Of a DNA stretch of 64,000 nt, positions 1-64,000 are shown piece after piece. The notes under the pieces were generated by a model, which saw nothing but the letters and a program-made list of their open reading frames with translations, searched no databases and had not been told where the DNA came from. Made by a program: the position numbers and the translations under genes. The stretch's first letter is position 1, and every line of letters starts with the position of its first letter. The DNA is taken from contig BDDD01000567.1 in NCBI GenBank assembly GCA_001972305.1, positions 372,001 to 436,000 of the forward strand, written 5' to 3'. This DNA comes from Cephalotus follicularis (lineage: Eukaryota > Streptophyta > Magnoliopsida > Oxalidales > Cephalotaceae).

Positions 1-244
1 CTCACAGTTCTTGCTTCTTCCTTGGACGCTAACGTCCCTTCTTCTCTGCTACACTATTCCTCTGGCTTGTCTACTTCGTCCACTGTTGTGCTCGGAAAGC
101 TTCAACTGCTACTGGTCCAGGCGCACGAATGAAGAAGAAGAAGAGAAAACTAGACTCTCTCTCTCTCTAAAACTCTAATCCGCAAAAGCTAAAAGAAAGG
201 ATATGAACACATCTCAAGATATATCTGCACACTCCCAACATAGC
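1..244 (-). mobile_element. X1: gypsy LTR, left piece (split by W)
   Basis: This stretch matches the last quarter of the X2 LTRs (about 22760-23025 and 28432-28690) nearly base for base, including a run of GAAGAAGAAG and a CT-rich tract. It stops at the 5-bp ATAGC (240-244), which recurs at 10183-10187 after element W, and the LTR then resumes. W therefore inserted into this older LTR. The rest of X1 lies left of the window, so whether X1 is a solo LTR or a whole element cannot be told. Confidence 0.85.
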
Positions 245-443
245 TGTAAAGCCCTGAATATATAATATATATATATATAAAGGAAAAGCGCCTGATATTA
301 AAACGCCAGGCACTTCGACTTGTGAGAATGGAGAAAGAGAGAAGGCAGAGCGCGAGCGAGAGAGAAGAGGAAGAGAAAGAGACGTCGGTGTGACGCGACG
401 CCGGGAAAGGAGAGCTCGCCGGGCAGAGTCTTCATTTCCAATG

Positions 444-3129
444 GTAAGCCCTTTTCCCTCTTCCTTCTCCCTCCTCTTTTCTTCTGTTCTGTGTCGCCAA
501 GGGCACTGTCGACCCCGTTTGCGTCGCTACTGTCGCCGTGGTTGGAGCCGGTCCTTGTCAAGGAGACTGCTCAACCCACGGTGATGACAGTTTAAACGTT
601 TTTCTGGCGTGAATCATTCGTTTTGTGCCGACTGAGTCAGCTGAGTCACCTCGACTCATTGCCACCTGAGACACAGTGATTGGTGCCGAGTCATGGCGAG
701 TGTTGACCACCAATGGGATGATCCCAAGATTTGGAGGTGAACGGTGGTACGACTGGAGCTTGAGCGACCTGGAAAGATCTCCGACAAGGCACGTCAGCTC
801 CGATTCTCACCTAGTCTCAGCCAGAGACACATCGAGCGGGCCTAGTGGATGCTTGTTTGTGAAGTGGCCGGAGTTATGGAAGTCCGACGAGTCAAATCAG
901 TGGGTTTGACTCACTGCCAGTTGTGACTATACGATTCGCGGTTAGTCATGGCAAGACACCGGCTGTATTGAATAGATCGTCCAATGTGGAACCTATTTAT
1001 GGGTGTCGCCAGAGCTGAGCAAGTGGGCCGGAAACTGGCCGAAGCTCTGGTGGCGACAATATTGTGATTCTGATGTGTAAAGTGTAACAAAAACGAGTTG
1101 TGTATGCAGTGTGAAGAGATTGGCTGAGGATAGGAGGTTCGCTAGATAAATCGCTAACAGGTAGGTTATACTATTTGCCACATTTCTGTATTTGTTTGGA
1201 TTATTACTGTTATTATGTGATTGTTGATTGCTTACATGTTAAATGGAAGGAATGGGGAACTGGGTATATGTATAATCTGTTTTACTGGTCCTAAAACAGA
1301 TTTCATGGATTTTGGACATAGTTCCATTGATTTGCGAACTATTTTGTAAACGGCATTTTCTATCAAAACCGTCGACGCCTTATGCTTTCAAAACCAAACC
1401 CGTCGACGCTTTCATGTTTTAAACTGAGTAGTCGATATTTTATACTTATGCTTTCTAAAACCGTCAACTCTTTTGTGTGTTAACTGAATAGCCGACACTT
1501 TACATTTTTAAAATAAACTAATCGACGCTTAGTGCCTGTTTTTCAAAATGTCACTGTTTCTCGCAGTTTTCAATTCCAAACTGTTTCCTCTTTAAATGGA
1601 TTTCATAGGAAGCCTCCCTAAGGCCTTGTAACCTATGGAAACCCTTTTAACACTTGGATTTCAAAGATAATGTTTCAAAGAAGAAGTTAAGAAAGTTCCC
1701 AACGAAAGAGTTTACACAATGGTTTACGAAATGATTTCCAATGAATGGTTTGGATAGCTCCATTTGCAGGATATTTCTGGACACGAATATTCTCCATTTG
1801 ACTTCCCTTCCATTCATTATAACTTCGATAGGGACCAACCAAATGATATATGAAAAGTTGATTACAAAACGGATTATGAACACGAAATGGCAATTGGATA
1901 TGAAAAATGACTTATGATTACGAAATGATCTTTATATGATTTGATGGATATGAATCCTATGAGATCCTTTATGAAATGGTCCCTATCCTTTAAATGAATA
2001 TATGTTATGGGTTACGAGTATTACAAGGTATGACTATGATATATATTATTGTTTGAGACCTATGAGATAACCCATTCATAATCTTCGTTTCCGTCGCGAG
2101 GATTATGGATGTTAGATGACATCATCATTGGAGGTTACATGGCGGCTATGGGTTCTGACCGTTTTTACGGCTTTACCACTATACTTACGGGCTCTGACCG
2201 TTTTTATGGCTTAGTCATGATGTGATTAGCGTTATCTCTTCCTCACTCGGCTACGACCTCAAAAGGGTAGGTAGTCAGTGGTAGTGCTATCTCGGGCTGG
2301 AGGGGTAGAGTAGTACTCAGACCTATGGATTGTTTGTCCCTACGTATGATGAATGATTGTTCATAGAGTGTCTGCAGGCCTATGGCCTTTGATGTGATTA
2401 GGACCAACCAAGTATACCATTGCTTAGGGACGATTGGTATACTGACGTTGTCTGCAATTGTCATTCATACTCATGACATTATATGACACATGATACACAT
2501 TGTTCACTACATAACATATGATTATATTGATTACATGCATAGCACATTACTACCCTCTGGCATGCATGACATATTGTTATATACCTGTTGCACTACATGG
2601 CATATAGTATACCTACACGACATTATGTCGCTGACCCATTTCCCCTGTATGCGGAATGGGTCAGGCTCAGGCCCAGGTGATGAACTGCAGTGAGGTAAGC
2701 TGAGAAGGACGGGTTTTCTATAGCATATTTTGTTAGCCAATTGTGTATGGAGTTGCTTATAAAGAGTTGTATAAAAATGGGCCTCATGTTTATGGTTTAC
2801 TTATATGAGACGTATAAAAGGCCTTGTATTTATATCTGATTGTACGGATGTATAAGACTTGTAATGTGTAAGAGACAAAATCTAAAGATGTATAAGAGAT
2901 GTTTTATTTCAGCTATCGACTTGCCGACATGTGGCAATGCTTATGATATGTGTGTTGATGTATTAGACAGGGACAGGTCCATCATTTGAGTTGTTGTTAT
3001 GATATAGTTCTTAGAATGATGTAATAATGAGTTAAGTCGTAATTGCTTAGGGCTGAGACCCATGTATATATAAACTGCTGATTCCTCCTTTGGGAGTCTG
3101 AATATATATAATTGAGTTTTTCTTTACAG
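444..3129 (+). promoter_or_regulatory. Candidate splice donors and acceptor in the W LTR leader
   Basis: GTAAGC occurs at 444 (after AATG), GTAGGT at 1161 (after AACAG) and GTAAGC at 2695 (after TGAG). A strong acceptor, TTTTTCTTTACAG, ends at 3129. Equivalent donor and acceptor sequences are kept in the 3' LTR (donors near 7347 and 9674, acceptor ending 9959). A leader intron of about 435 bp (2695-3129) would be of ordinary plant size. This is inference from splice-site consensus only; no transcript evidence is available. Confidence 0.3.
1371..1526. repeat. GTCGAC-type motif array in W 5' LTR, about 30-bp spacing
   Basis: Six cores start at 1371, 1402, 1431, 1463, 1491 and 1521: GTCGAC, GTCGAC, GTCGAT, GTCAAC, GCCGAC, ATCGAC. 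Intervals are 28-32 bp, near three helical turns. The better copies read CCGTCGACGC followed by a T-rich stretch. The linkers differ, so this is not a simple tandem repeat. Confidence 0.7.
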
Positions 3130-3355
3130 GGAGTTAAGTCCGATAAACGAATACTTCATGCCCGATTTTCAGGAGATTTTAAGAGTTAGTTTTTATTTGA
3201 ATTGATTATTCTGTTGATGTTATATGACTTTGGTTTAAAGTTTATATTTATAGCACTATTTGAGTATGATCATATGATTGAAAGGATTGAAGGGAATGTA
3301 TATATCACGCGTCGGATCGGGGGGGTTTACTCCTGCGGTTCGGGGTATGACAGCT

Positions 3356-3367
3356 TGGTATCAGAGC
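3356..3367 (+). other. W primer-binding site (tRNA-Met)
   Basis: TGGTATCAGAGC begins four bases after the 5' LTR end and is complementary to the 3' end of plant initiator tRNA-Met, the usual primer for Tekay-type gypsy elements. It fixes the LTR boundary and the plus orientation of W. Confidence 0.9.
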
Positions 3368-3624
3368 CGGTCTATCCTAGATACATCAGGATAGGATCGT
3401 AGGCTATTGGGAATTAAAAGTGATTAATTGAATAAAGTGCTATTTGGAGTTAATTGGTGATCTGGAATAATAATAAGTTTAATGTTGAGTTCTTTGAGAT
3501 TAAGTGATATGGACAAGTTGCTCTTAATGGAATTGAGTGATATTGATGAATTGTGGTTTTATAATTATCTTGGATTATGAATGTGGATATCGATAGCTGA
3601 CTTTGTCTCTTATACAAGGTAGGT

Positions 3625-5078
3625 ATGGAAGGCCGACGCGGAAATGCCGCAACAGGAGGTAGAATCGGGCCGACAATTAGACGGACTCAATCCACCAGAG
3701 CTACTGTACAGCAAAGTGCAGCCCAGGAAAAGGATAATGCTACTCCTAATCGAGGAGAATCCAGAGGTTTTCTGAGGGAAATGTGTTCTTTGATGAACAG
3801 AGTGAACGCATTTATGCGACGTCAAGGGGCTACAACAGAACAAACCCTAGTTGGAAGACAGGTTAGGCATGCAGCTGAAGCACCTGAACAAACCCCAACA
3901 GCAAGACCAGCTTGGCATGTTGAGTTAGCAAGGAGATCAGTAGTAGGTCATCCAAGGCTCAGAGATGATTCTTTAATTAGGTTCTTGGAGCTAAATCCTC
4001 CACATTTTTAGGAGATTCAGATGACGTTGCTTCCGAAGAATGGTTAACACAAATGAATAAGATTTTTGACTTCTTAGGGTGTACAGATTCTCAAAAGATT
4101 GCTTTTGCCACTAGTATGGTTCGAGGTGAAGCAAAGCTGTGGTGGACAATGGTTAAATCCTCCTGGGAAGAATCAGGGGTGGTAAGATCTTGGGATATGT
4201 TTGTCACGGAGTTTAACGGGAAGTATCCACTCGAGATCAACATTGACGAGAAGGAGGCCGAATTCCTTAGTCTAACACAAGGTGATATGTCTGTACCTCA
4301 TTACGAAGCTAAGTTTGTTGAATTAGCGAGGTTTGTCCCTCATTTGGTGGGTACTGAAGCAAGAAAAGCCAAGGAATTCTTTGGTAGACTCAGGCCAAAC
4401 ATTAGACAAAGGTTAATACCATTTCGATCAGCATCCTTCTATGAATTGGCTTGCAAAGCTAGGGAGCTTGAATCCGTGGCTGAAGAATTTTACAACATGA
4501 GGATTCAGAGTGGTAGCAGTAGGTCTGCTTCTGCATGTTGGCAATCAGGGAGCAAGTCTCAGAGATCCGGGAACAGCAGTCCTGGACAGAGTGGTTTGCC
4601 CCAGGCTATTGGTAGTCCAACTATGATTGCAGGTCAGAGAGAATAGCTTAGAGGAATCCAACAGAGAGGGCGAAGCCGTGGATTTTGACAGAGGGAGCAA
4701 AGGAGAATGGCGGGCCTGGGAGGTCGCTCTAGACTTGCCAGTAGTGGTAGTCAGGTTTCCTTTGACCCGTGCATGCACTGCCCACTCACAAATCACGTAT
4801 CTGATGATTGCTGGTGCAAGGCTGGAAAATGTATGAGGTGTGGAGCTTTGGACCATATGGTTAGAGAGTGTCCTCATGAATGATATGGTTCCGGGAGCCA
4901 GCAGGTACAGGGTATGGATCAGTCTCTAGGAGATTTTGATCAAGACCAGAGTATCGGTTATCAGCCAAGCCATGATTTTGGACAGCTGTATCAGGATCAC
5001 CCTGGTACTAGTTCACCTTCTCAGGCGAGAAGAGATCGAGGTAAGCGACCTATGGGATCGATGCCTCCAAAAGAGTAG
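3625..5078 (+). pseudogene. gag: W gag remnant
   Basis: Translation from the ATG at 3625 gives a basic N-terminus (MEGRRGNAATGG), a stretch rich in Q, R and T, then a Retrotrans_gag core around 4015-4500 with EEWLTQMNKIFDFLGCTD, RGEAKLWW, SLTQGDMSVPHYEAKFVELA and RLRPNIRQRL. A CCHC zinc knuckle (CMRCGALDHMVREC) lies near 4833-4872, as expected for nucleocapsid. A Q/G/S-rich tail follows. In life the protein would assemble the virus-like particle and bind element RNA. It is fossil, with a few breaks. The family match is by remembered motif, not by search. Confidence 0.85.
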
Positions 5079-5379
5079 AGTTATACTATAAACAAGGGAG
5101 CTATTGGGATCTGCTTAAGTTTGAAGGTACTATTCTTATTTCTCTATAAATAACACGGACTCTTATAAATCTGGGTTCATTCTGTTTATGCATTACCTTG
5201 CATTTTGTATGTCATGATGATGTGAAATCTGAATATTTATTGGATGTTATGTAAATTAACACCCCATTAGGAGAGTTTACTCATCCCGAATAGGCGTGCG
5301 AGTCGTGTGCTATGAAAATAGTCGACCCTATATGATGACAAACCTCTTAGGTTGTCGATGGATGAGTTGAAAGTGATTA

Positions 5380-7110
5380 CAGGGATGACTCCAAACGGAT
5401 ATGTATTGTTGTTAACAGCTCCAAGTCACGATATGGACTATATGAAAGGATCGTAATGTCGTTTGGGATGACCAAAGCCCTGCTACATTCGTAAACCTTA
5501 TGAAAAGGGTGTATAATGCATATCTTAACTGAATCATCGTAATCTCCTTCGATGATGTGTTAGTGCATTCCAAGCCTACGGAATACCATGGAAGCGGTTG
5601 GGCTGAGCATGGCGGGTCTTGCTAGATCCTCGATGGTATGCCAAGTTCATTAGATATGAATTTTGGTTATCAGAGGATGTTTTCCCTGATCACATTGTCT
5701 TTAGTGCTAGTTCATCTGTGGACCTAACAAGGATAGAAGCAGTGAAGGATTGGAAACGGCTAACCAACGTGACTGAGATCCATAGTTTCTTTGGCTTAGC
5801 GGGCTATTACCGCCGCTTTGTCTAGCAAATTTTTCAGGTTATTACACCATTGACCCGATTGACGCAGAAAGACAGAGGATGTAAGTGATGACAGTTGTGA
5901 ATGGAGCTTCTAGGAGTTAAAACATCGTCTGATATCTGTGCTAATCATGGCTTTACCTGAGGGTAGTGAAGATTGTGTGGTATATAGTGATGCCTCAGGA
6001 AATGGTTGAATTGTCTTTGTGATTATTTGGGGAAGTGAGTGCCTATGTCTCAAGGAAAGTTGGAACCTCATGAGTAAGTCGTTCTACTCATGACCTAGAA
6101 ATTGCAGCTTTAGCTATGCGCTACGCAAATGGAGACCCTATATATACGGCACAAGTTTGCGATTTTCACAAATCACAAGGATCCAAAAAATCTTTTCTCC
6201 CAGAAGGATCTAAATATGAGACAAAGAAGGTAGATGCAGCTGCTCTATAGTTACGTCTGTGAAATCCAATATCACCCAGGTCAGGCTAATGTGGTGGCAG
6301 ACGCCTTAAGTCGCTGATTAGCTTGCTTGACAATCTCCCCAGTTCTAGCACGACCATGGTTGATGGGTAGAATTAGAGAGGCCGTGGGATGGATGGTGAA
6401 TTTCTTAAGGCTACATTACATGATCAAGATGAGTTCAAACACAAATAGTCAATTCATGGGGATGAATTGATGAGATTCCAAGGCAGAGTTTGTATCCCTT
6501 ACAATAAATGGCCGAAGGGTGAGCTATGGTCACAAGCATATCGCTCTAGTTTCTCAGTACATTCGGCGATTAGAAAGATGTGCTGAGATCTAAAGCTCGA
6601 TTAGGTGGAATGACATGAAGAGGGAGTAGGCGTAGTTGCCTACAGGCTTGCCCTACCACTCAACCTATGCGATCAGCATCTATCTCGTAAGTCATGGTAC
6701 ATGGATAAAATCATAGTGGTGTAACGGGCATGCATAATGGATTGGGGTGGCAGTTTGGATGAACATCTGCCATTGTTAAAATTCCCAGTGAGAGGTTATG
6801 TATTACGTGATGTGTCCGTGTCTCAATGCTCATAATGTATTATCCAGCTCCTTCTCACATGCTACTGTATGAGCCGTTAGAGTTAAGGATGGATACGAGC
6901 TTGAAGAGAACATATATATATTTAGAAATAGTTTTGGAATGATATGGACGCTGAATAACGATGGAATGGGTTATGTGGTTACGAATTGAATGGTTGTGGA
7001 TTAAACGGTTAAGAAACAAGGACAATGCCCTAACTGAGGTGTTATGGCAACATGGGCTTGAGGAAGCCACATGGAACATGAAGGAGAGATGAAGACATTG
7101 TACCCTCAAA
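5380..7110 (+). pseudogene. pol: W pol remnants (RT, RNase H, integrase, chromodomain tail)
   Basis: Recognisable blocks appear in order: an RT palm block near 5440-5580 (YERIVMSFGMTKA), the RT-RNase H linker near 5740-5822 ([16 protein letters not shown]), an RNase H end near 6270-6315 ([15 protein letters not shown]), traces of integrase near 6480-6700, and a chromodomain-like tail near 7020-7090 (LWQHGLEEATW). No protease block was found between gag and RT. The region is strongly decayed and compressed, with many breaks, so it cannot make a working polymerase. The chromodomain remnant supports a chromovirus assignment. Confidence 0.8.
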
Positions 7111-7147
7111 TGTTTTAACCAGGGAATCTCGGGACCATATTTCTCTA

Positions 7148-7159
7148 AGGAAGGGAGGA
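7148..7159 (+). other. W polypurine tract
   Basis: AAGGAAGGGAGGA-type purine run directly before the TG of the 3' LTR, the expected plus-strand primer. It sets the LTR start at 7160. Confidence 0.85.
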
Positions 7160-8274
7160 TGTAAAGCCCCGAATATATATATAAAGAAAAGCGCCTGGCG
7201 TTAAAACGCCAGGTACTTCGGCTAATGAGAATGGAGAAAGAGAGAAGGCAGAGCGCGAGCGAGAGAGAAGAGGAAGAGAAGGAGACACCGGTGTGACACG
7301 ACGCCAGGAAAGGAGAGCTCGCTGGGCGGAGTCTTCATTTCCAACGGTAAGCCCTTTTCCCTCTTCCTTTTCCCTCCTCTTTTCTTCGGTTCTGTGTCAC
7401 CGAGGGTCACTGTCGACCCCGTTTCCACCGCTGCTGTCACCGTGGTTGGAGCCGGTCCTTGTCAAGGAGACTGCTCTACCCACGGTGATGACGGTTTAAG
7501 CGTTTTTCTGGCGTAAATCATTCGTTTTGTGTCAGCTGAGTTAGCTGAGTTGCCTCGACTGGTTGCCCCCTGAGACACGGTGTTTGGCGCCGAGTCATGG
7601 CGAGTCTCGACCACCAATGGGATGATCGCAAGATTTGGAGGTCAATGGTCGTGCGACCGGAGCTTGAGCGACCTGGCCAGAGCTCCGGCAACGCGCGTCA
7701 GCGCCGATTCTCACCGAGTCTCAGCCAGAGACACGTCGAGCGGGCCTAGTGGATGCTTTTTTGTGAAGTGGCCAGAGTTGTGGAAGTCCGGCGAGTCAAC
7801 TAAGTGAGTTTGACTCAATGCCGGCTGTGACTGTATGATTCGCGGAGAGTCACGGTAAGACACCGACAGTATTGAATAGATCGTCCAATGTGGAACCTGT
7901 GTATGGGTGTCGCTGGAGCTGAGCGAGTCATCCGGAAACTGGCCGAAGCTCCGGTGGCGACGGTATTGTGATTCCCATGTGTAAAGTGTAACGAAAACAT
8001 GTTGTGTATGCAGTGCGAAGAGATTGGCTGAGGATAGGAGGTTCGCTAGCTAAATCGCTAACAGGTAGGTTATACTATTTGCCACATTTCTGCATTTGTA
8101 TGGATTATTACTGCTATTATGTGATTGTTGATTGCTTACATGTTAAATGGAAGGAATGGGGAACTGGGTATATGTATAATCTATTTTACTGGTCTTAAAA
8201 CAGATGTCGTGGATTTTGGACATAGTTCCATTGATTTGCGAACTATTTTGTAAACTGCATTTTCTATCAAAACC

Positions 8275-8430
8275 GTCGATGCTTTATGCTTTCAAAACCA
8301 AACCCGTCGACGCTTTCATGTTTTAAACTGAGTAGTCAATGTTTTATACTTATGCTTTCTAAAACCGTCGACTCTTTTGTGTGTTAACTGAATAGTCGAC
8401 ATTTTACGTTTTTAAACTAAACTACTCGAC
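8275..8430. repeat. GTCGAC-type motif array in W 3' LTR, about 30-bp spacing
   Basis: Counterpart of 1371-1526. Cores start at 8275, 8306, 8335, 8367, 8395 and 8425, with the same 28-32 bp intervals and slightly different core bases. Confidence 0.7.
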
Positions 8431-9046
8431 GCTTAGTGCCTATTTTGCGAAATGTCAATGTTTCTCGCAGTTTTAAATTCCAAACCGTTTCCTCTTTAAA
8501 TGGATTTCATTGGAAGCCTCCCTAAGGCCTTGTAACCTATGGAAACCCTTTTAACACTTGGATTTCAAAGATAAAGTTTCAAAGAAGAAGTTAAGAAAGT
8601 TCCCATCAAAAGAGTTTACACAATGGTTTACGAAATGATTTCCAATGAATGGTTCGGATAGCTACATTTGCGGGATATCTGGATGCGGATATTCTCCATT
8701 TGACTTCCCTTCCATTCATTATAACTTTGATAGGGAGCAACTAAATGATATATGAAAAGTTTATTACAAAAGGGATTATGAACACGAAATGGCCATTGGA
8801 TATGAAAAATGACTTATGATTACGAAATGATCTTTATATGATTTGACGGATGTGGATCCTATGAGATCCTTTACGAAATGGTCCCTATCCTTTAAATGAA
8901 TATATGTTATGGGTTACAAGTATTACAAGGTACGACTACGATATATATTATAGTTTGAGACCTATGAGATAACCCATTCGTAATCTTCGTTTCCGTCGCG
9001 AGGATTATGGATGTTAGATCACATCATCATTGGAGGTTACATGGCG

Positions 9047-9200
9047 CCTATGGGTTCTAACCGTTTTTACGGCTTTACCACTATACTTACGGGTTCTAAC
9101 CGTTTTTACGGCTTTACCACCATACTATGGGTTCTGACCGTTTTTACGGCTTTACCACTATACTTATAGGCTTTGACCATTTTTACGGCTTAGCCATGAT
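9047..9200. repeat. Four copies of a roughly 36-bp unit in W 3' LTR
   Basis: The unit is GGGTTCTGACCG, then TTTTTACGGCTTTACCAC and a short AT-rich linker. Four copies lie here against two in the 5' LTR (about 2148-2222). The copy number changed after insertion, by slippage or unequal exchange. Confidence 0.75.
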
Positions 9201-10182
9201 GTGATCAGCGTTATCTCTTCCCCACTCGGCTATGACCTAAAAAGGGTAGGTAGTCGGTGGTAGTACTATCTCGAGCCGGAGGGGCAGAGTAGTACTCAGA
9301 CCTACGGATTGTGTGTCCCTACGTATGATGACTGATTGTTCATAGAGTGTCTGCAGGCCTATGGCCTTTGATGTGATTAGAACCAGCCAAGTGTACCACT
9401 GGTTAGGGATGGTAGGTATACTGACGTTGTCCGCAATTGTCATTCATACTCATGACATTATATGACACATGATACACATTGTTCACTACATGACATATGA
9501 TTATATTGATTACATGCATAGCACATTACTACCCTGTGGCATGCATGACATATTGTTATATACCTGTTGCACTACATGGCATATAGTATACCTACATGAC
9601 ATTATGTCGCTGACCCATTTCCCCTGTATGCGGAATGGGTCAGGCTCAGGCCTAGGTGATGAACTGTAGTGAGGTAAGCTGAGAAGGACGGGTTTTCTAT
9701 AGCAGATTTTGTTAGCCAACTGTGTATGGAGTTGCTTATAAAGAGTTGTATAAAAATGGGCCTCATGGTTATGGTTTACTTATATGAGACGTATAAAAGG
9801 CCTTAGGTCCATCATTTGAGTTGTTGTTATGATATAGTTCTTAGAATGATGTAATAATGAGTTAAGTCGTGATTGCTGAGGGCTGAGCCCCATATATATA
9901 TAAACTGCTGATTCCTCCTTTGGGAGTGTGAATATATATAATTGAGTTTTTCTTTACAGGGGGTTAAGTCCGATAAACGTATACTTCATGCTTGATTTTT
10001 GGGAGATTTTAAGAGTTAGTTTTTATTTGAATTGATTATTCCGTTGATGTTATATGACTTTCGTTTAAAGTTTATATTTATAGCACTATTTGAGTATGAT
10101 CATATGATTGAAAGGATTGAAGGGAATGTATATATCACGCGTTGGATCATGGGGGTTTACTCTCGCGGTTCGGGGCGTGACA

Positions 10183-10389
10183 ATAGCCGTCTTTTGTCTT
10201 GGAAGTTGGAATCTTCCCCAAGAAGCTTTGCATAAAAGTCCTTTAACTTCCGCAAATCCCACTTAAAACCTTGTCTTAACATCCTTCTCTTATCCATAAT
10301 TGCACATACGCCACAAAAGACAAAAGGAAGCATAGCATATATCTAAAAAAATAACTCTTAAAGATCCAAAAAAGGTACGGGGTATTACA
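10183..10389 (-). mobile_element. X1: gypsy LTR, right piece
   Basis: Continues 1-244 after W and matches the outer LTR end of X2 (23024-23234 and 28697-28911), ending in GGTATTACA. On the minus strand this is the LTR start, TGTAATACC. The next five bases, TCATT (10390-10394), would be the TSD of X1. X1 is inserted in the integrase of Ath. Confidence 0.85.
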
Positions 10390-13100
10390 TCATTAGTTCG
10401 ACAAGGAATCGCCTCAATCCATTTCGAGACATAGTCTACAGCCAAAATGATATATAAATTTCCAAATGAATTGGGAAAAGGGCCCATGAAATCTATGCCC
10501 CAAACATCAAAAATCTCAACTGTCAAAATCAGAGTTAACGGCATCATATTCCTTTTAGTCACATGGCCTAAAGATTGACACGAAGCACAAGCCCGACAGT
10601 ACTGAAAAGCATCTTTGAAAATGGTCAGCCAATAAAAACCACATTGTAAAACTTTGGCCACTGTCTTTGTTGGAACAAAATGGCCACCACATGCATGATC
10701 ATAGCAAAATGAAAGAATAGAATGACACTCATGATTCGAAACGCACCTTCGCATAATTTGGTTGGGATACGCTTTGAAAATATAAGAGTCATCCCAGTAA
10801 AACTGTTTGACTTGGGCAAGAAACTGACGCTTATCTTGAGTAGACCACTTTGATGGTATGATCCCCGTAACAATATAATTAACTATGTCTGCATACCATG
10901 GTTCACTCTCGACACACAAAATCTGCTCATCAAGAAAATTCTCATTAATGATCTCTGGTGTATTCAGGAGATGAGATAAATGATCAGCCACTAAATTCTC
11001 AGTCCCTTTCTTATCTCTAATTTCCAAGTCAAACTCTTAAAGTAGCAATACCCAACGGATGAGACGCGCCTTTGCATCCTTTTTCTTCACTAGGTATCAA
11101 ATCGTAGCACGATCAGTATAAACAATGACGTGGGATCCTAGTAAGTATGACAAGAATTTTTCGAGTGCAAAGACCACAGCTAAAAACTCATTCTCAGTAG
11201 TCGTGTAATTTAATTGCGCATCAGAAAGGGTCTTACTTCAATAGTAAATGACATGAGGCAATTTATTCAACCTTTGCCTGAGAATAGCTCCTATTGCACT
11301 ATCTGACGCATCACACATAATCTCAAAAGGCTCAGTCCATATGGATTCCTGAATGATAGGAGCAGAGGTGAGCGCTTTCTTTAAGTGATCAAAAGCATCT
11401 CGGCATTCGTCAGAAAAAACAAATTCTTGATCTTTCACTAGGAGCGATGTTAAGGGACATGCCACCTTACTAAAATCCTTGATGAACCTTCGATAAAAAC
11501 CAGCATGTCCGAGGAATGCTCAGATGCCTTTCACATTTTGAGGCGGAGTTAAATGTTTGATGACTTCTATTTTTTCTTTATCGACTTGAATTCCTTCTTT
11601 GGACACTACATGTCCGAGAACGATCCCCTTCTTCACCAAGAAATTGCACTTCTCCCAATTAAGCACCAAATTCTTCTCTCTACTTCTTGTGAGCACTAAT
11701 TTCAGATGATGAAGGCATTCGGAGAACATGGAACCATGAACAGAGAAGTCATCCATAAACACTTCAAGAAAATCTTCCACCATATCAGAGAAAATACTGA
11801 TCATGCATCTTTGGAAGGTCGCGGGGCATTGCAAAGGCCAAATGGCATGCGTTGATAAGCAAATGTTCCAAAAGGGCATGTGAACGTAGTTTTCTCTTGA
11901 TCTTGCGGAGCGATGGGAATTTGGTTGTATTCGGGGTACCCATCGAGAAAACAGTAATACTCAGGACCAGCCAGCCTATCCAACATTTGATCAAGAAACG
12001 GAAGGGGAAAATGATCCTTCCAGGTGGCTATATTAAATTTACGGTAGTCGATGCATACCCTCCATCCTGTTTGAATCTTGGTCGGGATTAAGTCATTGGT
12101 GGAGGATTGCACTACCGTTACTTCAGATTTCTCGAGCACTACGTGGACTGGACTCACCCATTGACTATCTAAAATGGGATAAATGATCCCATTGTCCAAC
12201 CACTTCAAGATTTCTTTTTGTATGGCTTCTTTCATCATGGGATTTGCCCTTTGTTGAGGTTCTGTAGAAGGTTTGGATCCTTCTATGAGATTTATATGAT
12301 GCTCACAAATAGAAGAGTTGATTCCCTGGATGTCAGTCATAGTCCAACCAATTGCCTCTCTATTTTCTTTGAGTAGGTGAATAACCTCCTCTTCCTGACA
12401 GGGAGTAAGATCTGACAAGAGAATAATAGGAAGAGTTTGGTTTTCACCTAAGAATGAATATTTCAGAATGGAGGGCAATTCCTTTGATTCAAGTTTCGGA
12501 GGCTCTTCTATTGATGCTTTAGGTAGAGATGTGGACAAGGGGCCTACTGGCTCTAATGGCTGCAGGCGAAACATATCAAAGAAATCACCTCCTTCAACAT
12601 CCTCTAATTCCTGCATACACTCATTAAAGTTTTCTTTAAAATCAATGTCAAAATGCGTATCAATGTGGCCAGGAATTGAATGTAACACGTTCTCGTCATC
12701 GAAATCAGCTGGATGCTTTCCCAACCGGAAAACATTGAAATCCACTAACGTGTTTCCGAAACTCAACTTCATCAGACCATTGCGAAAATTGATTAAAGCA
12801 TTACTCGTCATTAGGAATGGTCTACCGAGGATAACTGGGATTTGATCATTAAGATTCGCAACAGGCTGGGTATCTAAAATGACAAAGTCGACAAGAAAGA
12901 AAAACTCACCAACCTTTATCAAAACATCCTCAATTTTCCCTCGTGGTACATTCACAGACCTATCCACTAATTTAAATGTCATTTTGGTTGGGCTCAACTC
13001 TCCTAAACCAAGCTTCTCGTAAACTGATGATGGCAACAAGTTCACACTTGCTCCTAAATCGAGCAGAGCATGTTCTATTTTGGTGTTGCCGATAACACAA
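10390..13100 (-). pseudogene. pol: Athila-type pol (protease, RT, RNase H, integrase)
   Basis: Reading from 13100 down: retropepsin (ALLDLGASVNLL near 13075-13035, ILGRPFL near 12830), a linker rich in P and E, RT (about 12330-11600, with WVSPVHVVLEKS, FLDQMLDRLAG and EVFMDDFSVHG, which holds the catalytic DD), RNase H (near 11465-11150), and integrase with an HHCC zinc finger (HECHSILSFCYDHACGGHF, CRACASCQ, near 10760-10580) and the start of the core (WGIDFMGPF, DYVSKWIEAIP). Coding resemblance ends at X1; a reading frame running further left is read from X1 LTR sequence and is chance. Several breaks; inactive. Confidence 0.87.
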
Positions 13101-13399
13101 GAGATTGTGGGCAGCCAGGATTTTTATACTTTTGCACCATGGATTATGAAAATATTGCACTGATATTGGCTGCCAAGAAAGCCTTTTTTGGAGTCTAAAG
13201 GATCCTCTTTTTAGTACATAAGTCTTTTAGGACTTTTACGTAAGAGGGCACCTGAGCAATGACGTCTAGCAATGGAATATTGATTTGGACTCGCTTAAAC
13301 GTTTTAATGATCTTTTCCATCGCCGGGGCTTTCTTATTTTTCTCTAATATTTTTGGAAAAGGAACTGGGGGGGGTCATAAGAACGCTCGGGTACCGCCA

Positions 13400-15029
13400 C
13401 TAGTTGTTCCTCATTCTTTTCCTCTTCTCCTTCTCTAATTTCTTCATGTGCACTTGAATTTGTTGGTTGCACAAAGGAGTCAACCAACTGCTCTTTTAAA
13501 TTTTCTTGCACCGAGGACTCATTTAACTACTTGCTCAAATTTTCTATTTGATACGCGGGTTGGTACTCATTTCCACTCCTTAGGACAAAAACTTGTTTTG
13601 ATGGGCCCGAGGAGGAAGAGGAGCTTTGCGGATTCGATGTCGGTTGGGTTTGAGCAGAATGTTTCATGGTAGACCTCGGATTCGGGTCTGGCTGAGAAGG
13701 CATCTTGCCTTTCTCTCTTTCATGAAGAGCATATGCGAGCTGTGAAATTTGTTTTTCCATGTTATGCTGACTAGTCATAACAATGCTCATAAGAAGCTCT
13801 ATGCACTTTTCTAGTGAGGAAATCCTAAACGTGTCTTCCCTTTGATTCAACAATACAGGTGATTGGTTATTTTGAAACTGGTTTTGTGTTGGGAAGGATG
13901 GCCGGACATTGTTTGAATTTGGGGGAAAACTTTGAAAAGTATGCTGAGGTGTAGGTTGCCCCAAAAAATCTGAATTGGGTCCCAAAAAATTTACAGGTCC
14001 TCTCGTGTTTTGCCCTTGACTCCATGAGAAGTTTGGATGATTTCACCAACCCAGGTTACAAGTATTACTATACGGGTTGTATTGATTCATTGCGGACACA
14101 TTCTCAGGAGGGTATTGATTTTCAATGAAATTTTAGCATTCTTCAACAACATGATTCGAGGATTGCCACCAAGAGCACATAGGGATGCTCTAATTGACGT
14201 GATTTGCGTGCTCAGGTCCCCTAATTATCGACTCTAATCTCTTGAGGCAGCTGTCTTACTTTGCCTCTAGAGCTACTGATCCCTCAATAACATACCCTTT
14301 ACAAGGAAAAGCTCTCTCCCAAATTGGAGTGGACTCCCATTCCTTAGTTCGCTCACCCAAATCTAGTAGAAAATTCCACGTCTCATTTTTATCGGTATAT
14401 GACCTGAACCCATCAGGACACATCGACTCGACCAATTGCATGGTATGGTAATCAATTCCTTCATAGATGATTTGGCATAAATTCCAAGTGTTTAAAACAT
14501 GATGAGGACACTCTACGAGAAGGTCTTTGAAGCATTCCATACATCGAGAGAATGATTCATTGGATCATTGGCGAAACTGGAGAATGTCGTTCCTAAGCTT
14601 GTTGGTTTTATGAAGAGGGAAGAATTTCTTTAGGAACGAGATAGTAAAATGGTCCCAAGTAGATATGGAACCATTGGGCAAGCTGTAGAGCCACTTCTTA
14701 GCTCCATCATTGAGAGGAAACATGATAAAGCACAACTTAACAGCAGCATCAGATAATTGCTGGAGTTTCATGAGGGCGCAGACCTCCTCAAAATCATGAA
14801 GGAAAAGGTATGCATCCTCATTGGGTAATCCGTGAAAGTGTGGGAGCATGCTAATAAATTGGGATTTTAACTCAAAATTGTTCCCTTGAGGAGCAAGCAG
14901 CAGGATACAGGATGGTTGCATTGTCCTCGCATGATAGAATCTATCGCGTAGAGTTTGGATGGGTAGTTCATCCGCCATTTGTGCTGGTTGATGGTTAATT
15001 CTTTCGAGATGATGGTTTGGGCCACGCAC
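13400..15029 (-). pseudogene. gag: Athila-type gag
   Basis: The N-terminal gag core lies near 15029-14565: LKSQFISMLPHFHGLPNED, HDFEEVCALMKLQQ, KLCFIMFPLNDGAKKWLYSL, WDHFTISFLKKFFP. These fit the remembered Athila gag pattern of a fold-forming core with FLxKFFP. A middle part follows near 14540-14256 (WECF-like and CPHH segments), and a Q/N/P-rich C-terminal part near 13985-13527 ends with VFVLRSGNEY, the Athila gag-protease junction motif. Fossil, a few breaks. Upstream leader and primer site are not visible. Confidence 0.82.
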
Positions 15030-15069
15030 CCACTCAGTCGCAAACTAAGGGAACGCAATAACTAATGCA

Positions 15070-15484
15070 AATCACACCCCGCTCTCAATTACCATTTATT
15101 ACACATGGTTAACAGTTAATCCAGCATTTATAAAAATCCAATAAAAATCTAAACCTTAGCAAAAGCAATCATTCATACTGGATTATATAAAAGTATCCGC
15201 ATGTAGCCCATACTTCATGCATACCAATTCCAATACCAATCATAAATTACATATCAGCAAGGTAAATATAACTTAACGGAGTATGACTTTATTACAATAT
15301 TTGATAACATTACAACTTAACACCCTTGAAATAAGAAGCCTCCAAGTATAGTATCAATAGCACGTGCAATCCTTCACTTCAATCTGTAATTGTAGGTGTT
15401 AGCCGTTGTCCTCACTTGGCTAAGCAGGAAAATCTGCATGAAAATGAATATATGATTGTAAACATGCATGACAATTATATCATT
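15070..15484 (-). repeat. Y1 LTR, piece 1 of 4
   Basis: Begins with TCACACCCCGC and runs parallel to the Y2 left LTR (46413-46860), including AGCCGTTGTCCTCACTTGG, but is clearly more diverged. Its end at about 15484 is the S1 insertion site; it resumes at 18482. On the minus strand this is the LTR 3' end. Confidence 0.8.
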
Positions 15485-15610
15485 TGTTGACATTTATGTC
15501 TCAATCCTATGTTTTGATGATAACATATTTGTATTTGACAAAGTTTCTTGATGTGCAAGAAAGATAAAAGACAAACAAACCAGCAAGAATTATGCAGAAA
15601 ACTGCCCAGA

Positions 15611-15985
15611 CCGTCGACGCCCAGCTTTAAAGCGTCTGCGCTTTAGCTGACGGTGGAGACAAGAACAAAGCGTCTACCGGTGAAGCACTTGGAGAATTGG
15701 GAATAAAGCTCAAAACGTCGACGCTCAAAATCAAGCGTCTGCGCTTTGAGGAGCAAAGCGCATACGCTTAGTGCAAAGCGTCTGCCGTCTCAGGCAGAGA
15801 AGAAATGGCAATTAAAATGTGCCTAAGCGTCGACGCTCAAGGCTAAGCATCCACGCTTTATCTGGCGGTCGACATCATCAAGTGAACGCCTGCGCTTCAA
15901 GCAGAGAATTCAAATCTGGGAGCCCCAACGGTCACATGACCGTCGACGCTTTGGAGGGGTCCGTCGAAGCTTTGATCGTCTGCAG
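15611..15985. repeat. GCGTCGACGC motif array in S1 LTR, blocks of four at about 20 bp
   Basis: Cores start at 15613, 15634, 15646, 15672; 15717, 15737, 15760, 15780; 15829, 15849, 15868, 15888; 15942, 15963, 15978. Variants include GTCGAC, GTCTGC, ATCCAC and GCCTGC, usually flanked as AAGCG...GCTTT. Blocks restart at 15613, 15717, 15829 and 15942, a higher-order period of 104-113 bp. The array ends 89 bp before the TATA box. Confidence 0.75.
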
Positions 15986-16066
15986 TAATTTCTGACAGAT
16001 TTAAGTGGACATTCCATTAAGGAATTAATCCTAAACTAATCCAAACGGATCTATGAGGCAAGAAGC

Positions 16067-16073
16067 TATAAAT
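16067..16073 (+). promoter_or_regulatory. S1 LTR TATA box
   Basis: TATAAAT in the context AGCTATAAATGG, on the element strand, between the motif array and a leader-like stretch. A transcript starting about 30 bp downstream is inferred. Confidence 0.6.
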
Positions 16074-16530
16074 GGACGAATGTTTTGAAGTGAATAGGTG
16101 AGAACAACACAAGCAAATCAAGCATACAAACATCATTCAAGAAAATCACACTCAAAGCATTCAAATCAAAGAGCTCAATCAAAAGTCTTATTTTTGCATT
16201 TTAAGCCTATTCTTGTTCTCACTATTTTGAGCAATCCTATATTGTAAAATCCAACCTTGTGAGAGGTTTAGTTACAAACACAAACCATTTACACTTTGAT
16301 TGTAATAGGGGAGTGAACCCTAAAAAATCTGGGGAGTGAACCCAAAGTGAGTTGTAAGTGATTGAGGTCAATCACCAAGGTGTAACCGAATAGCACCCGT
16401 AATTGTATTCAGAGAACTAGTGGAAACTCAAGGAGATCCTTGGGAAAAGTGGACGTAGGCAAGAGTTTGGCCGAACCACTCTAAGCTAGTGTTTGCACAT
16501 CTCTTGATTAACATCTCTACAACTTCAATC

Positions 16531-17778
16531 ATGGTAAAATCAAAAGGTCTTGAACAAGGGCAAGGGTCCAAAGGCAAGACAAAATCGGTTGGGAAGAAGG
16601 GGAAGGAGAAAGCTGCTGCCACCACCTCCTCCACCACTCCTGACGTGAGTACTCCTAAACCTAGGTACCCAGAAGTATACTTTAACCGAAAAATACTAGT
16701 AGGTAAAGTCCTTGACTTTGATTTTTGTTCTAGGGAAGGATTTCCTATAGTAGAATGGATTAGATTTCAGGGTATAGAACCAATGTTTTCTTTGCACAAA
16801 GCTAGTTATCCAGACCTAATGAAGGAGTTCTATGCAAAAATTAGTACTAGCTCTTCATACATTTCGGCTGGCATAAGCACCATTGTCAAAGGAAAATCCA
16901 TTGATCTTCATTTAGACAAACTTTATACCATTTTGAAAATTCCGAACCTAGGTGTTAAAAGCTGGAATCAACGCACTTGGGTCTCTGGTGATGGTTTTGA
17001 TAGACTTGACTGTGTTCGAACCTTATTCGGTGAAAACGCTGATCCGCTTCAGCGAATGTACACTAGGAATTTACCCCTGCACTATAGATTTTTGCACCGT
17101 GCGATTTGCACGCATATCCTTCCTAAGGCCGGTGGGTTCGATGAGGTAACCCATATGAAAGCCTTTACTTTGTCCCATTTTGTCACTAGCCGACCAATCA
17201 ATGTTCTCTTTCTTATTGTCAAATATATGCATTCGATACACGACCGGGAGAATGCAAGGTTAGGTTATAGCAATATCATAACTAGGATTCTCGAGTGTTG
17301 TGGTGTGGACTTCACTGGAGAGGTGCACAATGACCTTCAAAGTTCTGATAAGCTGGGAAAAGGAACCCTCGCAAGAATGGGGTTCAAAAAGCACAAGAGG
17401 ACAGGTGCTTGGATTCCAAGGGGCGAGGATTCAAACAGAATAGAGCAAGAGGAGGGAGAAGCCGAGGCTGGTGAAGAAGTGGAGAATGTACCTCTACAGA
17501 TCGAACCACCGCCTCAACAGATTCCTGATGACCATCCTCCAAGAAATAGGATGGATGAGATGTTTGACGTAATCACAGGCATGCAGAAGAACATTGAGTG
17601 CATGAAGAGGCGAAAAAAGAGTTTTCTCAAGAGATTTGCTGATGCAGGCCTTATTGTGTATGACGGCCTCTTATCTCCATCCTCGAGCCACGACGATGAT
17701 CCCCCAGACGATGCGGCAACTGATGATATGGAGGGTGATCTCGAAGGAGATGATGCGGGCACACGCATGGAGGACTGA
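16531..17778 (+). CDS. Putative plant transposon protein (PF20167-like), 415 aa, in S1
   Basis: The open frame runs unbroken from the ATG at 16531 to TGA at 17776-17778. I prefer this start to an in-frame ATG at 16489 because 16489 lies in the LTR; 16531 is 18 bases after the LTR end. Residues 1-45 are basic and low-complexity (K, G, S/T). Residues about 45-290 resemble the putative plant transposon domain that Pfam calls PF20167 (VLDFDFCSREGFPIVEWIRFQG, YPDLMKEFYA, FVTSRPINVLFLIVKYMHSI, RILECCGVDFTGE) by memory; a search is needed. Then come an acidic stretch (EEGEAEAGEEVE), a basic helix (MKRRKKSFLKRFADAGL) and an acidic D-rich tail. No catalytic motif is evident and the molecular role is unknown. 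It occupies the gag position of a SIRE-like element, so it may be a captured or structural protein. Confidence 0.7.
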   Translation: MVKSKGLEQGQGSKGKTKSVGKKGKEKAAATTSSTTPDVSTPKPRYPEVYFNRKILVGKVLDFDFCSREGFPIVEWIRFQGIEPMFSLHKASYPDLMKEFYAKISTSSSYISAGISTIVKGKSIDLHLDKLYTILKIPNLGVKSWNQRTWVSGDGFDRLDCVRTLFGENADPLQRMYTRNLPLHYRFLHRAICTHILPKAGGFDEVTHMKAFTLSHFVTSRPINVLFLIVKYMHSIHDRENARLGYSNIITRILECCGVDFTGEVHNDLQSSDKLGKGTLARMGFKKHKRTGAWIPRGEDSNRIEQEEGEAEAGEEVENVPLQIEPPPQQIPDDHPPRNRMDEMFDVITGMQKNIECMKRRKKSFLKRFADAGLIVYDGLLSPSSSHDDDPPDDAATDDMEGDLEGDDAGTRMED

Positions 17779-18476
17779 GCATTTGCATCTCATGTTTCTT
17801 CTTTTGCATTTTATGTTGTTTCTCTTTATGAACTATGAGCGTTGTAATCATAGCTTGGATATTTGCTTTTAGCTTATATTTCATTAAGCTTGTGAAATGA
17901 AATTGATTTTGTTACTATTAATGAAACTTGTGTTGATGGTTTGCTTGGTTATTGCAGTTTAATATATGAAATGGTTGTCTATATTGTGCTATTAATATGC
18001 AATATGGTGTTGAACTTGGCTTGATCTTATGCAGGCTATGAAATGCATATATGTGTTGGTACTCCTAGTACAAATTAATGCTCTATGCAACCTTTAAGAT
18101 ATTATGAATGACTATTGTGTTTAAGCTCAAAGTAAAATGTGTTATTCACTTTGGTATATTTTTGTATACTCAAAGGCCTTTAGTCATAAGGTTGGATGAG
18201 TTCCTTAAATCCCTTTTAAGATGATAACAAAAAGGGGGAGAATACAAGTACTTAATGCATTAGTTCAAAGTTTTAAAGAAAAAGCTTTGGGGGAGAAATG
18301 ACATTATTGAAAGAAGTACTTAAGAGATAGAACATTGAGTTAAATGACAAGGAAATTTAACCCTTATATGACTAAGGGAGAGATAATAAACTCAGGGGGA
18401 GCTATTGTGTTTGAACTCAATTGGTTTAAAGTCTCAACTCAATTGGTTTAAAGTCTCANCCTTTGTAGTTTATTCA
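17779..18476 (+). other. S1 3' untranslated region with purine tracts and an N
   Basis: Non-coding. Holds three G-rich purine tracts (AAAAAGGGGGAG near 18231, TTTGGGGGAG near 18285, CAGGGGGAGC near 18393), as in the mirror-image region of S2. Two tandem 22-bp copies follow (18414-18435 and 18436-18457), then an ambiguous base at 18459. An LTR would be expected after the last purine tract, but only about 80 bp remain before the TSD. Confidence 0.7.
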
Positions 18477-18481
18477 TCATT

Positions 18482-19215
18482 AAACACAAGGTATATATAT
18501 AACGAATATATATAAGCAATCATGCCAAATGACTACAATCAATCACTTTCAAGAATACCGCTCAAGGGTACCATCAATCACTACACTGGGTGGGTGCTCA
18601 ACCGATACACCTCCTGACTACCACCATGCACTCCGATGTGATAGACTAGGTAAACACTTATTGCTGCCACTTGGGGAGGAATATAACACTCACTGTCTGC
18701 AAGGTAGATAAATTCGGTGAATAAGCTAGAGCCAACTCCTGGCACATCCGCTCACCTCCGTAGTCAGCGGCATACTCCATGCCACTAGACTATTGGAAGC
18801 ACTTCAATCACAATCAATCACTGAAATTACATATATATATATATATATTATGTAAAATATCACTAGTTTTCTTCTGAGGAAGCGATTAAACACTTCACTG
18901 ACTGTGCCTCGCTTGGAGGAAACAGTAAAACACTTCACTACGTTTCCCTTTTGAGGAAACAAAACAATACACTTAGTTTTCTTTTAAAAGCAGTAATAGA
19001 AAACCTTGACTATGCATATAGCATCAATAAGTAAATCACTTGAAATCACTTGATAGATATGTAATATCTATACACTTTCAATTATATGCAATCACTCAAT
19101 CAATACAATCATTGGTGGTTCTAGGAGTCAAACCACATAAATGCAAGCAAACATATGCTCATAATGTAAAACAGTCACTATTGGCGTTGACGTGTATCTT
19201 AGACGTCAACGTTAG
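18482..19215 (-). repeat. Y1 LTR, piece 2 of 4
   Basis: Resumes in register with Y2 at AAGCAATCATGCCAA (compare 46874) and includes AATACCGCTCAAGGGTAC. It contains a TATATATA run (about 18830-18850). It ends at GTTAG (19211-19215), the TSD of solo LTR V. The first two cores of the Y1 motif array lie at 19186 (GTTGAC) and 19205 (GTCAAC). Confidence 0.82.
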
Positions 19216-19376
19216 TGTCACACCCGGGATTTTCATTGAATGTAATATTGTATTTTTCCGATGTAATCTATGCTTTGAATTAATGAGAATTATGGATTTT
19301 CCCACTTTCTGATGTTAAAGCTTGCAAAAAAGAATGGATAAAGGAAATTGTGGGAAGTGTGGAAACAGGGCGAGCA

Positions 19377-19500
19377 GCCGACTATCAGAGAGAGACAGTC
19401 GACTGGACCCCCTTAAGTGGCACCAGCCGACTACTGGGAGGAACAGCCGACTGGAACTGTCGGTAGAGGCAGTCGACTGCCGAGGTGAGACAATCGACTG
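19377..19500. repeat. CAGTCGACTG motif array, V cluster 1
   Basis: Three pairs: cores at 19377 and 19398, 19426 and 19446, 19472 and 19493 (GCCGAC, GTCGAC, GCCGAC, GCCGAC, GTCGAC, ATCGAC). Spacing within pairs is 20-21 bp. Ends about 115 bp before the TATA-like sequence. Confidence 0.75.
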
Positions 19501-20053
19501 TCATGCGTCAGACAGCATAACGTGTGCACCAGACCTGTCTTGGCAGTAAGCAAGTGGTTGATGGTTATGTCGGCAGAGGGAGAGAGAGAGAAAAGGGGAA
19601 ACACGTTTTTCCCATAAAAACACACATTCTTCTCCTCTTTCCATCAACATTGCATAGAGATGGAAGAAATAGAGAGTTTGTGAAGGAAAAAGGAGAGGAA
19701 AAGAGAGAGACAAGTTGAGCCAAATGTCCCATACCTGAACCGGGGGCTTGGAGGCTCGAACCAGTGGAAGAACCGAGCTTGTTGGAGTTGTTGGAAGGAC
19801 CTGGGAGCTTTGAACGCCTCGGATCCAGGACTTAAAGAGGTGGATTGCAATTCCTATCTTGGAATTCGAGGCAGGGGATTTTATAATTGTGGTTTATGTT
19901 CGGTTATAATGGATGTTCATAGATGAAATGCATGCAATAGACTGTGATATGAGCATGTACATGTGTTGTTGTTGATGAAAGCTCTATTTTGAATGGATTG
20001 GGATGAGAATTGCATGTATTTTCTGCTGTGTTTGTGCACTGCCCGCAAGACCA

Positions 20054-20435
20054 GCCGACTGTCCAAAGAGGACAGCCGACTATTCGAGGCTAGCAGTCGA
20101 CTGTTCAGTGAGAACAGCCAACCACTGGATGGGAAACAACCGACTGTGCAATGGATTCAGTCGATTATTCATGCATTTTAATGGAGGACACCTCCTGCTG
20201 TTTGATTAAGCCGACTGCTGAGAGAGAGCAGCCGACTGTAGATGTCACAACTGACTGTTTGGGATGACAGTCGATTGTACATGTGTTGCGTTACCCGGAT
20301 TCGCTGAGGTGGTGAGGCTGGGGTGGGTAGCGATGTAGAAGACGCGTACTGTTCATGAAGCAACAGACTGCCAAAATAGGCCAGTCGACTGTTGAAGGAA
20401 AACAATCGACTGTCAAGAGAAGACAGCCGACTGTT
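20054..20435. repeat. CAGTCGACTG motif array, V cluster 2
   Basis: Fourteen cores in three groups: 20054, 20075, 20096, 20117, 20139, 20160; then 20210, 20231, 20250, 20270; then 20363, 20384, 20405, 20426. Spacing within groups is 19-22 bp, mostly 21. The typical copy is ACAGCCGACTGT; the linkers are unrelated. Confidence 0.8.
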
Positions 20436-20550
20436 GGGGACTGACCTGCACTTTGATCATATGTTTGCATTGCATTTTGATATGAAATGAATTGCTGATT
20501 GGAATATGAATGATTCTAAAGTGTTTTATTCATTTTAGAAATGTGTACAT

Positions 20551-23234
20551 TGTCAGGACCCGTTCCCGCTCTAACTATGGGACACGTGTCCTACCGGGGG
20601 TGGCGCTCCTCTTGCCAACAACCCTCTCAAACTAAAACTGCCCGAGGAGCTGTCTTAAAACTCTCTAGGAACCTATCCCGCAAAAAGCCCGTGGAGAAGG
20701 CCTGAGCTAAACGATCAACAAGCATAAAACCCCGGAAGAGAGCGCTCACGTGCTTCTCACGAGCTCTCTTAACAACCTGTGGTCCAACATGCCCGGGGAC
20801 ACCCCTTGTCCTCGGGTCTTTCTCCTTCCCGGGCTAAAACATCCTTAGCTCAAGTTCTAAAATGTTGCGCATAACTAAAGCCCGGGGAGAAACCAATATA
20901 AGCGCCCAGGGAGAAACCCACGCACGCCTCACGTGATCACTTAAACTCCACACTCAAGACCACGCATACATATATTGTCCCCCGACGTACTACCTCCTTT
21001 GCACGTCCCTAAGGATCACATAACAAAACAGACATCAAACGCACCGTTTAACTTAAAACATAAAGCACTTAACATGTAACTCATCACGGGCCTTACTCTA
21101 ACATGGCACCCCTGGCAACTCTCTCCAGGGACACCTTCCCTACTCTCTTGCCAAAGCATAACATCATCATCACCCTGGGGACGCACTGCCTCCCTGGGGT
21201 AAGGCTCTTTAAACATAACCCGTGCTCCCAAGCATAAACATAATAACCTTGCTGGGCTATCCCCCGCTAGAAAACCAAGGACTCCCCAGCACCCGGGAGG
21301 GACCTGATAACTAAAAACTCATAACATGAAATATCCATGAAATCACAAAATAAACAAATCTACTATCTCAAAACATCCATAAACTTTCTTGAAAGTATAA
21401 AATCATTACATATTTGTGCCCTAGCATAACATACACTGCCTCCCCTGGCACGGCAAAAGAATAACATAACTTATCTTTCTTTACATCAAACGAATATCAT
21501 AACAAAACATCTCCCGGCAACCCTACAACAAAAAGGAGGTAAGGGAACCTGAAAGAATGCCTAATGCAATGCAATGCTAAACGCCAGAGCTGACCATCCA
21601 CGGCGCTGAGCTCAAAAACAACCTCGTTACGCTATCTACTGCTGAGCTGGAGGGTCTCCTTCGGCTGGCTGGTCTGCAAAATAACCTGTGAGGGGAATAG
21701 TCTAACTGACTAAGTGACTGGGAACAAAACATCCTTTGTTGCATTCATAAAAAGGAATGCGCTGAAGAAAACTTACCGTGAACATGATTAATATCCCAAC
21801 TGGGGAAGTGAGCTATAAGCAAAATATACGTCATGGCATACAATAAAGAACGCTCAAAGTACTTGAAGAAAACTTACTCTTTTCTCTGCTTAGCTAGTTC
21901 TAGAATATTCATGAAATCCAAAATAAACATAAGAATACAACTAATTAAGAGAAAGAGATCTGAAAAAGAACATGGGTCCTTCTTGGCTAAAACCCGAGGA
22001 GAACAAAACTGGCTTTTCTCTGCTGTGCTTGCTTTGCTGATTACATAAATATACTTGCCAACTTATAGCGGCCTGAGTTGAGTTGGTTTTTGGCCTAAGC
22101 CGAGCTGGGCAGCTTACCGGCCGACTCATCTGTACTTTCTGTTCTTTTGGCCTAAGCCGAGCTGGGCAGCTTACCTGCCAACTTATCTGTACTTTGCTTA
22201 CTGCATCACTAAATGCTGGGCTGGGGACTAAAAGTCTGAGGACAAGGTCGTCCTCTAGAAAACCTACTGAAAGGCTCTATATACTACTATATCTGATAAC
22301 TTAGCTCAACTGTACTCAAACCTTGTACATTGTCCTAGCAACAATGCAAGGTGATCCAGGTATGGAAGCCGGGGACAGACTCACTCAACTTCTCATCCTG
22401 TGACGATAGGCCGAGGAAGAAGGAGCTTGTACCCTATACACTGTCCTAGCCACAATGTAAGGATATCCAGGTATGGAACTCGGGGGCAGACTCGCTCAAC
22501 AACCCATCATAGACAATAGGTACGCTGAGGAGGGGGGTGAACATGTACACGGTATCTCATCCGAAGATGATCGGTATAAAGGATACATAACATCTTGCCC
22601 TGGGCTCTGGGAACACTCCAATAAACAAGAATGGTTAACATAAGACATTACGGAAAACAACTTCCCATCATAACTCACTTACTCAAACGGAAGCTGAGGA
22701 GAAGGATTCTCAAAGAAAATAAGATGAACAATAAAATTCTTTAAAAGAAAGGATGTCCCACTCACAGTTCTTGCTACTTCCTTGGACGTTAACGTCCCTT
22801 CTTCTCTGCTACTCTCTTCCTCTGGCTTGTATGCTTCTTTCCTTTACCCTATCTGCGTCTTCCACTGCTGCGCTCGGATTCAACTGCTACTGGTCCAGGC
22901 GCAAGAACGAGAAGAAGAAGAAAAAGAAAACTAGACTCCCTCTCTCTCTAAAACTCTCTAATCTGCTGAAGCTAGAAGAAAGGATAGCCAAATCTCAAGA
23001 TATCTCCACAGTAATCCCAACTTAAGCCGTCATACATCTTGGAAGTTGTAATCTTCCTCAAGAAGCTTTGCACTTATATCCTCCAACTTCCACAAATCCC
23101 ACTTAAACCTTGGCTTAACATATCCTTCTCTTATCCATTATTACACATAAGCCCAAAAAACAAAATCCTCATATCATATAACTTTAAAAAAAAAAAAAAC
23201 TCTTAAATCTCCAAAAAGATACGGGGGTATTACA
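20551..23234 (-). repeat. X2 left (3') LTR
   Basis: Runs from TGTCAGGACCCG to GGGGGTATTACA on the plus strand. Unlike most LTRs here it has no GTCGAC-type array. It is rich in CCCGGGGA-type segments. The outer quarter equals X1 (1-244). Confidence 0.9.
22088..22201. repeat. 57-bp direct repeat in X2 LTR
   Basis: GGCCTAAGCCGAGCTGGGCA recurs at 22092 and 22149, followed by GCTTACC and a shared CATCTGTACTTT-type end. A third, more diverged start lies near 22070. The other LTR has the same arrangement near 27736-27850. Confidence 0.7.
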
Positions 23235-23399
23235 TTCTCCCCACCTTAAGAAGATTTGTCCTCAAAATTCCTCAAGTCTAACCGTAGGGAAAACCATTCT
23301 ATCATCTAGGGCTTCTCTGTAACCGTGCTCAACTAACAGATACTATAACTTAACTTATCCTACTAAAGGAGAAACATAGAACGCAAGATCTCACCTGGT

Positions 23400-24728
23400 G
23401 GCATGTCTGGTGCTGTCATATCTGCCCCTCTGAGAAGGGAGTAAACCCTTGCTGTAGCTCCTGGTCTGCTTAGAGGTCTGCCACCACTAGCTCTGGCGGT
23501 GCTGCTCTGAGGTGCTGAGAAACTCGTTCTCGGTGTTGTCGCCTGTTGACTTGATCTGGCTGCTCCACGCTTGGAGTCTACTTCATTGCTGGTGCTGCCA
23601 TGGGAGTCATCGCTTCGCTAAGAGATTGCTGAGGAGAATCTCTCTTTATGTTCCCGACCTCACCACATCTGTAACATCTAGAACTTCCTTGCTTGCATTC
23701 CCCCGCATGGGACTTACCACATACTTGGCACTGAGGTAACCTGTTGCTCTGATAAGAACTCCCCTGTACATTGCTAGCAACTGAGGCCGTTTGTGTCTGC
23801 TGAGAGGCTCCACCTCAAGTGTTGCATGAGGACTGAGGTCCCCACTGCTTCTGAACATTGGAGGGGTTCTCTGCTTGCTCAACTTGAGAGGAAGATCTCT
23901 TTTGTCCTTTCTTTTGGCGTGTCCTCTAATCTTCTAAGCTCGACTTTACTCTCTTTGCAGCTTCCACCAAATCGTTGAACACCGACCACGGGGTGACGGA
24001 TACCATGTGCCTGATCTCGAATCCGAGCCCTTCCAGGAACTTCTGACATCTCTCATCTTGATCTGCTACAAGGGATGGAGAAAAATGTGACAACTCCATG
24101 AACCGGTACTCGTACTGGGACACAGATCCGTTTCCTTGCCATAGATGTAGGAACTCTCTTCTTTTTTCTTGAACAAACGTAGGTGGAAAGAAGTACTGTT
24201 TAAACTCCTTCTTGCACTTCTCCCACGTGATCTCTGCCGAGCTACAAGACCTTCCCACCATCTTTGAGCACCTCTTGCAAGAAAGAAGGACGCATTCTTT
24301 ACCCGTAAATCCTCTGCTATGTCGAGCCACGTGAAGATCTCTTCAAGGTCGTTCAACCATACCTCTACGTCCAAGCGGTCTCCTATTCCCTCAAACGACA
24401 TTGCACCTAACTGTTGCATGCGTTCGATCGGAAGAGGCTGGGGTCTGACTAAACCCATAGTCTGAGCCAACATCATTGCTGCCTGCATCATCTCCATAGG
24501 TCCAATGGTAGGTACTGGCGGAGGCATACGCGCGGCTGATTACGCTGCTGGGATAGGCTCTTCTGGTACTTTTCGATCTCCCTATCCTTCTGCTCCCACA
24601 TTCGCTTGCTCCTCTGGCTCTTCTATAGGAACCTCTTGCTCCATGGTCTGGCGAGGAATCGCTCTTCCTCTGCCACTGCCTCTGCCACGACCACCGCCAC
24701 GAACAGCGCTACGAGTCCGAGGTGGCAT
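23400..24728 (-). pseudogene. gag: X2 gag with double zinc knuckle
   Basis: Minus-strand ATG at 24728 starts MPPRTRSAVRGGGRGRGSGR, the usual RG-rich Tekay-type gag beginning. The core near 24440-23950 has LPIERMQQLGAMSFEG, VEVWLNDLEEIFTWLD, RGAQRWWEG, FKQYFFPPTFVQEKR, YEYRFMELSHFSP and KFLEGLGFEIRHM. Near 23740-23660 two knuckles are visible (CQVCGKSHAGEC and CYRCGEVGN). Near 23455 ARVYSL marks the usual gag-protease border, after which similarity ends. A few breaks; a fossil copy of a gag-only element. Confidence 0.82.
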
Positions 24729-24852
24729 CGTCTTCTACAACAACATGCCAACGTATCACGATATCGTCACAACCTAGATGCAATGCATGAATGCAACCCA
24801 AAAGATACTCCACTAACTAACATAGAAAGCACAAGGAAAAACCCAGACCTAG

Positions 24853-24864
24853 GCTCTGATACCA
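24853..24864 (-). other. X2 primer-binding site (tRNA-Met)
   Basis: The minus strand reads TGGTATCAGAGC three bases inside the right LTR boundary, so the right LTR is the 5' LTR and X2 is on the minus strand. Confidence 0.9.
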
Positions 24865-25663
24865 TGTTGTCAGGACCCGTTCCCGCTCTAACTATAGGAC
24901 ACGTGTCCTACTGGGGATGGCGCTCCTTTTGCCAACAACCCTCTCAAACTAAAACTCCCCATGAACCTACCACGCAAAAATCCCGTGGAGAAGGCCTGGG
25001 CTAAACGCGCAATAAGCATTAAACCCCGGAAGAGAGAGCTCAAGTGCTTCTCACGATCTCTCTTAACAACCTGTGGTCCAACATGCCCGGGGACACCCTT
25101 TGTCCTTGTGTCCTTCTCCTTCCCGGGCTAAAACATCCTTAGCTCAAGTTCCAAAACGCTGTGCATAACTAACACCCGGGGAGAAACCAACATAAGCACC
25201 CGGGGAGAAACCCACGCAGACCTCACGTGATCACTTAAACTCCACACTCGAGACCACACATACATATATTGTCCCCCGACGTACTACCTCCTCTGCATGT
25301 CCCTAAGGATCACATAACAAAACAGACATCAAACGCACCGTTTAACTTAAAACATAAAGCACTTAACATATAACTCGTCACGGGCCTTACTCTAACATGG
25401 CACCCCTGGCCACTCTCTCCAGGGACACCTTCCCTGCTCCCTTGCCAAAGCCTAATGTTTAGCATAAAAATGTGTTGTTTTTAATGCGTTATTTATGATA
25501 TTTTTATGCTTGGAATAGGCTACTTTGGTTGTGTTATGTTGATTTTCAGATTTAAGTGCTAAATGACCAAAGTGCAAGAATACTACCCAAAAGTGTGCAA
25601 AATAGAGCTTGAAAGTGTAAAGATTGAAGAATGGACAAATTCGGCAGAAAATAGAGTAAACAC

Positions 25664-25956
25664 GTCGATGTCTATCGTACACATCGATGTCTTTGCTGGG
25701 TTTACACAAACACGTCGACGTCTTTTGTTAGAAGTCGACGTCTTTTCTGGGCAATGTAACTTATCTTGAAGAGCTATGATCAAAGCGTCAACGTCTTTCA
25801 TCATAGGGATCGACGTCTTTGTGCAAATTCGACCTGTAACTTTTGGGCCAGAAGGGATCGACGTCTTTCACCTTAAGTGTCGATGTCTTTCATGCGCATC
25901 TCAGAAAAACGCGACTTTTACAAGAAGACATCAACGTCTTTCATAAGAAGTCGACG
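25664..25956. repeat. GTCGACGTCTTT motif array in OS, pairs at about 20 bp
   Basis: Cores at 25664 and 25683; 25714 and 25734; 25787, 25809 and 25828; 25857 and 25879; 25930 and 25950. Spacing within groups is 19-22 bp; groups begin 50-73 bp apart. The typical copy is GTCGACGTCTTT. The array ends 96 bp before the TATA box. Confidence 0.78.
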
Positions 25957-26045
25957 TCTTCCTCTGCAGCAGAATAGAAAGATTAGATTTTTGCCAGATT
26001 TTGTGACTAGGATTCATTTATTTCCGTTTTTGATTAGTTTTGTAG

Positions 26046-26053
26046 TATATAAA
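26046..26053 (+). promoter_or_regulatory. OS TATA box
   Basis: TATATAAA in the context GTATATAAACAATG, just downstream of the array. The sense strand of OS is inferred from it. Confidence 0.55.
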
Positions 26054-28916
26054 CAATGTTATTTCGGCCAAAACAAGTATGTAATATGTAAGTAGGGTAG
26101 ATTAGGGTAGATTAAAGAGAGTGTGTGGAAATAGCCACCTCCCTCCTTAGTTTAGTTTCATTATGTTTTGTAACTAGTTTTTAGGGTTTTGGGTTAGAAC
26201 AAATCCTAGATTGTTATTGTTTCAATTCCATCAATAAAAAAATCCTTCAATATTCGATTTGTTCTTCAATATTTCTGCCTTCGCACACACTTTGTTTGTC
26301 TGATTAAAATCCACACTCATCTTGTCGGTGAAGCTGAAAGTTTGTGAATGAATGAAGCTTAATTCAACGGAGTCTACTCATACGATTTGTCGCAACGAAC
26401 ACACTTCGTATAGACCTAGCATGACTACTCATTCGTCTTGTCTGATTAAAATCCACACTTTGTATAGACCTAGCGTGACTACTCATACGTCTTGTCATCA
26501 CCGTCGTACTCCGTATAGACCTAGCTGCCGTTGTTTATCAAGGTATGATCGTTCAACTTCATGGAATGTTCAATACAATCTACGGTGAGTTTCTATACCC
26601 TAAACTGCTTTTTAATTATATTTTGTTATCTTTTATTCATTAGTTTTTAATAGTTTATCTTGAAATTGGTATACTTCGCCTAGGTTGGATAGATTATAAC
26701 TAGTTTACGTTTCCCTGTGTTCGACCCATTACTGCAAGATCCGCACACTTGCGGCTATAAATTTTAAAACATTCTTTTTAACAGTGAACACCTAACATCA
26801 TCATCACCCTGGGGACACCCTGTCTCCCTGGGGTAAAGCTCTTTAAACATGATCCGTGCTCCCAAGCATAAACATAACACCCTTGCTGGGCTATCCCCCG
26901 CTAGAAACCCAAGGGCTCCCCAGCACGCGGGACAGACCTGATAACTAAAAACTGATAACATGAAATATCCATGAAATTACAAAATAAAAAAATCTACTAT
27001 CTCAAAACATCCATAAACTTTCTTGAAAGTATAAAATCATTACATTTTTGTGCCCTGGCATAACATACACTGCCTCCCCTGGCATGGCAAAAGAATAACA
27101 TAACTTATCTTTCTTTACATCAAAGGAATATCATAACAAAACATCTCCTGGCAACCCTACAACAAAAAGGAGGTAAGGGAACCCGAAAGAATGCCAAATG
27201 CAATGCTATGCTAAACGCCCGAGCTGATGCTCCACGGTGCTGAGCTTAAAAACTACCTCATTACGCTATCTACTGCTTAGCTGGAGGGTTTCCTCCGGCT
27301 GGCTGGTCTACAAAATAATCTGTTAGGGGATTAGTCCAACTGACTAAATGACCGAGAACAAAACATCCTCTGTTGCATTCATAAAAATGAATGCACTGAA
27401 GAAAACTTACCATGAACATGATTAATATCCCAACTGGGGAAGTGAGCTATAAGCAAAATATACGTCATGGCATACAATAAAGACCGCTCAAAGTACTTGA
27501 AGAAAACTTTCTCTTTTCTCTGCTTAGATAGTTCTAGAATATTCATGAAAGCTGAAATAAACATAAGAATACAACTGATTAAAAGAAAGAGATATGAAAA
27601 AAGAACATGGGTCCTTCTTGGCTAAAACCCAAAGAGGACAACCAAGCTGGAAACTGGCTTTTCTCTGATGTGCTTGCTTTGCTGATTACATATATATACT
27701 TGCCAACTTATAGTGGCCTGAGCTGAGCTGGTTTTTGGCCTAAGCTGAGCTGGGCAGCTTACTTGCCGACTCATCTGTACTTTCTGTTCTTTTGGCCTAA
27801 GCCGAGCTGGGCAGCTTACCTACCAACTTATATTTACTTTGCTTACTGCATCACTGAATTCTGGGGTGGGGACTAAAGTCCGCGGACAAGGTCCTCCTCT
27901 AGAAAACCTACTGAAGGACTTTCTATACTACTATATCTGATAACTTAGCTGAACTGTACTCAACCGCTATACATTTTCCTAGGAACAATGCAAGGAGATC
28001 TAGGTATGGAACCCGGGGACAGACTCACCCAACTTCTCTTCCTGTGATGATAGGCTGAGGAGGAAGGAGCTTGTACATGTGTGTTCGGTTGCGCTCAAAC
28101 CCTGTACACTGTCCTAGCCACAATATGAGGACATCCAAGTATGAAACCTGGGGGCAGACTCGCTCAAAAACCCATCATAGACAATAGGTACACTGAGGAG
28201 GGGGGGTGAACACATACACGTCATCGTATCTGAAGATGATCGATATAGAGGATACATAACATCTTGCTCTGGGCTCTGGGAACACTCCACTCAAAAAGAA
28301 TGGTTAACATAAGACATTAGGGAAAACAACTTCCCATCATAACTCACTTACTCAAACTGAAGCTGAGGAGAAGGATTCTCAAAGAAAATAAGATGAACAA
28401 TAAAATGCTTTAAAAGAAAGGATGTCCCACTCACAGTTCTTGATACTTCCTTGGACGTTAAGGTCCCTTCTACTCTGCTACTCTCTTCCTCTGGCTTGTC
28501 TGCTTCTTTCCTTTACCTTGTCTGCCTCTCCCATTACTGCGCTCAGAAAGCTTCAACTACTACTGGTCCAGGCGCAAGAATGAGAAGAAGACGAAAAAGA
28601 AAACTAGACTCTCTCTCTCTCTCTAAAACTCTCTGATCTACTGAAGCTAGAAGAAACGATATCCAAATCTCAAGATATCTCCACACTAATCCCAACTTAA
28701 ACCGTCATACGTCTTGGAAGTTGTAATCTTCCTCAAGAAGCTTTGCACTTATATCCTCCAACTTCCACAAATCTCACTTAAACCTTGGCTTAACATATCA
28801 TTCTCTTATCCATTATTACACCTAAGCCCAAAAGACAAAATCATCATATCATATAACTTTAAATAAAAAAAAAAGAACTCTTAAATCTCTAAAAAGATAC
28901 GGGGTATTACATACAT

Positions 28917-29939
28917 GATTTTATACAAATCATTATTTTATACGAAAATGTATGTTTTCGATGGAGTGATTTCAAAGACGGATTACATTTTGAATAAATG
29001 TAATATTTTCATTATTTTATAACTTATAAATTACTTGGAAACTATTTCATTTTGAGATTGACTGATTGATTGATTGTGATTGATGCCGTACTGGCCGGGG
29101 TGACGGAGTGTCGCTGATGGCTGGTGGCGGGATATTCTCCTAGGTGCTTGGAGATGGCTAGGGACGCCCAAATACAATGTTACTAAACACTGAGTGCAAG
29201 TAGCACAGGTTACCATAATTGCTGAACACAGAGTGCGAGCATCATGAGTTGATTGATTTGCCTTGCTTCGTGACCCAGGAGTCGGGGTCTGGAGTAAGAG
29301 TACGACGTCGGGGCCAGGAGATGGCTGCGCTCTTCGTACAGTTGATTGGATTGATTGGTCCTTTGAGACATGATTGATGATTTGATGGATGTAGCCACTT
29401 GGCATGGTTGCACATATTGGCATAGATACATATATGTATATATTTACTGTGATATATTATGTATTGCATCACGAATGCATTCATTACATGACATTCATTA
29501 TCATTGACCCTGAATTACAGTAATATTTTAGCCGAGTGAGGACAAAGGCTAACCCCTACAATTACAGATTGATGCAGTGATATGGATATCAATCGTGCGG
29601 GCCGAATCAGAGGGGAGATGGAGTTTTATTTGCTTGAATAAATGTGAAATGATGTATTGAGACATGTTTTTATTTTGGATTATTGTATTAATGTAATAAT
29701 GATGTTGATCGACTTTTAATCACGCTCCGTTTGAGGCCAATTGGCAATGGCTTAAAGATATTAAATGATGGAATCATGTGGTATGGGACACATGATTCGG
29801 TTTACTTATTCAGCTTATTATTAAATGCTTCCGCAATATGTTAATGGAATCAAAGTTTTAAATGTATCGTACTTTGTATAAGCTTGATTTATGTTGATTG
29901 CCATGACTTATATGTCGTTAATGGGAACGGTGTGTGACA
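28917..29939 (+). repeat. V: gypsy solo LTR, right piece
   Basis: Continues V after X2 and its TSD. It contains GTGAGGACAAAGGCTAACCC, the reverse complement of a block conserved in Y1 and Y2, showing relatedness in opposite orientation. It ends GTGTGTGACA before GTTAG. Confidence 0.85.
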
Positions 29940-29944
29940 GTTAG

Positions 29945-30071
29945 CTAATGCGTCGACTTGTATCTTAGGCGTTAACGCCATTCACCCGTCAATATCCAAA
30001 ATGGGCGTTAACACATTAAGGAAGGACCTTAGGCATCAACGTTCGATATTGGCATCGACGCGTAAGGTAGG
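29945..30071 (-). repeat. Y1 LTR, piece 3 of 4, with motif array
   Basis: Short piece between the V and U insertions. Cores at 29952 (GTCGAC), 29971 (GTTAAC), 29988, 30007 (GTTAAC), 30035 and 30054, spaced 17-19 bp with one 28-bp gap. They continue the array begun at 19186, showing that V landed inside it. GTAGG (30067-30071) is the TSD of U. Confidence 0.8.
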
Positions 30072-30355
30072 TGTAATTCCCTGCTTGTTCGTATATGTGT
30101 TTTGTGGACTTTTATATATATGTTTGTTTTCGGGCTTTTTAATTTGTTTTATTTTTTTAAGTTCGGTTGCCCTGTGTCTTAGGCTTATGTGATTTGGGCT
30201 GTTTGATACTAGCCTGAATTTTGGATATGTTAATGCAATGTTGGGTTGGGCCTATATTCATAATTTTTATTTTATTAAAACTTTATTCTATTTTACAATT
30301 TTGAAATTATTAAAACAATTCCCTTTTCTTTTATTTCTAAAATCTCCTAATTTCT

Positions 30356-30397
30356 ATTATTTATTTTATTTTATTTTATTTTATTTTATTTTCCTTA
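30356..30397. repeat. TTTTA microsatellite
   Basis: About seven uninterrupted copies of TTTTA, in the LTR of U; the 3' LTR has a shorter run near 37600-37622. A similar run lies in Z1 near 42822-42851. Confidence 0.85.
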
Positions 30398-31264
30398 TTC
30401 TTTTTCTGTCCTTCTTTCTTCCCTCTCTTTCTCCCGTAACTCTCTCTTTCCCAATCTTCTCACACGTTTTCAGTCTTATTTTTTCATTTTTATTGCCTGA
30501 AAATCTTCTCTTCTTCCTTATGTGATTAGATTATGTTTCTAAATTCATTATTCTTCCCTCTATTCTCTCTTCTTTTTCCCGTTTAAGAATGCCTTTGTCA
30601 TTGTGATATGTCAACCGAATTCCAAAGCCTATCACTACCGAAATTGCAAGTTGGAATTGCTGTGTTCTTGTGTTGATTCATTCTTCATCAATATCAGGTT
30701 TGTTGGTGTCTTTTGTTGTCTTTTGGTTATCTTTTCTTGGCAAGCTTTGGGTTGTGTTGTCTTTTCCTTTGTTCCTGTTGCACATCCGGTTAACAATTGT
30801 TCAGTGGTATTCTTTCTGCTGTTTCTAGGTTCTTAATACCATTAGAGGTTAGTGAATCCTGCTGTGATGGTTTATTCGATTTTGTTATGTTGTTTTCCTG
30901 TTGAATAGGGTGTTAAAATTTGTTTTGGTCCCTGCAATTTTATATGTTCTGTCATTGTATTTCTAAGCGTGTCAGCATGTTTTAAACACCATGGATATGT
31001 TATAATCTGGTTTTAATGTCTGCAAGTGGTAGTGGACAGAAAATTGGACTTATATGTGTGCATATATACAGGCTCTTTCATTCTTTCTCTTGAAGTTAAC
31101 CATTGCCAATATGCGATTCCATGTCAATTCTGTGTTTTTGTGTCATCTAAACATCATATAATGTCTCATGTATATGTTCATATGTCTCCGGTATGATGTC
31201 ATTCATGTTTGGGTAGTTTTCGTATTGAAAATGGTGTGTTTCTGCTGTTCTGTCGATCAGAACA

Positions 31265-31461
31265 GTCGGCTGGTTTTTTTATTGACAGTCGGCTGGTTTG
31301 GTTGAGCAATTGGCTTTTTTTTATGAATAGTCAGCTGGTTTGGTTGAGCAGTCGGCTGCAATATGAAAGCAGTTGACTAATTCTGTTGTGTAGTCGGCTG
31401 GCCCTGTTGGATAGTCGGCTGCCAAGCTTCCACAGTCGACTGGAGCTCTGTGACAGTCGGC
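31265..31461. repeat. CAGTCGGCTG motif array in U 5' LTR, exact 21-bp period
   Basis: Ten cores start at 31265, 31288, 31309, 31330, 31351, 31372, 31393, 31414, 31435 and 31456. After the first 23-bp step, eight consecutive steps are exactly 21 bp. Cores are GTCGGC, ATTGGC, GTCAGC, GTTGAC and GTCGAC, mostly within CAGTCGGCTGG; the 9-11 bases between copies vary. Confidence 0.88.
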
Positions 31462-32884
31462 TGTTTTGCCCATAAAATTTCTGTTTTCAACTGTTTTGAT
31501 CCGTTTGTTCTCCGAATCAATCCTAGTCTTTTCTAAACACTGTAATGAGTTTGTTTAATGTCTTTAATGTTTCTTAGACCATTATATGAATGGTTTTGGG
31601 TGTCTTTTAGATCGTTGTGCTTCAAAGGGGAGTTTGAATTAATAATCTTTCCGTAAGTGCTTTTGTGAAATGCATAAGGTACGTATTTCTATCGTTCTTT
31701 GGCTATCTGATTTTATCGAACTGAAGTCAGTTTTGTTTTATGCTATGTTCCTCGTTTTATGAACTGGACTATATTTCGGAAATGAAGTTGGTTTTTGACA
31801 TTTTATGAATTTAAATGTTCCTGACTTTATTTTTTGTGCTATGATACGTTACGATATGTTATGAAAATATCATCTCTTCATCACAAAAATAAATGAGTTG
31901 ATGTTTTGACTATGAAATGTAGGTTATGATATCGTTGTGAACGACTTTCAAATATGTTGTGAAAGCATATCTATGTGTTTTTAATTGATTTTGATAAATC
32001 GATGTTTTCTAAATGATTGCATACTGAGTATTGTACCCACCCATGGGGCGTACCATAGGCATGTCGTAGGCCTGGCACGGGGACATGACACTTCCGTAGC
32101 GGTGTGATTAGTCTACGGCGTGTCTAAATGTTATGAATAAATCCCATGAGGTGGATTTATTGATCCATTTTGTATGATAGAGGCGTATGAATCGATTCTA
32201 GTTTATGGATATGTGATATGAAATGATATGCGAGAATTGACTTGTGTAGTGTCGTACACTGCAATTCTAGTGGGCATGTGGAATTAGCGCCTCCCTTGCC
32301 AATATATGTTATGAAATGTGATACGATATGTGGCTCAGTATGACTTTATCAATCATGAAATGATGTTTGAAATGTTTTGTAAATGTTTCAAAAGATATGA
32401 AATTGGTATTTTATGGAAATTCGAATATGATTAAACTCTTTTAATTAAGTTTCATTGAGATCTTACTGTTTTTAAACTTATTGTTTACTGCTTTTACTTT
32501 CATTATCCGTACTGAGGTTTGCTCAGTCGCGTTTTTGTTTTCCATGTGGCAGGTTATCAGGAGCAGCGGGGGAATGTGTGAATGAGAGATGACCACCTTT
32601 ATGTCATGGATTCCTGGGAGTGTGATCCTTATGTGTCTTTGGTTTTAGTGGTCATGAACAATATGCTAATTTGTTTTATGTTTCGGTATTTTACGTTCTG
32701 AAATATGTTAAGTTTTAAGTTTTGAACAATTTTTCAGTTATGCTATGACCGCCACGTTTTGGCTAATAAAGGAATGTTTATGTTCAATTAAAGTTATGTC
32801 TATGTTCAGATAAGTTATGATATGCTATGATATGTTTTGTTATGACATGTGACGACTCCCGCCGTCTGTGGGTGTTACAGATTG

Positions 32885-32896
32885 TGGTATCAGAGA
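32885..32896 (+). other. U primer-binding site (tRNA-Met)
   Basis: TGGTATCAGAGA five bases after the 5' LTR, complementary to initiator tRNA-Met. Confidence 0.88.
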
Positions 32897-33003
32897 ATAG
32901 GTTTTGTTTCCTTAGAAGACTTGACTAGGTTTGACCTGTGAGATTGGGTAGACACTGGGTTAGGCTTCTCCGTTATGATCTTATGATATGTTTCCTGTTT
33001 CGG

Positions 33004-33029
33004 TTTTTTTTTTTTTTTTTTTTTTTTTT
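33004..33029. repeat. Poly-T run
   Basis: 26 T residues between the U primer site and gag. Likely length-variable. Confidence 0.9.
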
Positions 33030-33052
33030 CTGTTTTGAGTGCCTTTTTGTAG

Positions 33053-33840
33053 ATGGTACGTACAAGGAACGCTGCTCAGAGGACTGCACCCGTTGAGGCT
33101 TAGGAAGTCAAAAATGAGCCTACCATGGAAGAGTTAGTGCGTCAGGCAGTCGCTCAGGAGGTTCGATGTCTGTTGGGCCAGCAGAATCAGGAACAAGGCC
33201 GTAGGGAGCCAGCTGCTGAGGAGGATGCTCTAGCTGATGTTCAGTTGGGAACATAAGCTAGGGACAGGACTGACTGACCTACTTATATCTGGCTTGAGCG
33301 GTTCCAGAAGCAGAGACCGCAGTCTATCAGCTCAACCGTGACTCCTGTGGAGGCTGAGCACTGTATTGCTCATATGGAAAAGATCTTTGATGTGCTTGGT
33401 TGTAGTGACGAGCAGAAGGTTAAGTTAGCTGCTTACAAGCTTGAGTGTGACGCTCAGAAATAGTGGAAGGCTCTGGGTTTGGCTAGATTTCCAGGCAGCT
33501 CGTCAAGAAAGTGACAAGAAGAGAAACATGGGAGATTCCCAAGGACAAGGTTATGGACAGAATAGTAAGAATAGAAATGGCAAGCGAGGAAGGAGGAATG
33601 ATAACCGGGGACAGCAACAGCCCGGTAATGATCAAAGGCAGACATAGGGAGCTGCGGATGTTCAGATTCCCAAGTGTGATGTTTGTGGTAGACAGCATCC
33701 AGTGGGAGTGTGCTACAAGGCTATTGGGGTCTATTTTGTATGTGGTCAGAAGGGACATTTCATGAAGGATTGTCCTGATCCTCGTGCAAAGGAAAGGAGG
33801 GGGAACAATGCAGATCCTGGACAACGCAATATGGGAGGAC
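33053..33840 (+). pseudogene. gag: U gag remnant with zinc knuckle
   Basis: ATG at 33053 starts MVRTRNAAQRTAPVE. Pieces of the gag core follow (VEAEHCIAHMEKIFDVLGCSDEQKVKLAAY), then a basic N/G/R/Q stretch and a knuckle near 33735-33775 ([14 protein letters not shown]). The core is shorter than a usual chromovirus gag of about 400-450 aa. It would form the particle and package RNA in a live relative. Fossil, a few breaks. Confidence 0.8.
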
Positions 33841-36800
33841 GTGTTTTTGCTATCACGACACAGCAGGCTGCTAATGCACCAGGTACGGTTTCAGGTTTTG
33901 TTTTTGTTGGTAACCGTAGGGCCTATGTTTTGTATGATACTAGATCGACCCACTCAGTTATAGTGAGGTCTTTTGTTCGGCATCTTGGGATGTCTTCACA
34001 ATTGCATGATCCAGCTTTGGTTCTTTCAACCCCTACGGGTTCTTCTGTTGTGATAACTGAGTGTTTTTACGCTTGTCCTCCTACTTTCGATGATCGGATT
34101 CGTGATGCGGATCTTCTTCCTATCGATATGTATGACTTCGATATGATTCTGGGTATGAACTGGTTGAATCGTCATCGGGCTACGATTGACTGCTATGCTC
34201 GGAGGGTTCTGTTTGGAGATGTGAATAGACCTGATTTTATTTATCAGGGTTCACAGCCGAGAAAAGAAGTTAAGGTTATATCTGCTTTAAAGGCTCAGAA
34301 ATTGGTGGCTAAGGGCGCTGATGGTTTCTTAGCTGTTGTTAAGGATGTCTCAAAGGTTGAGCCTCGCCTTGAAGACTATCCTGTGGTTAGAGAATTTTCT
34401 GATGTGTTTTCGGAGGAGTTACCGGGTTTGCCACCGCAACGGGAAGTGGAGTTTACCATCGAACTCATTCTTGGAGTGGCACCTTTATCTAAGGCACCTT
34501 ACAGGATGGCACCGTTGGAACTGCAAGAGTTGAACGAACAGTTGCAAGAGCTGTTACATCGGGGTTTCATTCGGCCTAGTGTATCGCTGTGGGGTGCTCC
34601 GGTTCTTTTTGTGAAGAAGAAAGACGGGTCTATGAGGCTATCCATAGACTACAGAGAGTTGAATCGGATTACTGTTCGGAATAAATACCCTTTGCCTAGG
34701 ATTGATGACTTGTTTGATCAACTCCAAGGTGCTCGGTATTTCTCTATTTGAGATTGGGATATCATCAGCTTCGTATAAAGGATGAAGATGTGCCTAAAAC
34801 TGCTTTCCGTACTCGGTATGGGCATTATGAATTTCTGGTGATGCCGTTCGGACTCACTAATGCACCGACAGTTTTCATGGATCTGATGAATAGGGTGTTT
34901 CATGAGTACTTGGACCAGTTTGTGATTGTGTTCATATACGACATCCTTGTGTATTCCAAGTCGAAGGAAGAACATGAAGAACAGCTTCGTATTGTGCTGG
35001 GTATTCTGAGGAAGAATCAGCTATATGCGAAGTTCTCGAAGTGTGAGTTATGGTTGGAACAGGTGGCATTTTTGGGTCACGTGGTTACAACTGAAGGTAT
35101 CTTTGTGGATCCTACTAAAGTAGAGGCTATTACTAAATGGTCGAGACCTACCACAGTGACGGAGGTTAGGAGCTTTTTGGGCTTGGCTGGATACTATAGG
35201 CGGTGTGTGGAAGGCTTTTCCTCTATACCCTTACCACTAACTCAGCTTATGAGAAATGGAGCTAAGTTTGAATGGAATGAAGAGTGTGAAGCAAGTTTTG
35301 AGAAACTGAAGAATGGTCTTGTGTCAGCACTGATTCTTCGTTTACCATCTGGGTCAAGTGGATACCAGATATACAGTGATGCTTCTAAGAAGGGTTTGGG
35401 GTGTGTTTTGATGCAGCATGGTCATGTGCTAGCTTATGCTTCGAGGCAGCTGAAGCCTTATGAAGTGAACTATCATACACACGATCTCGAGTTGGCAACA
35501 GTGGTGTTTGCGTTGAAGATCTGGAGACACTACTTGTACGGAGAAACTTGTGATGTCTTTACCGATCATAAGCGTCTCAAGTACATCTTTACACAGAAAG
35601 AGTTGAACATGCGTCAGAGGAGGTGGTTAGAACTTCTTAAAGACTATGATCTGAATATTCAGTACCATCCTGGTAAAGCAAATGTGGTAGCTGATGCTCT
35701 TAGTCAGAAGAGTTCTAGGAGTGTAGTGGCTTTGCTTACTCAACCACAGTTGATAGCTGATATGGAGAGGATGGATTTACATCTATATGTTCGGGGTTCT
35801 GAAGGTTGTGTTGCTGCAATGAATGTAGAGCCTACTCTTATATCTCGGATTAAGACAGCTCAGAGTGATGATGGTGCGCTTTGGGCCTTAGTCCAGAATG
35901 TTGAAAAGGGTAAGCAATTAGAGTTTTGTATGGATGAGCATGGTGTGATATGGCTGGGTAATCGGTTGTGTGTTCCGGCAGATTCTTCTATCAGAGATGT
36001 TGTTTTGTCAGAGGCACACTGTTCTCCATTTTCTATACATCCGGGTTCTAAGAAAATGTATAGAGACTTAAAGAAGATCTTCAGATGGAATGGGATGAAA
36101 AGGGATGTAGCGGAGTATGTTGGAAGGTGTTTGATCTGTCAGCAGGTAAAGATTGAGCACCAGCGTGCTAGTGTTTTGTTACAGACCTTGGAGGTTACGG
36201 TATGGAAATGGGAAAGCATTTTTGATGGACTTTGTTACGGGTTTGCCGAGAACTTTCAGAAGGAATGATGCTATCTGGGTAGTAGTGAATCGATCTACTA
36301 AATCGGCTCACTTCTTGGCTATCCGAGAGGACTTCTCTGTTGATCGTTTGGCTGAGGTGTTTCAACAGGAGATAGTGAGACTACATGGGACTCCGGTATC
36401 CATTGTTTAGGATAGGGATCCTCGTTTCACTTCGCGGTTTTGGAAAGGGTTTCTGAAAGCTTGGGGGACGAGGCTCAGTTACAGTACAGCTTTCCATCCA
36501 CAGACTGATGGGCAGACTGAGAGGACCATCCAGACCTTGGAGGATATGTTGAGGTCTTGTGCGTTGGAGTGGATCGGGAACTGGGACGAGTATTTGAGCT
36601 TGGTGGAGTTTGCCTACAATAACAGTTTGCACGCTAGTATCAGTATGGCTCCGTTTGAAGCTCTTTATGGGAGGAAGTGTCGAGCTTCGACATGTTGGGA
36701 TGAGGTTGGAGAGTGAGTTATCGAGGGACCCGAGCTAGTGCAGATCACTACGGAGAAAGTGGCTATAGCAAGGGAGAGATTGAAAGCAGCTCAATCTTGA

Positions 36801-37265
36801 CAGAAAAGTTATGCGGATAGACATCGGAGGGACTTGGAGTTCAAGGTAGGTGAACATGTGTTCTTGAAAGTTTCACCTTGGAAAGGAGTCCGACGTTTTG
36901 GGCTGAAAGGAAAGTTGAGTCCGCGGTTTATTGGACCTTTCGAGGTTCTAGAGAAGATAGGCGCGGTTGCTTATCGGTTAGCTTTGCCTCCGCAGTTAGC
37001 ACACGTCCATAACGTGTTCCACGTGTCTTTGTTGAGGGGTTATCAGTATCATCCCCTGCATGTGGTTCACTATCCGTTGGACAGTATTCGGGAGGATCTA
37101 TCTTGTGACGAGGAGGCCAAGGCTATTCAGGACATACATGAGCGGGTGACACGTAGCAAGACCGTTTCTTTTGTGAAAGTTTTGTGGAGGAATCAACCCA
37201 AATCTGAGGCCACTTGGGAGCTTGAGGAGCATATTCAGGAGCGATATCCGCACTTGTTTTCTTGA
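33841..37265 (+). pseudogene. pol: U pol (protease, RT, RNase H, integrase, chromodomain)
   Basis: Protease region near 33900-34180 ([29 protein letters not shown]). RT near 34390-35140 ([59 protein letters not shown]). RNase H near 35360-35700 ([46 protein letters not shown]). Integrase near 36010-36760, with an HHCC finger ([23 protein letters not shown]) and core strings ([23 protein letters not shown]). The C-terminal part near 36840-37265 has FLKVSPWKGVRRFGLKGKLS, HNVFHVSLLR and a chromodomain-like end (VLWRNQPKSEATWE). Order and motifs place it in Tekay/Del. Roughly half a dozen breaks in gag-pol; inactive. Confidence 0.92.
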
Positions 37266-37298
37266 GGTATGAGTGTGTTTGTGATTTCGGGACGAAAT

Positions 37299-37317
37299 CC
37301 TTTTTAAGGGGGTTGGA
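37299..37317 (+). other. U polypurine tract
   Basis: TTTTTAAGGGGGTTGGA after GGGACGAAATCC, the standard chromovirus 3' end, directly before the 3' LTR. Confidence 0.85.
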
Positions 37318-40099
37318 TGTAATACCCTGCTTGTTCGTATATGTGTTTTGTGGACTTTTATATATATGTTTGTGTTCGGCCTTTTTAATTTGTTTTATTT
37401 TTTTCAAGTCCGGTTGCCCTATGTCTTGGGCTTTTGTGATTTGGGTTGTTTGATACTAGCCTGAATTTTGGCTAATGCAATGTTGAGTTGGGCCTATGTT
37501 CATAAGTTTTATTTTATTAAAACTTTATTCTATTTTACAATTTCGAAATTATTAAAACAATTCCCTTTTCTTTTATTTTAAAAATCTCTTAATTTCTATT
37601 TTTATTTTATTTTATTTTATTTTCCTTATTCTTTTTCTTTCCTTCTTTTTCTTCCCACTCTTTCTCCCGTAACCCTTTCCTTCCCAATCTTCTCACACGT
37701 TTTCAATCTTATTTTTCCATTCTTATTGCCTGAAAATCTTGTCTTCTTCCTTATGTGATCAGATTATGTTTCTAAATTCATTATTCTTCCCTCTATTCTG
37801 TCTTCATTTTCCTGTTTAATAATGCCTTTGTCATTATGATATGTCAACCGAATTCCAAAGCCTGTCACTGCCGAAATTGCAAGTTGGAATTGTTGTGTTC
37901 TTGTGTTGATTCGTTCTTCATCAATATCAAGTTTGTTGGTGTCTTTTGTTGTCTTTTGGTTATACTTTTCTTGGCAAGCTTCGAGTTGTGTTGTCTCCTC
38001 CTTTGTTCCTGTTGCACAGCCGGTTAACAATTGTTCAGTGGTATTCTTTCTGCTGTTTCTGGGTTCTTAATACCATTAGAGGTTAGTGAATCCTGCTGTG
38101 ATGGTTTATTCCATTTTGTTATGTTGTTTTCATGCCGAATAGGGTGTTAAAATTGGTTTTGGTCCCTTCAATTTTATATGTTATGTCATTGTATTTCTAA
38201 GCCTGCCAGCATGTTTTAAACACCATGGATATGTTATAATCTGGTTTTAATGTCTGCAAGTAGTAGTGGACAGAAAATTGGACTTATATGTATGCATATG
38301 TTCCAGGCTCTTTCATTCTTTCTCTTGAAGTTAACCACTGCCAATATGCTATTCCATGTCAATTCTGTGTTTTTGTGTCATCTAAACATCATATAATGTC
38401 TCATGTATATGTTCATATGTCTCTGGTATGATGTCATTCATGTTTGGCCAATTTTTGTATTGAAAATGTTGTGTTTCTGCTGTTCTGTCGACTAGAACAG
38501 TCGGCTGTTTTTTTATAGACAGTCGGCTGGTTTGGTTAAGCAGTTGGCTATTTTTTATGAACAGTCAGCTGGTTTGGTTGAGCAGTCAACTGTTTCTGTT
38601 GTGTATTCGGCTGGCCCTGTTGGATAGTCGGGTGCCAAGCTTCCACAGTCGACTGGAGCTCTGTGACAGTCGGCTGTTTTGCCCAGAAAATTTCTGTTTT
38701 CAACTGTTTTGATCCGTTAGTTCTCCGAATCAATCCGAGTCTTTTCTAAACACTGTAATGAGTTTGTTTATTGTCTCTAATGTTTCTTAGAACCTTATAT
38801 GAATGGTTTTGGGTGTCTTTTAGATTGTTGTGCTTCATACGCGAGTTTGAATTAATAATCTTTCCGTAAGTGCTTTTGTGAAACGCATAAGGTACGGATT
38901 TCTATCGTTCTTTGGCTATCTGGTTTTATCGAACTGAAGTCAATTTTGTTTTATGCTATGTTCCTCATTTTATGAACTGGACTATATTTCGGAAATGAAG
39001 TTGGTTTTTGACATTTTATGAATTTAAATGTTCCCAACTTTATTTTTTATGTTATGATACATTACGATATGTTATGAAATGATCATCTATTTATCACGAA
39101 AATAAATAAGTTGATGTTTTGACTATGAAATGTATGTTATGATATCATTGTGAACGACTTTCAAATATGTTGTGAAAGCATATCTACGTGTTTTTAATTG
39201 ATTTTGATAAATCGATGTTTTCTAAATGATTGAATACTGAGTATTGTACCCACTTATTGGGCGTACCATAGGCATGTCGTAGGCCTGGCACGGGGACATG
39301 ACACTTCAATAGTGGTGTGATTAGTCTACGGCGTCTCTGAATGTTATGAATAAATCTCATGAGGTGGATTTATGGATCCGTTATGTATGATAGAGGCGTA
39401 TGAATCGATTCTAGTTTATGGACATGTGATATGAAATGATATGTGAGAATTGACTTGTGTAGTGCCGTACACTGCGATTATAGTGGGCATGTGGAATTAG
39501 CGCCTCCCTTTCCAATATATGTTATGAAATGTGATATGATATGTGGCTCAGTATGACTTTATCAATCATGAAATGATGTTTGAAATGTTTCGAAAGATAT
39601 GAAATTGGTATTTTATGGAAATTCGAATATGATTAAACTGTTTTAATTACTTAAGATTTATGTTATGAGTTTCATTGAGATTTTATTGCTTTTAAACTTA
39701 TCGTTTACTGCTTTTACTTTCCTTATCCATACTGAACTTTGCTCAGCCGCGTTTTTGTTTTCCATGCGGCAGGTTATCGGGAGCAGCGGGGGAATGTGTG
39801 AACGAGAGATGGCCACCTTTATTTCATGGATTCCTAGGAGTGTCATCCTTATGTGTCTTTGGTTTTAGTGGTCATGAACAATATGCTAATTTGTTTTATG
39901 TTTCGGTATTTTACGTTCTGAAATATGTTAAGTTTTATGTTTTGACCAATTTTTCAGTTATGCTATGACCGCCACGTTTTGGCTAATAAAGAAATGTTTA
40001 TGTTCAGTTAAAGGTATGTCTATGTTCATATAAGTTATGTTATGTTATGATATGTTTTGTTATGACCTGTGATGACTCCCGCCATCTGGGGGTGTTACA
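37318..40099 (+). repeat. U 3' LTR
   Basis: Pairs with 30072-32879, TGTAATACCCTGC to GGTGTTACA, 2782 bp. Confidence 0.93.
38500..38674. repeat. CAGTCGGCTG motif array in U 3' LTR, 21-bp period
   Basis: Nine cores at 38500, 38522, 38543, 38564, 38585, 38606, 38627, 38648 and 38669. Seven consecutive steps are exactly 21 bp. It has one motif fewer than the 5' LTR, and the loss keeps the phase. Confidence 0.85.
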
Positions 40100-40104
40100 G
40101 TAGG

Positions 40105-41125
40105 AACCTTAGGCGTCAATGTCGTCCTTTTAGGCATTGATGTCCTGGAAACCAGTAGGTTAGTCAACGTCATCCTAGGCGCCAACGTAAATCATCCTAA
40201 CAGTGCGAAACATCAACTATTTCCAGTTATGGCGTTAATGTCAATCACTTAGTTGTCAACGTAAATCAAACGCAGCATGACATTCAGTCAATAATCACTT
40301 CAATCAAGCATGGATTCAACACTTAGGATCAACATGCAAGCATACGCAATCACCATAACACAATATACATGTCATATTTTCAAAAACATGTCATAAACTC
40401 TACATCTAATTCCAAGTTAGGAATCGAAAGTCCACTTCTTTAAGCTCTAATCCGATCCTCAGCTTCTCCAAGCTTCAAGATTTGGTTCGATCACTCCAAG
40501 CCCAGGTTCTAATCTCTGATCCTCAAGCTTCTTCTCACAGCTCACAATGGCGGGACAACATCTCCCACATTCTCTCCTCTTTCAATGGTGTGAGGCTTGG
40601 AGAAGAGGAGAGGATTTTTAATGGAGTCTTCACCTCTCTCTCTCCTTCCTCACGGCATGGCAGGGATGGCAGATCGATGTGACCTCCATAAATGCCTCTC
40701 TCTCACATCAGTCAACACAGAGCACATGGGGGAGTGTGAGCCCCTCATGCATATTCTGTCCTTGTTTAACTTACTCTGCCAATAGTTTAGGTGTCAACAT
40801 CAACGCAGGGTGTTGACGCGTTGACTTCATGCCTTGGCGTTAACAAGTTCCCCTTAGTCGCGTTAACGCCTATCCCCTTCAGTTCACCAGCAATGGACGT
40901 TAGCGTCCTCACATGGCATCAACGCCTTAAGGCAAAAGCCTTAAGCGTGTTTCAATGTTACTTGGCGTCGACATCAATCCATGGCGTTGACGTGCAAGTG
41001 CCCTGATTCCTTTACATTCAACACTTAGACTTACCTTCCTTCAATATCCATAACAATAAGCTAATTAAAAGGATAATTAGCAAATAATCTCATATCAATG
41101 TATAATTTTATTTATGAATTGTACA
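40105..41125 (-). repeat. Y1 LTR, piece 4 of 4, with motif clusters
   Basis: Continues Y1 after U. Array cores at 40115, 40136, 40163, 40181, 40212, 40234 and 40255, then a second cluster at 40793, 40812, 40839, 40862, 40899, 40918, 40967 and 40986; typical form GGCGTTAACGCC or GGCGTCAACGT. The end near 41125 (AATTGTACA) is set by weak alignment with the Y2 LTR start and by the TG...CA rule. The five bases after it (ACATA) do not match those before 15070 (ATGCA). Confidence 0.68.
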
Positions 41126-42615
41126 ACATACATCGAATATGTTTTATTCTGAACATAAGTTTTGGTTTTCATTATATATTACTGCTGTTGATCATTAGAT
41201 TGTTCAAAACCTTGTTGATTATTCATGAAAACTGCCTTAGAAATGCAATACCAGAAAATTGTTCCAAGTTGTGTAAAAACCAGAGAATATGTTTTAATAA
41301 TTCTTATTGCCTCATGTAACCTGAAAAGCTATATGTTTATACATTTGAAATATTAATCTGGTATTCTCAACATCTGAGTCATGTTTTATAACCTGCATAC
41401 AACTGTTTTATGGATGCATGTTTAAGAAAAACTAAGTTTTTGCAACTATTTTTGCGTCTTGCATGTTGTTGAGCGTTGTCTGCATTTCGTTTTTGTCGAA
41501 GTTTGGGGCTTAACCGTCGACGCTTTGCTTTGGACATCGACGCTTTCATAGTGTTTTATCAAGCATTGCTTCGACACTTTGTTCAGCACTTAGTAATAAC
41601 GTTGTTCTTAAGGCGTCGATGCTTTTGACAAGAACATCGACGCTTTCTTCGTATATTGTTATACCTTCTGTCGATGCTTAGTATTAACTATTGCATTAAA
41701 GCGCCAACGCTTGGTATTAAAAACGTCAAGGCTTTGTGTCTTTTTGTACCTGTTAGGTTGTAATACCTGTTTGGTTATTTGTATAGGATCCCAAAATATC
41801 TGTGGTGGATTTTAGGGTGTCTCGTTGTGTGCTTGATTCATTCTGAGTATTGTTAAGGTTGAGCAACTAAGGTATGGATGTTCGTTCCTTGACATATTCC
41901 TATGGGTTTATGAACATGTGTGGATTTTTCGTTTTTTGATATTCCTTCGGTTTTATGAATTCTGTTATGTTTTGAATTTTTGATATGTTTTGGAATAAAG
42001 TCAGCTTTAATATTTTTATGAACAGTGTTAAATATTCCTGACTTTATAAATTCAGTTATGATTTCATTTCCAAATTTTATATGATCATCTCTTTTATTGT
42101 AAAATTAAAATGAGTTGATTTTCGAAAATGAAAACATGTGCAAATGTGAATGTTTTATCTTTTGATAACGATTTTAGATATGTTCATATATACATATATA
42201 TATATATATATGTTTGAATTGACTTTTAAAATCAATATTTTTAAATTGTGACATACTGAGTTTTTGTACCCACCTATGAGGCATACCATAGGCATGCCCT
42301 TTGGCACGGAGGCATGACACTTTCCGTGGCGGTGTGATTAGTACATGGCGTCTCTCTATGTTTGTGATATCCTTTGTGGAGGATTATGGATTCGTTATTT
42401 CTGATAGAGGCGTATGGGTCGACCCTAGAAATTTGTGATATGTTATGTTGTGAGAATTGATTGTGTAGTGCCGTACACGTCATTTCGTGAATCCCTTGCA
42501 TATATGTGATCTGATATGTGACATGTTATGATGCTCAGTATGGAACTTTATGTTTCGCAAGGTATGGATTTGGTTTTATACGAAAATTTCTGAGGTAATT
42601 TATAAAGAATGTTTA
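41126..42615 (+). mobile_element. T: gypsy LTR fragment
   Basis: Non-coding. From about 41450 it parallels the middle of the U and Z1 LTRs: array, then GGTATGGATGTTCGTTCC, AAAATGAGTTGAT, ACCATAGGCATGCC and GGCGGTGTGATTAG. Neither true end is visible: the left end abuts Y1 and the right is cut by Z1 at GTTTA (42611-42615). It also holds a TATATATA run (about 42186-42211). Confidence 0.65.
41495..41730. repeat. CGTCGACGCTTT motif array in T
   Basis: Cores at 41495, 41516, 41536, 41570, 41615, 41636, 41670, 41703 and 41725; short intervals are 20-22 bp, longer ones 33-34 and 45. The motif (ATCGACGCTTT, GTCGATGCTTT) resembles that of the Copia elements S1 and S2, although T is gypsy-like. Confidence 0.7.
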
Positions 42616-43023
42616 TGTAATATCCCGTTTTTCTGTATAAAATTTTTTTCGGGCATTTTAAACTTTTTTTCGTGTGGATTGTTTATTTATTTTGGGTATG
42701 TGAATTATCCATTTATTGTTTTGTCCTTGGCTGGGCTAAGTTGCTTCTAGCCATGGGCCGTTGGATAATGGTTTGTACATTAGTAAAGGAAATTATAAAA
42801 CTTTTTATATAAATTCTACTTTCCTTTTTTATTTTATTTTATTTTATTTTCTCTCTTTTATCACTCTCTTCCATCTCTCACTCACTCACTCCCGCAACAT
42901 CTCTCCCTCAAATTCTCACTTTCCTCACATCTCTCCGTATCTCTCTTTCCCACGTCTCACTCTCTCTCCTCATTATGTCATTTTAAAACAATGGCCACCT
43001 TCATATATTTCTTCATCTTATTC

Positions 43024-43059
<36 letters not shown>

Positions 43060-46000
43060 CGCTCGCTCGCTCCCGATGCAATTGTTGCCTAACCTCCAGG
43101 GAATTTCTTGCATTGTCGCCCACAGTTCTACACCATTTCAAGTTTGTTCATGGTATTTTGGTTTGATGAACTGGTTTGCTTTGATTTAAACCACTTTAGG
43201 CAGACTATTAAACTCATTTATCTCTCTTTCCTAGAACCAACCACTGACAGCACAGCCTCTGTCCTCTTGCACTCCTTCAACCATTTTTGCATCATTATCA
43301 GGTCTGTTCCATTGGTTTAGTTTTGTTATCAACCCATTAAATGTGTTATTGGTTTGAAACCATTGTTGCATATGGGTCCAGACATTATCTTCATATTCCT
43401 TTGTTCCTCATTCTATTGTAACAGCCTTCGGATGTCTTATATATGTTGTCTAATCTGATGTTTGTTAACTGGTTGCTGAGGTTTGTGATGAATCTGTCTA
43501 TATGTATAAGCTGTTAAAATCCCGTCCCTCTCCCTTAAGCATAAATACCACCTACACATATCCACTGTTTTCCATGTTTTCTTTTTGCAGTTTCGGGCGC
43601 CATAGTTAGAGGTTGTGTTAGTCTGAATTGGTTTATTATTTGTTAGAACTCAAACTGCCATTTTCTGGGTTGTGTTCGCTGCACTCCATTTCTGCACTGG
43701 GTGCGTTCTGTTCTCCCAATACATGGCATCACAACGTTGCTTCAGGCGCCGACGAGGTAGACCAGAAACTTCCACCCTGGCTATAACTTTCTTCATCGAC
43801 GTTTGATGCAATGCAGGAAGTGCCTATGAGTTGCATGTATATCGACGAGGCGTGTGTGCATGGTATGCGTATGTGTTTTCTGGGTTGATATGTGCAGAAT
43901 TGGTGTGGGCTGCGTTTTGGCGTAATTGAGGGATATGACAAGTTTTGTATTGTTATGATAAAAAGCATGGCGTGAGTATAGTGTGTGTGTGTGATGTGTG
44001 TGCGGTGTGTGTGTGGGTTGTATCTCCATGTTGGGCGAGGAAGATACAACCCAGGCGTCGAAATGTTGATGCTGAGCGCGAGTGTTATGTGTTGTGTGAG
44101 AAGGAGAATGGCAACAATTTGGTTTTGTTTAGTTTTGGTAAAAGCGGCGTTGTCTTGGCCAATAAAGCTTTTCCTTAAAATTTTCTTCTTCTTTTTTTGG
44201 TTAATGAAGAAAAAGAATAAGTAAAATAGGACGCGTCCTTAAATAAATCGAGGTCGGATGCATCAAAGTTTTTAGCCCGACGTTTTTTCTAGTTTGGCGT
44301 CCATCTTGTTCCACTCTGCAGTGGGCGTTATTGGTCCGATTTACATACCATTAATTTTTTCTAATTTAATGACGCGAATAGTTTCGAGTCCTTATACGAA
44401 CGATTTTGTTTCTTTTAGATATTAGTAACAACCAAGGAGCAGTCTAGGGATTTATTGATCAACTCTTGAGGTATATTTTGGTGATTGTATAAGATACGTA
44501 TACTTCTCTTCTTGGTTATGTTCGATCGGTTTTACTTGAATAAAACATGTTTTATTGTTTAATGAAATAAGTACAAAGTACTCTTCATTTTTATTGAAAT
44601 GAATTCAATGTTGTACGGATCTTTCTCTTCTTGATACACTCTTAACGACTTTACAAGAGTATAAATTCAGTTCATTTTGTTGAAATAAATTCTTTCTTGC
44701 TTTTAATATGTATGGAAATTTTGATCTTTGATACTCTCTTATTGGTTTTAATAAAATAAAGGTTATTTTGCTTTTAAGAATAAAGTACAGATAGTTCGTT
44801 CCTTGATATATTCATTCAGTTTTATGAATTTTGTTGTGCTTCAGATTTTGATATGTTTAGGAAATAGAGTCAACTATGATATTTTATGAGATTAAATATT
44901 TGTGATTTTATAAATTCAGCATGATTTTCACTCATGAAAGTGTGCTAAGTTTTATGATACAGATTTTGTTATGAGCATTATTTTCAATTACGAAAGTATT
45001 TTAATTTTATGATATGATATGTTTTGGATTGGTTTTGTGAGTAAACCAATATTTGAAATGATTTTTGATAAAATCATTATTTTCAAAATTTGAAAATATT
45101 TGTTTCCTACCTATGGAGGTACCACAGGCATGGGGACATGACACTTCCGTAGTGGTGTGATTAGTCTACGGCGTCTCTTAATATCTTGTGATAGGATATG
45201 GCCAATTGAGGCGTATGGATCGATCCTAGTTATTGTTAGATTTGGATTTTGGGGATTGATTGTGTAGTGCCGTACACGTCATTCCGTTTGGCAAGTGGAT
45301 TCTGCAGGATCCCTTGCCTATATGTATGTATTTAATTCGTTATTGTATCTCTCAGTATAAAACATGGATTTGGAAAATTTTGGAAACCGATATGCTTAAT
45401 ACATATTTTCACTTTATAGTGATTTGTGAATCTATATATGTATGTATATATATGTTTTGCATGAATACCATTTTAATTGCATAATTTGGATTATTTATGA
45501 TTTGGTCAGTTTTGTAAAAGATTTGTATTGTTTCTTTTCGTAAACTGTTTCGCTTCGTTTCGCTCTGTTTCGAAACCAAAAAATGTTTTATGTTTACTTT
45601 TAAAAGAATTGTTTTTCAAAGTTACTACTTTCAGCTTCATCGGTTATTATGTTTTCGTAGACTTATCAGTATTGTTTTGTTTTGTAAAACGTTTTGTTCT
45701 GATTTGTAAATTGTTTTGATTCGTTTACTGTTCCGTTTTGTTTTGTAACCGTTTTGTTTTGTATGGTAAACTGTTTTATTCGTAAACTCTTTTATGATTC
45801 TATATCCGTATTGAGATTTTCTCAGCCACGTTTTGTTTTTTCATGGGGCAGGTTTTCAGGGGCAGCATGGGCAAGTGTTATGAGAGAGACACCTATGGAT
45901 TAAGGACATTTTTGGATATGGTTTCTTTTAGTAACGTTGTGGTTATGGAACTTGGAGTTAAAGTTAATTTAAACACTTAGGATTTTGATTCTGTCAACTG

Positions 46001-46213
46001 AATAATTGTTGTTTTATGATCATATGATGACTGGTGTTATGAAAAACATCTTGAAATTATGTTAAGGTTTATTTATGTAGTCCAGATTTTAGAACCACCA
46101 CGTATTGAAGATGATTAAGATTAAGATTTTTGACACATGTTTTTAGCTTAGTTTTGTGTGGCACACCAATTCCGAATCGAGAGTGATCCCGGTTCTGAAT
46201 TGGGGGTATTACA
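42616..46213 (+). repeat. Z1 5' LTR
   Basis: 3.6 kb from TGTAATATCCCG to GGGGGTATTACA, followed at once by a tRNA-Met primer site, so this is a 5' LTR. It shares start, end and several blocks with the Z2 LTRs. Contains TTTTA and CT microsatellites, a GT-rich stretch (about 43979-44020), and GTGTAGTGCCGTACACGTCA, a near-palindrome also present in U and T. No clear GTCGAC array. The 3' LTR is outside the window. Confidence 0.85.
43025..43071. repeat. CT microsatellite passing into GCTC repeats
   Basis: About 16 TC units followed by several GCTC units, in the leader-like part of the Z1 LTR. Confidence 0.9.
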
Positions 46214-46412
46214 GTTATGGTATCAGAGAATATGTTTTGTTCCTTAGAAGACATATATAGGTTTGACTGTGAGATAGGTAGACATTTGGGTCAGGGCTAT
46301 TTTTCAATAGTCATTTCGGTATGTCCTTTTTATTCCAGTTATCTGTCTCTCTTTCTTTTCCCCATCTCGGTTTTGTTTCGTAGATGACACATAGAGGCAG
46401 GCGACCAAGGAA
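46214..46412 (+). mobile_element. Z1 primer site, leader and gag start
   Basis: TGGTATCAGAGA (46218-46229) is the tRNA-Met primer site. The leader runs to an ATG at 46381 reading MTHRGRRPRN, parallel to MTRRIGRLRN in Z2 (57734). Y2 is inserted ten codons into gag, so nothing more of Z1 is visible. Confidence 0.8.
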
Positions 46413-47595
46413 TGTCACACCCCGCCTTACCATTTCCAATTAGGCACAAGCATATATGGTGATATCAGAATTAAGATATAATATTCCAGCATTCCATTCA
46501 ACAATTCATAAATAAGCGGAAGCATTCAAAAGCCGGAATATAAAATACAAGTCATCCGCACGCACCCCATACTACGTGCAGGTACAATCTGACAAATTAT
46601 CCTTGTACATAAGGAAGTGAAATAACAACACGGGGTATGAACCGTTCAATACAAAAATACAGTACATCATATAAAATAACAACCTTAAATTGAAATAGAA
46701 GCTCTCCAAGCTTCAGTAGCAATCTCCGATCGTCCTTGCTTAATCTGAAATTGTAGGGGATAGCCGTTGTCCTCACTTGGCTAAGTAGGAAGATAATGCA
46801 TGCTAAGGAATATATGGATGCAACATGTATGATAGTTTATATTTAAAATATCATTTAAGTATGCCAATATATAAGCAATCATGCCAAGTGGCCATAGACA
46901 GTACATATGCAAGAATACCGCACAAGGGTACAATCAATTCATACAGTGGTTGGGTGTCACATGTCGCTACCTCCTAGCACAAATTGCGCACCACCTATCT
47001 ATCACTCTACACTCCGAGATGATAGATAAGGTATCATTTACTACCGGCGTTAGCGGGCAGTTTAACAATAAGATCTGCAATGCAGATAAGTTTGGGTGAA
47101 TACGCTGGCCAACTCCTGGCACACAGGACCACCACCGTAGTCAGTGACCTCTACCATCACTCGACTAACGGCAAGCATAGACAATCAATTCAATTAATTC
47201 AGTTCAATAATATTACATATATATATGATATGCAAGATAAAAGTTGTTTTCTTTAGAAACATTAACAATTCATTTATCGTACATCTCATAGGAGGAAAAC
47301 GATATCAATACAGTAGTGGTTCCCAGTTGGGGAACAAAACAGTAGGTACCTCTCATAGGAGAAAAATCAATAGTTCTTTTAACAATAAGCTTTCATTTTG
47401 AAAATGATAGTTGATATCATGAATTGTGCATATAGCACTTAGTTTGTTCAATCTTTGGAAATATGGAAACAATAAGTTTATAACAATCACCAGTATATAC
47501 TGATTAACAGTGGCATATACAGGAACAATAGCAAGGACAGTAGCAATTCAATTGGGCCCAACAGGACCTATATCATAATTTTTTAACCCAGGACA

Positions 47596-47705
47596 GTCGG
47601 CTGTTCTCAAGAACAGTCGGCTGTTTTGATTGAGCAGTCGACTGTTTTCTCTTAACAGTCGACTGGATAGGGTTGAGTAGTCGACTGCCATGAAGAACAG
47701 TCGTC
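47596..47705. repeat. CAGTCGACTG motif array, Y2 cluster 2
   Basis: Six cores at 47596, 47616, 47637, 47658, 47680 and 47700, steps 20-22 bp (GTCGGC, GTCGGC, GTCGAC, GTCGAC, GTCGAC, GTCGTC). Confidence 0.82.
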
Positions 47706-48627
47706 TACTTCTGTCCAGAAATGCAGGCAGTAGTAGGTTATATTTCAAAATCCAATACCATTCCAGTCAATGCATGCAATCAAGCAGAAAATAAACATAC
47801 ATGATATGCATACTCATATCTTCCAAAATATGTCATTACCCCTACCTCAATTGCTTATCCCAAAATCAATTGGAATTGATCTTTCTCTTTGAGTTTCCAA
47901 AGCCCTTTCACCAAACAATCCTTTAATTCCAGCAGAATCAATCTATACAAAGCATGTTTGGAGATTCAGTCACTTAATCAGTAGGTTTGACTAAATGCTT
48001 AAGGTAATCAGTAAGCATATGTCATGACAACTAACAACAACCACAATTTGAATTAGAGTTATTTAAAAACTTTCTAAGCTTCACATCCATATTCTTACTC
48101 CCTCTCATTACCATTTCCATTGCAATTCTAGGATTTGCTAACCTTAACCATGTTAACAGAAGATATTAAACGTCCTCCTAATTACACTATCATCACATTA
48201 GCAGTGAGTTCGGATTGAGAACTTACCAAGCAAAATCCAAGCTTCAATTCTCTTTCTTTGAGCTCTCCAATTCCTCAAATGCAAGCTTTCACCAATTTTT
48301 CCAGTCACTCTCCTCTATCTCCAGTGTTTCTAACACTCACACACAGTTCTAGCAGTTGATATAAAGGCTTAGGGATCTTTGAATTTGCCAGATTACCTTA
48401 CTCAGTTTTCTCTCATCACATGCACTTCTCTTCTCTCTTCTTTCTATCTCTTTCTCACCTTTCTCTTCTTTCCATTCTGTTTTGCAGGTTGCAGGTCTGC
48501 AGAGAACATGCAAGCACTCCTTTTTGCATGCTCTGGCAGCTACTGTCACGCATGACACCTGCCCACCATGCATTCCCTTTGATTCTATCACACAGGCATG
48601 CACAGACACCTGTTCAGTACCGCTCCA

Positions 48628-48702
48628 ATCGACTCTCTTAAGCGGGCAGTCAACTGTCCACTCACGCATCAAACAGTCGACTGTTCCCCTGTGACAGTCA
48701 GC
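48628..48702. repeat. CAGTCGACTG motif array, Y2 cluster 1
   Basis: Four cores at 48628, 48649, 48676 and 48697: two 21-bp pairs. The cluster is about 175-250 bp from the LTR start on the minus strand, the same relative place as cluster 1 of V. Confidence 0.78.
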
Positions 48703-48878
48703 TGTTTTGAGTTGGTTTAGGGTTTCCTAAGTTTGATTTTCACCAATTTGCACCTCCATTCATCCCAAGCATTTACCAATCACAGAAATTATAATAATTG
48801 GACAAATAACTCAATTAAAATGTATATTTTATTTTAAAATTGGATCAATATACATTAATTGAATTTGCGGTTATTACA

Positions 48879-48893
48879 TTCCCCCCTCCTTAA
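48879..48893 (-). other. Y2 polypurine tract
   Basis: The minus strand reads TAAGGAGGGGGGAA, directly before the 3' LTR and preceded by the chromovirus-typical CGAGGACGAATTTTC. Confidence 0.85.
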
Positions 48894-48924
48894 AGAAAAT
48901 TCGTCCTCGAATTTAGCCCTTACA

Positions 48925-51900
48925 TTACATTCCGAACAAGTGGGGAAATGTCTCCCTCATTTCGTCCTCACGCTCCCACGTAGCTTCCTCCGCTCCGTGA
49001 AAACGCCAAAGCACTTTTACCATAGGAATAGTCTTATTCCTCAGCACCTTCTCCATTCGATCCACTATCCTCGTCGGCCTTTCTTCATAAGTCAATCTAG
49101 GGCTAATGAATCCAGGGTCGTAGCTCAAAATATGAGATGGGTCGGGTACGTATTTTCGTAACATTGAAACATGAAATACATTATGCACATCCGACAAACT
49201 AGGCGGTAGTGCAATCTGATATGCTACCTCCCCCACTCTCTCCAGTATCTCGTAAGGTCCAATATACCTCGGAGCCAACTTCCCCTTGAGGCGAAAACGG
49301 TGTATCCCTTTCGAAGGCGAGATCTTCAAGAAAACATGATCTCCCTTCTCAAACTCTAGCTTCCTCCTCTTGCTATCGTCGTAACTCTTTTGCCGACTTT
49401 GTGCAGCTAGCAGTCTCTTATTGATTATCTCCACTTTATCAGTGGTCTCTTGTACCAAGTCTGGTCCCAGTACTTGTCTCTCACCTACTTCGTCCCAACA
49501 AATAGGTGATATGCACTTCCTTCCATACAAAGCTTCATAGGGAGCCATTCCAATGCTGGTGTGAAAACTGTTGTTGTAAGAGAACTCAATCAATGCCAGA
49601 TGATCCTCCCAAGTCCCAGCAAAATCAAACATGCAAGCCCGTAGCATATCCTCTAGACTCTGAATAGTACGCTCGGACTGTCCGCCAGTCTGTGGGTGGA
49701 ATGCAGTGCTAAAGTTCAAGGTTGTTCCCATAGCTGTTTGGAACTTCTTCCAGAACCTAGAAGTAAATATAGCATCTCGGTCGCAAACAATACTGACCGG
49801 TACCCCATGCAATCTCACTATCTCCCGGATATACATTCAAGCAAGCTTCTCGATAGAATACGTCATGTTCATCGGAAGAAAGTGAACAGACTTAGTGAGT
49901 CTTTCCACTACTACCCACACCGCTACATGCTAATTTCGTGACCTCGGTAAGCCTGACACGAAGTCCATGGTCACATGCTCCCATTTCCATTCAACCACTG
50001 GTAGCGATTGTAGCAGTCCCGCAGGTTTCTGATGTTCAGCCTTTACTCGCTGACAGGTCAAACATCTTGCTACATATTCAGCAATTTCTCTCTTCATGCC
50101 ACTCCACCAGTAGTTCTTTTTTAGGTCGTGCCACATCTTGGAACTCCCTGGGTGAACACTGTATTTCGATTTGTGAGCTTGTTGCAGTAGCTCATTCTTG
50201 ATGCTCTCGTCATCCGGAACACATATCCTCCCTCGAAACCTCAATATGCCATCAGTATGAATGGTGAACTCAGAATCAGTGTCTAGGTTCTCACGAATAT
50301 CCCATAACTCAAAATCACTGTACTGAGCAGTCAGAATACGTTCCAGAAGCTCCGGTTGTGCTCTCAGACTTGCCACTATAACTCCATGGGAAACCATGAA
50401 CGGATTCCATCTCTAAAATTCCTCCAATAGCTTCCACTGTGAAACCATTGCTCCAGCAATCATTGCCTTGCGACTAAGCGCATCGGCCACTACATTCGCC
50501 TTTCCCGGGTGGTATTGAATATTGCAGTTGTAGTCATTAAAGAACTCCACCCATCGCCTCTGTCTCATGTTGAGCTCCTTCTGGGAAAACAAATATTTCA
50601 AACTTTTGTGGTCAGTAAAAATCTCAAACTGAGCACCATAGAGGTAGTGCCTCCATTTCTGCAAAGCAAACACTATGGCTGCCAGCTCAAGATCGTGTAC
50701 GGGATAATTTTTCTCGTACGGCTTTAACTTCCTCGATGCGTATGCAATCACCCTGCCATGTTGCATAAGAACGCATCCCAATCCTTTCCCAGAATTATCA
50801 GTATAGACAGTAAACCCCTCATTACCCTCTGGTAATGCCAACACTGGAGCCGAAATCAATCGACTCTTCAACTCTTGGAAACTTGCCTCACAAGAATCAT
50901 CCCACAGAAAACTAGACTTCTTCTGAGTCAACTGTGTCAGTGGTGTAGCAAGCTTCGAAAACCCTTGGATGAACCTTCGGTAGTAGCCACCCAATCCCAA
51001 GAAACTACGAACCTCCGTAATGTTCCTCGGTTGGGGCCAATCGACAATACTCTCTATCTTCTAAGGATCCACTGACAATCCGTCACTCGACACAATGTGA
51101 CCTAGGAAGGTCACACGATCCAGCCAAAATTCACACTTGCTGAATTTGGCGAATAGCTGTTCCTTCTGTAGTGTCTGTGGTACAATTCTCAAATGCTGCA
51201 TGTGTTCCTCAATGCTCTTAGAGTAGATCAGGATGTCATCCAGGAATATAACGACAAACTGGTCCAGGTAAGGTTGGAACACTTTGTTCATCAGACACAT
51301 AAAGGCTGCAGGAGCATTTGTCAAACCAAACGGCAGTATCAGAAATTCGTAGTGCCCATATCTGGTTCGAAATGCGGTTTTCTCCACATCACCCTCTGTG
51401 ATCCTCAACTGATGATAACCTATTCTTAGGCCAAGTTTGGAGAATACAGTTGAGCCTTGCAATTGGTCGAACAACTCCTCAATATGTGGCAGAGGATACT
51501 TGTTCTTCACAGTCATCAATGCATAGTCGCATTGATCCATCCTTCTTCTTCACAAACAGAACCGGTGCTCCCCACGGTGATACACTTGGTCTGATAAAGC
51601 CTTTATCAAGGTAATTCTGTAGTTGAACTTTCAACTCCTTCAGTTCGGCAGGAGCCATTCAGTACGGTGCTCTGGATATAGGAGCAGTTCCAGGCAACAA
51701 CTCAATACTGAACTCTATATCCCTCTCCGGTGGCAACGAAGTGAGTTCATCTGGAAACACATCAGGAAATTCACATACAACAGGCACTTGTTTAATACTA
51801 GGCGTACCTTTCGTATGATCAATCACATACGCCAAATAGCCTTCGCATCCTTGCTTGAGATACTTTTGTGCTCGAGTATATGAAATGATCGGAGCAGAAA

Positions 51901-52440
51901 CATTCTTCTCCCCGATAAACTTGCACTCAGTCCCATCCTGAAGCTAAAATGTCATCATCTTCTTGTAGCAATCAACACAAGCATGATAAGTATACAACCA
52001 GTCCATCCCCAAGATTACATCAAAATCCCATATAGGTAACACTATCAAGTCAGCAGATAATTGGATTCTAGCCACCACGATCTCACAATATTTCATAACA
52101 GTATCAGATAGCAGACAAGTACCCGCAGGAGTACTCACCTCCAATACATAAGGTAGTCTAGAAGTAATACCATGCAAATTGCGAGCAAATTCAGATGCAA
52201 TGAATGAATGCGTCGCACCAGGATCAATCAATACATGAGCTAGTATGTCAGATATGTAAATAGTACCTCCCACAACAATAGTAGATTCTGGAACATCATC
52301 TTTAGATAAGGTGTAGACCCTACCTTTCACAATCCCTTTTCCGGTGTCTTTCCGCGGTTGAGCCGCCGTAACACTACCACTAGCACCAGCACTTCCCTGT
52401 TGGCCGCGTGCTTGATCCCTCATCATCGGGAAACTATTCA
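48925..52440 (-). pseudogene. pol: Y2 pol (protease, RT, RNase H, integrase, chromodomain)
   Basis: Reading downward: protease near 52330-51960 (VLIDPGATHSFIASEF, VILGMDWL); RT near 51530-51070 ([44 protein letters not shown] with the catalytic [12 protein letters not shown]); RNase H near 51000-50470 ([62 protein letters not shown]); integrase zinc finger near 50240-50040 (HKSKYSVHPGSSKMWHDLKK, CLTCQRVK); integrase core near 49990-49500 ([30 protein letters not shown]); C-terminal part near 49340-48925 (FLKISPSKGIHRFRLKGKLA, HNVFHVSMLRKY, VLWRFHGAEEATWE). The tail fits a chromodomain, which directs integration to heterochromatin in chromoviruses. A fossil with a few breaks in pol. Confidence 0.93.
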
Positions 52441-52464
52441 CCATGTGATCTTGTGAACCACACC

Positions 52465-53399
52465 TCAAGAACCTTCCCATATTCTTCCAGCATTCAGTCT
52501 CATCATGATTCTGACAACCACAAAAAGCACATCCACCTGCACTCTGTTGACTGTTTCGGCTAGGTGTCCTTGATCGTGAATTTCTACGTCGAGAACCTCC
52601 TTGACCTCTGTTGTCAGACTTTGTTGACCTGGAAGGATTGTTACTCCCCTGCCCCTGTGACTGTGTGGCCCTCGATTGATTGGTTCGAGACCGTTCTGCT
52701 CTCCTTTCATTCGCATCTGCTTCATAGAATCATCGCCCTCTCAGCAACATCAACAAAAGTGGTTAGCCGTAACATCAACAATTTAGATCTGATGTCCGGT
52801 CGAAGGCCTTTTAGGAACCTTCGGATCATCCGTGATTCACCCTCCACAAGATAAGGTGTGTGTCTTGCCAGCTCCATAAATCTAGTCTGGTACTGAGCTA
52901 CCGTCATGTCTCCTTGATGTAACTCCATCAGTCCTGTCTCCCTTCGGTCACGCTCTATCTGTGGCACATAAGCCTCAAGAAACTTAGACTGAAATCTGTC
53001 CCAAGTCCGGTCAAGTCCACGAGATTCCCATTTTGCTTCAGTTCTTTGCCGCCAGTAAGTAGCCTCGGCCCATAAGCGGTACATAGCAAAAGTGAGTTTC
53101 TGCTCATCGGTGCACTCCAAAGCAGCAAATATCTTTTCCAAGTCTCTAACCCATGGTTCGGCTATAGAAGCATTCAGCTCACCATTGAAAGTCTGAGGAT
53201 TCTGTCTCATGAACCGCTCCAGATCTCGGCCAAATCCACCGGCATGGCAAGCTTCAGGTGCTTGCTGATAGGTACGGTTAGCCTCGTACATTTGGCGAAT
53301 CTGTTCCAAGTTTGCCGCGTTCGCTTGCATCTGCTGTTGAAAGAGATCAGCCATGCGGTCAAAGTGACTCCTCTCGTCATGCACTGGGGAAACATTCAC
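52465..53399 (-). pseudogene. gag: Y2 gag
   Basis: From 53399: MNVSPVHDERSHFDRMADLF, then the gag core (RFMRQNPQTFNGELNASIAE, PWVRDLEKIFAALECTDEQK, FLEAYVPQIERDRRETGLME, LHQGDMTVAQYQTRFMELAR, FLKGLRPDIRSKL), then a basic G/R/S linker, and a knuckle-like CAFCGCQNHDETEC near 52530-52480. Length near 300 aa visible before the protease is short to normal for Tekay gag. Few breaks. Confidence 0.87.
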
Positions 53400-53584
53400 T
53401 CCTTAATTCACCGCCGGGTCATTTTCAGGTACCGACGGTGCGTTGACACCTTCATCGGCTCTACGCCTTCCCCTTCTTCCTCTTCGTAGATCCATTCAGT
53501 TTCCTATATGGAATGACATAATCATTAGGAAACAACTCAATTAACTTCCGAGAAACTTATCCCAGCTTAGCATATATGGAATAT

Positions 53585-53596
53585 GCTCTGATACCA
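53585..53596 (-). other. Y2 primer-binding site (tRNA-Met)
   Basis: The minus strand reads TGGTATCAGAGC. It lies 42 bp from the right LTR, whereas the same site in X2 lies 3 bp from its LTR; the extra space is the 40-bp duplication. Confidence 0.88.
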
Positions 53597-53598
53597 TG

Positions 53599-53638
53599 TT
53601 GTTTCGTAGATGACACATAGAGGCAGGCGACCAAGGAA
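53599..53638. repeat. 40-bp copy of Z1 gag start next to the Y2 right LTR
   Basis: Identical to 46373-46412 over 40 bp (begins TTGTTTCGTAGATG, ends CGACCAAGGAA), and the identity continues into the LTR. The left copy belongs to Z1; the right copy should not be there. The junction with Y2 internal sequence falls at TTGT, shared by both partners. Confidence 0.93.
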
Positions 53639-54609
53639 TGTCACACCCCGCCTTACCATTTCCAATTAGGCACAAGCATATATGGTGATATCAGAATTAA
53701 GATATAATATTCCAGCATTCCATTCAACAATTCATAAATAAGCGGAAGAATTCAAAAGCCGGAATATAAAATACAAGTCATCCGCATGCATGCCATACTA
53801 CGTGCAGGTACAATCCGACAAATTATCCTTGTACATAAGGAAGTGAAATAACAACACGGGATATGAACCGTTCAATACAAAAATACAGTACATCATATAA
53901 AATAACAACCTTAAATTGAAATAGAAGCTCTCCAAGCTTCAGCAGCAATCTCCGATCATCCTTGCTTAATTTGAAATTGTAGGGGTTAGCCGTTGTCCTT
54001 ACTTGGCCAAGTAGGAAGATAATGCATGCTAAGGAATATATGGATGCAACATGTATGACAGTTTATATTTAAAATATCATTTAAGTATGCCAATATATAA
54101 GCAATCATGCCAAGTGGCCATAGACAGTACATATGCAAGAATACCGCACAAGGGTACAATCAATTCATACAGTGGTTGGGTGTCACATGTCGCTACCTCC
54201 TAGCACAAACTGCGCACCACCTATCTATCACTCTACACTAGGAGATGATAGATAAGGTATCATGTACTACCAGCGTTAGCGGGCAGTTTAACAATAAGAT
54301 CTGCAAGGCAGATAAGTTTGGGTGAATACGTTGGCCAACTTCTGGCACACAAGACCACCACCGTAGTCAGTGACCTCTGCCATCACTCGACTAACGGCAA
54401 GCATAGACAATCAATTCAATCAATTCAGTTCAATAATATTACATATATATATGATATGCAAGATAAAAGTTGTTTTCTTTAGAAACATTAACGATTCATT
54501 TATCGTACATCTCATAGGAGGAAAACGATATCAATATAGTAGTGGTTCCCAGTTGGGGAACAAAACAGTAGGTACCTCTCATAGGAGAAAAATAAATAGT
54601 TCTTTTAAC
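53639..54609 (-). repeat. Y2 right LTR, first piece
   Basis: Parallel to 46413-47387 with few differences. Interrupted at TTAAC (54605-54609), the TSD of S2. Confidence 0.92.
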
Positions 54610-55144
54610 TGTTGGTAATGTATGGCAACTCTTAATTACTAAACTAACAACAATATGTTTGCGGAATTAACAAATTAAGATTATGAAACTAAACAATCAC
54701 AAGAACACTTGTAAGTAAAGAGATAAGGGATAGAGAGTGTGCAAACGAATTTATAGTGGTTCGGCAAAATCCGTGCCTACGTCCACTTTCTCAAGAACCC
54801 CTTGAGATTCCACTAGATACCACTAGCAACCTTTGATTTTCGGCTTACGGGTGCAAATCAAAGTAAACCACCTTACACTTGATTTTGGGTTCCGGGTGCA
54901 AATCAATCAAACACCTTACAAGGGTTCACTTCCCTCTTTTACAATGGATGATAGAAAAGGATTTGTGTTGTGTTTACAATAACCTCTTAAAGGTTGGATA
55001 TGAAAGTGATAGAATGTTACAAGCTTTGGATGTGAAAGTGTAAAACTCTAGCTTGTTGTTCTTTTGTAGTTGTGCAAGTTTAGCTTGGATGTTGGATGAT
55101 CAAGAGTTGTGTTTCTTGTTGTTTTAATCTTCATTATTGGCTTG

Positions 55145-55153
55145 TATTTATAG
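55145..55153 (-). promoter_or_regulatory. S2 LTR TATA box
   Basis: The minus strand reads CTATAAATA; the same sequence is at 63334-63342 in the other LTR. The motif array lies upstream of it in the element sense. Confidence 0.6.
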
Positions 55154-55271
55154 CATATTTTTTATTCTAGCCGTTGGTGACGAAATAGAGCCGTTGGAGA
55201 AGTCTTGGAAATTGTTGCACAAAAGTTGGCTCTTTAAAACAAGTTCTGTCATTGTTCCAGCCGACCAAAGC

Positions 55272-55526
55272 GTCGACGGTCTTGCCTAAAGTGTCGGCGC
55301 TTAGGTTACCGTTAGGAGTTAAATTTGAATTTTCTCGCTTTGTCTGTCAGCGCTTTGATATTGGAGTCGACTGTTCGCATAAAGCGCTGACGCTTTAATC
55401 CTAAGCATCGCCGCTTTGAGTCCTTCAACTAATTTTGCGCTTCACTGGTTTTAACGGCAGACTTGCGCTTCTCAGGCGTCGACTTTTTGTCTTAAAGCGC
55501 TGACGCTTTGATTGTGACCGTCGGCG
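55272..55526. repeat. GCGTCGACGCTTT motif array in S2 left LTR
   Basis: Cores at 55272 and 55293; 55346, 55366, 55386 and 55407; 55456, 55478, 55499 and 55520. Steps within blocks are 20-22 bp; blocks restart about 110 bp apart. Array begins about 120 bp from the TATA box. Variants include GTCGAC, GTCGGC, GTCAGC, GCTGAC and ATCGCC. Confidence 0.78.
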
Positions 55527-55641
55527 CTTTGCTCTGTTTCTGCACTTCTTATTTTTGTTTATCTTTTCTTGCACATAAAGCAGCAAAGTTAAATACAAAT
55601 TTGTAATCATTAAAACTTAGGATTGAGACTAAAAGTCAAGA

Positions 55642-56246
55642 ATCTCCCCCTTTTTGATGATTACAAAAATTTGCTATATTAAGGAAAAATTTATAGCAAT
55701 AGAAAAGACTATATACCAATTGAAGATAACAAGAAATTTTCTTTAGATACCAACACAAAGATTTCTTTAGATCCCAATTTAAAAAAATCTAGATAAACTC
55801 CCCCTTAATATAACATATAATTTTCATTCCCCCTTAACACATTTTTCACTAATAGCACATTTCATATCTATCTCCCCCTAAGCATAAGCTATCAATTTTT
55901 CCTTAAGCATTGAGCATTCTCCCCCTTTTTGTTAGCATCAAAAAGATAATGTCAAAGAATTGACACCAATTAAATAATTTTAAAGGGATATCAAATGAGA
56001 ATAAAGGAATACCAATTGAAATAAAAACCAATTAAAGTGAAATCCAATTGAAAGTTAAAATATCAATATAAAAATTTGAGATATACCAATTTGTTGGATA
56101 AACTGAAACTTAATAAAAAGATTGAAAGAAGCAATATTATTACCAACATTATATCAATACCTACCCCTCAACAAAAGCTTTCTCCCCATGAACTTGTGTA
56201 CTTGAACATCTTGAAATTAACTCCAAGTACACCTACAAAACAAAGT
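55642..56246 (-). other. S2 3' untranslated region with purine tracts
   Basis: No coding resemblance. On the minus strand it has five G-rich purine tracts (GGGGGAG type), at about 55646, 55800, 55831, 55873 and 55921. The last lies in AACAAAAAGGGGGAGAAT, shared with S1. The tract beside the LTR serves as the polypurine primer. Confidence 0.75.
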
Positions 56247-56840
56247 TTAATCTTTTGGTACCCATTTGAACTTGGGTCCTTTCAAGTTAGTCACAAGAGT
56301 TCCTTTAGGAACCCAAATCTTTCTAGTTTTACCATAGCAAAAATTATTTCTATAAATGCAAGAGGTAGAAACATGTCCTAATCTACCACAATAATTGCAA
56401 ACAATTTTATGCTCATTTTTTTTAACAAAGAAATTGTTAAAGTGTTTGACATTTTTCATTTCTTTGTAGCCAAGACCGGCTTTGTCAAACACACACCTTT
56501 GAAGACCTAACAAATTATCCAATTTAGCATTACTATTTAAAAAAATAGAAAAAGATTTCTTCAAAGCATCAATTTCAATTTTTAGCTTTTCATTTTCTTC
56601 CATAAAATCAATTGACAATTTTGAAGAAACATTTAAAATCTCAATTTCATTTTCATAGAAGCTATTCTTATCCTTTAGAGATTCAATTTCATTTATATAT
56701 TTGCTATTCTCTCTCTTTAGATTTTCTAATTCGTTAGTCATAGAGATAACATTTTTCTTTAGAGACTTGTTCTTTAAACAAATATTTTCATATTCTTTAA
56801 ACAAGTTCTCATATGCATTTTGCAATTCTTCGAATGTAAA
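56247..56840 (-). pseudogene. gag: S2 gag, C-terminal part (coiled coil and zinc knuckle)
   Basis: From 56825 downward: about 100 residues of heptad-like K/E/N/L sequence (ENLFKEYENICLKNKSLKKN onward), then NLLGLQRCVFDKAGLGYKEM, a CCHC knuckle (CNYCGRLGHVSTSC), and two repeats of the SIRE signature KIWVPKGT and KFKWVPKD. In SIRE elements pol follows here; in S2 the untranslated region follows. Separated from the N-terminal part by Z2. Confidence 0.87.
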
Positions 56841-56845
56841 ATTTA

Positions 56846-57557
56846 TGTAATATCCCGTTTTTCCGTATGGATTTTTGGGCTTTACGATTTGTTTCGTATG
56901 GGCTGTCGATTCTTTGTTGGTTTGTGGACTGCCTATTTTTCGGTTTGTTTTGCTTTTAGCTTGGCTAAGCGGGTTTTAGTCTTAGCCAGTGGGTTTTGAT
57001 ATTATGTCCATGATTTGATAAAATAATTTTTTTGGCTTTTTACTTATGTGTTAAAAAAAAAAACCATTTTCAGCATTTTTAGAAGTCAAAAACCCAATTT
57101 TGTGTTAAAACATGTATTTCTCTCCCACACACACTCTCTCTCCCTCTCTCTCCCGACCATCTCTCTCTCTCTCCCGTTCTCTCTCCCCTCTCACCTGCTG
57201 CCGTCGCCGTCGGTACCGATATGGAACCGGCGAAGACACCAGTCGAACCCCCGTGACGCCCTGAGTCCACCGGTCCCAACCCCTGCACCGACCGACGTCT
57301 CCTCCGGCGTGCGCGACGTCTTCTCTTCCCAGACCTGTTTGGCGTCGATTCTCCCGTTCTGGTGATCGGCACGATAAGGCAACCACAGATTCGGCATCCT
57401 GGCGACGAGAGGAAGCGAACCCGACCGGCCTCGATTAGAACCACCACGTATTGATGATGATTAAGATTAAGATCTTGATATGTTTTAGTTCAGTTTTGTG
57501 TGACACACCGACTCGGAATCGGGGGTGATCCCTCGATCCTGAACCGGGGGTGTTACA
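56846..57557 (+). repeat. Z2 left (5') LTR
   Basis: Equals the beginning and the end of the right LTR. Includes a GC-rich stretch (about 57190-57430) that opens frames on both strands; it recurs in the right LTR and has no protein resemblance. Confidence 0.9.
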
Positions 57558-57562
57558 AGTTA

Positions 57563-57574
57563 TGGTATCAGAGA
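57563..57574 (+). other. Z2 primer-binding site (tRNA-Met)
   Basis: TGGTATCAGAGA five bases after the left LTR. Confidence 0.87.
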
Positions 57575-57733
57575 ATAGATTTTTCTTTTCTTAGAAGACC
57601 TATCTAGGTTTGACCTGTGAGATGGGTAGACATTTGGTTTAGGGCTATTCCTTAAGAGTCGTTTCGATATGTTCCTTTGTATTCCAGTTTTCTGTCTCTC
57701 TTTGTTTTTCTCCGTTTCGGTTTTGTTTCTTTG

Positions 57734-57850
57734 ATGACACGAAGAATCGGACGACTAAGGAATGTTAATCCGGAGGCTGACTCAGCTGTTTCACAAGAGG
57801 ATGCACGGTATGAGCCAACTTTATAGCGATTAAAAGACCGACCGAATGAG
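57734..57850 (+). pseudogene. Z2 gag start remnant
   Basis: ATG at 57734 reads MTRRIGRLRNVNPEADSAVS, parallel to the Z1 gag start. Gag similarity ends within about 40 codons, so it is only a stub. Confidence 0.65.
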
Positions 57851-58018
57851 CCGTAATGCTACGCGATCGATCGAATGGACCGAAAATCATAAGTGTTGTC
57901 TGAATAGCTTCTGTATCGAACAGTGGTTGATCGAGATAGAATATGAATGGTCATTGTGAATGGATAGTGTATGGATGGCTAGTGTATCGTTATCGATCGC
58001 ATAGTATCGTTAAGGACC

Positions 58019-58228
58019 GTTATTGAACAGATCGTGATAGTAAGGACCATTGTTGAACAAATAGTGATCGTGTGACCCGTTATAGAACGAACAGTGATCG
58101 AATGGATCGTTATTGCTCCGACAGTGATCGAATGGATCGTTATTGCTCCGACAGTGATCAAATGGGTCGTTATTGAACGGTTAGTGATCGGATGGACTGT
58201 TATTGAATGGATGGGCATTGTGTGGATG
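58019..58228. repeat. 30-bp minisatellite in Z2
   Basis: About seven copies with exact 30-bp period (units start near 58019, 58049, 58079, 58109, 58139, 58169 and 58199). Unit: CGTTATTGAACGGACAGTGA plus TCGAATGGAT. Divergent copies continue on the left to about 57900. Confidence 0.85.
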
Positions 58229-58739
58229 ATCAAAATAGTTTGTGAATGGACCGATGTGACAGTTACTACTTATATATGCTGGTATGGGACAATATATGTA
58301 TTTAGTCAACCCCGCGATGTCAACTACATATGGAGTTTACCTCTACATTCCTAGTGGAGTGCTAAATGGCTATGAATCATAAACGGATATGGATTGTAAA
58401 TTGGATATGGACCGTAAACGGATATGAAATGAAATAGATATAGCATGGTCATGGATTGATATGGATAAAAGGCTTTGGATGATGACATATGGTGGAGTTA
58501 CTGATGATAGATTGTGTTATGGCTTATATGGATATGATATGGCTTTGTTCACATCTTTTATGCTAGATATGAATCTCACATGATCGATATTATATATATA
58601 TGCTACACCTCTGCACACATTTATTGCTTATGATTTTGGATATGGATTTGTTTATGTGGTTTTTGTAGAGTACCTTTTGTTTATAAACTAAATTGTATAG
58701 ATTTATGAGACTTGTTATGTATAATAGGTAACTTAAGAG

Positions 58740-59290
58740 ATGTGTTTATTCAGTTATCGACTTGCCGACATGTGGCAGTGCTTATGATATGTGTGTTGAT
58801 GTATTGGATATGCATAAGTTCATACTTGAGAGTTGGAATGATGATTTCGATTTAAATTGTGGTTTACTAAGGGCTGAGCCCATTTATAACTGATTGTTCC
58901 TCCTTCGGGAGTGTGGATATAAATTGTGTTTTCTTTTCAGGGGGCATATGTCCGATAAACGAATACTACATGCCCAATTTTCGGGAGATTATAAGAGTTA
59001 GAATGTACTCAATTGATTATTTCAGTGACATGATTATATTTTGGATGCTTATGATATTATTGGATATGATTAAGCCAATCTTTGAGAGTATTGAAAGGAC
59101 TGCCTTTCACGTGCAAATGGTATTTTTGATTTAGTTGTGATATAGTCTGGTGTGGGCTGAACCCCAGCATATAGATTGTGATAAGATATGAGATTTGATC
59201 TCCAAACACATAAATTGTGGTTTATTAGGTGGCATGGAGTCCGATAAACGAATACATCATGCCCGATTTTCGGGAAATCCTAAGAGTATG
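58740..59290 (+). repeat. W-LTR-related segment inside Z2
   Basis: Matches the 3' third of the W LTR (about 2905-3190): ATCGACTTGCCGACATGTGG, TATGTGTGTTGATGTATT, AGGGCTGAGCCCAT, GTCCGATAAACGAATAC. A second partial copy of the last block is at 59220-59285. Both hold CCCGATTTTCGGG, able to form a 5-bp hairpin. Confidence 0.82.
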
Positions 59291-59417
59291 GTTGTAATGG
59301 TTATCCATACTGTTTTACATATGGTTTGAGGTTTTCGCCTATACGTTATGGTGTGTGTGCCGTAGGGATTATCTGTTTGCTTCAGGTTAGTAGCTGTTTA
59401 GATTTCGGGACGAAATC

Positions 59418-59436
59418 TTTTTAAGGGGGGTAGAGT
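59418..59436 (+). other. Z2 polypurine tract
   Basis: TTTTTAAGGGGGGTAGAG after GGGACGAAATC, the chromovirus 3' end. Confidence 0.85.
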
Positions 59437-61661
59437 TGTAATATCCCGTTTTTCCGTATAGATTTTTGGGCTTTACGATTTGTTTCGTATGGGCTGTCGA
59501 TTCTTTTTTGGTTTGTGGACTGCCTATTTTTCGGTTTGTTTTACTTTTGGCTTGGCTAAGCGGGTTTTAGTCTTAGCCAGTGGGTTTTGATATTATATCC
59601 ATGATTTGATAAAATAATTTTTTTGGCTTTTTAGTTATGTGTTAAAAAAAAAAAAACCATTTTCAGCATTTTTAGAAGTCAAAACCCAATTTTGTGTTAA
59701 AACTTGTATTTCTCTCCCACACACTCTCTCTCCCTCTCTCTCCCCCTCTCTCTCCCGACCATCTCTCTCTCTCCCGTTCTCTCTCCCCTCTCACCTACTG
59801 CCGTCGCCGTCGGTACCGATATGGCACCGGCGAAGACACCGGTCGAACCCCCGTGACGCCCTGAGTCCACCGGTCCCAACCCCTGCACCGGCCGACGTCT
59901 CCTCCGTCGTGCGCGACGTCTTCTCTTCCCGGACCTGTTTGGCATCGATTCTCCCGTTCTGGTGATCGGCACGACAAGGCAACCACAAATTTGGCATCCT
60001 GGCGACGAGAGGAAGCGAACTCGACCGGCCTCGGCCCCTGACGACGTCGGAAAAGCAGATCAGCGACATGTTAAGCCGCGGTCAAAGGCGTTTGTTCCAG
60101 CCAAACGCGGCGGTTTCACGGCAAACGCGCCCCAGATATGGAATCAGCGGCCTCAAACGGCCCAGATCTGACCCTCACGGCTACTGACCGGCGACGCGTG
60201 ACAGACACGCTTTTTTTTGGACAGTTTTCGACTCCGCTCTTCGCGTAGGTGTGATCCGCTCCAGTTCCGCGATGTGATTACGGCTGTGTGCGCTGTTTCG
60301 ACCACTTTCGGTAAACTCTGAACCCTGCTCCGTTACATTCTGTTTTTAGTTCAATTATGTATTTATGTAATCGTTTTACGATATTATGAGCTGAACTAGT
60401 CTTATGATTCAAAATTGGATGAATTGGACAAATTGGACTTAGCTTAGTGGATCCGAAATTATGTTTAGATGAGACTTCTGCGATTAGACGTATTAAACGT
60501 GTTATTATCTTATATGGTCATGATTAGTGTACAATGACCCATGAGTTGAGGTCTGGTGTTATTTCAAGTCCTTATGAGAACGATTTTATTTCTGTTAGAT
60601 GTTTGCAACAACCGAGGAGTGGTCTAGGGAAGTCTCGATGCATGTTCTTGAGGTTGTTTTGGTGATCGCATGAGGTATGGATCTTTGTTCTTTGATACAC
60701 TCTGGTGATTTTATTAAAATAAATCAGTTATGTGTTTTTTGGTGAAAATGTACGGATTTTATCGTTCTTGGGCTATCCAACTTATTTGAAATAAACCCAG
60801 TTTTGTGAGTATGTCCCTTTGGATTTTATGAACTCTGTTATGTTTTGGGTTTTGACACGTTCTGGAACTAAAGTCGGTTTTGACATTTTTACGAAATTAA
60901 ATGTTCTGACTTTATATATGCTCATTTATGATTTGTTTATGAAATGCTATGCGATCATCTCTTTTATAGTGAATTAAAATGAGTTGATTTCTGATTGTGA
61001 AAACGTTCGGATTTCTTCGTTTTTGGGTCATTATCCTCTGATTTTATTGAAATGAATTCAGATATGTTTTTCGTATGGATTCTCCTTTCTTTGGGTTCTC
61101 CATCGGTTTATTTAAAATAAACTCGGATTATGTTTAAGTACGGATTTTCTATTCTTCGGCTATCTGATTTTATTGGAACTGTCCCGTTTTACTTTTATGA
61201 TTAAAGTACGGGTTTCTCGTTCCTTGACACACTCTTGATATTTAATCCTGTTTTGAGATTAAATACATATTCTGGTTTTGTTATCATTTGGTTTTACGAA
61301 TATGTTTACTTTGGTTTATGAATTCCGTATGATTGGATTTTTGGAAATAAAGTCATTTGATATTTTATGAAGTAAATATTCTGGATTTATAAAATCAGTT
61401 ATAATGTATTTACGAAATGATATGCAATCATCTAATTATTGTGAAATTAGATGAGTTGATTTTACTGAACATGAAAGTATGTGAAACTATGTCGTTTGAA
61501 TACGAATTATGGTAATGGTTTGGGAAACGTTTTTAAATTTAGAACCACCACGTATTGATGATGATTAAGATTAAGATCTTGATATGTTTTAGTTCAGTTT
61601 TGTGTGACACACCGACTCGGAATCGGGGGTGATTCCTCGATCCTGAACTGGGGGTGTTACA
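59437..61661 (+). repeat. Z2 right (3') LTR
   Basis: 2225 bp. Middle part parallels the U, T and Z1 LTRs (repeated GATTTTATTGAAATGAATTC-like lines). No GTCGAC array found. Confidence 0.9.
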
Positions 61662-61666
61662 ATTTA

Positions 61667-62743
61667 CCTCATTTTCGCTTTCATTTTCACTTGTATCTTC
61701 TTCCAAAGCCATGAGAGCAAAATTTACAATTTCCTCATCACTTTCCTCTTCGGAGCTTAAGGAATCACTATCATCCCAAGTAGCTACCATTGCTTTCTTC
61801 TTCTTGGAATGCTCTTTGATGAATTTTTCTTTCTTCTTAAGATTTGGGCACTCGTTTTTGAAATGGCCCGGCTTTTTGCATTCATAACAAGTTGGCTCTT
61901 CCTTCTTGCTTGATTCTACATGTGAGGGAACTTCTTTAAAGCCTTCTTGCCCTTTTGACTTTTGAGGAACTTCTTGAATTGAGAAGTTATGAGTGCTACA
62001 TCTCCATCTTCATCACTTTCGCTTTCTTTCTTTGAGGCTTTAAGAGCAATTGACTTCTTCTTCTTGACTTCCACATGCTCATGATTCTTCATTGTTGTCT
62101 CATGTGTCATCAAGGAACCTAGAAGTTGTTCGAGTGGGAGAGTGGAGAGGTCCTTAGCCTCCTCAATTGCCGTCACCTTTGGAGTCCAACTCTTCGGCAA
62201 GCACCTTAAAATTTTCCTTACAAATTCTTGGTTAGAATATGATTTGCCAAGATTTTTAAGGGAATTAGTAATAGTAGTAAAGCGTGTGAACATGTCACTT
62301 ATACATTCATCATTATTCATCATAAACAATTCATACTCAAGTACAAGCATGCTTATTTTCGATTCCTTTACTTGATTAGTACCTTCATATGTGACTTCTA
62401 ATAGATCCCACATTTCTTTTGCCGAATCACAAGAGGATATCCTATTAAATTCATTTGGGCCAACGGCACAAAATAACACATGTTTAGCTTTGGAATTTAA
62501 TTGAAGCATTCTAAAATCATTATCATTATACTCATTTTCGGGTTTAGGAGAGACTACTCCTTCTATAGTTCTTGTGGGCATCCTAGGACCATTAACAATT
62601 ATATGCCACAATTGATAGTCAAGGGATTGTAAAAATATAGTCATTCTAGTCTTTCAAAAACTATAGTTATTTCTGTCAAAGAACGGAGGTCTAGTAATGG
62701 AGGAACCTTCTAGTCCTATGTTTAGATTCATTTGGTTTGCCAT
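61667..62743 (-). pseudogene. gag: S2 gag, N-terminal part (UBN2 core)
   Basis: Minus-strand ATG at 62743 starts MANQMNLNIGLEGSS, a SIRE/Copia gag beginning. The UBN2 core (62644-62060) includes FLQSLDYQLWHIIVNGP, CDSAKEMWDLLEVTYEGTNQ, SKISMLVLEYELFMM and ILRCLPKSWTPKVTAIEEAK. Lysine-rich and acidic linkers follow, then a knuckle near 61900-61860 (CYECKKPGHFKNEC) and an acidic E/S tail up to the Z2 insertion. Particle protein of the lineage; fossil. Confidence 0.88.
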
Positions 62744-62784
62744 GGATCTTTATATCTCTAACAATTAAGAATTATGAGATAACC

Positions 62785-62796
62785 TCTCTGATACCA
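62785..62796 (-). other. S2 primer-binding site (tRNA-Met)
   Basis: The minus strand reads TGGTATCAGAGA two bases inside the right LTR. Confidence 0.88.
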
Positions 62797-62798
62797 CT

Positions 62799-63830
62799 TG
62801 TTGGTAATGTATGGCAACTCTTAATTACTAAACTAACAACAATATGTTTGCGGAATTAACAAATTAAGATTATGAAACTAAACAATCACAAGAACACTTG
62901 TAAGTAAAGAGATAAAGGATAGAGAGTGTGCAAATGAATTTATAGTGGTTCGCTAAAATCCGTGCCTACGTCCACTTTCTCAAGAATCCCTTGAGATTCC
63001 ACTAGATACCACTAGCAACCTTTGATTTTCGGCTTACGGGTGCAAATCAAAGTAAACCACCTTACACTTGATTTTAGGTTCCGGGTGCAAATCAATCAAA
63101 CACCTTACAAGGGTTCACTTCCCTCTTTTACAATGGATAATAGAAAACGATTTGTGTTGTGTTTACAATAACCTCTTAAAGGTTGGATATGAAAGTGATA
63201 GAATGTTACAAGCTTTGGATGTGAAAGTGTAAAACTCTAGCTTGTTGTTCTTTTGTAGTTGTGCAAGTTTAGCTTGGATGTTGGATGATCAAGAGTTGTG
63301 TTCCTTGTTGTTTTAATCTTCATTCTTGGCTTGTATTTATAGCATTATTTTGATTCTAGCTGTTGGTGAAGAAATAGAGCCGTTGGAGAAGTCTTGGAAA
63401 TTGTTGCACAAAAGTTGTCTCTTTAAAACAAGTTCTGTCATTGTTCCAGCCGACCAAAGCGTTGAGGGTCTTGCCTAAAGCGTCGGCGCTTAGGTTACCA
63501 TTAGGAGTTAAATTTGAATTTTCTCTCTTTGTCTGTTGGCGCTTTGATATTGGAGTCGACCGTTCGCATAAAGCGCTGACGCTTTAATCCAAAGCGTCGT
63601 CGCTTTGAGTCCTTCAACTAATTTTGCGCTTCACTGGTTTTAACGGCAGACTTGCGCTTCTCAGGCGTCGACTTTTTGTCTTAAAGCGCTGGCACTTTGA
63701 TTGTGACCGTCGGCGCTTTGCTCTGTTTCTACACTTCTTATTTTTGTTTATCTTTTCTTGCACATAAAGCAGCAAAGTTAAATGCAAATTTGTAATCATT
63801 AAAACTTAGGATTGAGACTAAAAGTCAACA
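62799..63830 (-). repeat. S2 right (5') LTR
   Basis: 1032 bp, ends AAAAGTCAACA. Pairs with 54610-55641. TATA box on the minus strand at 63334-63342. Confidence 0.93.
63459..63720. repeat. GCGTCGACGCTTT motif array in S2 right LTR
   Basis: Counterpart of 55272-55526 with the same spacing. Several of the differences between the two LTRs lie in these cores, mostly at CG dinucleotides. Confidence 0.75.
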
Positions 63831-63835
63831 TTAAC

Positions 63836-64000
63836 AATAAGCTTTCATTTTGAAAATGATAGTTGATATCATGAATTGTGCATATAGCACTTAGTTTGTT
63901 CAATCTTTGGAAATATGGAAACAATAGGTTTATAACAATCACTAGTATATACTGATTAACAGTGGCATATACAGGAACAATAGCAAGGACAGTAGCAATT
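63836..64000 (-). repeat. Y2 right LTR, second piece (runs off the window)
   Basis: Resumes in register with 47388-47552 (AATAAGCTTTCATTTTG) after S2 and its TSD, and continues past the window end. Confidence 0.92.

Follow-up and report, generated by a model that had tools for sequence, protein, structure and literature searches.

The sequence analysed was a single window of 64,000 nt from Cephalotus follicularis (BDDD01000567.1, positions 372,001-436,000), in which nine LTR retrotransposon families carry arrays of a short, near-palindromic motif. Domains were assigned by a profile scan of 30 of the 60 listed ORFs, and TATA boxes were located as consensus matches, with T and OS inspected by eye only. 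Two of the elements counted separately in an initial annotation of this DNA, S1 and S2, are the two LTRs (54610-55641 and 62799-63830) of one minus-strand Copia element, E, which has a Retrotran_gag_2 match (1e-32) in the ORF at 61919-62653 (minus). The E array (type CAAAGCGTCGACGCTT, 9 sites) lies at 55270-55527 (minus) in the 3' LTR, a copy that starts with TC and not TG, and again at 63459-63716 (minus) in the 5' LTR. The polypurine sequence AGGGGGAG followed by AT directly abuts the 3' LTR (complement of 55642-55651), the linker domain contains four exact copies of the octamer (55644, 55798, 55872 and 55919) and one AGGGGGAA (55827), and TATAAAT lies downstream of the array near the LTR middle (sense offset 490/1032, second match at 887). 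The average published for the Sirevirus linker-domain octamer is four copies (PMC2829016). Judged from sequence, E has the polypurine features of a Sirevirus, and the LTR of a further element, W, is homologous to that of E.

The W LTR (15485-16520, plus strand, end approximate) has TATAAAT at offset 583/1036, downstream of an array at 15611-15970 (plus; type CAAAGCGTCGACGCTTTG) of 10 sites, nine of them with a neighbour at 18-23 bp (steps 21, 38, 45, 20, 23, 69, 20, 93 and 21). Because this LTR aligns with that of the Copia element E, W is Sirevirus-like Copia by LTR and not gypsy or gypsy-like as originally labelled. The step of about 30 bp assigned to W was likewise misplaced: its close steps are 20-23 bp, and the ~30-bp array belongs to element A, outside 15611-63720. 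Two exact copies of AGGGGGAG were found in W (18233 and 18394); no W 3' LTR was found, nor any Copia gag among the scanned ORFs, and the long W ORF matches Transposase_32.

Element A is a gypsy element with a gag match and an LTR pair, whose array (type CAAAaCCGTCGACGCTTT) comprises four sites by the 10-mer criterion at 1369-1528 (plus) in the 5' LTR, with a copy at 8273-8432 (plus) in the 3' LTR; six relaxed cores follow each other at 28-32 bp steps (1371, 1402, 1431, 1463, 1491 and 1521). C (previously U) is a gypsy chromovirus with its 5' LTR at 30072-32880 (plus; TSD GTAGG). Its 5' array (31263-31463, plus; type CAGTCGGCTG) has 10 units, with one step of 23 bp and then eight of exactly 21 bp; its 3' array (38498-38676, plus) has 9 units, with one step of 22 and then seven of 21 bp, and is shorter by one 21-bp unit. 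D (previously Y2; 3' LTR 46374-48878, minus) is a gypsy element and probable chromovirus with two clusters: cluster 1 at 48626-48704 (minus; 4 sites, steps 21, 27 and 21 bp; LTR offset 175-253) and cluster 2 at 47594-47707 (minus; 6 sites, 20-22 bp apart; sense types CAGCCGACTG and CAGTCGACTG; offset 1172-1285). C and D both contain RT, RNase H and integrase zinc domains, and the Chromo domain that marks chromoviruses was matched at the integrase end of each (C, 1.2e-06, above the cut-off; D, 0.002, below it).

The Y1 LTR (19216-20550, plus, continuing at 28912-29939; TSD GTTAG at 19211-19215 and 29940-29944) is gypsy-like through ~230 bp of similarity to the D LTR. It holds cluster 1 at 19375-19500 (plus; 6 sites, type CAGCCGACTG; LTR offset 160-285) and cluster 2 at 20052-20433 (plus; 14 sites, with exact 21-bp steps in 8/13; offset 837-1218). 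In both D and Y1, the second cluster may fall downstream of the start site. Y1 splits the LTR of OS (type GCGTTAACGC), whose array was recovered on the minus strand as pieces at 19184-19212, 29950-30061 and 40797-40993, with weaker sites at 40113-40241. V is a single LTR (25456-26790; strand inferred as plus; TSD CCTAA) with two TATA matches, TATATAA at offset 591 and another at 1301, and an array of 11 sites (25662-25957, plus; type ACGTCGACGTCTTT). T is the relic of a C-like LTR whose limits are uncertain, with 7 sites at 41514-41710 (plus; type CGTCGACGCTTT).

Among palindromic hexamers of the window, GTCGAC shows the strongest enrichment (37 occurrences vs 6.3 in dinucleotide shuffles). 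With second LTR copies masked, GTCGAC pairs 19-23 bp apart ranked first by z among the 64 palindromic hexamers (37 vs 2.5; maximum 8 in 100 shuffles). Both tests are independent of hand-picked consensus strings. Adjacent steps were counted on site lists built from consensus strings picked after inspection, and of the 83 steps no longer than 80 bp (12 array segments), 52 measured 19-23 bp (random placement, mean 10.8 and maximum 23 in 20,000). After five weak sites were dropped, 81 of the 97 remaining non-redundant sites had a near neighbour at 18-23 bp; the other 16 comprise 4/4 sites in A, 8/16 in OS, 3/7 in T and 1/10 in W. Site pairs are frequent in W and V, about half of the OS and T sites are paired, and C, Y1 and D have longer runs. 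Gaps outside 19-23 bp had no helical phase at 10.5 bp (R 0.06, n=33). Central dyad symmetry is present in most of the nine groups and weak in T. CpG observed/expected, computed as a ratio and not with an island predictor, was raised over 500-bp flanks in 10 of 11 segments (W, 1.21 vs 0.37; E, 1.58 vs 0.33), the exception being C (0.59 vs 0.71). The original observation as a whole is partly confirmed: near-palindromic GTCGAC-core clusters lie where they had been placed, in strong excess over shuffles, with a preferred adjacent step of 19-23 bp.

The single common motif that had been envisaged resolved into more than one type. The CAAAGCGTCGACGCTTT type was found in W/E, in gypsy A and in gypsy-like T, the CAGTCGRCTG type in C, D and Y1, and V and OS each have a type of their own; the consensus motifs contain the core variants GTCGAC, GTCGGC/GCCGAC and GTTAAC. 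A matrix built from the Copia pair W+E yielded 7 matches in T (0.08 expected), 3 in A (0.16 expected) and one each in V and OS, and an A+T matrix matched 9 in W, 7 in E, 5 in V and 2 in OS; neither found any site in C, D, Y1, B or F. The C/D/Y1 matrix found a single site in E and none in W, A, T or V. The proposed sharing of a motif across Copia and gypsy is supported by these matches for one type, which spans both sides of the border. Occurrence of one type in both superfamilies points to a host protein.

Linkers were compared with motifs masked (45 pairs in two orientations, 90 comparisons, threshold z 3). Three comparisons exceeded the threshold: W-E, whose LTRs are homologous (z 9.9), Y1 cluster 1 against reversed OS (z 7.0, in an alignment that resembles short matches chained across masked bases) and V against reversed C (z 3.3). 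When W and E were each set against A and T, none did. Linkers had been described as not conserved, and between families they are mostly unrelated (87/90 at or below z 3); W-E is homologous. Similar LTR stretches link W with E, D with OS and Y1, and C with T, and the arrays do not amount to nine separate cases.

In the W-E alignment, identity was 77% in motif columns and 58% in linkers; the LTR stretch upstream of the array reached 79%, on par with the motif columns. E has a gap opposite the first three sites of W. Descent is clear within the W-E group. Between sister LTRs, pooled changes were more frequent in motifs (20/219) than in linkers (13/378; Fisher p 0.005), a contrast carried mainly by E (p 0.002; C, 0.21; A, 0.71), so the likeness of motifs within arrays (63-86% in seven measured arrays, vs 31-57% for linkers) does not reflect low mutability. 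Within-array linkers were somewhat more alike than letter shuffles (C, 0.36 vs 0.29; V, 0.57 vs 0.29), so part of the regular step comes from tandem duplication. Related LTRs carry their arrays at similar distances from the shared LTR body (C, 212 bp and T, 158 bp; D, 250 bp and OS, 215 bp), but OS does not have the motif type of D, nor T that of C.

We consider it probable that the arrays are LTR cis-regulatory modules, namely enhancers made of cooperative sites for a putative dimeric host protein. The motif and its symmetry, the neighbour rule, the whole-unit difference between the C sister LTRs, the one cross-border type and the TATA distances are read directly from the sequence. Each palindromic site would bind a dimer of a sequence-specific host DNA-binding protein, and since neighbours 19-23 bp apart are separated by about two helical turns, adjacent dimers could touch and load cooperatively. 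The array would act as an enhancer of the U3 promoter, ahead of TATA in W, E and V, where the last site centre lies 101.5, 122.5 and 93.5 bp, respectively, from the downstream TATA match (E and V have a second match further on); no strict TATA match was found at comparable distance in C, D, Y1 or A. Units would be gained or lost by whole steps while linkers diverge, and the similar array place with different outer bases in related LTRs suggests that affinity for the various members of a single family of proteins has changed. A dimeric protein on one helix face, as first suggested, fits the symmetry, the 19-23 bp rule and the TATA position in W/E/V; the absence of helical phase in the longer gaps counts against it. 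The companion idea of a 21-nt secondary siRNA phase finds no support here, because steps range over 19-23 bp and the longer gaps are unphased. Tentatively, and with doubts outweighing our confidence, it may further be proposed that Sirevirus-like Copia and gypsy LTRs converged independently on binding sites for a single family of host proteins, with palindromes loaded cooperatively at two-turn spacing, and that related LTRs switched paralogue-specific versions (CAGTCGRCTG, GCGTCGACGC, ACGTCGACGT and GCGTTAACGC) at a similar array position, giving an exchangeable activation code. If gypsy LTRs do carry this kind of box at a strict neighbour spacing, it becomes feasible to look for the protein, given a single core, several promoters unrelated to one another and a rule of spacing, and a shared box, if true, could explain why unrelated families are active in the same cells.

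Transcript palindromes might instead pair as RNA hairpins that supply small-RNA silencing or draw it in, a role put forward for maize Sirevirus palindrome clusters, over which a small-RNA excess has been reported citing 2016 work (PMC10760457). Sense RNA folded better than dinucleotide shuffles in 8 of 9 arrays (z -2.9 to -6.3; A5, -1.6), as would be expected of any array of DNA palindromes; hairpins may be a by-product. Through the asymmetric base (GTCGGC or GCCGAC), G-U pairs are retained on the sense transcript in C alone and on the antisense transcript in Y1, D and E, so that the sense strand is not consistently favoured: antisense RNA is the more stable in Y1 cluster 2 (-98.8 vs -79.6), E (-101.0 vs -84.1) and D (-62.7 vs -49.1), and sense RNA in C (-94.0 vs -49.9). 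In Y1, D and E the sense transcript nonetheless folded better than shuffles (z -3.2 to -5.0). Overall we regard the hairpin reading as unlikely. Transfer of arrays from one LTR family to another, by recombination or template switching, with sharing reflecting array descent and not repeated recruitment, is compatible with an enhancer and would account for the CGTCGACGCTTT type common to Copia W/E and to A and T, and for the additional, ambiguously aligned Y1-OS linker match. W/E against A/T linkers never rose above z 3, and descent is clear within W-E, yet D and OS, and likewise C and T, carry distinct motif types, which makes transfer improbable to us.

Arrays that recruit a demethylating or insulating factor, serving as anti-silencing or boundary sites, would have an insulator-type parallel in the Su(Hw) sites of Drosophila gypsy. 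The VANC-targeted arrays of VANDAL elements offer another, being dense, non-coding and composed of family-specific short motifs with repeat turnover (PMC5735166), and Y1, D and OS each have two cluster places per LTR. No VANC-like protein was recognised in the 30/60 ORFs scanned, for which Pfam may contain no model; VANC motifs are arrayed in one orientation, and the word palindrome is absent from the main text of that paper (PMC5735166). The presence of a common type in Copia and gypsy alike points to a host protein, and we rate anti-silencing sites as quite unlikely. Neutral, minisatellite-like growth without function seems very unlikely: Tandem Repeats Finder called arrays with a unit of 20-22 bp in C, D and Y1 and in part of W, and the C array contains a duplicated linker and differs by a whole unit between sister LTRs, but the excess of motif over linker likeness in the seven measured arrays and the recurrence of similar motifs in LTRs without detectable linker kinship argue against it.

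The enhancer reading can be set beside several known systems. That TE cis-regulatory regions often contain such arrays is an idea already in print, in a general statement that names neither a cross-superfamily shared motif nor a spacing. The BII box repeat of tobacco Tnt1 is about 31 bp long. Promoter boxes of this Copia element bind defence-induced factors (PMC3316501); they too are repeated, but with another motif and in one family. VANC targets, dense short-motif arrays that evolve as tandem repeats and differ between VANDAL families (PMC5735166), have other motifs (YAGTATTAY, AGTTGTCC/AGTTGTAC), and the DNA transposon itself encodes the protein. CLSY3/REM motifs, repeated motifs bound by plant DNA-binding proteins that recruit Pol IV at siRNA loci (PMC12270911), are TTTTGCTTAT and AAGCGGAT repeats with one-base spacers that bear no resemblance to ours by eye.

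Palindromic LTR arrays as a kind have already been described, from Sireviruses, whose repeated motif (RM) boxes lie upstream of the TATA box in CpG islands (Bousios et al. 2010, PMC2829016). The initial view that a shared palindromic LTR motif was undescribed has a counterexample in these boxes, although the published survey was limited to Ty1/copia, among which the motif was called Sirevirus-specific (PMC2829016). We did not find in the literature such arrays in gypsy LTRs, one type across the Copia-gypsy border or the ~21-bp neighbour rule. The arrays here differ from RM boxes in occurring also in gypsy LTRs, in their spacing rule, none having been noticed in the published RM account (PMC2829016), and in consensus motifs without the CGG-CCG signature present in 12/13 published RM motifs, Tnd-1 being the exception (PMC2829016). 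RM-bearing Sireviruses have at least 8 copies per element, with 117/127 LTR copies in the upper LTR half (PMC2829016), and W and E match them in copy number and position; of the boxes in Table 3 of that account, Vitis CGGTCGACCG shares the GTCGAC core with the motifs here, and Tnd-1 ACAATCGATTGT differs from ACAGTCGACTGT at two symmetric positions.

The short GTCGAC-like near-palindromes that form arrays inside the long terminal repeats (LTRs) are in clear excess. GTCGAC occurs 37 times in the window against 6.3 expected (maximum in 50 shuffles, 11) and is the top palindromic hexamer there by enrichment ratio. With second LTR copies masked, leaving 52,675 bp, sites with at most one mismatch to GTCGAC paired 37 times at a distance of 19-23 bp; 100 block-wise shuffles gave 2.5 such pairs and at most 8 (z 15.1). 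ATGCAT, second of the 64 palindromic hexamers by pair z, reached 5.4 at the same distances. The clusters of this motif described in the initial annotation are thus real, as both hexamer and pair counts in the window exceed shuffles. The arrays came up again, amid many AT-rich words, when 400-bp windows were scanned for repeated 8-mers of any kind.

Repeat pairs and target-site duplications (TSDs) resolve the window into a nested stack of LTR retrotransposons, plant-like by its element types, in which no tRNA gene was found with ARAGORN. Element A lies at 245-10182 (+), and a search for its TSD found none; a 39-bp tandem repeat at 9049-9191 lies in its 3’ LTR, and Tandem Repeats Finder does not report this repeat in the 5’ LTR. 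The gag/pol pieces at 10293-15044 (-) were assigned to element OS by adjacency and strand, and the OS 5’ LTR is split by W, Y1 and C. W starts at 15485 (+), and a search for a second LTR found none. Y1 has an LTR at 19216-20550 and 28912-29939 (TSD GTTAG), B occupies 20551-28911 (-; TSD TACAT), V 25456-26790 (TSD CCTAA) and C 30072-40099 (+; TSD GTAGG). T is a C-like LTR relic from about 41.5 kb, D has its 3’ LTR at 46374-48878 (-), and E spans 54610-63830 (-; TSD TTAAC). The elements previously named U, Y2 and S are probably C, D and E, respectively. An ORF at 56250-56975 (-; 242 residues) weakly matches a homeobox-associated leucine zipper, at a value (1.4e-05) that falls short of the curated cut-off, and tandem repeats of 30/60 bp and 17/18 bp lie at 58006-58428.

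Pfam matches indicate gypsy for A, B (gag only), C, D and OS, and Copia for E. LTR stretches of 65-69% identity group T with C and link D to both OS and Y1, for Y1 over only ~230 bp, and V stands outside these groupings; the LTRs of T, OS and W have inexact limits. W had been described as gypsy-like, a placement at odds with its LTR, which can be aligned with that of the Copia element E over its length. No Copia gag was found in W when looked for; its ORF at 16459-17775 (+; 439 residues) matches Transposase_32, a putative plant transposon protein.

Sites were listed with array-specific consensus strings picked after inspection, and tests based on these lists are descriptive. Across 12 array segments (D cluster 1 left out), 52 of 83 steps between adjacent sites of up to 80 bp measured 19-23 bp, compared with a mean of 10.8 and a maximum of 23 in 20,000 random placements. 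After prior removal of five weak sites, 81 of 97 sites in 13 segments had another site 18-23 bp away; the 16 without one belong to A (4/4), OS (8/16), T (3/7) and W (1/10). Relaxed cores in A are spaced 28-32 bp. In C, eight successive steps are of exactly 21 bp, and the 5’ array (31263-31463) differs from the 3’ array (38498-38676) by exactly one 21-bp unit. Gaps outside 19-23 bp had no 10.5-bp phase (R 0.06, n=33), so the rule concerns neighbours and not an array-wide helical register, and global helical phasing is ruled out. Because steps range over 19-23 bp and longer gaps are unphased, the earlier suggestion of 21-nt phased siRNAs is likewise unsupported.

More than one motif is present among the arrays. 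The sense consensus is CAAAGCGTCGACGCTT in both W and E, CAAAaCCGTCGACGCTTT in A (4 sites), CGTCGACGCTTT in T, ACGTCGACGTCTTT in V, AAAACAGTCGACTGTT in D, CAGCCGACTGT in Y1, ACAGTCGGCTG in C and aCGTTaACGCC in OS. At a threshold of one match per 20 kb of shuffled sequence, a matrix built from W and E matched seven sites in T, three in A and one each in V and OS; a matrix from A and T matched nine in W, seven in E, five in V and two in OS; neither matched C, D, Y1, B or F. When run on W, E, A, T, V, OS, B and F, a C/D/Y1 matrix matched a single site, which lies in E. Judged by the matches of the first two matrices across elements, one motif type spans the border between Copia and gypsy, the gypsy side being A (by gag and pol similarity) and T (by LTR similarity to C). 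Related LTRs carry differing motif types at similar array positions: the distances from array to shared LTR body are 212 bp (C) and 158 bp (T) in one pair, 250 bp (D) and 215 bp (OS) in the other. The centres of the 16 OS sites, listed with a GTTAAC consensus, are TA (6), CA (6), TG (3) and CG (1), with GTCGAC also present at 29952 and 40967; the outer CG dinucleotides are mostly retained (29969-30061 and 40797-40993). The DRE/CRT core is RCCGAC. Y1, D and E have GCCGAC in their sense strand, but the consensus is a different one in W, V, T, A, OS and C, so this core cannot be the common site. Published CLSY3/REM motifs were unlike the array motifs in a by-eye comparison.

With motifs masked, the linkers between sites are similar in W and E (z 9.9). 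Two others of the 90 comparisons exceeded z 3, namely V against reversed C (z 3.3) and Y1 cluster 1 against reversed OS (z 7.0), the latter in an alignment of short matches joined across masked bases. Neither W nor E reached that level with A or T. In seven arrays for which this was measured, linkers of the same array resemble one another more closely than letter shuffles do, most of all in V (0.57 vs 0.29 shuffled, partly from CTTT after each site), and tandem duplication therefore contributes. Between the 5’ and 3’ LTRs of one element, motifs and linkers changed at 7/89 and 3/90 positions in C (Fisher p 0.21), 10/90 and 3/168 in E (p 0.002) and 3/40 and 7/120 in A (p 0.71); pooled, motifs changed more than linkers (p 0.005). 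Changes in the remaining LTR were 145/2580, 19/774 and 194/2785 in C, E and A, respectively. W and E are 77% identical in motif columns and 58% in linkers, but their LTRs also reach 79% upstream of the array, and the alignment sets the first three sites of W opposite a gap in E. One comparison in one family pair fits motifs that would mutate readily after insertion yet be kept in the active lineage.

TATA matches, which are consensus matches only, lie downstream of the last site centre by 101.5 bp in W, 122.5 bp in E and 93.5 bp in V (LTR offsets 583, 490 and 591), with second matches at 887 in E and 1301 in V. No strict match was found at this distance in C, D, Y1 or A. Two clusters per LTR are present in Y1 (offsets 160-285 and 837-1218), D (175-253 and 1172-1285) and OS; in Y1 and OS a GA-rich, TATA-like stretch was seen by eye between them, where our guess would place the transcription start.

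The best-supported reading is that the arrays serve as an LTR enhancer, in which a host dimer would occupy the palindromic sites cooperatively. Folding of the transcript into RNA hairpins is a possible alternative expected to favour the sense strand, and the sense RNA of eight of nine arrays folds better than shuffles. However, the asymmetric base of the motif favours sense RNA in C, whereas in Y1, D and E it favours the antisense strand. Folding energies track it, although the sense RNA of these three nevertheless folds better than shuffles. By analogy with VANC arrays, the binding motif arrays of VANDAL transposon proteins, an anti-silencing role is also possible.

Pairs of CAGTCGRCTG sites were found at 9 loci in viral contigs and 59 in prokaryote genome contigs; 20 of the 68 loci have at least three such sites within 250 bp, and some have 6-7. 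Three bacterial contigs, L014 (2928-3047), L024 (819-975) and L049 (612-782), carry 6-7 similar palindromes each, iteron-like, at 21-23 bp or multiples, a spacing that the pair query itself selected; no link to plant LTRs is claimed. No relative of a 162-residue piece of the D reverse transcriptase (RT) was found in viral contigs.

Among the matches listed from open-licence literature, none described gypsy LTRs with such arrays, and of 178 papers matching six decamer strings, none of the 40 listed has a title on plant retrotransposons. PMC10760457 states in general that TE families often have arrays of repeats, sometimes palindromic, as their cis-regulatory regions. U3 tandem repeats in retroviruses and Tnt1 are mentioned in PMC3601003, from whose main text “palindrom” and “repeated motif” are absent. 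Closest are the Sireviruses, whose LTRs have palindromic RM boxes upstream of the TATA box, within CpG islands, one of them being CGGTCGACCG in Vitis (PMC2829016). Of 13 such motifs, 12 have a CGG-CCG signature, unlike the Copia arrays here. E fits the Sirevirus polypurine criteria, with AGGGGGAG plus AT at the LTR and this octamer present in four exact copies; in W it occurs twice. The Copia arrays of W and E are thus a likely member of this known kind.
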